Shown: in pieces, positions 1 to 64,000 of the stretch | Layout of the letters: each line of letters starts with the position of its first letter | Numbering within the stretch: position 1 is the stretch's first letter | From: Ophiura sarsii | Lineage: Eukaryota > Echinodermata > Ophiuroidea > Amphilepidida > Ophiuridae | Reading direction: 5' to 3' | DNA: 64,000 nt | Assembly (NCBI GenBank): GCA_035610835.1 | Contig: CM069448.1 | Coordinates: forward strand, 3,659,607 to 3,723,606 | Translations under genes and position numbers: made by a program | The notes under the pieces: generated by a model | The model's input: the letters and a program-made list of their open reading frames with translations, nothing else | Database searches by the model: none | What the model was told of the DNA's origin: nothing

Positions 1-2016
1 CTATTAATATGGGTCATTGGTCATACTTTTTACAGTTTGCATTTTTTTCTCTTTGGTAACTCTTCGATATCCCCCTGTTTTGAAAGCTAAAAATGTGAAG
101 TCTAATTTTAACCCCTCAGCCTTCCAAGTAGCAGTCCTGGGGTCTGGGTATTGGTGAAAGCCCAATCCCCCACCAGACCAATGCAAAGAAAATGTGTACA
201 CTATAATACGCCTATGTTGATTGGGTAGAATTGATCTATTCTTAAACCAAATTAAGGTCATTTGACAGAAAAGGATTCCATTTGTATTGAAACTCTATTA
301 ATTAGTGTTAAGGTATTGTTATCAACAATTAGATTAGGTTGATTATTAACATGAACAGCAAAATAGCAAGAAATTCACAGAATGTAAACATGTTTGATTT
401 TAGGTTTTATCGTTTATTTTTCTTAATACTTTTTTCCGTTTAATATATTTTTCTTTCTTTCTTTTTATTTTCTTTGTTCTGTTTTATTTTCTATTCATGG
501 TTTGTTTTTATTTTTTATTTTTGTTGTTGTTTGTTTTTCCCTCTTTATTTGGTGTGTTATTTTTTGTTTTGTTTTTAGTCACACTCATACTGGGATAATT
601 TGACATACTCACACATTAACCTCTTCCTTCACCTCACATTCCGATTCCTACAGACACCCATCATACCACTCCATTAGGCTACAGATACAATTTACAAAAC
701 ATTGAAGAGCATAAATATGCATAAAAAGTTCATATAAGTATTACATTTTTATTCTACAATCACAATTTAGCAACCAGTGGAGACGGAGTTATGTAGTGCA
801 ACGGAACTAAAGTTTGCAGATATTGGAATCATATAGTAACCAATGGGAGAAGTACGCTTATATAATTTCAATCGGTACATCAAAGTTACTTCCATGGCTT
901 TGACTTAGCCCGATACAAGCGCCCTTGAACATGTACCAACCCGTCACTCAAATACACCATTTAACTTATTGCCAAATTTCATAAAAACATAAAATATTTG
1001 TACAAAAGTGCAACAAATATCAGAATCAAAATTGAGTAAAACGTTTATTGCATTTGTACAATAATGCATAAGTGATCAATCAGCTGTATAAAACATGTAC
1101 AAACATGATCATACCAAAAAATCACTAAAACACCAATTTTTACATTGAGTAAGTGAGCACCAATTAAGAGCAAACCCATAAATAGATAGAAATATATATA
1201 AAAACACTCATGATACCGGCAGCGTAACCGCCAAAGTCAATAATCTTAGGGTTTGGTATAGGAAAAAACAAATAAGGCCAATAAAAATATGGATTGTTTA
1301 GCAAAGCCCAAGATAAAAAAATATACCGGGATATGAAAAGAGCATGCAAGACAAACAAATCCTCCATCTGAACCCTTTTTCCCTCTTTTAAAAAAAAAAA
1401 AAAAAAAAATCTCTCTCTCTCTTCGTCTTATTTCCCAATGTGCAGTGAACATTTTGACCCAACAACAATGTAGCCACACGCAGGGCAATGGCAAGGAGGC
1501 AACAGAAAAAGCACCCTATTATTTTTTCTTCATGACAAACAATAGTTTAATATTTTTCTTCTCCTAATCGTGTACATCCCAAAGAGCATATCGTCTGGTT
1601 GAACTCCACACTTCCTCGCAAATTACTACAGCACAAGTAACCGACAACGCTTTGCTTTAAACCCCATTAAAACAATTACATGCGAATAAATACCCATTAG
1701 CGTGATCAATCAAGTCATATATATAAATATATATACTTTATGATGGTGTATAACGAGGAGGAATCGCGCTTGACCTTCACATTGCTATTTTACATGTACT
1801 AACATTGTACTACATGCTCTATTGAGGATAATACTTATTACATGCACAGGGGTTTTACACGCACTGAGGGGTAATGCGAGATACTAAAGTACTTTAGAGG
1901 CTTCTCAAGAACCACTGTGCCAAGATAGACATGTCATTTCAAAGCATTCATATTCCATTCTGATTATATAAATGGTTTTGAACATTCACATTTCTGGCAT
2001 ATTTTATGCAATTAAT

Positions 2017-2433
2017 GACAATTAAAGGGACATTAAGTGGTGTTGAAAAGTTTAAATGTTTAAAAATTTACTTCAGAATTCAAGATGAACATTAAAAATC
2101 GCCATTATTGTTGTTTCTACTAACAAAAAACACAGCAAAACTAGATTAAAACAATATCATCGCTATTTATTGAAAAACGCCCTCTATGCAAATATGGTTC
2201 GCGTTATGTATCACGCGTACTGCACGGGGATACTGTCGGACGTAAAATGCTGGTCCCGCGGGACCAGCATTTTTTGAATCGACGTTTTCTTGTACAAAGA
2301 GAGCTGATTTTTCTTAATCCTTATAGGTGTAAGTTCATACATGGAATACAATTATAAAAATAAACTAATCTCAGTTTTTATCATAATTGAGGGCGCTGCC
2401 TCCAACACATCTCTTAGTGTCCCTTTAATGACA
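2017..2433. mobile_element. MITE with terminal inverted repeats and a perfect central palindrome
   Basis: The element spans 2021-2429. Its ends are inverted copies of ATTAAAGGGACA(T/C)TAAG, flanked by GACA at 2017-2020 and 2430-2433. Copy B reads straight through the equivalent site (GACA at 59818-59821), so this is a clean insertion. There is no coding sequence. The middle contains a perfect 30-bp palindrome at 2244-2273 with half-site AAAATGCTGGTCCCG. The superfamily is not clear because the duplicated bases are ambiguous next to the AT-rich ends. Confidence 0.8.
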
Positions 2434-2691
2434 ATCTCAAGAACTTGTTTAGAGAGCAAGACTATGCATGTTTGCACTCATACTCTTTAAAAAGTATTTC
2501 TCATACCACGTCTTGATCTACCTTCACTTACGCACTGGATTACACCAATCACAAAATTCAATGTACACAATGTCGGAGGTTTAAAAGGATAAATGGATAT
2601 TCTGAATTATAAATATCACAATCAAAATTTACTTTTTTCTAACATTTTAACACATTTTGAGGATAAACTGAATTTTACACCAGTCATTGCC

Positions 2692-3189
2692 TTAGTGCTC
2701 AGTGCTTAGTGCTTGTAACTTCCTATTGCAGCTCAGTCCGGAGCTATACTGGAAGCCCTCTGAAACCTAGAGGATGTGGATTTTTGTACAGGTAACAGAC
2801 CCGGGATGATCCCCTACTCTTTACGATGAGGTCTGCAACTATTTTAACGTGTTCAGGGTGAATCGTCTGAATACACGGGACCAACGGCTTAACGTGAATC
2901 TCCGAATCACGGCGAACTGACACTCACTGTATAGACCTGCACGTTGTACACAGTGAATGGGGTAGACGAGAAATTCTACAATTAAATTTGATTATCAGCT
3001 TAACCACGGAAAGAGACTCCGATAACTAACACTCACTGAATTAAGATTTGATTGTAGAATTTCCGACCTAGATAGGAACTTTTTGGGGTGAACAAAGAAT
3101 CTTGGTTTCAAGGCGACTTGAACCCACGATTGATAGAAAACTCCCGACCGACGATCAGCGCGCTAGACCGCTCGGCCACCTCTACCTCA
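2692..3189 (-). mobile_element. tRNA-derived SINE
   Basis: On the minus strand the head begins near 3189 and looks like a tRNA with internal pol III promoter boxes. The A-box-like TGGCCGAGCGGT is at about 3167-3178 and the B-box-like GGGTTCAAGTC at about 3115-3125, with tRNA-like spacing. The far end (2692-2715) is a short repeated tail of AGCACTA-type units. Copy B lacks the whole block; the sequence TGCC flanks it on both sides (2688-2691 and 3190-3193). The head resembles a Leu/Ser-class tRNA, but no cloverleaf was verified. Confidence 0.72.
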
Positions 3190-4506
3190 TGCCAGTAGCA
3201 TGCAAAGAGTTAATTCACTAAAGATGAGGGTGGTCGTCCTAGTTTATTGGATTTTACAAGTGCATACAAATATGATGACAAATTAGTACACACCACTCCA
3301 TCCAATCAACTCATCGTCAAAAAGATTAATATTTTGACGAGGCAGAGTCCATAAAAACAAATTCCGTGAAATCCAATACGGGCTATAGTAACATGCGACA
3401 ATAGTAGTGTTTATTTAGAATTGGTTTCCGTTTGAGATCAAGTCCATTAGGAGATCACAAAATGAATAACAAATTAGAGAGACGCACATCAACTACCAAC
3501 AAGTAACAACATGCTATCCTGTTTCTGTGCTACAGTTGCTAGGGAAAGTGGGTTTTTTTTGCATTGTGATATATAATGCTCTCAAATCTGCAAAAGGTAG
3601 CTCACTATTTTATTAAATCCCCCTCCTTTATACCTTTACTAAAGAAAACTTCATATTATGATACTTTGATATAAATATTAATTTTGACGAGAATTTCACC
3701 CCATTATAACAAGTATTTTTGACCATATACAGAATATGTTTTATGTTCAACCAATCTCTCTCATCGGTATCAAGATTTTTCTTATTTCAACATCACAATC
3801 AACCCCCCCCCCCCTCCCCATACAAAAAAGGACCTACATTTGACAATTTGAACAAGGTGTACAAACTAAAATCATCTTTTATTGAAAGACAATTTAAGAT
3901 GTAACATGGACTTACAAAAGGTAATAAAATTATTGTCATAACACAGAGTGAACGCAAATTGATTGTTATGTTTTCACCTAGTACCGTGTCACAATAGTGT
4001 GTACTTATTGAATACATTTTCCAATTTGGTGCCCTACAAGTTATCACTCAGTAAATATATTTTCTTAGATTGTGCCCCACAAGTTCACAATCAATTCATT
4101 TGGTGGTGTACGTCACAATCAAAGAAAACCCTTTTACGTAACCTTTCATAAGGTGTAAGAATTGGATGTTGCTGCTGAGTTGATTGTCCTTTTGTCGAAA
4201 TGAGAATCAACAAAAAACACTTTCTAAATTTGGAAAATAGACCCTCTGATTTGAAGAAAAAAAACATTTTCAAAACGAGAGAGTCAGGTATGTATCTAAC
4301 AAAATTATGGTGCGGCATCAGTTCCTCTCACTTTAACAGCATAACTGCGAGAAAAAAAAACCACCATGAATGTGTGCAAAATCAAGCCATTTGTACCTTC
4401 TTTGGACCTCCAACTATAGTATTTTGCCCCTCTAAAAAGTAAATCCTTTTACGCAGATGAGGAAAGCCTGTGTCTTGCTGAGCAAATGCGCTCCTTCCTT
4501 GGCTGA

Positions 4507-4642
4507 TACACTCTTAATACAACTAAGTCAAATTATGCACACAAACTAAAAGACGGGGTCAAATTGTCACCCCTTTTTAGGCTGTGTGCATATTTGATGC
4601 CGTCCTTAGTCACACTGTTTGACCCCATTGTTTAAGAGTGTA
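4507..4642. mobile_element. Small Tc1/mariner-like MITE
   Basis: Perfect 11-bp terminal inversions TACACTCTTAA / TTAAGAGTGTA, consistent with a TA target duplication and a CACTCTTAA terminus. Subterminal sequences also pair loosely (TGCACAC and GTGTGCA segments). It has no coding capacity and is also present in copy B at 61381-61515. Confidence 0.7.
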
Positions 4643-5043
4643 TGCCACTGCCAATCCTTAAGATTTGTTGCTAAATATTCAGATTGGATACCCTACATTT
4701 GACATTTGACATGAGACAACATTTACCTTCTTAGATACTTGCAGCAGTACGACCTGGTTCAAGTGTTTCAAATGAGAGGTTACAAATGTACAAGCTGTTA
4801 CTATATTACTATTAGCTATTCATTCGAAGAGGAAGGCCTCCGGGAGGCATGGCTGATTCTGCCATTAACACTAAGTAGATGGTCAACTTATTTGGGGCAT
4901 AAAAAGGGGAGGGGGTAAAACAATTCAGTTGTGTGTTTCATGTCCCTGCCTTCCTCTGGTTAATGCACTGGGCATAAGAATGATTGTTCGGAAGATAGTG
5001 GGACATGAAATAATTTTAAAACAAGTGACAATGCGGAGTGGTA

Positions 5044-5188
5044 CACTCTTAAAACAATGGGTTAAAATCATGCACACAACCAGCAGGGTTAAATTGTGAC
5101 CACAAAATGAAAAATTTGATTCTGTTTTTTTAGGTTGTGCATATTTCACACAATTCTTAGTCAATTTGACCCCATTTTTTTAAGCGTA
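5044..5188. mobile_element. Small Tc1/mariner-like MITE, second copy
   Basis: Begins after TA with CACTCTTAAAACAATGGG and ends with a complementary CCCATTTTTTTAAGCGTA, a slightly decayed form of the same terminus as the element at 4507. The counterpart in copy B is at 61913-62058, so the insertion predates the duplication or haplotype split. Confidence 0.6.
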
Positions 5189-5843
5189 ACACATGCAGAG
5201 CAGGGAGGCAGAATGCACCTACAGAGGGCAAATCTCACCTCCTACTGGATCATCTTAAAACCTGGATTTTCCCCATGTGACAAGTGATCATTGTTTCACC
5301 CTGTGGAGTAGCAAACGTATCTATAAACCATGTCAGGTAAAGCACACTTAGTAGTATATGTATCCACACTTGAATGGTACAATATCACATTACGCACAGA
5401 CAGAAGTCATGATTACCACTGATATCAGCGATGTGCAGTGACTCAATCAATTGAACTAAACGATGCCGTACATGATTACATCATTCAGACAACATTAGAT
5501 GACAACGTATTGATTCCAGGTGAATCGAGAGCTATTTACGCTCATTACTACACACGTACGTAACACCGTGTCCCGTAAGATTTGCAATCACTGGCGGCGG
5601 TAGAGCGGTGTATGATCAATGGTTGATTAGATGTGCACCGTTGGTGTGACTCAAAAGACGGCACTTTGGATAAAGTGTTTGATGAGATCCAGGTCATTTT
5701 GACTCATGATTTGTTAGTATTAACACAAATTTGGTGAGTTTGTCATGGACTGTAAATAGTTTAATACCTAATACATGATGGTCACCCAATGGGCGCCCCT
5801 AAAAACAATAGAGAGAATTGATAGAAATTGATGACAGTCTTAC

Positions 5844-6008
5844 AAAATCTTAACATATATTGAGGAAGGGTCCTAATAAAAGTTGCCAGTGGCATCGAGT
5901 CCAGACTCATTCAATATATTGCTGTATTGCTGGAGAGCATTTGCCCATACTCCATCAGAACTACTCAGATTACAACTCACATTATTTGCTCTGGAATACC
6001 TTCCACAC
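5844..6008 (-). pseudogene. Broken exon of an extracellular protein (copy A)
   Basis: Aligns with the open exon at 62718-62901 in copy B and keeps the same candidate splice acceptor (TTTTATAG) and donor (GTAAGA). It has lost about 10 bases in the region encoding IPELCPA in copy B. The frame shifts and soon meets TGA. A second small deletion lies near the 3' end. If the exon is real, copy A cannot encode the protein segment by this splice pattern. Confidence 0.4.
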
Positions 6009-6151
6009 CTATAAAACATTTTATTCCGTAAATGTTGAGTGTTACAGGAATAATGTAAAGGGTATTATAACATTTTCTCTGCTGTAATTTACTCAATTGG
6101 TTGTTTTGGGATTTTGGTTTATTTGAGAAAACTTGTTTATAACTTCATATA

Positions 6152-6368
6152 CAGGCCTGGAAATAGCCCTCGCCCGCCTGCCCATAGCGGGTAATTTTTG
6201 AGTCGGGCGGGTGAAGATGCAAAAGTACCGACCAACTGGTGGGAAAGTGTTTAAAACTCGCAGTGTAATTGAGTTACTCTGGCAGTGGAATTTCTGTCAG
6301 GCAGGTATTTTTGTGAGTTACCTGCCCGATTGGCTGATGGTTGAAAAAAAGTTGAAGTTTCAGCCCTG
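6152..6368. mobile_element. hAT-like MITE with perfect 8-bp target duplication
   Basis: Ends are imperfect inversions, CAGGCCTGGAAATAG at the left and the complement of CAGGGCTGGAA at the right. They are flanked by identical 8-bp duplications TTCATATA at 6144-6151 and 6369-6376. CAGG termini and 8-bp duplications are typical of the hAT superfamily. The interior is GC-rich, with CCCGCCTGCCCATAGC and ACCTGCCCGA motifs repeated in both orientations. Related copies are at 13364, 40733, 45858 and 63045. Confidence 0.82.
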
Positions 6369-6706
6369 TTCATATATTAAGTATGTTATCTGGAAACAAT
6401 TTATTTTACCTTTGCAGTGGTTCAGAAGTGAACATTAATTTCCACGACTGGATTCGATTCCCTGTTGGGGAAATTAATTTTCATGCAAGCAACAAGACTT
6501 AGTTTGATGCAGAGCACCCATGTGTCTTGCGCAATTCAGTTGGAAGGAAGGATTAGCAGAAGTTTGAGTGAGTTGAAGAGGTTTGGATACATGAATAGAA
6601 TTGAGAACACTGCTTAAAATAACATGGAGCCTATAAAACACCAGGAACCACCAAAAGTGCCATAGGGAAACACCCACAATACATTTTTGTGTCTAAAATA
6701 ATTATG

Positions 6707-7045
6707 TTAATTCACAATATCACCAGGAACCATTAAAAATAACATCGGGAACAACTTCCGGGTGCTTCTGACATTGAAAACCCCGGAAAGTATTTCTGTG
6801 AACAAATCCCGATCCATGAGGAACCACACTGGTTCTGATAGACTTTCATGGAAGTATATATCATCATTCGATAAATAAATACAGTCCATATTTTTGTTTC
6901 TGCAGGCATTCTTTCCGACCTGAAAATTGCCCATGGACATTTCAGAAGTAACCACTATAAGCTCTCTTCCCGGAGCAAGCAAAAAGTAATTGTTTCCAAC
7001 CTCTCCCACCTCCTTGTAAACTAAGTCGCTTTCATGTCAAAGATA
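6707..7045 (-). CDS. Possible exon of an unrecognised extracellular protein (copy A)
   Basis: An open frame of more than 100 codons on the minus strand, running from about 7045 to a stop at 6707. It contains the segments VGNNYFLLAPGRELIVV, KNACRNKNMDCIYL and FLMDRDLFTEILSG. It looks more protein-like than the surrounding AT-rich frames: mixed hydrophobic and charged residues and two cysteines nine residues apart. A splice acceptor could lie upstream, or at the internal TTTTCAG near 6920. A possible donor GTGATA lies near the 3' end. The copy B counterpart has an in-frame TGA just after GNFQV and shifted frames, but regains the FLMDRDLFTEILSG frame. I cannot assign a family; it may be one gene with the exon near 5.9 kb. 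Confidence 0.35.
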
Positions 7046-8431
7046 CTATCATCTATCAGATGATTGAACACCATTTATATCGTTGGTGTCTTGCTATCTA
7101 CTGATGATAGCAATGAAACTCAATATACAGATGATATTTAAGAATGCTTTTGCTTTCCATTTACTAAATGAAAGTCTTTTTACAAATACAATAAAGATAA
7201 ATGGCACAAATTAAAATCAATTTGAAAAGAATTTACTTTAATAAAAACTCCCTTCATATTATAATAATTAAGCAAGAACATTGTTGAACGTTGAGGAACC
7301 AATTGTGTGCTTTAATAGAAAGGATAACTACTAATTTGTGACGCGATCAAGAGAAATGAGTCACATGTTGGCAGTTTTGAATTTTGAAATGTGTCTATCA
7401 TTTAAAAGCAGGTAAAAGATGCTTCAGTATGGTCCAAACCCCACTAAAATCGAACTTCTAGTTTTTAAGTTACAAACCCTTTACCAACTGAGAAAACAAG
7501 GTAAAACATAAGAATTTGTCACCTTTTTTTTACCTGTAACTCAAAATCAATATTCCCAACATACGACTCATTTCGCTTGATCGCGTCACATTTGTCTACA
7601 CATCTTACCTGTCTTGTGTAACAACCTATGACTCGATCTCTGCATCAATCTTTTTCTTTCTTCCTATTACGTCATCAGCAGCATCTAAGCACCTCCCTCC
7701 ATAATAATTATACCTCATGACATCATCATCTGAAAATAATAAAGACATTTAATAAAACTTTCTTATATTTTCAAACTTTTCATTAAAGTTGCCCGTAAGG
7801 GAGACTCACACAGTCATAGTTACTCATACATAACTCTTGAAGAGCGAGAAATTTAAGCAAGTAAAACATCCCTAAAGATATCATAATTAAGATTAAGACT
7901 GAAGCACAAATCGGTACAACTGATGGAGTGCCTACACAGCTATAGTTAGCGTCATAATACTATGGACATAATTCCACCAATGTGTGCGTATATGTGTGCG
8001 TGCGTACGAGCATTTGTGCTCGTGCTTACAAGCATATGTACGTAAATCCTGAAGTGCGTACTGGACGATTTAAAAAAATGACTGTGCGTCCTGATTGGTC
8101 AATTGTGAAATCGTCACACGCATGCATGCAAAGTTGTTCGTGTATTTCATGCATTTGGACGCAGCTCCGCAAACAACAACAAATCATGCTCGCGTGAAAT
8201 AGCTTGAATTTCGTCCATAGCATTATGACAATGACTATAACCTCAAAATTTTGTCCAGACTCTCCACTTATAATCGCTATAGGAAGTTTGCACCTCTACC
8301 CATACACTTATATTCTGTTCTACTTTTCCAAATATTACTAGTAATTTACCCCCGGATTTATTGCCAGGCTGTATGCACAACACATAAGCCACAACAAGTG
8401 AGATTTGAACCAACAATTTAAGCTGTACACA
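7046..8431. other. Intergenic, no gene seen
   Basis: AT-rich unique-looking sequence. It contains one imperfect copy of the recurrent dyad at 7093-7111 (GCTATCTACTGATGATAGC) and a purine/pyrimidine-alternating tract near 7980-8045 (TGTGTGCG-type). Short open frames here are no longer than chance. Confidence 0.6.
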
Positions 8432-8794
8432 CACTTAAAAAAAATGGTTCTAAAGTTGTCCTGCCAGGAGAACCCTTTAAGATTCTTTAAATAACCAAAA
8501 ATAGTTCCCCAAACATGATACAGAACCATTTTTGTTTGATACAGAACCATTTTTGGTTCGATGAAGAACCTTTTTGGGTTCTTCAATTTTCAAGAACCTT
8601 TTTTGAAGGTTCTATAAGGAACCTCTCTCTTGAATCTCAAAAAAAGGTTCTTGAAAATTGAAGAACCAAACAAGGTTCTTCATAGAACCAAAAATGGTTC
8701 TGTATCACGTTTGGGGAACTATTTTTGGTTCTTTAAAGAACCTTTAAGGGTTCTCCTGGCAGGACAAAAAAGGGTTCTTTAATTTCTTAGAGTG
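8432..8794. mobile_element. Large foldback (hairpin) element
   Basis: The two halves (about 8432-8590 and 8640-8794) are inverted copies over nearly their whole length and leave a short loop. The arms carry many internal AGAACC/GGTTCT repeats. The ends resemble CACTTAAAA and TTAGAGTG, similar to the Tc1/mariner-like MITE termini elsewhere in the window. There is no coding sequence. Transcribed, it would form a hairpin of about 150 bp. Confidence 0.8.
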
Positions 8795-9896
8795 ATCTGA
8801 GTGACTTGAGAGGTGCGATTGCAGTGGACACAAAACCTGCATGGGTATAGCTTTGAAGTACTTTGCATTTGCTCAAGAGGCTACAGCAGACACCAGGAAC
8901 AAATACTAATACTAGGTAGTATTTTCAATGAAACTGATCTGGGATGCACCACATCAAAAGGGGGCTTTGCAGCTGTGTGTTTTTCAAGATATAGATGAAA
9001 ACGGACAGAAACAAATAAAGAAGATAATAAGATTTAGGAGTCATTTTTACACGTAAAAACCTGAATGCCTTGGTTAATTTGGATAAATTTGGTGTCATTT
9101 TAAAGCTTGGAAAATGCTCTGAGAGCACACATAATAAACTCAAAATTGACTTCACCTGCAAAGTCCCTCTTTTGATGTGCTGCATCACATTATGATTTGT
9201 ATCTTTTATATATAAGGTATACCTTGATAAAGGTAAGTGATTTCTAATCAGGTAAATGTTTATTTGCCACTAATGACATATCCCAAAAGCTCCATGTGTC
9301 ATTTGGAAACCGCTTCAACAGAACCGCTTTAAACCTGTGTGTTTTCAACTGTGTATATAATACCCTGAACCTTGTCACACATGCCAGTAGCACTGCCTAC
9401 AAGGGAAGGGACTTTCCTCTCTATTTGTATTCATCAGATACTCCAAACCGCCTTGTAGCTGCATCACATATGAAAGCCTAAAGATAACTTGCATTATGAA
9501 CTTGCATTGCGGTGAGCGCATATTTGTATCTGGGGCTGAGGCATACAACTTACTATAGCTTTGAGCATACAAGCAATGTCAAAACCAGGAACATGATTAT
9601 TCTTAAACTAAAATGATAAAATGTTTAAAATGTAGTGGACATTTCATCGTGGGAATGCAAGCAAGACTGTTGTAAGTGCCATTTTCTGTCAAATTGAATT
9701 ATTAGTTATTTATAAATGAAAATTGGCAAATCCACTTTTTTAAAGCCATGTTTACAGTCTAAAATTGGAGTTAATTAGTTGTTAATTGTAATTAAGCTTG
9801 TTAAAACAAAATTGAGCACAAAATGCTTTTGCTGCAAAATGACCAAAATAACACTTATGACATTCATAGAAACTTATGAAATTCTTTAATTCCCAT
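8795..9896. other. Intergenic, no gene seen
   Basis: No repeat structure or coding exon with splice signals was recognised; the sequence is AT-rich with scattered stops in all frames. Confidence 0.5.
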
Positions 9897-10080
9897 AGAG
9901 GGTCAGGATGTTCTGAGCGGGATTGTGCTACCATTGTCCCTTCCCAACCCATCCTTGGTCTTGCCCCTTGACAATTACACCCATGCGTAGAGGGTAAAGA
10001 TGTTCTGAGCGGGTTGTGTTACCCTTTGCCCTTCCCAACCCATCCTAGGTCTTGCCCTGTGACAATTACCCCCATGCTGG
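9897..10080. repeat. Two-unit tandem duplication, about 92 bp
   Basis: Unit one starts at 9897 (AGAGGGTCAGGATGTTCTGA) and unit two at 9989 (AGAGGGTAAAGATGTTCTGA). Both continue through a CCCTTCCCAACCCATCC core to ACAATTAC(A/C)CCCATGC. The units are close but not identical. Confidence 0.85.
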
Positions 10081-11438
10081 ACAGACATGATTCACAGGCA
10101 CAGTGATCTCACACTATTACTCATATTTATTGTATGCAAAAAAGTTTGTTTAGTATAGTAGCGGTTTGAATCATGATTCGATACGGATTCAGCATCAAAA
10201 CCCCGGACATGTCAGAAATGTTAGCACTCAAATCATCGTCTTGATTAAAAAATATGTCCGAAGTAATATTAGTTTATCGGATCACATATGTGACAGGAGG
10301 GAGTAAGTTGATACGCGATAGATGATTGCGATGTGACAGGTGATGTGTGCATGATGATATGTGCGGAAAACAGCTGAAATACGCACATTACGGCCAGAAT
10401 TAAATGAATGAGTTGGTGGTTGGTGAAATATTTTGTGCATGAAAAAACGTCTTGTTTTCTATACATTGAACAAAGCAAGGATATGTGCTTAACATTTGAC
10501 TTAGCATTGCATACTGGGGCGCTTAAATAAAGGAATGCCGCATTTAAGACATTATTTTCTTTGGGTCCATATTAAACAGTGGAAGGAAAATGCAATACGA
10601 TACCACTCCCTATGGTTAGATTTTTATTAAGTTTTAAATCTCCATATTTTTTCTACTGAGTTAACTTTTTTTTTAATTTGTGAAGATATTTAATATAGAA
10701 TATTATTTGTGATTCAGAATGACTTTGTTTCGTTGCTCGACCTTTTCTTTGTTGTTTGCATTTTGAATTAAAAGATGTGCGGAACACATCCTCCAGGTCA
10801 GTGTACCAGTACACCCCGGCGCACTATGATCAGCTTAACACTCACAGTGGCTGACCAGAAAAAATAAATAAAAGGGTGCCCAAATATTTTTTAAGTCAGC
10901 TCAGAAAACTTGAGAGAGGGGGAGGCGGTAAGGGCATGTTGTACACTAAACGCCCGCGAAAAATGGTCCTTGTAAATTGTCATAATGCCTATACACACTA
11001 CATCCGGAGACTGGGGCGGGCATAAATCGGGCTGGGGTGGGGGCACAAAGGGCTTTTTTTAGTCAGGAGGGCATTCCTCCCAGGTAGCTACACCACTGAT
11101 GCACGCATTTGCCTTTCAATGTCAAATATTGCCTAAAATTAGCTTAACTTAAGTCTAAAACTAAAGGCATTTCAGACATTTTAAAAGATAATTTAGAGGT
11201 AATTATGACATTAAATGAAACAATTTTGAGGTGACTGGCGGGGCAACAACCATGTTGCTGTCGCTGACCAAGCATGATTAATCAGAGCGGTGAGGTCCGT
11301 GCTTTCACATTATGCACATCATACACTGCAAAAAGAAGCGTTTATATTTCTGATAACACTTAATAAACACTTCAACACGTTTATTTTTGTGTTTTATGTG
11401 TAAAGGTATAGGAGGCATTGCATACGATAAACGTTTGC
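10081..11438. other. Intergenic, no gene seen
   Basis: AT-rich sequence with no recognised exon. A CACTGCAAAAAG sequence near 11335, together with TTGCAGTGTTT near 11570, suggests that the foldback beginning at 11439 may be the inner part of a larger element of about 245 bp. Confidence 0.5.
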
Positions 11439-11578
11439 ATAAACACTACAACACGTTTATAGAGGTAGTTGTGTAATATTTATTAACACACCAACATGTT
11501 TATATCAGCAATAAGAAACATGTTGGGGTGTTAATAATTATACAACAAATACCTCTATAAACGTGTTGCAGTGTTTAT
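11439..11578. repeat. Foldback element with ~63-bp arms
   Basis: Arms at about 11439-11501 and 11516-11578 are inverted copies with a few differences, separated by a 14-base loop. The arm begins ATAAACACTACAACACGTTT and contains TAGAGGTA and AACA(C)CCAACATGTTT. Extra CAACACGTTTAT copies occur just upstream (near 11380). Probably a MITE core. Confidence 0.8.
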
Positions 11579-13363
11579 ACAATTGTTGTGATACAGGTTG
11601 ACCCTAAGGTTAACCTCATGTGACACAATAATATCATTTCAATTGATATCCACCAGCTCCCAGTGCTCCAACAAACAAGGTTTTTTATATTCAGGATATG
11701 CTTTCCTTGGTATTCGTAATTGAGGGGAAAAATAACAGATGTTGGTTAATCCGTGCTTGTATGGAATCTTTTGCAATCCATCTCAAATGATGTACCCTTA
11801 TAAATAATAAATGTTCTAAAACCTTCACCACACACAAGAGGATAAATAGGTTAGCAAATTTGAGCAGACATGTTTTGTATCTTATGAGTTTGGTGGTATA
11901 TACAGCAGGGACAGGGGTATTCTCCTATAAAAAGGAATTTGCCAAAATACGTATGTATCAATGGGATTTCTGCAAATAAAATGCTAAAAGTATAACCAAA
12001 TGTTAGTGAGAAAAAATCAAGAGAAACATATGTCCAATAAAAAAGGTATCAATCAATAATGCTATCTTCAGTAGATTGTGTAAAAATCACTATGGTGTTT
12101 TTCACATATTACCTTGTTAGCATTTCTGGTAGCATGATTATTCTTAATTATTTCTAGAATATAGCATTTTTTATTTAGCTCCCATCCACATTGGATCAAG
12201 TAATATCAAAATGTAAATAAAATCAATCTATACGGAGAACTTAGTATCTCATTCTCCTGTCACGATATTGTTGCAATTCAACAATTAAACTCTGAGGATA
12301 AGACTAATGATACAAAACGCCACTTTTAAACATCATCCATTTAGGCAAATAGTTGAAATGATCATTCATGTGACAGATGTTTCTATTTTGTAATATCCCA
12401 TTTGTTCAATACTTTCTATGAACTAGCTATACATCTATCAGACCTTGTGGCAAAACTCATCATTGAAACGACGACAGTCTTATTAAGCTCAATCCCAATT
12501 TGGGTAAGAAGTTTTATCATCGCCCGAGAGCGAGTGTCACTCGTAAATGTGCTACTCTGAAAATCTTCAACCCCTAAAAAAATCAAGAAGAGAATTATTA
12601 CATGGCACCTAGTAGATCATTTATATAAATACTCGCCTATAGCCCTGTGACATGCCAGTGGGTATGTCATAACATGACAAGCCTATAACATAACGGCTTT
12701 TGTAATTTACTCGACCAAAGAAGCAAAAAGAGGGGGACAGATTCAAAAAGCTGATGAATTCAGAAGAAGAATAAAAATGCCCAGGGCCAAAAATGACACA
12801 GTCTCCCTCAGCACTGTGTTTTGATCATCAAAATTCAATAGCGGAGCTCTTTTCAAAACATGTAATTTGGACAAATTAGACAAGACAGGATCGTGCAACA
12901 ATCAATTGATGTATTGCTCCTATAACCCACTGCGGATATAGCGCTGAAAAGATTTCCCTAAACACACCATGGAAATCTATACACGCTTATTACGATGATG
13001 ATGATAGCGTTATCATGTTGCAGTAGTTTTCTTTTATCAGACTCTTCTTTAGAAAAATCAACTTTGCTGTGTCATTCGCATCTATTGTTTGATCACCACC
13101 CAGAAATAAGATCCAAGTTTCAGATTACGGTGAAGAGATACAACGCCAGCTATTCGTAGTTAGCTAATATTTGTGACAAGGCAAAGGCGAAGTCATACAT
13201 ACGCTACTTGCACGCAATCGCCATTGTATAATGAAAGCAGGGCTCTCCCCCCTCTTATCAGCGCGTTCAACCGCGTCACCCGATGCAAAGCTGCGTGAAA
13301 CCAAGGAGAACAGAAAGACTGAAATGAAGAACAGAAAGACTGAAAGGTAACTTTGAATATGTT
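11579..13363. other. Intergenic, no gene seen
   Basis: No supported exon. A half-dyad GCTATCTTCAGTAGATTG is at 12061-12078. The rest is AT-rich unique sequence. Confidence 0.5.
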
Positions 13364-13552
13364 CAGGTCTGGAAATAGCACCCACCCACCTGCCCATAGC
13401 GTGCAAAAGTACCTGACCGACTGGTGGGTAAACATTTTCAAACTCACAACGTAAATAGTTACAGGGGCTGGTGGAATATGTCGGGCAGGTGGTTTTTTGG
13501 GGAGTTACCTGCCTGACTGGCTGGTTGGAAAAAATCAGAAGTTCTAGCCCTG
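13364..13552. mobile_element. hAT-like MITE, diverged copy
   Basis: Begins CAGGTCTGGAAATAGCACC and ends with TTCTAGCCCTG; the interior matches the element at 6152. The flanking 8 bases (AATATGTT and AATGTTGT) are only partly alike, so the target duplication has decayed or the ends have drifted. A 135-codon open frame across this copy on the minus strand is a by-product of the repeat. Confidence 0.72.
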
Positions 13553-16500
13553 AATGTTGTTTCATAAACAATCAGATACGGTCAACAATTAGTTCACTTT
13601 CTGAACCTTGATGGTGTCAACTATTGATACAACTTAGAAACAGGGTTGACCACTTTGACCACTTGGTGCTACAAATTAAAGTGGTCAAAATTTGAGTGGT
13701 CTAAATTTAAGTGGTCAAAATTGACTCTAATTTGATAAATTGTGTGCGTAATTTGACCTTGTTATTTTAAGAGTGTAAAATCTGAGCACTATGATTGGAA
13801 ACAATTTTAGTATTGTTTTCTTTATTTTGTTTGCTTTGTCAAATCCAAATCTTGAGGCATTCACAAAGTGCAAGAGCAAAAAAAAATCATTAAAATAATT
13901 GAATTGAGAATGGGATAAATGCAATATATTTGTGCATGTACGTATGAGCAAATTATTCAAGTACCATCATAGAAATGCTACTACAAATTGAAATGTTTAC
14001 GTTGTTAATATGATAACATTTTAATTTTTTGAACCGAATATGATGAAAGTGGACATGTCCAATCACGTCTTGTAGTTTGGTGGTCAATCACCCCTGTTAT
14101 GTTACACAAATCTGCTCGATACTTTATCCTAAACCTTAAGGTGCCCCCTCCCCCCAAGTTTTATTGGCATTACAGGCTTAAAAAAATTAGGTTAGGTAGG
14201 TAGGGATTTTTAAGTCACTGCAGTGCCATTCAAAATACCCATAAGTGCAAGTTAATATAAACAACACAATAAACAGGGAGAATGAGGGCGCTGCCATGAC
14301 GATGTAGAATGGTACACTTTCGTACTTATGTTTTATGCAAAATCTCAATTTTCAGGGAGTACTGCTTTCAATGTTTTTTTCATGCAGAAAAAAAGGTTTA
14401 GGGTCGAGCTAAATTTTAGGGCCTAATCAAATATTCCAATATTTGGCTTTGAACATCATCATAATTGCTGCATATTGTTTGTATCATATCTACTGTAAAA
14501 AAAGTTTAGAAAAACATATATGGATTGAAAACACAAATCATTTTGTTGCCAAACTGACAATACAGTTGGTTAAGTACACAAGCCATTAGTCCACAGTCCA
14601 CACGTTCATAAAAGGTAGAAAAATACACTATGGATAGCAAATATAATAGTTAAAAATGTGCGTATGTAGAGCTAAAAAAGAAAAAAATTCAATGGTAAAT
14701 AACAGTGGAGGCATTCACCTAGATCAAGTCCATGGTCGCTGTTTGGTGCCTTTTCTTCTTTAGCAGAAACTAGTGCCAATCATGCTATCTACTGAAGATA
14801 GCACACCTGCAGCACAGTGTCAATCCATATATCGTACACAGCATCACAACGTAACCAATCACGTATTGGGGGCAGCATACCTCGTTATTACCTGGTAAAT
14901 GCTAAATCCCAACGTGCTAGTGCAGGTATTACATGTTGCAATAGAGGAATACATAATGGAGATGGCGTACATCAATTAGTGTTGCTCATACCAGAGTCAG
15001 TAGCAACATTGACAAGTCAATAGACAGATTTTCGATAAGGGGTAGCAGTTCTATAGATTGCCTCGATGCAATCAAGACATTGATGCAATCAACCAGCTAT
15101 TCAATCACCTTGTAGGCAGAGGCAGGCTGGCTATTGGGGCTATTGCCCAATGGGGCAATTGGCTCAGGGTCACTTGGGTTGTTCAATAAGTAAATAAACA
15201 ACAAGCAAAATAGGGGTTCTGACCCTTCCAAATCAGCTTAAATGCAAGGTTTACCTGGTGTTTCACCCCCTGGACCCATCAATGGTCCTTCAGTGAGCCT
15301 CTGGACACATGTTGTGATGCTTGTACTTTACACTCCATGATTTAAGTGAGGTTGAATAACAATTGCCCTAGCCGTTTTTATTTTCTAGTCCGCCCTGCTT
15401 GTTGGGAGATAGAATTGCTTTTGGCTATGCCACTACAGTGACAACACAATACAAGAGGAGAGAGAGAGTGGAGGGAGACATCCTTGTGTTAAACTTTGCC
15501 TTCCTCTACGATTTACCCCAGAAAAGCGTGTCACTTAATGCCCTATATAGTATACAGGTAAATTAGCCCAGGGAACTCAGTACAAATGGCCATTTGTGAA
15601 ACATGCCTCAGTAACATCATATTTATATACATGGGTCTTTGGTAGCAAATTAGTGCACTTTGGACAGATAATTATTTTTTAGGTGATTTTTCAATTTTAT
15701 TCATCTATTTACTTGGGTCACATTTGAACTTGAGCAAAATTAATATAAGTGCCTCCTTCAATTGGATCTATAACCAACAGATAGCAGAATGTTTATCAAT
15801 ACTTAGGACATGGGGACTGGGGAGATCAACATTTGGTTTATGTTCTTTCTACTAACAACCACCACCCGCAAACATACACATGTCCCAAAAATATTAAGAT
15901 ATGATAAATAAAACAAAAATCACACTTTGGAGATAAAATCAACAAAGTATATTCCTAATTTAGCTAATACCTCTTCTACCATTGCTTCCTCATTTCCTTT
16001 GAAGCATCCCAAGATATAAGACTGATGATTAACTAGCACACATAATAATATAATTATAAGTCATCCGTTTCCCAGGACGAACCCACTACTAGGGTGTCCT
16101 ACCCGCTGCGGGCTTATTTACAGAAGTGCTATTATTTCCACAATTGAAAATCCTAATGCTGGCATCAAGTAGTTGATAAATTGGTTTTAAAAGGCATCGA
16201 TACTCTCCAACGGTATCCCATATTCATTAATGCAACAATATTTTTGCATCATCATCAGTCAGCACCATCCTTGATATAGCGTGTGTTATTACGTTAAACT
16301 TGTTGAGGGCACTCTCCATCGTTTCCACGGCACCTTTGAAAGGTAGCCACGTTGCGGGTTATTTACCGACATATAAGAACAAATTCAGGCCTCGTGATGA
16401 GATTGCACCGTTTAGAATTACTAGCCGGTAACGGGTTGATTTGATTTTAGTATCATGCCCCGGGGGTCTATAAGTACTCAGGGCAGGGCCTCGAGGGATG

Positions 16501-17274
16501 TCATCGTTGGTCTCGTGTAAGAAAATTGACATTTTGCATCACCCTCTACCGGTATGCTGCTACATCTTACCCAACAGCAATCATTTCCTGGAATACACTT
16601 TGAAACTTCGTTAAATTTCCTGGGAAAAACACAGTTTTATAACCAATTTATTTCGAAGAAGTATTAAATTGCATAGCGGATCAAGCTAAGTTTCTGTTCC
16701 AAGTACAGATGTCCTGGAATTAAATCTATGAAGAAAACCAAAAATAAATATGCGTAATTCCTCATTTTATATTTAAAAAGAATTTTTGAAAATATTAACT
16801 CATTCCAGTAAAGGCAATGCTTTCAACAGTTACAATAACAACAGCAAGGCCTTTCTAGGAAAAAAATCAAAAATAGTTTTCCATGATTCAAAGTGTTATT
16901 GTTTTTCACTTTATTGACCGTAACGGTTATGCAGATCCCTCATTTTTGCAGCATATTGTTAATTGTCCATGGGTTTACGTTAAGATTTGCTTAGGCGATG
17001 GAAAAAACCCTGTTCTACTGGCAAACGGACCTCTCCGGTAGAGTTGGTTTTATTTTCTAATTTTTGGTGAATGTCTTGGTAAATCTTTTAAAAAAATCAA
17101 AAATGCCAAACAAATTCAAAGTTTCAAGAAATAAATATTAACATCTCAAATTCTAAAGTGTGTGTTGATGGAGTTAATTGAGGATGAATACACATTGGCA
17201 ACATTGGGGATGGACCATGTTGTGGATGAAGCTACAATAGCAACGAGCATGGAGCAAGTTGGGAATGGAGCAAT
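13553..17274. other. Intergenic with repeat fragments, no gene seen
   Basis: Contains a GTGGTCAAA-type repeat cluster at about 13640-13730 and the right end of a CACTCTTAA-type MITE ending near 13777 (TTTTAAGAGTGTA). It also has one perfect copy of the 19-bp dyad at 14784-14802 and, at about 16992-17045, a fragment of the CCCTGTTCTAC-ended repeat family. No exon with convincing splice signals was seen. Confidence 0.5.
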
Positions 17275-17594
17275 CTAAGGCCAAACAAAGAAGAAGGTCT
17301 GTCTCAGAAACATTGTGCAAAAAAGCTAAGTGCTGTGCGATTTTTTTTAAAAATTTTTTTTAGAAAATAGGCTATGAGGTATGCACTTTTTTTGTTGTTG
17401 CTTATCCAAGCTTACGGAGAACTTTTTTTTTTTTTTAATTAAAAAAAAAAATTAAAAAGAAGAAGAAAAAAAAAGAAGAAAAAAGAAGAAAAAAAGAAAA
17501 AGAAAGAAGTTTTTTAGCCCCCAGCGCATCGATCTACGCGCCGTAGCTCATTTCACATACCAATGTGGGCGGGCTTCTTTTGTTTGGCCTAAGG
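17275..17594. mobile_element. MITE with CTAAGGCCAAACAAA terminal inverted repeats
   Basis: Left end CTAAGGCCAAACAAAGAAG at 17275 and the inverted right end CTTTTGTTTGGCCTAAGG at about 17577-17594. The interior is low complexity: a T-run, an A-run and a GAAGAAAAA-type purine tract at about 17415-17510. Confidence 0.65.
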
Positions 17595-17955
17595 AAGAGA
17601 GCAAGCATGGGGGAGAATGGGAGCAGATTTAGAAAGGAGCAATCAGTGTATGTATGTGGAATTTGCATAAGGCCAACAAAAAACAAGGTCTGTCTCACAT
17701 ACATTTGGGAAAATAGCAATGCAATATGTGATTTGTTTAACAAAAAAAGCTATGCTAAATGCAGAAATTATTTCTTATTGTGTTTTGGCCCACTTCTTTT
17801 TCCCCTTTCGGAGCAATTTTTTCATTTTTTTCAGACAACTAAAAAATGCCCAACACAGGGCTCATTGCACAGAGTTATACGGCACAAGTGACTCCACATA
17901 CTTATGCGTGCGGGATAGACGAGACAGATTTGTTTTCCTTGGCCTAATTAAACCT
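17595..17955. repeat. Second, diverged copy of the GGCCAA-ended repeat
   Basis: GCATAAGGCCAACAAAAAAC followed by AGGTCTGTCTCACATAC near 17665-17703 parallels the start of the element at 17275. The sequence at about 17915-17948 is the inverted form (GACAGATTTGTTTTCCTTGG). The flanking GAGCATGG/GCAAGCATGG text before both copies is also similar, so the region looks like a partial tandem duplication of the element. Confidence 0.5.
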
Positions 17956-20900
17956 CTGCGGTTTAACGTTTAGGTCGTTGTATGGATTTAAATCATATAA
18001 CAACTTCATATTGATGACATTGTTGTGCAAGTCTAAAGCTTATAGAGGAATCGTCTCAGTATGAAAACCAGTATTGCTATCAGCAATTGCACCATCTCCT
18101 GTCACCATTGAATGCTGAACAAAAATATTTTAAAAACTCATCCATTAATTTAAAGGATTTTTGAATTGAAGCACTTGGCGAAGGTAACTAATTCTATAAT
18201 TTAGAAAGAACAGGTACGTATTCCTCTGATTACTCTTTCCCATCAGACCTCAATGACATCTATTTTGATCAACTCTAATGTATTAGAAGCTCTGTGATGT
18301 ATGCTTTCTTAATATAATAAATAGTACCTTCCTTCATGTATGGATGACGCGTCAATGATAATTAGAACCTGTCCGTAACAAATACAGAGATGGTGTACCA
18401 TTCACTCTTTCTACGAAAATACAATTGTACTCAAATTTGCTTACAATAACAAATTCCACTGACTAGCGCAGGCTCCCACGGGCAAAAGCCTCCTTGTTTG
18501 ACAATCGTGCGCCACAACGACTCTCACGATTTCACAAGAAAACGTTCAGTTAACCATATCGCATCTAATAATGATGCAGCACAGGCGCCCCCTAGGGTAT
18601 AAAGGTAGTGTCAGGATTGCGGAGGAGTAATACAACTACGGAGAAGACTTATAGGGACCACATACGGTGTAAAAATTGTTTGCTTGGGGTAATGGGCAAG
18701 ATAAATAAGGTTTCATCAGGCGCTGCATTTTCATTCCATCTCAACTACCTTGTTTTACTATTCCTTACAGCATGACAATGTTCAATGTTCAGATCAAATA
18801 AAAATATCAATTAAAGAAAACTATTGAATTCTAACAATTCATGATTGTTTGTGTAATTTTTACCTGATTTCAAGTTAAAAATGTTAGGTTGATGCAATAC
18901 GGGTCCATTAGTTTTACCATACACACAAATATTTTTTTCCAGAAACCTTCCCCAATTGTCAAGGTCTATCTCAAGGATTACTGAACCAATACTAGACATG
19001 TTTGTACTTATTTCAATGCATTTCTCATGGTGATTCCAAATATGGTAATGAAATTCAATCATTTTGACATTTTTGAAACATTTTGTGAAATTTTGGAATG
19101 TTGTCTGCAGACACCTGCCGCGTGGAAAGTGTTATGGTTAGTCCTATGTTACATCCAACCAACTATTTTTAGAGACTTCCATCCTCTACTCATCTGGTCA
19201 GTTATACCGATGCAAAATCACATTTGGGGAGATGAATTCCCCTGAGGGCGCAGTGGAGCCCTGGAGCGCAGCCTCGCATCGAGGCAAGAGAGTGTAGTGG
19301 TACGCGGCACTCAGGTGCAACCATGCGAAACCAGACGGAAGTGATGCCATTAACGGATTGCATGGATACGGTGGTGTCAGCATATGATAGATGCTTGTGT
19401 TAACTCTTGGTCTACCAATACAGTGATACAGTAGTTATATCGCTGACAAACTACCATATCAATAGATTCAGACAGCCTTCAATGACCTAATGACTGGTGG
19501 TCAATTTGTACGCAACTTTCTCCAAATAAATAAGCCCCCCCCCCACCCCCAAGACTGATCGTACTGGAACTCAACATATACATTCAACATGCTCACTGAG
19601 ACTTGAAAGTAATACAAATGCATATCTCTGATTTTTTCTTCTTCGCCTTCCGCGATTTTGTTAGTGAAAATTGTGTGCAAATGTTGACTTATCTGGTTGA
19701 GTTGATCCCGGTTTGCTTGCATAGGTACGTTGTGTCATCGGTCGTCATCTTGCCTTACCACTTACATAGTAGAACTAACTATCTGTAAATATCTTGAGGG
19801 TTTGTATGCTCTATTCCCATGGGACGGTTAAAAGGCCGTCTCCGAAGGCAGGATTTATTTATTCCCGAGGGCATTAAGAATCCTAACCCTATAAAAAATA
19901 CTACAGGAGGATGGATTGGGATGGGATGGACGGAGGTTGGTGGCATGTATGGCCCTCTACTTTTGGAAACACTTGGAAAGTTACACCTATGGAAGTACTC
20001 AAAATGAGCACGGTAAAATAACATGCCTTAAAGCCTGTCTTTTCCCCCATAAGGGTAAGAGCCTGTCTCTTCCTCGAGGGTAAGAGGAACTCTATGAAGA
20101 TTTGGCATCCTGTGACATCACTTTGCACATGGAGTAAAGCTGTGCACCAGTGGCGAGACCAAAGGGAGATAAGCCCCCCCCCCCCCCCCCCCCCTCCACC
20201 TCTGACTATCATTCGGTTTGGTTGAATGCACCCATTCGGATAAATTGAGGGGAATTTAAGTGGTTTTACTCAATTTCTATATCCAATTTCATAACATCAT
20301 TCGGAGGGAATCAAAACCAAATTTAGTATAAAAATAGCAAGTTTTTGCGGGCAACACATGCATGTCAAGGAATATCATTTTAAGCCTGTTTAAATAGTGA
20401 CTAAAAATGTGTGTGCTATTTACACATGTTTTCAGGGAACAGATAAGCGTAATCAGCCAATGGTGTATTTGGCCGGGAGTGGAGTTCCTGCCCCCCCCCC
20501 CCCCCCCCCCCACTGGTGTAAAGTCATTCGGCCAGGAGTGGAGTTCTTGCCAACCCCCACCACCACATAATATCCTGGACATGCCACTGCTGCGCCCTGT
20601 GGATCAAGCTTAATCAGTTCAGGGCATTACAGTAGACATTGTCAAAGATTCCTATTAGAACAGTATAGTTCCAAGTTAGGATGATGGACAAGGGTTAGAA
20701 AGTATATCCCAATTTACTTTTTAAAAACATATAGGATGAAAAGTGGGCCACAGTTCATGAATTTTGTGGAAAAATCAGCTTTTGAGAGGTAGAAAACCAT
20801 TTACCATTTCTTCCTTCAACATTCCCCGGAATCAAATGGTATCAACTTGTACATTTGTGATGTAATTCTTCACATTCCTTTCCCAAATGAATGCATAGAT

Positions 20901-21100
20901 AAACGAAAAATGGAATTGCCTGGTATAAAAAAGATCTTATTATTTGTACATCATGCTGATGCCAAGACTAACCCTTACGCAGCCCTAAACCCCGTGAAAC
21001 CCATTTGAAAACGATGCTGGCACCATGTGTCGCCTCAGACTATCTCGCCGGGCGCTCACGGCAGGTGATAAATGTGCACGAAATTATTAATTACGGGCAT
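17956..21100. other. Intergenic with C-tracts, no confirmed gene
   Basis: No supported exon. Contains a TATA-like site (see 18598), C-runs at 19535-19544, 20174-20194 and 20491-20511, and a local duplication around 20470-20560 (GGAGTGGAGTTC(C/T)TGCC on both sides of a C-run). Open frames crossing the C-runs are artefacts of homopolymer codons. Confidence 0.5.
18598..18603 (+). promoter_or_regulatory. TATA-box-like sequence
   Basis: TATAAA in a locally GC-richer stretch (CGCCCCCTAGGG just upstream). About 90 bases downstream an ATG (18692) opens a 27-codon frame with a hydrophobic stretch (LNYLVLLFLTA), resembling a signal peptide but ending in TGA. A transcription start near 18628 is possible. 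No further exon could be linked, so this is a weak candidate only. Confidence 0.2.
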
Positions 21101-21178
21101 GTGACCCCCTGGCCGAGTGGACTATTAAAGACAGTGTATTCCATGCTGGCGGTCCTGGGTTGGAATCCCGTCACTGCA
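21101..21178 (+). repeat. tRNA-like sequence (SINE head or tRNA pseudogene)
   Basis: Starts GTGACCCCCTGGCCGAGTGG, which includes an A-box-like TGGCCGAGTGG, and carries a B-box-like GGGTTGGAATCC. The 5' GTGAC can pair with GTCAC near the 3' end, mimicking an acceptor stem. The T-loop departs from the usual GTTCGAATC, and the anticodon arm could not be placed with confidence, so a functional tRNA gene is unlikely. Confidence 0.5.
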
Positions 21179-22184
21179 AAGTCCAGTTTTTTCCGCCAAA
21201 TTTCGCCCATTTCCACCCTGCATAGTTTTTCAACATATCCGTCCAAAAAGTGTTAGGGTTAAGCTATGAAAAATGTAATACAATACAAGTCCAAATTTGT
21301 CTTAATGTAACCAATATTGCATGCATGTCTTTCCTGCACACCACATTTGTTTGCTCTCTAATAGATGAACATTCTCTGCTGTGAATAAAATATGATTAAT
21401 CCACCTGTCAAAACGATGCCGGCGATGTCAATATCATTCCTCAGCCATCAATGCATTAACGGTGCTTTTTACCCTTCCCCAATTCTAAATATCAGGCTGG
21501 CTTTAATCAATTCTTGGAAATACAACTCAAATATGTCATGTTTGTTGGTTATATATATAAATTCTTAGTAGTAATCCATAAATATCCTGCAATATTGTGT
21601 TTTGCTACAAAATTAAGCATACAATGTTTGATGAAGGAAATGGTTGGTGTTTTCCCTTTCATTTTCCCTAATCTCTCCTCTTTCTTTCTGCACTGAATAA
21701 AAAAGTTCAGCAGAAATGGTATTCAAAGTTCAGACAAATCAGTGTGAGTCGGTCAATGTTAACTCTTATCGTTGAAAGAATTTGATTTTTTTTTTAAATC
21801 CAAAAATCATGTCATCAATACTGGTTGGTTTAATGACAAGCCATCACACATGTCAAATAACGGTGATTCAGCTTTCCATTCCCTCCCTCTCACTCACATA
21901 CTCGATATTGATAAGAAGTCATAACTCTTCATATCGTATCATATTAGATACAGGATTTGAAGAGGTGGCAGCGAGGGTTTACCCAAACTGTCATCCTAAG
22001 CACTTGTTCTCTCATCACATTGACACGGGCGGGCAGTAAATTGTAAGAAGACTAACACGAGTCAATTAGTTCATGGCAACTTGCACTGATGGTCTTAAGA
22101 TATTCCTAGTCAATTAGTTCATGGTATCTTTCACTGATTGTGTAAAGATTTTTATCATAAAAAGCATTCTGTACTATTGCATTT
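21179..22184. other. Intergenic, no gene seen
   Basis: AT-rich sequence without recognised exons or repeats, apart from being downstream of the tRNA-like segment and perhaps including the body of that SINE. Confidence 0.45.
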
Positions 22185-22502
22185 GTAAGCGCCGCCAAAC
22201 GTGGACCTGTATGTGTTAAAACACCTTTAACCGTGGACGTTTGTCAACCGTGGACGTCCGCAGTTGACATAGGCTTTATCTGAGCTCAAGATGGTCGATA
22301 GATGGCGCTCGTCGAAATCTGGCCTATCTACAATAGGTCCGCAGTTGACGGTGAAACCTTTTTTTTCTTCTTAACATACACACGAACGTGTGTAAACACC
22401 ACCAAACGAGGACATTAATGTGTTTACACACCTTCAGCCGTGGACTATTTTAGGTCCACGGTTGAAGGTGTGTAAACAAGGTCCTCGTTTGGAGGCGCTT
22501 AC
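22185..22502. mobile_element. MITE with GTAAGCGCC terminal inverted repeats
   Basis: Left end GTAAGCGCCGCCAAACGTGG and inverted right end, which read outward is GTAAGCGCCTCCAAACGAGG. The inner part repeats the AACCGTGGAC and GTGTAAACAC motifs in both orientations, giving several nested hairpins. A partial internal copy (CACCACCAAACGAGGAC near 22400) suggests an internal duplication. No coding sequence. Confidence 0.78.
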
Positions 22503-23432
22503 GTGCATGGGTGTGTTCACTTGTGTACAGTTGCGATCGTAGTTGAAAACATTTTAAACGGCTTTAACACGGTGTTGAACCATGGAATTTACGAACCAAA
22601 AAACACTCAGCAATTAAGTTGTCGGGTCAGACCCCTACAGTTTGTTTCAACCTCTTCAATCCATGACTTTGATGTAATTAAGAATTGTATCACTCTGTAA
22701 CTTACAAGATCTTTACCATTATGATCACAAATGGAAATCTACAAGAAAATCTGCTTCCAGAGTAAAAATCAAGGATCCAGGGCGATATTTTTAAAAGATG
22801 AGGGCGTCATTTAAAAAAAGATCGTATAATATAACTTTAACCTTGACAATCCACTGAACCAAGACTTAACATGTTTGTACTCACTTGGTTGCATTTTCCA
22901 TTTAGATACCTAATAAGGTAATTTAAATGCGTAATATGCAAAGTCTTGGTTTGCTAGACAATTAGTATTAGTCTTAGTATAAAGTAATAGCTAGAAAAGG
23001 AGTGTACGGGAATGACAAATTGACCACGCCCTCACCGTAAGTCAATGGCGTGTCTCTCCTCATCTTTTGTCGCATCACTATTTACCATCTCCATAATTCC
23101 TGATGATATGCTTGCTATTAGTGGTACTCTATTGACAGACAGATTTCACCATCAGTTAATCTCAAGTCATTATTTTTGTTACAAGCGTGCTATTTGTTAA
23201 TTGGCTTGCAAACTGACACACAGACTATGCATGGTGTAAACATGTAATTGATATGGGGAGAAAATATGGTTAAACCAGATCTATTTAGTAATGACAAAGG
23301 CAACATGTATGGGTGGGGGTGCAAAGACTTATTTATATACTATCTTCAGAAGATAGCACCGGTGCACCTTATTTATGTTGTTTATAATCCCTAATCTGAT
23401 AGTAAGCCTGATCCTCCTAATTTCTCTTCAAG
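22503..23432. other. Region upstream of the cysteine-rich exons
   Basis: No exon was confidently identified. A variant dyad is at 23340-23357. Upstream exons of the gene at 23433 must lie in this or earlier sequence but could not be recognised. Confidence 0.4.
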
Positions 23433-23555
23433 GATTGGAAGTCATGTCTATGACCCACTGATCACCGTAACAGCGCCCTCAACCGGAACCATCCATGGGT
23501 CAGAAGAGGTCATTCTGATGAACTGTGCAGACCATAACACACGAAACTGTCAAAC
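23433..23555 (+). CDS. Internal exon, cysteine-containing protein of unknown family
   Basis: A 123-base exon bounded by a good acceptor (TTTCTCTTCAAG) and a consensus donor (GTGAGT). Only one of the three frames is open. It begins after one base completing a codon, reads IGSHVYDPLITVTAPSTGTI and continues to NCADHNTRNCQT, and ends two bases into a codon. Composition (few lysines, balanced polar residues, two cysteines with seven residues between) and codon choice differ clearly from the AT-rich flanks. The downstream exon at 24178 joins in the matching phase. An extracellular role is guessed from the cysteines. I do not recognise the family. Confidence 0.6.
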
Positions 23556-24177
23556 GTGAGTAAAATCTATTGGTTTTGATAATGATAAGGAGTGGAAGTG
23601 TTTATGCCATTTATAAGCTATAGCTGTTATTTCTCAGAATGAACACTTTACATGGAGTGTTAGAAATGACTTTTGCATACTAATTAAAAGCTCTTATCGC
23701 TCTACAAAATTTAAACCGTTCATTTTTCTTGAATCGGTATTGGGGTATTATAGTATATTGGGGATATTTTAATTTGAGAACAAAACACTTCAAGGTGACA
23801 AATAGATATTATGCACCAAAAAGGTTCAATACTTTTGTGACACATTTGTGTCTCATGGTTGTTTGTAGGCTTGCATGACCTGGTCGCCATTAGTCGGGTT
23901 GCAACCATTGGCGCTAGTCGCGACTACGACTATGTACCTCGCAATAGTCGACTAATAAAGCGTACTAAACATGCACACTGAATGAAGAAAAATAATCTGC
24001 CCCAAGTAATTATTACGATGCATGTGATGATATTATGCCACCTGAGATATTCCTAGGCAATTTAGTCTTTAAGCAAGAGGACAAATACAAGTATGAATCT
24101 CATCATATTCCAATTCCAAGATAAAACATTTGCCATCATTATCGCGAATTTTGACCGTTAAACCAAACATCTTTTAG

Positions 24178-24241
24178 ACTTTGGCGGCGCTGTGACTATG
24201 ATCATCCACCCGGGTATTGCCAGACACGTTGCATGCCTTGT
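24178..24241 (+). CDS. Internal exon, cysteine-rich segment of the same gene
   Basis: A 64-base exon between acceptor CATCTTTTAG and a perfect donor GTAAGT. Joined to the exon at 23433 it supplies one base to finish a split codon and then reads LWRRCDYDHPPGYC followed by QTRCMPC, ending exactly at a codon boundary. Across the two exons the cysteine spacing is C-x7-C-x6-C-x8-C-x3-C-x2-C, typical of a small disulphide-stabilised extracellular module. The intervening intron is 622 bases. Phase agreement of two independently found exons is the main support. Confidence 0.6.
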
Positions 24242-24462
24242 GTAAGTTATCTGTTCTTTAGTTGTGTCATACTGCCTTTTAAAATATGTTTAAAACTATT
24301 CTTGAGCATCAAAATTTCCTCAATGGTCGCCATTTGGTGGCGACTGGTCAACCAGGAAAAATCCTCCTGTCGTGCAAGCCTAGTTGTTTGTTTTAATGAT
24401 CAATTTCAATATGCAATACATTCTTTTTAAGCCATATTAACACTGTTTCTGGTTTGTTGTAG

Positions 24463-24504
24463 GATTTACAAACTCAAAAGATTTTTACCCTTCGACGAGA
24501 CTAG
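24463..24504 (+). CDS. Possible terminal exon of the cysteine-rich gene
   Basis: Follows acceptor TGGTTTGTTGTAG, is in phase with the previous exon (phase 0), and encodes 13 residues (DLQTQKIFTLRRD) before TAG. AATAAA lies at 24527-24532, only about 23 bases after the stop, followed by a GT-rich stretch. The 3' untranslated region would be unusually short, so the gene may instead splice onward beyond this point. Confidence 0.35.
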   Translation, partial: DLQTQKIFTLRRD

Positions 24505-24526
24505 AGTTTCAAATTTGTTAGTTTTT

Positions 24527-24532
24527 AATAAA
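24527..24532 (+). terminator. Possible polyadenylation signal
   Basis: AATAAA downstream of the candidate last exon at 24463-24504, with TTGGTTGT about 15 bases further on. It could be chance in AT-rich DNA. Confidence 0.3.
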
Positions 24533-24539
24533 CCAATTA

Positions 24540-26971
24540 GTAAAAAGATTGGTTGTATCCTTTCCCTATCTGTCCGTCCAACCGTCTATCCGTCCAAGCC
24601 CCTAATGGTACCGGTAGGTAAGTAACGGACACTGTATGAATGTCAGCTTAGGAAATGGGATTTGAAGTGTCCAATATGAGTCTAAAACAACACAACTGTC
24701 AGATCAAGTGACGGGTCGGTAGGCTCTGTGCGGGAAGATGGTACAGTGATAATTGCGTGAGTATTAGATGCCGTAAGATGTTTTATACCCAATCAACCCA
24801 TCAACCAGACGTTGCATGCCTGTCATTGTTAATTAATGTCGATTCACCTGTAGGGATTTACCCTTAGGCATACAGTGATGCTGTAATAGGTTAACATTGT
24901 CTCCATTAGAATTTGATTATTGAAGAGATATTAGGTTCTGTGCCTTGTACTATTGGCTTATCTTTTATTAAAGACTATACACTCTTACTAACTAGGCAAA
25001 AAACACCACCCTGTTTTAGACCCATTGAAATGTTTTGAACATTTTTGAAATTTTAGAAAAAATTCCAAAATTCACCAAAATTTCAAAAATATTTTGAAAA
25101 AAACCCCCAAAAATGTAAAATATAGGATTTGGTTTTTTTGTCGCTTTCAAAGATTTCCTTATAAAAACAAAACTTTACTATTGGTAATTTTTCGGATGCT
25201 ACGCGCGCATGTGTACCCAAAATGCAATATTTGTTGATACAAGCTTATTTAGAGCTAAATTGTACCCCCAATCATAGCAAAAAGAAGTGTAAAGTCGAAA
25301 ATGTTCGCACGCTACGTGCGAAATTTTTAGTCAAGCAATCTAGTCGGTTCACTTCCATTTCTTGCCCCAATATGAAAGACCTAGCTACGCCACTGCCTTA
25401 ACTAAGATAGCTTTTACTAATCTAGAAAATATTTTCTAAATTGAAGATACAATTTCAAATGTTGATATTTATTTAATCTTCAAATATATTGTCACTATAA
25501 CTGCTCAATACCCTCTGCAAAATAGCACACTCTCACTTTTATCACAAAACATACAACAAATTTAACATTAAATGTTGATAAAAATTTGAAAGTAAAAAAA
25601 AAAAGATGAAGAGTTTAAACTTTTTAATTATTCAAACTCTAGTAGCATGGAAGCGTCGTCCATCCTGCCGGGGATTTTTCTAATCTTTCACATGTAACTT
25701 TTGAGAGGAATGCCTCCAGGCTATTTTAACACAGAATGACTGTTGCAAACAACCCTGCAGTTTCTAATATCATATTTCTTACGAAACGAGCGCCGATTCA
25801 GTGGAAATATTTCGCCTGATGGATCTTGAGTTGAAATACTAGCAATGCCATTCCCCCGGGGAATTATTGTAAAAGCTTTGTGGGGGGAAAATGAGGATAC
25901 GATATCAATACGTGCGGAGAGATTGTCTGCGATTTTTTCCGCTCTTTTTTTCAAAGCAATTTAAAACTGAAGTCAGATTTGGCTCAAGTGGTCAGAAATA
26001 GCGGTGCAAACGGAATCGGGTTACCACGGTAACTTAAGAAGTACGTGTTCTACGGGCTGGAATTATGAAAGCTAACTTTCACCTGTTTTCTATAAGATAG
26101 CCTAAATGAAAATGATCACATCGGCATCGGCGTAGCGCTGCGGTGTCACAATACAATAAACCCGTTTGACGGGGAGGAGATATGCTCGCAGGTATCTTAG
26201 CAATGATACAAATTGCTATATATGCTGAGGGCATTCCGTTTTCAGAACTAGTGTTCTTTTGCCATGTTTTTAATCTTTGGGATACAATTTATTCAGGATA
26301 TGCATATACTGAAGAGGTAGACTACAATTTTTATATAGTAATCAAAAATTGTGATTGCAGTAATCTGATCTTCGAGATCATTTTCAGAGACGATAATTAT
26401 GACTTCATTTCAGACGTATGGGTTTGAGTAATACCACTCTAAATGAGTGGATCGTATAAATATCTAAAATCCTCGGGGCTCAAAATACACGGGGACGAAG
26501 AGAGATTAGCCCCCAGTTTTCACAAAATAGCCCTCTGAGAAAAAGTTGGCCTATGGTAAAATGTACTACTAAAAAGGCTACTTTTGGCAGAAATTGCTCA
26601 AAATAGCCCTTGTAGCCAAAAAGGTATTGTGACCCTTGAAGATGCTTGCATTAATTCACTGCATATTTATTTATTTATTTGTTTATTTATCTATTTATTT
26701 TTATTTTTTAAGGCATCATACAAAATATGGCATATCAAAATGATGTTCCTGATTATGATCTCTAAGCCAAGGTCAACCATTGCACACAGAAAAAACTTAC
26801 AAAAAAAACATAACTTTCGATGAATTTCTTAAGCTATTACCATTTATAACCTGTTTATTTTAGTCACATTTTTGGGTTAAATATCTTGTTAAGTTTGATT
26901 TTGTTTGCAATTGCTTGTTGAGGGGTTCATAGAAATATTATCAAAATGCTAATCTGTAACCAGTATGCATC
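24540..26971. other. Intergenic, no confirmed gene
   Basis: Contains a (TTTA)n-like tract at about 26660-26710 and a fragment ending in CACCACCCTGTTTTAGA near 25010 that resembles the CCCTGTTCTAC-ended repeat family. An 81-codon open frame from an ATG at 26182 begins with a hydrophobic stretch (MLAGILAMIQIAIYAEG) and is otherwise featureless. It cannot be called a gene from sequence alone. Confidence 0.45.
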
Positions 26972-27433
26972 TGTTGTGACGTGGTTTTGGGGAGAATACT
27001 CGCATGGCGGAGAGGGGATCAAAACACACAGAATGAATATAACGGATATAGCTTCCAAGTTATTTATATATACATTTTATTAATTCATCATAAATAGTTC
27101 ACTTACTCATATTATAAACGAACACAGCACCCAGCATCCAGACTATCCTAAAGAAATGACATGACACGCATCAATCGTGAGCTTCTGTAATTCAGAGCTC
27201 ACCAGTCCTGTTGTGTGAATAGAAAACTATATGGCCTAAACTTATGAGGTGTTGTCAGCGTGGCACGAAGACTTGAATTGGTCAGAGATATTGGCGCGTA
27301 GACCGAATGGGATTCAGAATACGGAAGTACGGTGTTGCCATTTCAAGTCAATCATGGCCTGAATTCTAGATATGGAAATATCTAGAATTAATAATACTAT
27401 TAATAATATCAATATAAATTTAGCGTCACAACA
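26972..27433 (-). repeat. 3' LTR of the Ty3/Gypsy element
   Basis: Identical in length and, by direct comparison, in sequence to 34834-35295. The flanking CATC on its outer side matches the bases outside the other LTR. Confidence 0.96.
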
Positions 27434-27446
27434 TACGCCCTTCCTA
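27434..27446 (-). other. Polypurine tract
   Basis: Immediately upstream of the 3' LTR on the minus strand the sequence is AGGAAGGGCGTA. Its purine run would prime plus-strand DNA synthesis in LTR elements. Confidence 0.6.
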
Positions 27447-28583
27447 ACAAAATTGACACCTGACAATTTAACTTAAAAATGCTGGGTGAAATATTTATAA
27501 AAGAAACTGATATCTTTATCATATATAGAAACGAATTATTTATTTCGTCACAAAATTTAACATGTGCTTTATCCATGTTTCCGTCTGCCAAATTGACGGC
27601 ATCTAATATCAGGTTGTATAATTTTAACTCTCAGAGAATGTTATTTTATTTTTAAACGAGTGGCCTTAAATATAAATTTATTATTAATCTTCTGCGACGC
27701 CAAACCTGTGGAAACCTGCGACCGTATTAACCCGGAATTCACGTGAAAAATTCCAAGTGATTACGCTCACACGGTAAAGAGGGATTTTTTGTTGTTGAAC
27801 AAACACGCATACGGGATATCCCTTAAATGGCCTAACACAAACACACACACTCTCATACATAATCCTCTGATTAACGTGTGCGGTCTAAAGGTTTCATCAA
27901 AAGTTGAAGCGCATAAGAATTGGAAAATTTCCTTCCAATTTCGATGTTTCATACGGAAACATATTTTTCTTATTTCAAAGAAATCACGTTTTTGTGACCC
28001 TTTAAAATTAAATAGTCATCAATGGTGACTATATAGTATGTGTACACAACAAGACAATACAGGACAGACAAAACAAGACAAAGGTAGCACTACTGAAATA
28101 TTTAGTAATTTACATTAAACTTTCTTTTGTTTGCGTCTATTCATGTGAGACTAATGTTGCCAGAAAACCTCACAACATATGCCTCTTCCGAAAAGATACA
28201 AATAAATATAACACTTATTTGATCATACTGCATTTCCGCATTTTTGCTCAACTATATAAATTCAAACTTTCTACATGAAGAATATCATTGTGTGCAATTC
28301 TTTGCAACAATCATTTCTATATACAAATTAACGAAAGTGAACACACACTTTCAGGCAATGTTGCCCAAATTACAAATTGCTCTCATTCAACAATTTTATC
28401 AAAATAACACATTTTGTGTCATAAGAATTGTAATACTCATATCATGACATATCTCAGCCTACGGACTATAAATTTTATTCATATACTTCCTCTGTGTTCT
28501 CTATACTTGTACACTTTTCTCAATACTACTTATTTATTTGCTGTTTCAGACTCTGTTCCTGCAATGATTCTTGCCCGCTGGCT
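27447..28583 (-). other. 3' non-coding region of the retrotransposon
   Basis: About 1.14 kb between the pol stop and the polypurine tract, AT-rich, with only short frames. No env, accessory ORF or second promoter was seen. Confidence 0.6.
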
Positions 28584-31500
28584 TTACATCTTGCCAGTAA
28601 TTTTGACTGGGTTAGCTTTCAGAGATTCTAAAGCGGCCGCGTTTAGGTTAGTCTCTGGTTCCCAAGTATTTCTTGAATTTGGGAAGCCCTGCCATTTTAT
28701 CAAATACTCAAGACGTTTATTTTTAAAACGTCCCCTGAGAATACGCTCTATCACATATTCTGGAGTTTCATCTTGAATAGGAGGCAAACCTGGAATAATT
28801 GGAATCTGATTCTTGTCAGACTCGTGGGTAGCCAAAAGTTGTTCAAATATATCATCAGGACAATCGTCTAGAACTAATCCTGGAATTGGATCTCTATTTT
28901 CAGGATCCACAGGGGGAGTATCATTGCTTGGACGGACAAATCTATTATATGCAAATTTCATACGGTTAACATGTACAGTAGATGTTACCAATTTGTTGTT
29001 TTCAAGATTTCGCACCTTGAAATTTACAGGACCAGTCTGTTCGACTAGTAGAAAGGGTCCCGCCCAGAACTTTGAGAGTTTACGTGACAATCCTTGTTGC
29101 AATGCAGGTATATAAATCCAAACTGAATCACCAACTTGATATGGAACATCTTGCGCACGATCATCAAAACGCTCTTTCATTTTGGCTTGATTACGTTCAG
29201 CATGACGTTTTGAAATGTCCCTAAATACTTCGAGTTGTGATACCAGATTGTGAATGTGCTCACGAAGTGTCTTATCTGGATATTTGCATTGTGCTAGGAG
29301 TGTAACATCTATCGGAAGTCTTGCCTCTCTACCATACAACAAGAAGAAGGGACTAAATCCGACTGAATTTTCAGCGGGAGTTGTTCTATAGGCAAATTGT
29401 ATAGCTGTTATGTACTTATCCCAATCGCTTTGGTATTCATTGACATAATGTGAAATGGTATCCAGAATTACTGCATTAAAACGTTCCTGAATTGCATTGC
29501 ATTGTGGATGATATGAACTTGTATTCAGTTTGTGAGTGCGCATAATACGACAAACTTCCAATACAATCTTGGAGAGGAAATTTTGACCTCTGTCGCTCAA
29601 CAAGGTTTGAGGACAACCATGTTCACAAATTACATAATCAAAGAATGCGCGAGCAATGGTTGACGCATCAGTAACTTTCAATGGTACCAAAATTGGCCAT
29701 CTAGTACAATGATCTGAAAAACAGAGTACATAGCGATTACCTGAAGTGGTAATAGGTAAAGGACCTAAAATGTCAACACTTACTCGTTCGAAAGCGCCTG
29801 GCACTTTCATAGTTACCATTGGGGCTAGTACTTTATGTCTATGAGTTTTTCGTTGAGAGCAAGAAATACATGAACGGACCCAGTTGTCTACGTCACGATA
29901 CATGCATTTCCAAAAGTAACGTTGACGGATTCTATTGTAGGTTCGCTGAAATCCAAAATGTGCGGCTAACACGTGATCATGACAGTTATTTAGAACTGTA
30001 TCAATTAATTGCACGGGTATATACAAACGATGGACATTTCTTTCCGGCATGTGCCCTTTAGCAGGAGTATGCCAAATGTGATACAACAACCCTTCGTGTG
30101 CATAGTACTGATCAGCCTGTAAAACTACATTCCTAGCCTTAACAGCATTATCTGGCAATTCATCGTTTTCCAGATATTGCAACATTGATCCCGCAAATAT
30201 ATCCGTCAACAAAACTTGTTTGAATTTGTCTAAGTTGAGCTCATTTGGAAAGTTTGGAATATTTGGCTTGACTGAATCTTTGTCATTCTCAACACGTTTC
30301 CCTTTTTGAAATCGAAGATTTCTAACCACGTTTACTGTAGGACGAGAGTTCACATCATTACTAGGATTTTGTATGATGTCGCTCACCATCTCGTCTAATC
30401 CCGACTTTACCCAGGCTACCTTATTAACTTCTACAGCATCAGTGACTTTGGAATGAGAATGATTGCAATCAGTACAAATATCCATTCTGTCATAATCTAT
30501 TCTACTTAATGCATCAGCGTTACCATTATGGCGTCCACGAATGTGAATTACATCAAACTTATATGACTGCAGTTTAAGTGCCCATCGCGCTAATCGACTT
30601 CCGGTATTTTTGTTTATACCAAAGAGCCATTTCAAAGCGCAATGATCAGTTACAACAGTGAATTTGATACTATGTTGCAAATATGGAGCATATTTCTTGA
30701 TTCCCTCGACAACTGCCAAAGCTTCAATTTCTGTAACAGTGTAATTTCTTTCCGCATCATGTAATGCTCTTCCACCATAGGATATCACACGTTCCTTGCC
30801 ATCCTGCTTTTGGGCCAAAATAAAACCTAAACCAGTACGACTAGCATCGGTTTGCAATATGAATTCTGTGCCATCGAAATTTGGATATGCTAGAATTGGT
30901 GGCTCTAACAATTTTCGTTTGAGCGTTTTGAATGCTTCTTGACAACTTTGATCCCAAACAAAAGATACATCTTTTCTAGTTAAATTGGTTAGTGGTTCAG
31001 CAATTTTGCAAAAGTCCTTTATGAACTTTCGATAATATCCCACAAATCCAAGAAAAGATTTGACTTCGGTTACTTTGGCAGGAGTTGGATAATCTTGGAC
31101 AATTTTCAATTTTGCTGGATCTGTTGCTACACCATCTTGGTTCACTACGTGACCTAAATATTTGACCTCAGTTTGACCAAAAGTACATTTCTTAGGTTGT
31201 AATTTTAGACCAGCTGCGCGCAACCTATCGAAAACTTGCCTTAAATGGTCCATGTGTTCGGAGAAAGAACTACTGAATATAATTATGTCATCTAAGTAAC
31301 AGAGAACGAATTTCCAATTCAAACCTCTCAAAACTTCTTGCATAGCTCGTTGGAAAGTGGCTGGAGCGTTATGTAAACCAAATGGCATTCTTTGGAATTC
31401 ATATAGGCCATCTTGAGTGATGAATGCAGTTTTAGATTTGGAACTTTCTTCCAAGCCTATTTGCCAATATCCAGCCGCAAGATCAAGAGTTGTAATGAAA

Positions 31501-32861
31501 TTTGGTTTGGCTGCACCTAAACTATCTAAAGCATCGTTTATGTTAGGTAACGGAAAGTTATCGCGTGCGCAAATCTTATTTAAGGCTCTAAAATCAATTG
31601 CAAATCTATAAGTATTTGGGTCACCAGCTTTAGGTGTCATGCATACTGGAAAGGACCAAGGACTTGCTGACTCCTTTATAATGTCTTGTTCTAACATTTC
31701 GTGGACTTGTCTACGTACTTCGGCTTGAATGTGAGGAGCTTGCCTATACGGTCTAGATCTAATAGGAGGGTGATCACCAGTGTTAATAGCATGTTTAACA
31801 CGGGAGTAATTACCAGTAGGACCCCCTTTTACTTGAAATATATCAATATATTCAGTGAGTAAACCATTGATTTCAGATGCTTCAGTACCTGACATGTGAT
31901 CAGTATTTAAATTCACTTTTGAAAGGACTTCCTTTACTGAATCTAGTTTACTGTTTACATCGCTAGCTACCGCGGATGCTTGCCTTATATTAACATTGTT
32001 AACATTGTTTTTCTCAAGATCGGGGAAGGAGTGAATCCTATGCGGGTCAACGAGAGAAAAAATGCCCAATTTAGTACGAGGGTACAAAGTTATTGGTTCA
32101 TCAGTAGTATTCATAACTAATAAATGAATACAGTTATTCTGTACACTAGAAGCAGTATTCGCGATCAATACACCTAATGCAGAGACACGCCTACCTCCAT
32201 GAGAGAGACCAATTGTATTGAATGGCAATTTATTTGACAGTCTTGCGCACACAACAGACTGAGTGTGAGCAGGAATTTCCTGTTTCTCAATGACAAGTAT
32301 TTTACTCTCCTTAGCAAGTCTTAGTGTACGAGATTCACAATCTATTCTTGCGCAGTGCCTGTTTAGAAACTGAGACCCAAGTATGATACGTGTACTTAAG
32401 TTACGAGCAATATTCATAGGTACAGGAAATTGTGTGCCATTGACAGATATGGACAAAACTATGAATCCAGTAATTTCCAAACTACTACCATTTGCTGCGC
32501 GTGCTTCAGCTACACGTGATTTTTCTATAGAAAAACGCAAATTGGAAAGATTAGCATGAAACCATTCGTGATCAATAATGTTAACAGAAGCACCTGTATC
32601 AATCAAACATTGAACAGGGTTACCATTAACAAATGCTGCTATGGTATTCAACGTAGACAAATTAATCTCAATATGCGCTTGTGAAAAACTGGAATTCGAT
32701 TTTTGTCCAAATGTCTGTCTGTTCAAATCAAGAGGTACACGGTTTGCATTGCCATTTCGGTCTACACCTCTTACATGTTCAAATCTTTGAAACCTTAACC
32801 CATCTACATGTCGTGGAACATGTTTCTTTTTCTGTCTAGCAGATGGGTTTATTAGTTTAAA
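28584..32861 (-). CDS. pol: Pol polyprotein (protease, RT, RNase H, integrase, chromodomain)
   Basis: The frame is open from 32867, overlaps the end of gag in the -1 frame, and runs to TAA at 28584. About 43 codons precede the leucine codon at 32726, counted here as residue 1 of 1380. Protease: DTGAS at 43-47. Reverse transcriptase: about 370-545 with YLDD at 477-480. RNase H: TDAS at 626-629 and TDHCALKWL from 693. Integrase: HHCC finger (His918, His923, Cys953, Cys956) and core residues Asp985, Asp1045, Glu1081 with 35 residues between the last two, then a GPF-type module near 1223. Chromodomain: about 1322-1361, ending WEPETNL, with cage-position residues Tyr1323, Trp1345 and Phe1348. All catalytic residues are present. 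No ATG begins the frame, so expression as a Gag-Pol fusion by frameshifting is inferred. Confidence 0.95.
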   Translation of the reverse strand, partial: FKLINPSARQKKKHVPRHVDGLRFQRFEHVRGVDRNGNANRVPLDLNRQTFGQKSNSSFSQAHIEINLSTLNTIAAFVNGNPVQCLIDTGASVNIIDHEWFHANLSNLRFSIEKSRVAEARAANGSSLEITGFIVLSISVNGTQFPVPMNIARNLSTRIILGSQFLNRHCARIDCESRTLRLAKESKILVIEKQEIPAHTQSVVCARLSNKLPFNTIGLSHGGRRVSALGVLIANTASSVQNNCIHLLVMNTTDEPITLYPRTKLGIFSLVDPHRIHSFPDLEKNNVNNVNIRQASAVASDVNSKLDSVKEVLSKVNLNTDHMSGTEASEINGLLTEYIDIFQVKGGPTGNYSRVKHAINTGDHPPIRSRPYRQAPHIQAEVRRQVHEMLEQDIIKESASPWSFPVCMTPKAGDPNTYRFAIDFRALNKICARDNFPLPNINDALDSLGAAKPNFITTLDLAAGYWQIGLEESSKSKTAFITQDGLYEFQRMPFGLHNAPATFQRAMQEVLRGLNWKFVLCYLDDIIIFSSSFSEHMDHLRQVFDRLRAAGLKLQPKKCTFGQTEVKYLGHVVNQDGVATDPAKLKIVQDYPTPAKVTEVKSFLGFVGYYRKFIKDFCKIAEPLTNLTRKDVSFVWDQSCQEAFKTLKRKLLEPPILAYPNFDGTEFILQTDASRTGLGFILAQKQDGKERVISYGGRALHDAERNYTVTEIEALAVVEGIKKYAPYLQHSIKFTVVTDHCALKWLFGINKNTGSRLARWALKLQSYKFDVIHIRGRHNGNADALSRIDYDRMDICTDCNHSHSKVTDAVEVNKVAWVKSGLDEMVSDIIQNPSNDVNSRPTVNVVRNLRFQKGKRVENDKDSVKPNIPNFPNELNLDKFKQVLLTDIFAGSMLQYLENDELPDNAVKARNVVLQADQYYAHEGLLYHIWHTPAKGHMPERNVHRLYIPVQLIDTVLNNCHDHVLAAHFGFQRTYNRIRQRYFWKCMYRDVDNWVRSCISCSQRKTHRHKVLAPMVTMKVPGAFERVSVDILGPLPITTSGNRYVLCFSDHCTRWPILVPLKVTDASTIARAFFDYVICEHGCPQTLLSDRGQNFLSKIVLEVCRIMRTHKLNTSSYHPQCNAIQERFNAVILDTISHYVNEYQSDWDKYITAIQFAYRTTPAENSVGFSPFFLLYGREARLPIDVTLLAQCKYPDKTLREHIHNLVSQLEVFRDISKRHAERNQAKMKERFDDRAQDVPYQVGDSVWIYIPALQQGLSRKLSKFWAGPFLLVEQTGPVNFKVRNLENNKLVTSTVHVNRMKFAYNRFVRPSNDTPPVDPENRDPIPGLVLDDCPDDIFEQLLATHESDKNQIPIIPGLPPIQDETPEYVIERILRGRFKNKRLEYLIKWQGFPNSRNTWEPETNLNAAALESLKANPVKITGKM
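32797..32861 (-). promoter_or_regulatory. Programmed -1 ribosomal frameshift signal (gag-pol)
   Basis: On the minus strand the heptamer TTTAAAC (32861-32855) sits in the gag frame as T TTA AAC, the X XXY YYZ arrangement, and is followed at once by the gag TAA. After a 5-base spacer, AACCCATCT (32849-32841) pairs perfectly with AGATGGGTT (32805-32797). A nested 6-bp hairpin, ACATGT with loop TCCACG (32823-32806), abuts the second arm. Slipping back one base leads directly into the open pol frame. Confidence 0.88.
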
Positions 32862-33787
32862 GGATTCCTATTTACGTCAAATTTGGCATAGCATTTTCTC
32901 CACCCATGTCCCACACGACCACACCTATTGCATACTAATTTTCTGTACGATCTATAGGGGGCCTGTGACTGCCTTGGTTGATTCCAAGTTTGACTAGGTT
33001 GATGCCTAGGTTGAGAGGAACTACTTATACTATTGTAAGTACGATCTAACGGGGAAGAAAAAGAGACATGTTTGTCGTGTTCTAATTTCTCCATTCTGGT
33101 GGCTATATTAGACACGACTCCCGTCAGTGTGTCCAGAACAGAATTAATGCTATTTACCTGGGGCTCAGTATTTTGTGATTGTGCGGGTGCGAATAGCGAG
33201 TCATTTGCCGTTTGCTGTACTGAAATTCCCAATCTCGCGGCGTCTAGTGCTTGTTTAAATGATTCAGGTTCTTTTGAAAACACAAACGCTCTGACAGAAG
33301 GCAAAAGACCGCGAACAAAAATAGATAACTTTTCTGCTTCAGATTTACCAACCTGCTTGCACCATCTTATTATTTCACAAGCATAGTCGTCAAGTGTTTC
33401 TGATGTCAATTGCTTACGCGACAACAGCTTAGATTCGACGCTCCATTTCCAAGATGAACCTTCAAAATTACTTTTAAGTAAATCTTTAATCTTGGTTATG
33501 GTATCCTTATCTGTATCAGGAATTGAATCCAAATAGACGCGAGCATTTCCATAAACTTTTGTTTGTAAGGCAAGTATAGATTTTGGAGCGGTATAATCTC
33601 TCAGCTCAGCATACGTCTTAAATCTACTAATGAAGTTATCTACGTCATCATCTGGATTACCAGAATATTTAATATCGCAATTATGCATATCATATTTAGC
33701 CATATTTGCTACGTCAAGTTCAACCTCCTCTATACTATTAAGTGATATAACAGACTTACTATCACTATCACTATCGCTATCGCTCAT
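32852..33787 (-). CDS. gag: Gag (capsid/nucleocapsid) polyprotein
   Basis: A 311-residue protein from an ATG at 33787 to TAA. It opens with a repeated Ser-Asp stretch encoded by a TCACTATCACTATCGC-type microsatellite. A central helical region (about residues 35-200) is consistent with a Ty3/Gypsy retrotransposon Gag; its segment VDNFISRFKTYAELRD resembles the start of such capsid domains. A Gln/Ser/Pro-rich linker leads to one CCHC zinc knuckle near the C-terminus (Cys286, Cys289, His294, Cys299; spacing C-x2-C-x4-H-x4-C), expected to bind RNA. The last two sense codons form part of a frameshift heptamer, and the stop directly follows it. The protein should assemble the particle. Confidence 0.93.
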   Translation of the reverse strand: MSDSDSDSDSKSVISLNSIEEVELDVANMAKYDMHNCDIKYSGNPDDDVDNFISRFKTYAELRDYTAPKSILALQTKVYGNARVYLDSIPDTDKDTITKIKDLLKSNFEGSSWKWSVESKLLSRKQLTSETLDDYACEIIRWCKQVGKSEAEKLSIFVRGLLPSVRAFVFSKEPESFKQALDAARLGISVQQTANDSLFAPAQSQNTEPQVNSINSVLDTLTGVVSNIATRMEKLEHDKHVSFSSPLDRTYNSISSSSQPRHQPSQTWNQPRQSQAPYRSYRKLVCNRCGRVGHGWRKCYAKFDVNRNPLN

Positions 33788-34833
33788 TGCCTTTTTAACA
33801 ATCTATGTCAAAATCACCAGCTAATTCCAAAGAGAATTCGGAATTTAATCAACAAAAAAAAAAATTTTAGTCAATCTCAAGTTCAAGATCAAAATTCAAG
33901 TTCAAATTCAATCAAAATTTGAAAAATCTGAACATGAACCAAGTTTATTAATTATTAAACTTGATTAAGATTATCAATTAAAATTTATTGATTATGATTG
34001 ATGATTAAATTTAATTAATAGACTAACAATGAACTTAATTGATGAAGTTTAAATTCACCAATGAGAAAAAAATTAAAAGCTCAATGAAATCCAAGTCAAC
34101 AATTTAAAGTTGACATCAAATTAAATGAATAAAGTCCCAAGTTACAGCTGAATATATAAAATATTTATTCAATTGCAGTGCAGTGTATCAATATTATGTA
34201 TCTTGATTTAGAAATCAGTCCATTCAAAAATAAACAAGATTTATTTCATCCGAAGAAATTGTCTGTCTGAAACGCACCTGTCCAGTAGAAGAGCTTATAA
34301 AATCTACACAATAGAATTTTACCGCGCTCGAGAATTTCAATCTCGGATTAAAATTTTTTTATCAATGGATATCAGACCGTGGTCATGCACTTTTGAACCA
34401 GATTATCAGAGACTTGCAAATCGGAACAATTACATGTATATAAAAGACTTTATCGACTTGCCACGTTGGACATGTAGAATGCGCCCATTATTGCCAGCGT
34501 AAATAAGACCTAAATATTGATAGGCCATACTACATGTATTTCGTGTATACTATTTTAAACACAATTTTAATAGACCTTTCTGGGTCTATAAAACAAATTT
34601 CAATAGACATATAATTAAATTTCAGCAGTGCATACCAACAAAATGCTACCTGAATTCAAACCATCTCACCACGCTGAGTTATAGTCGTCGACACTGGATG
34701 CGATGAACAACAAAATACATATACAACTTTGTAGCTACAGTCCTAATTATTCAAAATGAAGGGGGCTGGTAAATTGACCGGAATAATAAACATTGATATA
34801 GGAATATCAAAAAAGACGGAATTCTCCACCAGA
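33788..34833 (-). other. 5' leader of the retrotransposon
   Basis: About 1.05 kb between the 5' LTR and the gag ATG, AT-rich and without a sizeable ORF. It holds the putative primer site at its start and many TTAAT/ATTAAA repeats. Packaging signals would be expected here but none can be named from sequence. Confidence 0.6.
34815..34831 (-). other. Putative primer binding site
   Basis: Two bases inside the 5' LTR the minus strand reads TGGTGGAGAATTCCGTC. It starts with TGG, as expected of a sequence complementary to a tRNA CCA end. I could not match the rest to a tRNA, so self-priming or an unusual primer remain possible. Confidence 0.5.
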
Positions 34834-35295
34834 TGTTGTGACGTGGTTTTGGGGAGAATACTCGCATGGCGGAGAGGGGATCAAAACACACAGAATGAAT
34901 ATAACGGATATAGCTTCCAAGTTATTTATATATACATTTTATTAATTCATCATAAATAGTTCACTTACTCATATTATAAACGAACACAGCACCCAGCATC
35001 CAGACTATCCTAAAGAAATGACATGACACGCATCAATCGTGAGCTTCTGTAATTCAGAGCTCACCAGTCCTGTTGTGTGAATAGAAAACTATATGGCCTA
35101 AACTTATGAGGTGTTGTCAGCGTGGCACGAAGACTTGAATTGGTCAGAGATATTGGCGCGTAGACCGAATGGGATTCAGAATACGGAAGTACGGTGTTGC
35201 CATTTCAAGTCAATCATGGCCTGAATTCTAGATATGGAAATATCTAGAATTAATAATACTATTAATAATATCAATATAAATTTAGCGTCACAACA
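34834..35295 (-). repeat. 5' LTR of the Ty3/Gypsy element
   Basis: 462 bp with perfect 10-bp terminal inversions (TGTTGTGACG / CGTCACAACA), wider than the usual TG...CA. It contains a 12-bp inverted repeat (AATTCTAGATAT, loop GGAA) near one end. By eye it matches the other LTR base for base. Confidence 0.96.
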
Positions 35296-35436
35296 CATCT
35301 ATCACAGTGAAATAAATATTCTCTTTTTAGTTGTATGTATTCTTTGGACAATATCTGTTTCTATATAAATGTAAATGTTAGGTGATTACTGGGACCATAA
35401 CAAAAATGAGGAATATGTTTTAAGGAAATGAGGAAA
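35296..35436. other. Short intergenic stretch after the retrotransposon
   Basis: Begins with the CATC target duplication; nothing else recognised. Confidence 0.4.
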
Positions 35437-35817
35437 ACTCAACTTATTTTTGGGTAGGGGTGTGCGTGCCATCAAGGGTCTTAAAAACAGGGGGCTTCCG
35501 AGTGGATTTTTGACAAAAAACGGTGTCTTAAGAACTGATTTTCTCCAAAAAGTATAGGGTCTTAAGAACTGACTTGTTCCCAAATTTGTTTAGTAAGAAC
35601 ACCAATTTTGTGAACAATTGCGGTTTTAGAACACAATTTTCCTCCAAAATTGGGGCTTTGGAATGCAAATTTTACTATTTTTGAATTTTCAATAAAAATG
35701 GGAGAGCTGATGCAGGCTCAAAAGAGAGCGAGCATAAGAGGGTGAAAAGGGGGTCTCCACGGCGGCACATACCTATATCCCTTTCCAATGTCAGTGCCCC
35801 CCCCCCTCCCCCGGGGG
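35437..35817. mobile_element. G/C-tract-ended MITE, left end decayed
   Basis: Matches the element at 59263-59651 along its length. Shared text includes ACTCAACTT, TAGGGGTGTG, GGGTCTTAAGAACTGA, TTGGGGCTTTGGAA, GATGCAGGCTCAAAAG, GGCACATACCTATA and the CAGTGCCCCCC right terminus. The left G-run is missing here. Confidence 0.75.
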
Positions 35818-38640
35818 TGGGGATGGGGGTGCTAATGATGCTATCTATCAAGCTCTGGGGCCAGGGATGGTAAATTGTTGGTGGGCAAACAGTGCAAGTC
35901 CATTTTTATTATGCCAGTGAATCCCTTTGTATTGAGTAATATTGAGTGAGAACCCGCATGCATATTGACATCTTCAAAGCCTTAAACTAATCTTTTTAAA
36001 ATGAAAACACATACTATCAAATCATAAACACTTAATATTAGCACAAGTTTATGCTCAACTATCATACCCCAAGGGCATTCCTTAGCAAAACCAGTTAAAA
36101 TATTTATTTTTCCTCTGCGCGTGGCCGCTGGCTGTTAAAAAATAACTTGACAGCTAAACTCTATAATTTGAAATGCCCTTATATTTGATTGCAATTAAGG
36201 TCTGTAAATGAAACCTTTCGGTCACCCTAATACAATTGAAGTCGAGTGCAAATAACTTGCGCTGGCCCTTCTCCTTTCACCGTGATGGTAAAACACATGT
36301 TTGGTTTTTAATAAACAATATTGTTATTAAACGCCACTCTCTGATTCACTCGCTCTCAATTCCACTCAACTTATTTTAAAGCGGATGACATCATGCACGA
36401 ATAAAAACTCTGTTAAATCTAGAGAGAAAAAAAGATGAACAAAATAACAACTCACACATACACAGCACACCACGCGAGAAAAAAAGAAAATCAATAGCTG
36501 TCAATTTTGATTCCTTCTCGTAAATCTTGAGAAATGCGAGAGCATCAAATCACTATGATCTGCGCCTTTGATTGACTGCTTGTTCCTGGGAAATGGCCTC
36601 CCGGGAGATGATCAAAGCCAGGCATTGTTTTCATATGATCCATGGATGGCTGGGGATGGTTGGCCGACCACGGTATAGTATTGATCGGCGTAATCATCGC
36701 CAGGCACGTACAAAAAAACTGCCCGCCCGTCTTATCTTCCACAACGCTGAACTTGTGATGCTTATAGTAGCAATTTACTTTGACTCTGCACTATCCATAA
36801 AAAAATGAGGATTTGACTCGGGGAGTTTAGGTTGGATTTGATTGGTAGGTCGGTCGGTCGGTTGAGGCTTTTTATGAATACTTGAGCTAATGAAAGCCAT
36901 TTGGAGGCATTTTTGTTGGATTATTGTGGATGGGTTTACGAGGAAACAGTGTAAGGGCATTTTCCGAGACACTGGGCATGAGATGATCAAAAGCGACTAA
37001 TTTAACGTGGCACCTCTAATCCAGGTATTGATTATTTTACCAGAGCTCTGATTAGCTGGTTACGATAAGATGATCATCGCAATAAGGATGTGTAATTTGA
37101 TCGGTAACAGTTTAACGTTCACCTCATAGCATTGTGGTAGGGGACGTATACGTTATTATCTTAAATGGATATGAAAATGGTCCAGGGTTTTGTAGTTTAA
37201 TTTGGAATTAGACAATGGATTTACTTATGCAGGTGCTGGTCCCAGGGCTCGAGCATGTGTATAAAGATTTCCTTTTGTGTTAATGTCTAAAAAGTTTTAT
37301 GGGGCTTATTTTAACTTAATACAAACTTTTGATAATGAAGTGAAAACTAAAATAACAATTTTGTAACAAAACTATAATTTTAAATGGTCAAAATCCCTGT
37401 GCCAAATTTCAAAATTGTCTCAATAAATCATTAACATGGCAGTCCTACAATGTTTGTGTTGATGTTTGTATTGAAGCGGGGCAAGAGCCGACAATCTGTA
37501 TGAAATGGTGAAAAACAGGAGAGGGGGTTACTCACAGTGGATAACAAATAACAGGATGTGCCACAAACTGGGCCCCCTTCTCAGTCCTTTTGAAATCCAT
37601 TCATGGTAAACAATCCGCTTATTTTGCACAAATTCTTTATATATTTCCCCTAAAATAATATGCTAAATTTAACAATCAGGAACATTTACAGGTTTATTTT
37701 ACAGGTTTACAGGTTTATTTATTTTATTTGAGTTTGAAAATTTAAGTTTTGTATCTGAAACAAAAAAAAAGTGGTGGAAAAAATGGTGGATATGCATGGG
37801 CTCATTTTTATTTTACCAGTGACAGTATACACATTGCTACCAAATAGATTTAACCAACCCCCTCCCCCGGTATTTCAAGGGCAGATTTCCAGTACAGCAG
37901 CACTTTCTCTCTTTCACTCAGTTAATTCCCAGCACGAGTCACGTCGTCACAACACACTCTGACGGTTTCACCAGATCACTCTTGTTTAATCATAAAATTG
38001 TGATGGATGCATGCACACGAGAAATGGATATCTGTAGATGGAGAGAGTAATTAGGTAATGGGTGCAATCAGTTGGCTAATTAATTTAGCAACATCCCATC
38101 TATAGGTGTTTATTCACCAATCCAATCAATCAGTTCATGGTCGTCTTCCTACCAAAGATTATGCAAAGTGAGTGAGAATACAGAAAAAGAGGACCATGTC
38201 AACATTTTTTTTTTATCACAATATATTCTAGGCAATCTCTGCGCACTATCCCTAATTCTGAAAAATATTAACTCTAACCCTACAAACCCCAAGCCTTCAA
38301 GCTATTCCTAAATACCCTAAACATAACTCGAACCCTAAAAATTCTTAACCCTAACCTTAACTTCATCCCTAAAAATCTAATTTGAACTGTAATCCAAACA
38401 CAAACATGAGCCTAACCTCAACAATCAACCAAACATGCAGACTACGCATTACAAGTAAAAAAGTTAGTATGTACCATAGCGCAAAGAGTTGTCTTAGAAT
38501 GTATGAGCCATTCATTAGTGTATCATGAGATATGATCAGTGAAATACATTTTGATATCATATTTGTTAATACTCAAGTGTCATTGTATATGTTTTGTCTT
38601 TCCAACCCAGTAAACCCCAAGTAGGTAACCGGTTTTAAAG
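35818..38640. other. Intergenic, possibly regulatory, no gene seen
   Basis: Mostly unique sequence. A locally GC-richer block at about 36560-36740 has many short motifs (CCTCCCGGGAG, GGTTGGCCGACCACGG) but no convincing exon. A degenerate CCCTAA-rich stretch starts near 38245 and runs to about 38365. ORFs here are short. Confidence 0.45.
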
Positions 38641-38935
38641 GGTTTTCCCAAAATTGTGCTATCTACTGAAGATAGTTAACTATATCCAATTACTGAACTT
38701 GGCTACCAAATGTTGCTATCTTTTCAAAACCCTCTGCTAAGAATCAAGTTAGGCCAGCAATGTGCTATCTACTGAAGATAGCTAGCTATCTACTGAAGAT
38801 AGCTAACCATGTCCAATTACTGAACTTGGCTACCAAATTTAGCTGTCTTTTCAAAACCCTCTACTAAGAATTGAGTTAGGCCAGCAATGTGCTATCTACT
38901 GAAGATAGCTAACAACTTCCAAACACTAAATTTGG
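38641..38935. repeat. Small tandem array carrying the 19-bp dyad
   Basis: Two units of about 105-125 bp and a partial third. Each has the dyad followed by CCAATTACTGAACTTGGCTA, TCTTTTCAAAACCCTCT and GTTAGGCCAGCAATG. Dyads lie at 38658-38676, 38764-38782, 38785-38803 and 38891-38909; the middle two are nearly adjacent and share a GCTAGC junction. Confidence 0.85.
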
Positions 38936-41054
38936 TTACCACATTTTCTTTTATTCAGAAAAGCAAAAAAGAATGAGAGGCACGAGAGAGGGGTGTGAAT
39001 TTTGTGGGGGATAATGCACATGACCCCTGATTTTGCCTTTTGCATTGACCAGTTCCCAACCTGAAACACAAACACACCCATTACATGTGAAAATCAGATT
39101 TCAAACACGCTCTAAAATTTGTCCACCCCATTTAGCGACAAAACGGGAAGAAATTTAAATTGCAGCTGCAACAGAGTCCTAATTCAATAATTATTGTTTA
39201 CCATGCAATCCAGGACTGTATAACTAAGCTCCAGCTTTATTGCCAGCTCCGTACTTTATTATCCCTCAATACAGATAATGCATGTGTCAATACTAACTCC
39301 ATCCATCGCCTCAATTGGATGCAACCGCTTCATAATAGACCCAAATGCTACTTCAATCACTCATATTTGGCGATATGCCAATTTCCTATCATTTTTCTCC
39401 CCACTCACCGAATGGGTTGCGGGATTACATTACATGGCGATGAGCGACACATGAGCAGGGTCCGATATATGGTATTTACAGCCATACAGTCCCACTAGGG
39501 AATTTCCCAATGTTTATTTTAGAGCTGAGTCACTTGTATCAAATGGTGTACGGTATACATGTGTACATGATGCGATGATGAGTCTGTGCCGTCGTCTATA
39601 GGTGATCACTTCACGGCAACAAATCATCGCTATGGTATAAGACCGACCGAGAACGACGTGACACTTTCAATCCTCGCTACACACCTTGCTCTATGCTACT
39701 AATCATTAAATGTGAATAAATTCTTCCTCGGTGAGTATGATCAAATCGTGCGGTGTCGGCTATAGTGTCTCCTGTCCTAAAGAGAGTAAATATGTACTTC
39801 TAGCTATAGCCTAGTCTAGTCATGAGTTAATCATGTGTCATGACGACGACACGCAGTTATACCTATCTTCCATTCATAAATTTCATCTTCAAAATGTACA
39901 GGCTAAAAGCTACCTACATTTAATGTACACTTGTAACCCATGTGTCATAACACTACATAGAGATAAAATTGTTTAGGGTGAAGTAACGGTGCGTCATAAC
40001 GACGGCTTCCCCGACTTATCATTCTCAGATTTGAGATGACGATCCGGCCGTATAAATTCCCACTCGCTGCTGAAGGGTGTTATGAGGTCACAGTACTGTC
40101 ACCCAATTGAATCTGTTCCTCTGCCTGCTCATTTGCATACCATTGTGTTCAGTCATCAATTTGATTACAATGCCACTACCAAATAAGGAAACCAATTACC
40201 AAATAAGGAAACTACTTGTTATTTACATAATAATTAGCTCGAGGTGGTGTTAATTACATTATATCACAATTTCATAATCTAGAGCGTGTTTTATGGAATG
40301 CCACTGGCATAAAGTGCATGTTACAGGTGAATCAATACAGATGGATAGGTAGTAGGAAAGTGTAAATATATGTTTGCCAATTATAGATCTATTCAAAAGA
40401 TGTTTTTGTAATTTTGGGTGGAATCAATTGCAATTATTTATTGTAAATATTTTCTCTTAAATTTCATCTGAAATAGTTATGATGATTGCAATGTTGCTGG
40501 AAAGTCGAAGTCTGTGAATATCAAAGCTGTTTCAGAACCCTCCCAGAGCAGTAAAGCTATGGAAGCAGAAGGCATCACAGATTCTCCATTTAGCATAATG
40601 ATATAATGGCAATTCCATGTTGTCTTAATAAAGACTGAAGGAAAGATGCAGAAAAAGAAGAAAAAAAGGAAAATGAGGAAGATACAAAATGTTTGAAACA
40701 GAAAATAGTCACCCATAATCAAAACTGGAAATAGCACCTGCCAACCTGCCCATAGAGGGTAACTTTGGTGTTGAGTGGGTGAAAATACAAAAGTACCTGC
40801 CCAACTGGCGGGTAAAGTGAGTTACACTGGCTGGTGGAATTTCTGTTGCCCGTAATCATTACTTCACACATTCAGCAACTTCTGCCACATATTCCCAAGA
40901 TCACCACATAATTAACATTACATATAATTTATTAACAAGATGAGTATCTTTTTATAAATAAGTAGGATCACTTCACAGAATATGGTGTTAACATATCTTC
41001 ACAAGCTTTGTGTTCCACTTAATGATTTCCAAAATCTATCTATGTTTGTGTGCT
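38936..41054. other. Intergenic, no confirmed gene
   Basis: Unique-looking sequence with an octamer-type ATTTGCAT near 40130, and a truncated hAT-like MITE at 40733. A 112-codon open frame at 39160-39498 has no recognisable features. No supported exon was found. Confidence 0.45.
40733..40855. mobile_element. hAT-like MITE, truncated copy
   Basis: Starts with ACTGGAAATAGCACCTGCC and follows the family as far as GGTGGAATTTCTGTTGCCCG, then breaks off before the right terminal repeat. TAATCA occurs on both sides and may be a remnant of the duplication. Confidence 0.55.
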
Positions 41055-41371
41055 TAGGTGCCGAAAAAAACCCCACCAAACCTGTTCTACGGGCAAATGG
41101 ACTGCTCAGGTCTGGCAGATTTGTTTTTTTATTTTATAAAATTGTTGGGTTTTTTTCAATGTGAATTTTCAACAATTTTAAAATTGTCAAAGAATGTCAA
41201 AAAATCTTTAAAAATTCCAAACATTTTCAACTTTTATTTAAATTTAAAAAAAAAGTCTCAAAATGTTTCAACAATTTGCAAAAAATATTCTGAACCTTTT
41301 TTGTTGTTGCAAATTTGATTTTCTTTTCATTGGTCGGGCCTGTAGAACAGGGTGTGGTTTTTTCATTGCCT
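41055..41371. mobile_element. MITE of the CCTGTTCTAC-ended family
   Basis: Left end AGGTGCCGAAAAAAACCCCA with CCTGTTCTACGGGC, and an inverted right end GGCCTGTAGAACAGGG followed by TGTGGTTTTTTCATTGCC. The interior is AT-rich with many AAAATTTTC-type words. Fragments of the same family occur near 16992-17045, 44120-44185 and 53695-53770. Confidence 0.65.
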
Positions 41372-41436
41372 GATTAACACAATTGGAACCAATGATATAA
41401 GTGTTTCTGCTGTTATGAGAATCAGCATCTTGGTTA

Positions 41437-41455
41437 GCTATCTTCAGTAGATAGC
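41437..41455. repeat. Single copy of the 19-bp dyad
   Basis: GCTATCTTCAGTAGATAGC, a perfect dyad in the reverse orientation relative to the array at 49 kb, just left of a 26-bp tandem duplication (GCACTACAACT(C/T)AATAAC type). Confidence 0.85.
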
Positions 41456-41495
41456 ACTACAACTCAATAACAAGTTATAGCACTACAACTTAATA

Positions 41496-41737
41496 ACAAG
41501 TTATTACATGGATTTGTACAAACTAACACCAACCCCTTTAAGATCTAAGTACGGATTTTCTATGATTGTCCAAAGGTAAATCCTCTTTTTCTGATACAAA
41601 TTATATTAGAGGACCTGACGTTTCGATTCTAACAGAATCTTTATCGAAGATTTACCTTTGGACAATCATAGAAAATCCGTACTTAGATCTTAAAGGTGTT
41701 GGTATTAGTTTGTACAAATCCATGCAATAACTTGTCA
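41496..41737. repeat. Foldback element with ~88-bp arms
   Basis: Left arm 41496-41583 and right arm 41648-41737 are near-perfect inverted copies, for example TACGGATTTTCTATGATTG on one side and its complement on the other. The loop and the right flank each carry the same 40-base motif in opposite orientation (see the hammerhead-like entry). Confidence 0.88.
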
Positions 41738-41744
41738 TTTTTTT

Positions 41745-41784
41745 ACCTTCGATAAAGATTCTGTTAGAATCGAAACGTCAGGTC
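41745..41784 (+). ncRNA. Degenerate hammerhead-ribozyme-like motif
   Basis: Contains a 5-bp hairpin GATTC-TGTTA-GAATC (41757-41771) followed at once by GAAAC and GTC, the order seen downstream of helix II in hammerhead ribozymes. An inverted copy lies at about 41611-41650. The segment before the hairpin reads TTCGATAAA, not the conserved CUGANGA, so self-cleavage is not expected. It may be a relic of a Penelope-like element or retrozyme. Confidence 0.3.
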
Positions 41785-43640
41785 CTCTTATATTTATTAC
41801 ATTTACTTACACAGGCTATTTTTGTGGATAAGCAGTTTGCATTCAGCTTTTATATTACAAATTATATTATTTATATATAGGCCTAATATCATGTTATATT
41901 CAAAAATCTGTGCAAAAAATATTATTTAAAAGCCATGCCAACAGCAGACCTTTTAATAGTTTTGCCTCATGTAGTTCTCATTTTAAAACACCTTTCTCAA
42001 AAATGGTTCTGAATTAGTTGATAGTCAATTATGAATAAGATACTTGGACACCATTGCAATAATATTTGGATAAACATGACTGATATTTAGAAAAAACATC
42101 CCTCACTTTCCACGCGGCAGGCGTCTGCAGACGACATTCCAAAATGTCACAAAATGTTTCAAATATGTCAAAATTATTGAATTTCATTACCATATTTGGA
42201 ATCACTGTGAGAAATGCATTGAAATAAGTACAAATATGCCTAGTATAGGTTCAGCAATCCTTGAGATAGACCTTTAAAGTCGGGAAAGGTTTCTGAAAAA
42301 TTTGTTTTGTATATGGTAAAACTAATAGCCGGTGGAAAGATTTTGAAAGAACCCTGCATTTTTTCCAAAACATTTTCTCAACCCATATTTGCCCAAGGGT
42401 ACATAAAACCATACCCCATTCTCAAATTATCCTAATGCATTACTAACTATTATTATCTCTACCTAACCTACATTATATTACAATGACATCATGTACTATA
42501 AATAGCAATGACATCATCAATGACATCACAACAGCAGAACCTCCTAGAACTTGCTATTGAAATAATGTTGTGTGTCAGAAATCTATCTCTTCATCTTAAG
42601 TGATCCTACCTACCAGGAAGCAGAAACGAAATTGCTAAATTCTCTCTAAATGCACTGTATAAATATTATGTAAAAATATTGTTTGCTTCCAAGTTTCTAG
42701 AAATTTATGCTTGGCTTAAAATTACAACTTGTATAACACCGTATTCCCAGAGGTAAAGCTTAGTGAAATGGTTTCGCAAAATTAAATTTCTTGGAATTCT
42801 GCACTTCAAACAGCGTACCTTTTCCATTTATGCAACTCTAAATGTGTAATATGCACGTTAAAGTATACCAGGTTAGTATGGTAATGTAAATATATCGAAA
42901 TATAAACATTGAAATTTGATTCCAAATATGTATATATTTATACAATGAACTGCAATACATCTACTATAAATATATTCAGTAATTTATAAAGGCAGTCCTT
43001 TATTACCGAAATATTTTAAACAAACAAATATTTCCGACAGTCCAATCTACAGAAAATGTTCCGTGTGCTTATCTGAATGTCATTTTTAATAACGCTAAAT
43101 ATAGCCATTAAAACGGCTTAAATTGGCTACACAAATGCAGCGCCGAACATGATACTTTTGGTTGCTTCCCGGGACATCTGTCTTGATTATTCCAATCCAC
43201 ATTAATATATGACTCATACTCATAATCATTTCACCATATATGGTATGAAAATTTGTGCTTAAAAACTAGGTGGCTTGCCATCAAAAAGGTCTAAAAATGT
43301 GGTTTTAAACATGTTTTTTAAATACACAGGACTGTAGTATGTTATGTAACCAGTTTAATTTGATCGGTGTTTAGTGTGAACGATGTTTCAATGGGTAATT
43401 AGTATATTACCTATCAGAGCGCCAACAATATGGGGGCGTAAAGCGTTTACAAGCAGTATAACCAAGTCAAGAGATGGCGTACAACGAGTCAATGGCACAG
43501 TGGTTGCTCATCTCGTCACCGTGCATGCATGCATGGATCCATGTGCAGATTAATGGCCAGGGCAAGATGACAGGAAGGTGATAGAGATACGGCCAAAATG
43601 AAAAGGTTGTCCGAAACGGTTAGAATCATTATTTAGGCAT
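41785..43640. other. Intergenic, no gene seen
   Basis: AT-rich sequence. A stretch at about 42105-42300 (CACGCGGCAGGCGTCTGCAG and onward) is an inverted, diverged copy of sequence at about 18880-19130. This shows another dispersed repeat of roughly 200 bp shared between the two places. Confidence 0.5.
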
Positions 43641-43809
43641 ACATTTTTGGCTACAATTTAAGACACATATTTATATTATACATTTTTGGCTACAATTGTA
43701 AGACACATATTTACATAAATTTTTGGCTACAATTTTAAGACACATATTTACACATACATTTTTGGCTACAATTTTAAGACACATACATTTTTGGCTACAA
43801 TTTTAAGAT
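43641..43809. repeat. Minisatellite, ~36-40 bp unit, five copies
   Basis: Repeated ACATTTTTGGCTACAATTT followed by TAAGACACATATTTA; the last unit is shortened. Units differ by small indels. Confidence 0.9.
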
Positions 43810-45592
43810 GTTTTTTTTTCTGTCATCACAAGAACATTTATAAATGAAACAATGTTGTCCGTAAGGGGAAAAAACAAAAATAGGTTTGTTTCCTAAATGC
43901 CTTTTTATTATTATTATAAAAGTGTAGATGGCAAACGCATTCCGGTATTATTATTTGTTATTTTGAAGTTGTGATTCTAGCATAATTTTGCTATGTTGAT
44001 GGTCAAATTACTGCGTTTTTTTAGTACAAATTTGGGGGATTTTTTTGAAAATTTGAGATTTAAAAAAATGTTTTGAAAAATTGTTGAAAATTCACCCAAA
44101 ATTTCCGAAATTAAAAACAACAAAAAACGCCTGACCTACCGACCCTACCTGGGAGATCCGTTTGCCTGTAGAACAGGGTTGTCGCATTTGTGGCCTTTGA
44201 CTGATTTTGATTTTTAGAAAGATCAGGCATTTTGGGTCTAAAATGAGCATTTCATTTAGAGGTTGTTGCATGTGGACTACAGGACAATAACCGGTTTAAT
44301 TTTGTTAACCTAAAAGGAAAGACAAAGTGATCTAAAACCCAATATTAAATGCAATCCTGCAAGTAACCCTTTTTTACAATAAATCATGTTTAATTTATCA
44401 ATGATTTGCAAATAAATTAGTGAAAAAATTTATTAAGAAAGAATCTCATAAAAAGAATAATAAGGATACAAATGACAAACAAGACATATTTTATATTTGG
44501 CCCAACTATATGCCTGGATTAGAGTCACATCTATATGCAGCATATCTAGTTCTGATAATCAATCAATATCGTCATATATAAGTGCCGTGCCAATCCGATG
44601 ACTCGCCACATCAAATCCGATCGTCAAGAACTGAACGGCGGTGGTGTCTTGGCACGGCGACAGTGGCGGAGATTTACCGCCTGGCTTGGGGAGTCAGTGG
44701 GGACGCGATCTCATCCGGCGTCGTTGATTCAATATTAATTCCTCGTGTGTTGTTAATTAATCAATGCAATTTAGCTTGTTTCAGCTGGTTTATACGGTCA
44801 ATTAATGCATATTGACTTGTGTAGTCAGACGGCTGAGTAGGCATCAACAACTTGTTTTCGCGATTCATTTTGTGATTTCAATGGTGTTTTTGATTTTGCC
44901 GTGAAATAGAAATGTGGATGATGGATGCTTATTATTATTTGATTGGATACCCAGTGATGGTCGTTTGTTTGGTAAATACCTATTATTTTGATCATTTATT
45001 AAATGTATGTTATTTGAATCCTTAATGAATAAGCGTATATAACCTAACAATCCTACCCATTCTAGCATGCACTATTAATGTTACTTACTATTTGAAGATA
45101 AATGCTTCATCTTCTAAAGCATGGGTCCTCAACAACAGGTATTCCATGGGAAATGATAATCATCCATTGCACAGTTCTATAAGAACAAAGAAAAACATAA
45201 GAACAAAGTTAATAGGCTGCTTAAGATATTTGTGTCCCTCCATTGCCCCCAAGAACTATATGAATCTGTTCTAAAGATATAGGCCCATTTCCAATTTTTC
45301 GAATTCACTATAACTGGTCTAACTGTCCAATAATGATATACCGGGCGAGTCAAAAACTGCAATATAGTGGAAAGAAGCCACCTAATTTTCAAAAACAAGT
45401 TGAAGTTTGAAATTTCAGAGGCTTCTTTTCACTATTGCATTTTTTGGACTCGCACTGTAAAGATTCTCCTTCCATAAACTTGTTCTTACGTTATCTATGC
45501 CGAATTATTGATGACCACTTTTAAAAGAGTTCCAATTGTTCATTTTGTATACACCTTGTTAAGAAGGGTCAAACTCGCTAGTCATAAGGGTC
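43810..45592. other. Intergenic, no confirmed gene
   Basis: Holds a fragment of the CCTGTTCTAC-ended family near 44120-44185 and the GC-rich inverted repeat at 44584-44658. No supported exon. Confidence 0.45.
44584..44658. other. GC-rich inverted repeat beside a TATA-like site
   Basis: GCCGTGCCAA (44584-44593) and its perfect inverse TTGGCACGGC (44649-44658) enclose 55 bases. TATATAAG lies just to the left (about 44574). The block to about 44715 is the GC-richest stretch for several kilobases. It could be a promoter, a structured RNA or a conserved non-coding element; sequence alone does not decide. Confidence 0.35.
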
Positions 45593-45715
45593 GCTAGTCA
45601 TAAGGGTCGCTAGTCATAATGCTCATTATTTATAATCTGCCCTAACCCTAACTCTAACCCTAACCCTAACTCTAACCCTAACCCTACATTATGACTAGCG
45701 GTCCTTATGACTAGC
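45593..45715. repeat. Telomere-like repeat enclosed by an inverted repeat
   Basis: The core 45640-45686 is made of CCCTAA and CTCTAA units (interstitial telomeric type). It is flanked by 29-base arms, 45593-45621 and 45687-45715, that match as inverted repeats at 27 of 29 positions. The arms are built from TCGCTAGTCATAAGG(GT) units, and an extra unit precedes the left arm. Confidence 0.85.
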
Positions 45716-45857
45716 AGGTAGACCCCGTTTAGAATAATGTAAAGATACAATAGGATTTGATGTATGTGTTTTGTTTGCACATTTTCGTACATAATATTTT
45801 CATAGGTATACATGTTGTTGATTTCTGAATAAATAAAAGAACACTATCACTATCATT

Positions 45858-46036
45858 AAGACCTGGAAAAAGCACCAGCCCGCCTATAGTGGGTACCTTT
45901 TGCATCAGTCGGAGTACCTACCCAACTGGCAGGTAAAAGATTTCGAACTCACAGTGTTAAGTGTGTGGCCGATGGAATCGGCAGTGGGTTACCTGCCCGA
46001 CTGGCTGGTTGAAAACAATCTGGCGTTCCAGCCCTG
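45858..46036. mobile_element. hAT-like MITE with 8-bp target duplication
   Basis: Begins AAGACCTGGAAAAAGCACC (first base changed) and ends GTTCCAGCCCTG. It is flanked by CTATCATT at 45850-45857 and 46037-46044. Directly to the right the sequence CTGCTATCATTATGTTTC is repeated about three times, so the duplicated target has itself expanded. Confidence 0.75.
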
Positions 46037-46143
46037 CTATCATTATGTTTCCTGCTATCATTATGTTTCCTGCTATCATTATGTTTTCATATCAAAGCAT
46101 ATTCCCTATCTTCCTCATGCTCTATTAATATTTTATTTCATTT

Positions 46144-46527
46144 GGGGGGGCCAGTCAAACATAATGTTGTACACATGCGTGACCAAAAAACGCGTAAAAA
46201 GGGGTGTTTTTCAGTGTTGGACGCGTCACGCGTTAAGGGTATCAAAAACGCTGATTTTCAAGAAAAAGGGTGGCTTAAAATCCCAGCTTAAAATACAGGT
46301 CGAACGTGTTTAGGGTAAATTATTTTGTTCCCCGTTAAATAGACAAAACTTGTTTAGGGGTCATATTCTGGCAAGAACTTGTTTAGGGTCAAAATTTGCA
46401 AGGAAAGCGTGCTAAAAACTTGTTTAGGGGGTAATTTTGCTTGCAGGGTAAAACTTGTTTAGGGGGTGTCTGGAAAGATTTTGGTCACGCATGTGTACAC
46501 CATTATGTTTGACTGCCCCCCCCCCCC
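46144..46527. mobile_element. G/C-tract-ended MITE with ~40-bp terminal inverted repeats
   Basis: Left end is a G7 run with CCAGTCAAACATAATG and TGTACACATGCGTGACC. The right end is the inverse, GGTCACGCATGTGTACACC with ATTATGTTTGACTG and a C12 run. The interior has five ACTTGTTTAGGG-type units. Probably related in structure to the elements at 35437 and 59263, though the internal sequence is different. Confidence 0.85.
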
Positions 46528-47366
46528 AGGAATCAATATCAAAATTAGTAAATAGCGATTTGAAAGTTCAGATGACATAACCAATCATCATCATCATCAT
46601 CATCTTCCTATACTGTGCAGTAACCTCTGTGTAAAAGAGTATACTCGCACATGTGTTGAGGTGCATTCAGGTTTGGAGTAGACATAAAACTCCACAGGTA
46701 TAAAAATAGTATATACTAGAATTTGCGGTTCGTGGGTTGGGCGGTTCTCGGGTTGGGGTTTATGGGATGTGTATACTCTTAAAATTCAGTTATCACAGGT
46801 GCCATTAATATTCCAAATCCCCATATAATACAGGAACCTCATGTGCCCTTAAATCCAGGTAGGCTACCCCATGTGCGTATCCATGCAATTCAGTACATGT
46901 GTTATTAGGCCTAGGGTTAGGGTTTTATATTGGGGTCTTAGTTCAGAGGTCTTTTAGTTTTAGAGTCAGCGAGAGGAGAGGTCTATCGTCATGATCATCT
47001 GTGCCTAGTCTTGAGAACTGTGTGTCGACATTGATTATTCCTCCGTAGGCATGCCTAAACGTATCATATATGAATTTAAATCACGCATGTTACGTTTGCG
47101 CACACCGATATCCATGTAACATTCCCATTTATATAACAGACATCCCATGATTGGCCTAGGGCCTATCCGAATTGCTATTGTTAAACTACAAAACTGTACA
47201 CACTTGCACGCTCAAGGTCTGGGTTTGATTCCTGGCGATGGCGCATGCAGACTGAAGCCCACCCCCCCCCCCCCCCCCCCCCCCTCATTTGACTCTTTTC
47301 AATCTAATCATGCATGCATAGTTTTTACTCATAAAAACCGGGACAAAAACCCGCCCGTGAGTTGCT
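46528..47366. other. Intergenic, no gene seen
   Basis: Contains an (ATC)n microsatellite at about 46586-46603 and a tRNA B-box-like GGGTTTGATTCC near 47219-47231, probably a SINE remnant. A C23 run lies at 47262-47284, just before the assembly gap. Confidence 0.5.
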
Positions 47367-47466
47367 NNNNNNNNNNNNNNNNNNNNNNNNNNNNNNNNNN
47401 NNNNNNNNNNNNNNNNNNNNNNNNNNNNNNNNNNNNNNNNNNNNNNNNNNNNNNNNNNNNNNNNNN
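47367..47466. other. Assembly gap, 100 N
   Basis: Exactly 100 unknown bases, the usual fixed-length placeholder for a scaffold join of unknown size. Order and distance across it are not guaranteed. Confidence 0.99.
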
Positions 47467-48856
47467 GTGTAATTTTGTAACAAAGAAAGCAAAAACTATA
47501 CCCTACTAACTAAAAATAACAATTGTTTTACATACTGTAAGGCACATCGCATTGTGGTATTAATATTTAATATTGTTGAACATAAACATTGTTGTACTTG
47601 ATACTAAATGTACTATAATAGAATACTTCAACACTTTGTTATGCTATACAAACTTTTGATTGAAAAAGTGCAGCCCAATTGCTGAAATTTGAAGCTTGCA
47701 ACATGTTTTAGCTTGCAAATATGAGAATCACGATAAAAACACAACACTTTCATAGATATACACAATGGAGTCATTACTGCATAAAAAGTAGGTCTTCTCG
47801 ACACAAAGAACAAAACAACTTCAACAAAACAGATGATTCAATCAAAATACATGATCAAACGTGAACCAATTGATGTCTTAAAAGCAATCAATCAATATCG
47901 TACAAGTTTTTATAGCGATATAAAATCCCAATTACATTACCAACAGACAAAGATACTGAGGAAATTGACTCAAATCTCTAATAGCTGGTATAATAGGCAC
48001 CAAATTCAAGGTCACATCAAAATCAACTTACAGCTAATATATAAAGTAGTCAACAGCGCCAGGCAAACCAGTATAAAAACAAAAATATTATTAAAAATCG
48101 GTGCAAGTTACAACTTGTATATGCAAGCGAGCACAGATTTTTTATTTTTCTATTTTTTTCCTTTATTTGCCAAAAGGAGAAATACTTAGTGTGAGCTTTT
48201 TTATATACTAAATGTATTAGGATTTTTTGATATACTAAATGTATTAGGATTTTGCCGCCAGATAACGAAGATTGACTGAAGTAAATTGAGCAAAAAAGTT
48301 AATAATGAATTCCACTGCTTGGGTGATGCTCGTGGCTACCTTGCCGACCGATTCTATTATAAGGATTGATGATGGCGTAAGGTGTAATGTATTGCGTCGA
48401 CCCTGACCTGACCATAAATAGTACACACACACACTAGTTGTACATGTTATGGCATGTTATGTAGGTAACAAAGTGTTAATGGTTTGGATCTCCAGATTGG
48501 CTCATTTTATGATTTTAGATGTCCAGCAGGCGGTTGTCCAGGATGGTTGTCCATTTTAAAATCTAACTTGGTGATGACCTTAAATCCAAACAGGCTCATC
48601 GTGCAGTAGGTTACAACCTAACCCACAATGGCCTATGCCAGGGGTTCTCAACCTTTTTTACTTTAGGGACATGAGGAGCCGCAAACTTTCAACATTCACA
48701 TTGGCCAAATAACCCCTATTTTCTTAAGTTTTACTTTATTGTAAAAAAGCTTTTAAAGGGCTAGGAATCAAAGTTTGAAAGGCCGGGTTTCAATTTAGTT
48801 CCGATTCCCCCAACTGACGTCTTGAAATTGGATAGAAATAAATAAAACCCTATCGA

Positions 48857-48897
<41 letters not shown>

Positions 48898-49174
48898 AAT
48901 GGGTGCAATTACCCCAAATGGCAATCAAACGCCTCCGCCCCTTTGGACACGGCACCGTTGTTAGTTTTCATTTATCCATCAGAAATGTGATGTTCCTTTT
49001 TGCCCTCCATTTCCAGTTTACGGGCTTGGAATTTAGGCTAACAAAATAATGATGACACAGAAGTGTCATTTACATTTGCAAAGTGCACCTTTAAATGTTG
49101 GCCTATTGATAACCCTCCTGCAGTGACTCAGCAAAACACATATCAGAATGTGGGGAAATAATGGAGCTCAAAAG
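47467..49174. other. Intergenic, no confirmed gene
   Basis: AT-rich. It includes a 118-codon open frame (47833-48189, +) of low-complexity AT-rich codons, judged chance, and a C39 run at 48858-48896. A minus-strand frame ending at 48244 reads VATSITQAVEFIINFFAQFT before a stop. It could be a last exon but has only a weak acceptor upstream. Confidence 0.4.
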
Positions 49175-51230
49175 TTGGCTTAACCCCAAAATTGTAGCTT
49201 CATCTGGTTTGCTATCTACTGAAGATAGTACACAATCTGTGTAGTTAGTTGCTAACCCCCTATATAGTAGCTTGATCTTGTTTGCTATCTACTGAAGATA
49301 GTAAATAAGCTGCGTAGTTGCTAACCCCGCTCTTCATCTTGTTTGCTATCTACTGAAGATAGTAAATAAGCTGCGTAGTTGCTAACCCCGCTCTTCATCT
49401 TGTTTGCTATCTACTGAAGATAGTAAACAAGCTGCGTAGTTGCTAACCCCGCTCTTCATATTGTTTGCTATCTACTGAAGATAGTAAATAAGCTGCGTAG
49501 TTGCTAACCCCGCTCTTCATATTGTTTGCTATCTACTGAAGATAGTAAATAAGCTGCGTAGTTGCTAACCCCGCTCTTCATATTGTTTGCTATCTACTGA
49601 AGATAGTAAATAAGCTGCGTAGTTGCTAACCCCGCTCTTCATATTGTTTGCTATCTACTGAAGATAGTAAACAAGCTGCGTAGTTGCTAACCCCGCTCTT
49701 CATCTTGTTTGCTATCTACTGAAGATAGTAAATAAGCTGCGTAGTTGCTAACCCCGCTCTTCATCTTGTTTGCTATCTACTGAAGATAGTAAACAAGCTG
49801 CGTAGTTGCTAACCCCGCTCTTCATATTGTTTGCTATCTACTGAAGATAGTAAATAAGCTGCGTAGTTGCTAACCCCGCTCTTCATATTGTTTGCTATCT
49901 ACTGAAGATAGTAAATAAGCTGCGTAGTTGCTAACCCCGCTCTTCATATTGTTTGCTATCTACTGAAGATAGTAAACAAGCTGCGTAGTTGCTAACCCTG
50001 CTCTTCATCTTGTTTGCTATCTACTGAAGATAGTACACAATCTGTGTAGTTAGTTGCTAACCCCCTATATAGTAGCTTGATCTTGTTTGCTATCTACTGA
50101 AGATAGTAAACAAGCTGCGTAGTTGCTAACCCCCTATATAGTAGCTTGATCTTGTTTGCTATCTACTGAAGATAGTAAATAAGCTGCGTAGTTGCTAACC
50201 CCGCTCTTCATCTTGTTTGCTATCTACTGAAGATAGTAAATAAGCTGCGTAGTTGCTAACCCTGCTCTTCATCTTGTTTGCTATCTACTGAAGATAGTAA
50301 ACAAGCTGCGTAGTTGCTAACCCCGCTCTTCATCTTGTTTGCTATCTACTGAAGATAGTAAATAAGCTGCGTAGTTGCTAACCCCCTATATAGTAGCTTG
50401 ATCTTGTTTGCTATCTACTGAAGATAGTAAACAAGCTGCGTAGTTGCTAACCCCGCTCTTCATCTTGTTTGCTATCTACTGAAGATAGTAAATAAGCTGC
50501 GTAGTTGCTAACCCTGCTCTTCATATTGTTTGCTATCTACTGAAGATAGTAAATAAGCTGCGTAGTTGCTAACCCCGCTCTTCATATTGTTTGCTATCTA
50601 CTGAAGATAGTAAATAAGCTGCGTAGTTGCTAACCCCGCTCTTCATCTTGTTTGCTATCTACTGAAGATAGTAAACAAGCTGCGTAGTTGCTAACCCCGC
50701 TCTTCATATTGTTTGCTATCTACTGAAGATAGTAAATAAGCTGCGTAGTTGCTAACCCCGCTCTTCATCTTGTTTGCTATCTACTGAAGATAGTAAATAA
50801 GCTGCGTAGTTGCTAACCCTGCTCTTCATCTTGTTTGCTATCTACTGAAGATAGTAAACAAGCTGCGTAGTTGCTAACCCCGCTCTTCATATTGTTTGCT
50901 ATCTACTGAAGATAGTAAATAAGCTGCGTAGTTGCTAACCCCGCTCTTCATATTGTTTGCTATCTACTGAAGATAGTAAATAAGCTGCGTAGTTGCTAAC
51001 CCCGCTCTTCATATTGTTTGCTATCTACTGAAGATAGTAAATAAGCTGCGTAGTTGCTAACCCCGCTCTTCATCTTGTTTGCTATCTACTGAAGATAGTA
51101 AACAAGCTGCGTAGTTGCTAACCCCGCTCTTCATATTGTTTGCTATCTACTGAAGATAGTAAACAAGCTGCGTAGTTGCTAACCCCGCTCTTCATCTTGT
51201 TTGCTATCTACTGAAGATAGTACACACATT
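49175..51230 (+). repeat. Minisatellite array, 61-bp unit, 33 dyad cores
   Basis: Thirty-three copies of TTTGCTATCTACTGAAGATAG occur at regular spacing from 49208 to 51200. Most spacings are 61 bp; a few are 69 or 73 bp, where CCCCGCTCTTCAT is replaced by CCCCCTATATAGTAGCTTGAT. Each unit continues GTAAA(T/C)AAGCTGCGTAG and TTGCTAACCCC. Two-state variants (TCATCTTG/TCATATTG, AAATAAG/AAACAAG) are mixed along the array. Each core can fold into a 10-bp stem with a 5-base loop. Confidence 0.98.
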
Positions 51231-54200
51231 GTTTTTTCTAGGGTTTGGTCCTTAAATGTGAAGATGTACCTCATAGAAATTCTATTCCAAAGTTCTACAG
51301 TAATTGCATGTTACATAATTAGGCATAAAAACAGTTTGATAAGACCACCCCCTAAAAACAGGAAATCCTCCTTTGACAGAAATTGCAGACATTAAAAAGA
51401 TAGAAATTGCAGACATTAAAATAAAAAAATAACTGGGACTATGCTTGACTCTGCCATGGGCAACAAGGGGTTAATGACATGGTTTCTGAACTTTTACGCA
51501 ATGTCTAATATCATTAAATATGATAGAATTGTAAATTTGACAAATTTCATCTCATTATTGACTTTAACCAGCCAGCCTGAAGCTATATCTACATCAATTA
51601 TAAAGAAGTACTTTGAATTATACAGGACGCCCGGCCGGCTGGGTGAATCTGACCCTTTTATATTTATTCTGGTAACATGTTGTAACAGGTAGTGGTGGAC
51701 ATGGGATTTAGCTTTGGTCAAACCAAAGACGGTCAGACATAGATTGATACATTTGCATATCATTTGTCATATCTTGCTACAGGTTTGACAAATATTTCAT
51801 CATTAGATGAGACAAAATCATGACATATATGCAACTATACAGTCTGTAAGGATCAAGAGATGAAATAAATAGTGGCCTGTTGAATCATAACTGTAAAGTG
51901 GGACATGGGAGTTTATTGTTGTGGAAATAGGGATTCTAGGCCTCTGCATAGAGCCATTTCTGTTAGTATTTTGAAATTTGATTCAAAATGTGGAAAAAAC
52001 AGGGAAATATTGGTGAAAATGTGGAGAAAAAACAAAGGATTAACTGATTTTACCTAAGAGGTCTATGCCCATAGAACTGGATGATGTTTTTGTCAACTTA
52101 GGAGGAAAGGCAAGAAACAAATGCTAAGAAGAAAAAGTCTTGTCAATTTCCTTATTGGTTGCTACACATTTCCTCATTGTTTTCTTTCTATCTTTCTCTT
52201 TTTAAAACTTTTTAAACATTTTTTTCAGACAGATTGGTGTAAAAACAGGAATTTTGTAAATAATATTTAGAAATATGGGTTTTTTCTTCAAATTTTAAAA
52301 TCTAAGTCTTATGGTGATTACTATTTTCAAATAAACTCTGGGGATGTTATTTTAAATATGAATGATCATGACCAGGAAGCTGTACAACTAACGGTCATCA
52401 GACGTCAAATTCACGATATGGTCGTCAAACAATGCTATTAATGACTGATTATCTCGTTTTATTATTTTTATTCAGATATATTTTAACTTGTCAATAACTC
52501 TTTATTATTAATAACTTCTCCCAATTTTTGTGATTTTACTATTCAGTTTACATCACAACATGATAACCAGCACAGTCCTTTACCTGTCCTAACACGCACC
52601 ACTACTAAACACCACCCTATCTCTCACTACTATTGATTGTCAATAACTTACATCCACAAAAATACCCTTTGGCTAATTCTTAAGGAGCAGATACGTTCGA
52701 TATCATTATCAAATTTATTTGTAAAAAACACTTCTTCTGTGTCGTATTGATCAAATTTGACGTGGTGAAGATATCTGTAAGGAAATGGTTATCCCTGCAA
52801 TTGCAGCGCTGTATTTAATTATGTGATATGGCGCACTTAAGATTATATATCAGTGTGAAACTTTAGAGCTTGCTAAACTGTTGTGTAAGGATTGCAAACC
52901 ATACAGGGTTGAGTGTATGAACAAGGGAGGGGAAGGGAAAACAGGGGTGAAAGAATTTGTTTCCAAGTCTTCAAGTTTGTCCCTATTTATTTTCCCAAAT
53001 TTGTACCCCAAAAAAAGAACATAGATCCCTTATGTACCTCTTATCTACAGGTTTTACATCAGGTTTTACAGCTGCCCCTGCCTCCTCCGATAAGATAAAT
53101 ACTAATTTGCCCATCTTGGTGCTTCAAAAATCCTGGCGCCATCACTGCTCCTTTAAACAAATTGGGGAGTGGGTCCCATCATAATTTTTTTAATGCCTCC
53201 TTAATTTAATGACCTTAACATAGACCATAAAGAGTAAAAAGGTTCATTCCCTCAAGCAGGCTTCAAAAAAAAGATCAAGATGTACTTAGCCTCCCCAAAA
53301 GAAAACCCAACAACTTTCACAATTAATTTTCAAGTTTGAAGATACTCTGAGTTGCATTTAACATCCAAAAATTGGAATATTGATTAAATGATGAATTTCT
53401 TGGATATATTTGTCTCAAAAATGAAAATAGGCATAAACCTATAAATGGGGTTGAAATGACTAAAAATAAAACCCAGATATGTTACAGGAAACTAACTAAT
53501 TGTAATCCTCACATTTGTTGGCCAAGGCATAATATTCAACAGATCCTCCATGACATAACTCAACAACTTAACACTGTTCTGTCTGTGTATTTTGAGCTCG
53601 ATTTCTTTGTGCCGGTTTTGGGGAAGCCATATTTTGGGATGCCACAATTTTCAAAAGTTGACAGCCTGGTAGTAAAAGACCAAATAAAAAACCAACAAAA
53701 AACCCGCCTGACTTGCCGACCGACCCTACCTGAGAGGTCTGTTTGCCCTTAGAACAGGCGTTTTTTTCCTGTCACAGGAAAAAAATGTTCTAGCTATCCC
53801 TTGTTATACCTCTACCTTACACCTTATTCCCCTAGCGACAACGATGGACTATACATCCCCAAAATAAACCTCAACATTTATCCTCTATTATTTATTTGTA
53901 TTTTTATTTTATTCCCCTCTGTTTGAAATCCAGGCATCCCCTACCTGTAGTGACTTGTAACTAGGGATCAATTTTAATCAAGTCCACAGTGAATAATTGA
54001 CTCGTCTTAAATAGATTGCAAAATAGCCTTTAGCTCTGCACACAAGAACTATTGATAGAATTGTCAATTTGTCTTTGATCTTGTTTGACATACCATAACA
54101 GATCTCATTCATGTTCGTGTTACATGATATGCTAATACTGTGCTGGACCAGTTCTTCCTTTGGGCACTCTACAACAACATGGCTGCATTTCACCTATCTT

Positions 54201-54547
54201 TTAATTTTGCAGTCAAAACTTGTTTAATGAAATATTCAACAAATTAAAAGCACTACAAAAAATATTGCCTTAGCTAGTGTCTGTTACTGATGTTACAGAA
54301 CTAAGCAATTTGCATGCAATGAGGAAACCAAGATTCATCCAGGGTGCTCAATGCAGTATTCCGTTTATGTATAAGCACCATCCTTTTAACCCTGGTGTTC
54401 TCTCTTCGTATTCAGAGGGTAACACAAGATCGTTCCAGGTTCTTGAAATACCCCCCTATTTGACGGTGTTTTGCGTATAATTGTGCTTATTTGACCCCCT
54501 TTTTCTAACACAAATGCGGACATTTTGACTGAAAATAACCCTTTTTT
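51231..54547. other. Region between the two minisatellites, no gene seen
   Basis: AT-rich unique sequence with a fragment of the CCTGTTCTAC-ended family near 53695-53770. A perfect small hairpin, TTTTTTCCTG with loop TCA (about 53762-53785), adjoins it. ORFs up to 98 codons overlap these repeats and show no domain. Confidence 0.5.
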
Positions 54548-55352
54548 CACCAACCTCTCACCTTGTGTGCTTTCTTCAGTAGATAGCAAACCAGAGATAG
54601 GCTACTATTTGGGGTTTAGCAACCTCTCCCCTTGTGTGCTATCTTCAGTAGATACAAACCAGAGATAGGCTACTATTTGGGGTTTAGCAACCTCTCACCT
54701 TGTGTGCTATCTTCAGTAGATAGCAAACCAGAGATAGGCTACTATTTGGGGTTTAGCAACCTCTCACCTTGTGTGCTATCTTCAGTAGATAGCAAACCAG
54801 AGATAGGCTGCTATTTGGGCTTTAGCAACCTCTCACCTTGTGTGCTATCTTCAGTAGATAGCAAACCAGAGATAGGCTACTACTTTGGGTTTAGTAACCT
54901 CTCACCTAGTGTTCTATCATCAGTAGAAGCAAACCAGAAATGGGCTACTATTTGGGGTTTAGCAACCTCTCGCCTTTTGTGCTATCTTCAGTAGATAGCA
55001 AACCAGAGATAGGCTGCTATTTGGGCTTTAGCAACCTCTCACCTTGTGTGCTATCTTCAGTAGATAGCAAACCAGAGATAGGCTACTACTTTGGGTTTAG
55101 TAACCTCTCACCTAGTGTTCTATCATCAGTAGAAGCAAACCAGAAATGGGCTACTATTTGGGGTTTAGCAACCTCTCATCTTGTGTGCTTTCTTCAGTAG
55201 ATAGCAAACCAGAGATAGGCTACTACTTTGGGTTTAGTAACCTCTCACCTAGTGTTCTATCATCAGTAGAAGCAAACCAGAAATGGGCTACTATTTGGGG
55301 TTTAGCAACCTCTCATCTTGTGTGCTTTCTTCAGCAGATAGTAAACAAGATA
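54548..55352 (-). repeat. Minisatellite array, 69-bp unit, about 12 copies, inverse of the 49-kb array
   Basis: Units read GGGGTTTAGCAACCTCTCACC and end with TGTGCTATCTTCAGTAGATAG on the plus strand. On the minus strand each has TTTGCTATCTACTGAAGATAG followed by CACACAAG, GTTGCTAAACCCC and ATAGTAGC. This matches the 73-bp variant of the array at 49175-51230, so both descend from one unit. Some units have a decayed dyad (TCTATCATCAGTAGAAGC). Because 69 is a multiple of three, the plus strand shows long repeated open frames that are not genes. Confidence 0.97.
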
Positions 55353-56063
55353 TAGACTGCACTGTATAATGAAGCTTTAGTGCTTTGCCAACATTAATTT
55401 CATTTGTTCAAGCATTATCCACTGTTTATGGCAAAAAGGAATTCCTGATAATAGTGTGTACAATGAAATATAGGCAAGTCATCTACAAGAAGCGTGATAA
55501 AACACCTATAGGACAAAGTTTTCACATATCCCATCAATCACGAAAACCTGATTAACACGCTTCATCAATAATCAATAATACACTACTCCCCAGTACATCA
55601 TTACAACACCACCTTCCCACTTTATAAAAATCGCACACTATTGTCACACTTTTAAAACTGGTAGAGGTTTAAGTATCGACTATGTAATGAAGTGAATGGA
55701 TGGTCGGCAGGCCAGGCAGCGAGGTCGACTGAGCACTAGATCCGTGATACCTTTATAATGCATAATTGAAGAGGTTTTCAACGTGAGGATATTATACATG
55801 TCACAACGTGCAGGAGGAACTATCTTGTATAAATTGACTTGGCTTCCCTTTGGCTTCAAAGACTCAATCGTCTATTATTAGATCTCTGTTCATACCTTGG
55901 GGCATGCATTTGTTCTTATACTAGCTCATGGCATGCATTTGTGACCCTTCCAACAAAACCCAAAACAAGTTGGGGTTATATATTTTGATATATGATGGAT
56001 CAATGTTAACACCTTCCTTTGAAACACAACATTTGTTAAACCTTTAATTTTTTTTATTGTAAG
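55353..56063. other. Intergenic, no gene seen
   Basis: AT-rich; no repeats or exons recognised before the candidate acceptor at 56063. Confidence 0.45.
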
Positions 56064-56291
56064 TGCACTTGACGATCTCATAACCTTGATGGTCATTCAA
56101 AGCTATGTCATGAATGACAAACACCTGCATCTCTGCAATCGACATATTCCTGGTTATGCAGGAGCCATGTGCATTTCTTCTTATACCTTACGGCATAAAT
56201 ACTGGAGATTTATGCTTACGGCATCTCTACCGAAAGGAATAGAATTTGACAAGATAGATCTTGGTACGGGTGACATCTATTCAGTGATTTA
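56064..56291 (+). CDS. Possible terminal exon, unknown protein
   Basis: Follows a pyrimidine-rich acceptor (TTTTTTTTATTGTAAG) and stays open for 75 codons to TAA. Segments include ALDDLITLMVIQSYVMND, HLCNRHIPGYAGAMC and GIEFDKIDLGTGDIYSV. Composition is more protein-like than the neighbouring frames, with three cysteines and a balanced charge pattern. No AATAAA follows closely and no upstream exon was identified, so this could be chance or a gene relic. I do not recognise the family. Confidence 0.3.
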
Positions 56292-56640
56292 ATATTGAAT
56301 CAGCATTTAACTTTATTACACCATTCATAAGCAGGACGGTAATAGGGTTGTGAATGTTGCCACCTAAAGGTTTACCAGCCTTGCCTGCGTGGTGGTAGGC
56401 CCCAGGGCTAGATGGGGCCAGCCCTGCCTGCTTGCTTGGTATTGATGGGGCTGCGGGATTATGCACCTGGGGGCACTGCCTATATAAGGGGTTCTCTCAT
56501 AGCCATATGGTAGCAAACTTGGGTCACATTTTCTGTCATTTGGTGTGTTAGTTATCCATTTTTTTCTGTTGTTAGTTCCAAGTTCAAAAATTGGCAAAAT
56601 AACACATAATGTTGGTCTAAAATTATATGAATTCTATTAA

Positions 56641-57390
56641 GGGGGATGTGCACGTTCGCATAGCCTCCGTAAAACTGCCGTAACTTCTTCCATTATTCAT
56701 TTAATCTTAATAAAAGTATATTTTTTTTTGCGGGAAAGGGTTCAATGAATCCAACTATGATCATTAAATTGACCATTTTGGAGAAAATTATAAAAAACAT
56801 GTTTTTTGACCCATTTTAGGTTCTGCAAAGATAACTCAAAATATATTTTGCCAAATTGTGTCATACTAGTTTTATTATATTCCTCATGCAATTCCCTAGG
56901 AATCGGGTTTTTTTTTAATTTTTACTTTATTATTTTTTGAATTATAGACCAAAAAGTGCTAAAAAACATGATTTTTAACCTCCAAAATCGTGAAAATCAC
57001 AAAAAAATCATATTTTTTTACCAAAACACGTGATTTTCACGATTTTGGAGGTTAAAAATCATGTTTTTTAGCACTTTTTGGTCGATAATTCAAAAAATAA
57101 TAAAGTAAAATTAAAAAAAAAAAATGATTCCTAGGGAATTGGATGAGGAATATAATAAAACTAGTTAGATAAAATTTAACAAAATATATTTTGAGTTATC
57201 TTTGCAGAACCTAAAATGGGTCAAAAAACGTCTTTTTATCATTTTCTCCCAAAATGGTCAATTTCATGATCATGTTTGGATTCATTGAACCCTTTTCTGC
57301 AAAAAAATGTATACTTTTATATAGATTTAATAAATAATAAAGAAGTTACGGCAGTTTTAGGGAGGCTGTACCTGAAGGTGCACAGCCCCC
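56641..57390. mobile_element. 750-bp foldback element inserted in TTAA
   Basis: The whole element is an inverted repeat with two arms of roughly 360 bp meeting near 57020. Ends are GGGGGATGTGCAC and, inverted, GGGGGCTGTGCAC. TTAA flanks it at 56637-56640 and 57391-57394, while copy A at the start of the window shows the empty site CTATTAATATGGG with a single TTAA (4-7). TTAA duplication is the mark of piggyBac-type transposition. No ORF. A transcript would form a very long hairpin. Confidence 0.9.
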
Positions 57391-59262
57391 TTAATATGGG
57401 TCATTGGTCATACTTTTTGCAGTATGCATTTTTTGCTCTTTGGTAACTCTTCGATATCCCCCTGGTTTGAAAGCTAAAAATGTAAAATGTTAACCCCTCA
57501 CCCTTCCAAGTAACAGTCCTGGGTCTGGGTATCGGTGCAAGCCCCATCTCCCAGCAGACCAATGCACTGGCTATAAATATGAAAAGAAAATGTTTACTTT
57601 ATTAGAATGAAATTGTATACAGTATACATGTTGTTTGAGTAGAAATTGATTCTTAGACCAAATTAAGGTCATTTGACAGAAAAGGATTCCATTTGTATTG
57701 AAACCCTATTAATTAGTTTTAAGGTATTGTAATCTACAGATAGGTTATGTTGACTATTAACCATGAACAGCAAAATAGCAAGAAATTCACAGAATGTAAA
57801 CGTGTTTGTTTTTAGGTTTTATTGTTTATTTTTCTTAATACTTCATTGTTTTATTCTTTTAATATATTTGTCTTTCTTTCTTTTTTTTTGCTTTGTTTTG
57901 TTTTCTATTCATGGTTTGTTTTTATTTTCAATTTTTACTGTTGTTTGTTTTTCTTTGTTTTTCCATCTTTTATTTGGTGTGTTATTGTTTTGTTTTGTGT
58001 TTAGTCACACTCATAATTAGATAATTTTATACACTCACACATTAACCTCTTCCTCCATCCTTACATTCGATTCCCACCCATCATACCACTTTATTACAGA
58101 TACAATTACAAAACATTGAAGAGAATAAACATGCATAAAAAGTTCATATAAGTATTACATTTTTATTGTACAATCACAATTTAGCAACCAGTGGAGATGG
58201 AGTTATGTAGTGAAACGGAACTTAAGTTTGCAGCACATAACAACCAATGGGAGAAGTACGCTTATATAATTTGAATCGGTACATCAAAGTTACTCCCATG
58301 GCTTTGACTTAGCCCGATACAAGCGCCCTTGAACATGTACCAACCCGTCACTCAAATACACCATTTAACTTAATTGCCAAATTTCATAAAAAGCATAAAA
58401 TATTTGTACAAAAGTGCAACAAATATCAGAATCAAAATTGAGTAAAACGTTTATTGCATTTGTACAATAAGTGATCAATCAGCTGTATAAAACATGTACA
58501 AACATGATCATACCAAAAAAATCACTAAAACACCAATTTTTACATTGAGTAAGTTGAGCACCAATTAAGAGCAAACCCATAAATAGATAGAAATATATAT
58601 GAAAACACTCATTGATACCGGCAGCATAACCGCCAAAGTCAATAATCTTAGGGTTTGGTAAAGGAAAAAACAAATAAGGCCAGTAAAAATATGGATTGTT
58701 TAGCAAAGCCTGATATCAAAAAAATATATACCGGTATATGAAAAGAGCATGCAAGACAAACAAATCCCCCATCTGAACCCTTTTCCCCCTCTTTTTAACA
58801 AATATCTTTTTCTCTCTCTCTTTTTATCTTATTTCCACATGTGCAGTGAACATTTTTACCCAACAACAATGTAGCAACACGCAGGGCAATGGGAAGGAGG
58901 CAACAGAAAAAGCACCCTATTATTTTTTCTTCATGACAAACAATAGTTTAATATTTGTCTTCTCCTAATCGTGTACATCCCAAAGAGCATATTGTCTGGT
59001 TGATCTCCCACACTTCCTCGCAAATTACTACCAGCACAAGTAACCGACAACGCTTCGCTTTAAACCCCATTAAAACAATTACATGCGAATAAATACCCAT
59101 TAGCGTGATCAATCAAGTCATATATATAAATATATATACTTTATGATGGTGTATAACGAGGAGGAATCGCGCTTGACCTTCACATTGCTATTTTACATGT
59201 ACTAACATGTACTACATGCTCTATTGAGGATAAATACTTATTACATGCACAGAAGGGTTTTA

Positions 59263-59651
59263 CCCCGGGGGGGGGGCACTCAACTTTTTTTTTAGGGGTG
59301 TGCCACAGGGTCTCAAAAAGGGGGGCTACAGAACTGAACTGAGTGGATTTTATGACGAAAAATAGGGTCTTAGGAACTGATTTTTTCCCAAAAAATAGGT
59401 CTTGAGAACTGGCCTTTAGTTCAATTTTCGATTTATTTTGGTTTAAGAACGCAATTCTTTTGAAGAATTGGGGCTTTGGAACGCAAAATGTTGCGATTTT
59501 TGAATTTTCAATAAAATTGGGGTCATAAGAACTGATGCAGGCTCAAAAGGGGGGTCATAAGAACTAGCAGCAGAGGGTGAAAAAGGGGGTCTTCAGCGTG
59601 GCACATACCTATACCCTTTTCAAATGTCAGTGCCCCCCCCCCCCCCGGGGG
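59263..59651. mobile_element. G/C-tract-ended MITE, insertion specific to copy B
   Basis: Ends are CCCCGGGGGGGGGGCACT and its approximate inverse, AGTGCC followed by a long C-run and GGGG. Copy A has the uninterrupted site CAGGGGTTTTACACG near 1849-1862. In copy B GGGTTTTAC occurs on both sides, so the target duplication is about 8-9 bases, with exact limits blurred by the C/G ends. Another member lies at 35437. Confidence 0.8.
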
Positions 59652-61380
59652 TTTTACACGCAGTGAGGGGTAATGCGAGATACTAAAGTACATAGAGGCA
59701 TCTCAAGAACCACTGTGCCAAGATAGACATGTCATTTCAAAGCACAATTTATATTCCATTCTGAATATATAAATGGTTTTGAATATTCACATTTCTGGCA
59801 TATTTTATGCAATTAATGACAGTCTCAAGAACTTGTTTAGAGAGAAGACTATGCATGTTTGCACTCATACTCTTTAAAAAGTAATCTACCTTCACTTACG
59901 CACTGGAATATACACCAATCACAAAATTCAATGTACACAATGTCTGAGGTTTAAAAGGATAATGGATATATCTGAATTATAAATATCACAATCAAAATCT
60001 ACTTTTTCCTAACATTTTAACACATTTTGAGGATAAACTGAATGTCACACCAGTCATTGCCAGTAGCATGCAAAGAGTTAATTCACTAAAGATGAGGGTG
60101 GTCGTCCTAGTTTATTGCATTTTACAAGTGCATACAAATATGATGACAAATTAGTACACACCACTCCATCCAATCAACTCATCGTCAAAAAGATTAATAT
60201 TTTGACGAGGCAGAGTCCATAAAAACAAATTCCGTGAAATCCAATATGGGCTATTTTTCAAGTAGTAACATGCGACAATAGTAGTGTTTATTTAGAATTG
60301 GTTTCCGTTTGAGATCAAGTCCATTAGGAGATCACAAAATGAATAACAAATTAGAGAGACGCATATCAACTACCAACAAGTAACAACATGCTATCCTGTT
60401 TCTGTGCTACAGTTGCTAGGGAAAGTGGGGGTTTTTTGCATTGTGATATACTCTCAAATCGGCAAAAGGTAGGTCACTATTTTATCAAATCCCCCTCCTT
60501 TATACCTTTACTAAAGAAAACTTCATATTATGATACTTTGATATAAATATTAATTTTGCTGAGAATTTCACCCCATTATAAGTATTTTTGACCATATACA
60601 GAATATTTTTGATGTTTAAAAATCAACCAATCTCTCTCATCTGTATCAAGATTTTTCTTATTTCAAAATCACAATCCCCCCGCCCCCCTCCACATACTAA
60701 AAAGGACCTACATTTGACAATTTGAACAAGGTGTGCAAACTAAAATCATCTTTTATTGATAGACAATTTAAATTGTAACATGGACTTACAAAAGGTAATA
60801 AAATTATTGTCATAACACAGAGTGAACGCAAATTGATTGTTATGTTTTCACCTAGTACCGTGTCACAATAGTGTTAACTTATTGAATACATTTTCCAATT
60901 TGGTGCCCTACAAGTTATCACTCAGTAAATATATTTCTTAGATTGTGCCCCACAAGTTCACAATCAATTCATTTGGTGGTGTACGTCACAATCAAAGAAA
61001 ACCCTTTTACGTAACCTTTCATAAGGTGTAAGAATTGGATGTTGCTGCTGAGTTGATTGTCCTTTTGTCAAAATGAAAATCAACAAAAAACACTTTCTAA
61101 ATTTGGAAAATAGACCCTCTGATATGAAGAAAAACATTTTCAAAACGAGAGAGTCAGGTATGTATCTAACAAAATTATGGTGCGGCATCAGTTCCTCTCA
61201 CTTTAACAGCTTAACTGCGAACAAAAAAACCCCCACCATGAATGTGTGCAAAATCAAGCCATTTGTACCTTCTTTGGACCTCCAACTATAATATTTTGCC
61301 CCTCTAAAAATGCAATCCTTTTACGCAGATGAGGAAAGCCTGTGTCTTGCTGAGCAAATGCGCTCCTTCCTTGGCTGATA

Positions 61381-61515
61381 CACTCTTAATACAACTAAGT
61401 CAAATATGTACACAACATAAAAGACAGCCGGGTCAAATTCTCACCCCTTTTTAAGGTTGTGTGCATATTTGACGCTGTCCTTAGTCACACTGTTTGACCC
61501 CATTGTTTAAGAGTG
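61381..61515. mobile_element. Small Tc1/mariner-like MITE (copy B)
   Basis: Equivalent of the element at 4507-4642, with CACTCTTAA at the left and TTAAGAGTGCA at the right; one terminal base has changed relative to copy A. Confidence 0.65.
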
Positions 61516-61912
61516 CATGCCACAGCCAATCCTTAAGATTTGTTGCTAAATATTCAGATTGGATACCCTACATTTGACATGAGACAACATTTACCTTCTT
61601 AGATACTTGCAGCAGTATGACCTGGTTCAAGTGTTTCAAATGAGAGGTTACAAATGTACAAGCTGTTACTATTAGCTATTCATTCGAAGAGGAAGGCCTC
61701 CGGGAGGCATGGCTGATTCTGCCATTAACCATGTTAACACTAAGTAGATGGTCAACTTATTTGGGGCATAAAACGGGGAGGGGGTAAAACAATTAAGTTG
61801 TGTGTTTCATGTCCCTGCCTTCCTCTGGATAATGCACTGGGCATTAAAATGATTGTTTGGAAGACAGTGGGACATGAAATAATTTTAAAACAAGTGACAA
61901 TGCGGAGTGGTA

Positions 61913-62058
61913 CACTCTTAAAACAATGGGTTAAAATCATGCACACAACCAGCAGGGTTAAATTGTGACCACAAAGTGGAAAAATTTGATTCTGTTTTTT
62001 TAGGTTGTGCATATTTCACACCATTCTTAGACAATTTTACCCCATTTTTTAAGCGCAA
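61913..62058. mobile_element. Small Tc1/mariner-like MITE (copy B, second)
   Basis: Equivalent of 5044-5188 in copy A. The left end CACTCTTAAAACAATGGG is conserved and the right end is decayed. Confidence 0.58.
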
Positions 62059-62717
62059 CACAAGCAGAGCAGGAAGGCAGAATGCACCTAAAGAGGGCAA
62101 ATCTCACCTCCTACTGGATCATCTTAAAACCTGGATTTTCCCCATGTGACAAGTGATCATTGTTTCACCCTGTGGAGTAGCAAACGTATCTATAAACCAT
62201 GTCAGGTAAAGCACACTTAGTAGTATATGTATCCACACTTGAATGGTACAATATCACATTACGCAGACAGAAGTCATGATTACCACTGATATCAGCGATG
62301 TGCAGTGACTCAATCAATTGAACTAAACGATGCCGTACATGATTACATCATTCAGACAACATTAGATGACAACGAATTGATTCCAGGTGAATCGAGAGCT
62401 ATTTACGCTCATTACTACACACGTACGTAACACCGTGTCCCGTAAGATTTGCAATCACTGGCGGCGGTAGAGCGGTGTATGATCAATAGGCTGATTAGAT
62501 GTGCACCGTTGGTGTGACTCAAAAGACGGCACTTTGGATAAAGTGTTTGATGAGATCCAGGTCATTTTGACTCATGATTTTTTAGTATTAACACAAATTT
62601 GGTGAGTTTGTCATGGACTGAAAATAGTTTAATACCTAATACCCGAAGGGACATGGTCACCCAATGGGCAGCCCTAAAACAATAGAGTGAATTGGTAGAA
62701 ATAGATGATCGTCTTAC

Positions 62718-62901
62718 AAAATCTTAACATATATTGAGGAAGAGTCCCTAATAAAAGCTTTAAAGTTGCCAGTGACATTGAGTCCAGACTCATTCATTAT
62801 ATTGCTGTATTGCTGGAGAGCATTCGCCCATACCCCATCAGAACTACTCAGATTACAACTCACATTATTTGCTGGGCATAATTCTGGAATTTCCTCCGCA
62901 C
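62718..62901 (-). CDS. Candidate internal exon of an extracellular protein (copy B)
   Basis: A 184-base segment between acceptor TTTTATAG and donor GTAAGA, open throughout and phase-compatible for an internal exon (starts with two bases of a codon, ends with two). It encodes about 60 residues including EEIPELCPANNVSCNLSSSD and GVWANALQQYSNIM. There are two cysteines and four N-glycosylation sequons (NVS, NLS, NES, NVT), which suggests a lumenal or extracellular domain. The equivalent in copy A (5844-6008) is frameshifted. The protein family is not recognised. Confidence 0.42.
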
Positions 62902-63044
62902 CTATAAAACATTTTATTCCGTAAATGTTGAGTGTTACAGGAATAAAGTAAAGGGTATTATAACATTTTCTCTGCTGTAATTTACTCAATTGGTTGTTTT
63001 GGGATTTTGGTTTATTTGAGAAAACTTGTTTATAACTTCATATA

Positions 63045-63255
63045 CAGGCCTGGATATAGCACCCGCCCACCTGCCCATAGCGGGTAACTTTTTGAGTCGG
63101 GCAGGGAAAGATGCAAAAGTACCCGACTGACTGGTGGGTTTAAACTCGCAGTGTAATTGAGTTACACTGGCGGTGGAATTTCTGTCGGGCAGTATTTTTG
63201 TGAGTTACCTGCCCGATTGGCTGATGGTTGAAAAAAAGATGAAGTTCCAGCCCTG
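63045..63255. mobile_element. hAT-like MITE (copy B)
   Basis: Same insertion as 6152-6368, with the same TTCATATA target duplications (63037-63044 and 63256-63263). It was therefore present before the two copies diverged. Confidence 0.82.
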
Positions 63256-63614
63256 TTCATATATTAAGTATGCTATCTGGCAACAATTTATTTTACCTTT
63301 GCAGTGGTTCAAAAGTGAACATTAATTTTCATGACTGGATTCGATTCCCTGTAGGGGAAATTAATTTTCATATATCAACCACTATATACAAGGGACGAGA
63401 CATAATTTGGTGCAGAGCGTTGCAGAGCACCAATGTGTCTCGCGCAATTCAGTTTGAGGGAAGGTTTAGCAGTGAGTTGAAGAGGTTTGGATACATGAAT
63501 AAAATTGAGAACACTGCTTAAAATAACATGGAGCCTAAAACACCGGGAACCACCAAAAGTGACATAGGGAAACACCCACGATACATTTTGTGTCTAAAAT
63601 AATTATGTTAATTC

Positions 63615-63855
63615 ACAATATCACCAGGAACCACCAAAAAACCCATCGAGAACATTGTAGGGGATAAAAACAACTTTCGGGTGCTTCTGACGTTGAAAAC
63701 CCAGAAAGTATTTCTGTGAACAAATCCCTATCCATGAGGAAACCACACTGGTTCTGATAGGCTTTGATGGATTTATCATCATTCCATAAATAAATACAGT
63801 CCATATTTTTGTTTCTGCAGGCATTCTTTCAAACCTGAAAATTGCCCATGGACAT
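63615..63855 (-). pseudogene. Broken counterpart of the copy A exon at 6707
   Basis: Aligns with 6707-6960 but has TGA just after the GNFQV segment, a small deletion after CIYL, and a compensating single-base insertion. The frame returns at FLMDRDLFTEILSG and is then lost again. If the copy A exon is real, copy B is defective here unless the internal TTTTCAG is used as the acceptor. Confidence 0.35.
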
Positions 63856-63877
63856 TTTAGAAGTAACCACTATAAGG

Positions 63878-64000
63878 CCCCCCCCCCCCAAAAAAAAAAA
63901 GAGTTGACTTGCCCTTTCCGACCGACCCGAATTTTTTGGAATTCTAGGGTGGCTATTTTTTTCTTCTCAAAGTAACAAAAAAAAAGAGTACAACATTTTT
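63878..64000. repeat. Edge of another dispersed repeat at the window end
   Basis: A C12 run and a poly-A run interrupt the match to copy A. They are followed by GACTTGCC and CCGACCGACCC, words also found in the CCTGTTCTAC-ended family near 53700. The rest lies outside the window. Confidence 0.5.

Follow-up and report, generated by a model that had tools for sequence, protein, structure and literature searches.

A dispersed 21-bp palindrome at the core of unrelated tandem arrays and at single sites in the Ophiura sarsii genome

A short palindrome, the 19-bp dyad GCTATCTACTGAAGATAGC flanked by a conserved T and A, is present in the 1.57-Gb genome of the brittle star Ophiura sarsii as 20,148 exact copies of the 19-mer, lying in tandem arrays and at single sites that share little else, and tandem copy number differs at two of these boxes between the copies of a segmental duplication. 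We propose, with a probability of about 0.36, that the 21-bp palindrome is a dispersed, recombination-prone box, probably recognised through its sequence, at which tandem duplication would start; the proposal concerns the birth of arrays and does not cover the dispersal of the box to its single sites. From these observations we infer that the loci number in the thousands, that recognition is sequence specific and that arrays are born at the boxes. An earlier account of the same DNA, made from the letters without database searches (the sequence-only reading), had taken the dyad for a portable unit acted on by protein binding, hairpin-induced slippage or a rolling-circle transposon, and our analysis supports that interpretation in part.

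The dyad in the window

We analysed a window of 64,000 nucleotides (C8:3659607-3723606 of a 1.5737-Gb assembly) with a GC content of 33-41%. A scan of both strands for matches to GCTATCTACTGAAGATAGC with at most 3 mismatches gave 62 rows, which merged into 51 distinct places, against 0 matches in 100 shuffles of the window at the same threshold, confirming that a 19-bp dyad recurs here. No match to Rfam was found within the window at the gathering threshold. The features are as follows:

4..46050, + strand: copy A of a tandem segmental duplication, 28.9 kb of which aligned to copy B
57391..64000, + strand: start of copy B, which extends to about C8:3763600
7093..7111, + strand: single dyad with 1 mismatch (GCTATCTACTGATGATAGC); copy B has the identical mismatch
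12061..12079, - strand: single dyad with 2 mismatches, absent from the list of the sequence-only reading; the copy B version has 1 mismatch
14784..14802, + strand: single exact dyad, from the scan for GCTATCTACTGAAGATAGC
23339..23357, - strand: single dyad with the TCTGA loop variant and one arm change (2 mismatches); a perfect palindrome in copy B
38658..38909, + strand: small array of four dyads with its own spacer, at spacings of 106, 21 and 106 bp
38764..38784, + strand: 21-bp tandem copy (dyad plus TA), in copy A only and presumably gained there
41437..41455, - strand: single exact dyad, also in copy B
41451..41504, no strand assigned: 26-bp tandem duplication, its unit made of ATAGC from the dyad arm and 21 flanking bp; confined to copy A and likewise presumably gained
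49211..51221, + strand: minisatellite with a 61-bp unit and 33 dyads, every one GCTATCTACTGAAGATAGT, ending in T
54551..55355, - strand: minisatellite with a 69-bp unit and about 12 units, related to the 61-bp unit and in opposite orientation

The list given by the sequence-only reading was largely recovered. Its single dyads at 7093, 14784 and 41437 were all found by the scan, and the one that it placed at 23340 is present with its start at 23339. The four dyads announced near 38.7 kb are at 38658, 38764, 38785 and 38891, and the 33 announced at 49-51 kb are exactly 33 at 49,211-51,221. Its estimate of about 12 at 54-55 kb holds when degenerate units are counted (by TRF the array comprises about 11.7 units of 69 bp), with 9 dyads at 3 mismatches or fewer in the array at 54,551-55,355. 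It had also set the surroundings of the 38.7-kb array apart from those of the others. The spacer of that array does differ, whereas the arrays at 49-51 kb and 54-55 kb are related to each other: the 61-bp and 69-bp units have flanking sequence in common, forming the best pair of our flank comparison, and by this resemblance the two arrays are diverged relatives.

Genome-wide abundance

The exact copies of GCTATCTACTGAAGATAGC are divided between the strands as 9,669 and 10,479, while the reversed-sequence control has 0 copies in the same genome and base composition predicts 0.013. The count thus lies far above background. Searching for the arms GCTATCT and AGATAGC with 0-25 bases between them returned 34,032 pairs genome-wide versus 41 in the control; set against the exact copies, this means that the exact ACTGA loop is found in about 59% of pairs. 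The 100 exact copies listed for the first 8.51 Mb of C1 belong to 25 loci; extrapolated to the genome, this gives about 4,600 loci holding one exact copy or more. Outside the brittle star, a prokaryote collection of 257 Gb contained 2 exact copies of the 19-mer and the viral collection searched contained 0.

The dyad as a portable core

We examined a locus sample chosen for dyads, consisting of these 25 exact-copy loci from the first 8.51 Mb of C1 and five places with loop variants. In the arrays sampled, the dyad is the constant core, with spacers that are unrelated and periods that range from 22 to about 1,100 bp; at least 10 array types share it with different spacers:

Period 22 bp: L019
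Period 30 bp: L029
Period 33/51-53 bp: L027
Period 35 bp: L033
Period 38 bp: L016, L017, L024, L028
Period 44/49 bp: L011
Period 58-60 bp: L013
Period 126-131 bp: L032
Dyad-bearing unit of about 1.1 kb: L014/L018
Periods 61, 69 and 106/127 bp: arrays of the window
One dyad only: L020-L023, L034, L036

Loop variants have arrays of their own, ACTGT in L032 and TCTGA with its relatives in L029. Among 33 representative sites, the first base outward of the dyad was A in 58 of 66 flanks, and little conservation was seen past it. As the flanking T and A are conserved, the unit is about 21 bp, T-GCTATCT-ACTGA-AGATAGC-A. An element boundary shared by the single copies, which the sequence-only reading had suggested looking for, did not appear, only the T and A being conserved beyond the 19 bp at these sites.

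We also counted the words that recur in the sample, where 144 13-mers and 99 15-mers occur in at least five loci. Pieces of the dyad have the highest number of unrelated flank contexts (up to 10-12), and the only non-dyad words among the best 25 of each list were SINE-end words, with 3 contexts each. Since the sample was selected by the dyad, these counts show that the dyad is portable and not that it is the sole portable word of the genome. A SINE-like repeat of about 235 bp is present in the window at 18899-19134 (+) and 42104-42339 (-) and in 9 of 20 loci compared, its flank varying after GTGGAAAGTG.

The view of the dyad as a portable unit rather than a part of one repeat is therefore upheld by the flank contexts. 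The further idea that it did not spread as whole units is right only in part: the 61-bp and 69-bp arrays are kin, and the 38-bp type was found at 4 sampled loci. The copies did not prove to be fragments of one ordinary transposon: they do not form a single transposon consensus, even though some array types look element-borne.

The segmental duplication as a natural experiment

The window contains copy A and the start of copy B of a segmental duplication that is arranged in tandem at a period of about 57 kb, parts of 4-46050 recurring from 57391 into the next 40 kb. The aligned part of copy B ends opposite 46050, so the 61-bp and 69-bp arrays sit between the copies. Substitutions between copies A and B amount to 3.96% over the 28.9 kb aligned. 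If the rate given for A. filiformis in PMC11310086 (1.885e-9 per site per year) applied, the duplication would be about 10 million years old; that rate may not be the one of the host. An LTR retrotransposon of Ty3 type with a chromodomain (26972-35295), with 462-bp LTRs that are 100% identical, is not in copy B, which has the empty site. Its nearest named relative comes from Patiria miniata, with 77% identity over the scored piece of reverse transcriptase.

All 6 dyad loci of copy A are present in copy B, with 0 of 6 gained or lost, and a search of copy B at 3 mismatches or fewer returned no dyads beyond those of copy A. Such retention would be expected if selection kept the dyad as a chromosome-wide binding site with a centromeric, architectural or regulatory function, by analogy with the 19-bp box of Meloidogyne holocentromere repeats, whose length class and position as a core shared by divergent repeats it resembles; that the 25 loci formed by the exact copies listed are scattered along the first 8.5 Mb of C1 would suit this too. 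We nevertheless regard it as quite improbable, because the five single sites differ between copies A and B at 2 of 95 dyad positions (four sites scored by script and the fifth read from the alignment), which is no different from 3.7% (p 0.31), and because the pooled divergence of the box within arrays equals that of the spacer, as detailed below.

In the number of tandem copies the two halves do differ. The 38.7-kb array has three dyads 106 bp apart in copy B versus four in copy A, and two tandem copies at dyads, of 21 bp at 38764 and 26 bp at 41451, are found in copy A only. The more natural direction would be a gain in A and not a loss in B. Among the 30 indels of at least 12 bp in the 28.9 kb aligned, 7 resemble their neighbours locally and count as tandem-like; dyads are touched by 2 of these 7 (random placement, p 0.018) and by 2 of the 5 that reach at least 20 bp (p 0.011). 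The dyad-free ones of at least 20 bp are 41 bp at 43673, 120 bp at 9923 and a weak case at 24350, the first two falling inside dyad-free tandem repeats. A narrower test, with 10 tandem-type indels of at least 8 bp and 2 on dyads, gave p 0.0068, but the narrower tests (p 0.0014 to 0.0068) missed the 43673 and 9923 indels in dyad-free arrays.

The key step of our proposal thus rests on two events, one within an existing dyad array and the other copying only 5 bp of the box. Against the proposal, 3 of the 5 tandem-like changes of at least 20 bp lie away from dyads, and the single dyads have no excess of duplication, with tandem duplication at 1 of 19 of them versus 7 of 300 random places. Nor does the box, within arrays, stand out clearly from the spacer in its conservation.

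Hairpin versus sequence

Hairpin-induced replication slippage alone, for which an 8-bp stem would suffice and common descent by itself would account for the shared sequence, is an unlikely explanation of the arrays. It could account for the two tandem changes on dyads, and the 21-mer indeed folds as DNA at -6.2 kcal/mol (z -5.1). Other hairpins with a stem of at least 8 in the same loci were in tandem repeats in only 2 of 31 cases, both in one array (31 being what is left of 35 once 4 dyad variants, 3 of them in arrays, were removed by eye), compared with 14 of 29 dyad loci; as other hairpins are rarely in arrays, slippage alone is disfavoured. Compensatory changes of the arms did not appear either, double changes being at or below expectation in 7 of 7 pairs among 130 distinct variants, in a test that is limited to variants with at most 4 mismatches and so biased against double changes. 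Descent alone also leaves the unrelated flanks unexplained. Together, the hairpin comparison and the lack of compensation modestly favour recognition of the sequence over a bare hairpin. Among the mechanisms listed by the sequence-only reading, putative sequence-specific recognition is hence the one that gains, and slippage by itself loses ground.

We also compared box and spacer within arrays. An ungapped alignment of units had suggested that the box is more conserved than the spacer, an exaggerated picture: with gapped wrap-around alignment of 13 arrays, the pooled rates are equal (333/6447 substitutions in the box versus 563/11064 in the spacer). Array by array, the rate of the box is below that of the spacer in 11 of 13 and above in 2, five of the 13 belonging to the 38-bp type. 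Substitutions along the box follow a symmetric pattern (rank correlation 0.78); the mutational contexts of a palindrome are symmetric as well, so this symmetry may be partly mutational. Neither the substitution rates nor this symmetry establishes selection on each copy of the box.

Possible carriage by transposable elements

The boxes could also be internal or subterminal sites, such as transposase-binding sites or central-array repeats, of several families of non-autonomous DNA transposons, foldback elements or Helentrons, the arrays being parts of elements and the single boxes their worn-out remnants. Taken as a joint explanation this is possible but rather doubtful; for part of the copies, element carriage is a serious rival. 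The 38-bp arrays recur at L016, L017, L024 and L028, in three cases with inverted arrangements; each of the four is near a 42-bp array element, as the single box at L045 is near 42-bp-like repeats. Moreover, L010 and L026 have in common a dispersed repeat, about 1 kb long, in which 5-6 boxes are found towards one end. A parallel is offered by the oyster Helentron/HINE elements, which, according to PMC7492417, have central satellite-like arrays and a palindrome at the 3' end of the element, outside the repeats. The brittle-star dyads resemble them in combining dispersed short arrays with a short palindrome, and differ in that the palindrome lies within the units and that the search around the sites examined revealed no element ends.

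Some searches around the sites tend against elements. The terminal inverted repeats and target-site duplications of a cut-and-paste DNA transposon or MITE were looked for: inverted repeats within 1.2 kb of 29 sites were at most 16 bp long (a figure without shuffled control), target duplications were not detected at 20 single sites (p 0.26), and the 38-bp array loci did not resolve into elements with defined ends. No palindromic extension was found at single sites. Decayed dyads near singles, allowing up to 4 edits, numbered 4 in 14.4 kb versus 7 in 60.5 kb, a weak difference. The 401-bp surroundings of 14784 had 3 matches, namely itself, a local duplicate (92%, dyad kept) and a 46-bp piece with another dyad; these surroundings appear to be low-copy as far as the search sees, which may miss very common words. 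We looked for an empty site of 14784 in the paralogue, and the paralogue keeps the dyad.

Flank pairs scoring at least 9 numbered 5 versus 0.6 expected among the 33 representative sites, one of the 5 consisting of the two window arrays and one of two sites of a single locus. One-sided flank families were considered as element ends, and one case was tested: CCAATCAT next to the dyad occurs 3 times genome-wide, with about 1 expected by hand estimate. The flank-family reading was dropped since two of these 3 copies are the pair that had suggested it. With no conservation past the T and A, and 3 copies for the one flank family tested, the proposal that the dyad is the end of a rolling-circle transposon is not supported.

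A proposed recombination-prone box and its precedents

For our preferred proposal, the simplest putative recogniser of the box would be a two-fold symmetric DNA-binding protein, perhaps derived from a transposase. Breakage or fork stalling at the box would produce a small tandem duplication that includes neighbouring DNA, and unequal exchange would then enlarge this initial duplication into an array. Duplication of neighbouring DNA followed by unequal exchange would give arrays with a common core, each with its own spacer and its own period.

A variant that we hold to be very unlikely is that the palindrome itself spreads, as a selfish box of about 21 bp that a putative enzyme of the host or of transposon origin nicks or copies. 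Single insertions into unrelated DNA would come first, and neighbouring sequence would later be dragged into tandem arrays. Bacterial REP palindromes, which are short, dispersed, alone or clustered, are moved by HuH (RAYT) proteins. The brittle-star dyads, known here from sequence, are likewise short, dispersed and single or clustered; if the selfish box were true, it would be a eukaryotic counterpart of REP palindromes and a general source of minisatellites.

The mammalian CENP-B box is centromeric and is not known to be palindromic. The dyad is similar to it as a word recurring in unrelated satellites; recognition by a protein is a feature of the CENP-B box, which is described in PMC3694981. 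The closest precedent is given by the conserved boxes of Meloidogyne satellites, where PMC3694981 and PMC9673304 describe a conserved Box 1 (17 bp, CENP-B box-like) and a 19-bp box in divergent repeats, also attributed through them to Despot-Slade 2021. Monomer junctions are reported to lie at the box in these satellites, and protein binding with a transposition-like rearrangement has been proposed (PMC3694981, PMC9673304). In both systems, likened by description and not by sequence, one short word is common to otherwise divergent tandem repeats (at least 10 array types here). Unlike the Meloidogyne boxes, the brittle-star word is a near-perfect palindrome with a very wide range of periods and is present at the extrapolated 4,600 loci, some of them single copies in unrelated DNA; the palindrome and the singles in unrelated DNA are what is new here. 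Searches by title and abstract opening and by the exact 19-mer text found no literature on this motif, which does not imply that there is none.

How new families of satellites and minisatellites originate is a long-standing question. One 21-bp palindrome in many unrelated arrays and at single sites would provide thousands of replicate loci at different stages, so that array birth at a known sequence could be tested directly. Should the box be recognised by a protein, satellite birth would be linked to a defined factor, a link that is proposed, not proven, for CENP-B box-like motifs.

Other features

The 42-bp array element was seen at L016:3270-3560, L017:5174-6495, L024:2800-5010 and L028:4600-5720, with 42-bp-like repeats beside the single dyad at L045; its end at L028, and in diverged form at L016, reads ...GGTTAACTCGTCATGACCCTTCAGGGC or a close variant. 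In the dispersed repeat at L010:3371-4785 and L026:2653-3546, a TATA-like sequence is preceded, at a distance of about 300-530 bp upstream, by the five or six dyads. The window also has a 100-N assembly gap (47367-47466), a run of 39 C (48858-48896) and interstitial telomere-like CCCTAA/CTCTAA repeats (45575-45700), which adjoin TCGCTAGTCATAAGGG repeats on one side and an inverted copy of part of TCGCTAGTCATAAGGG on the other.
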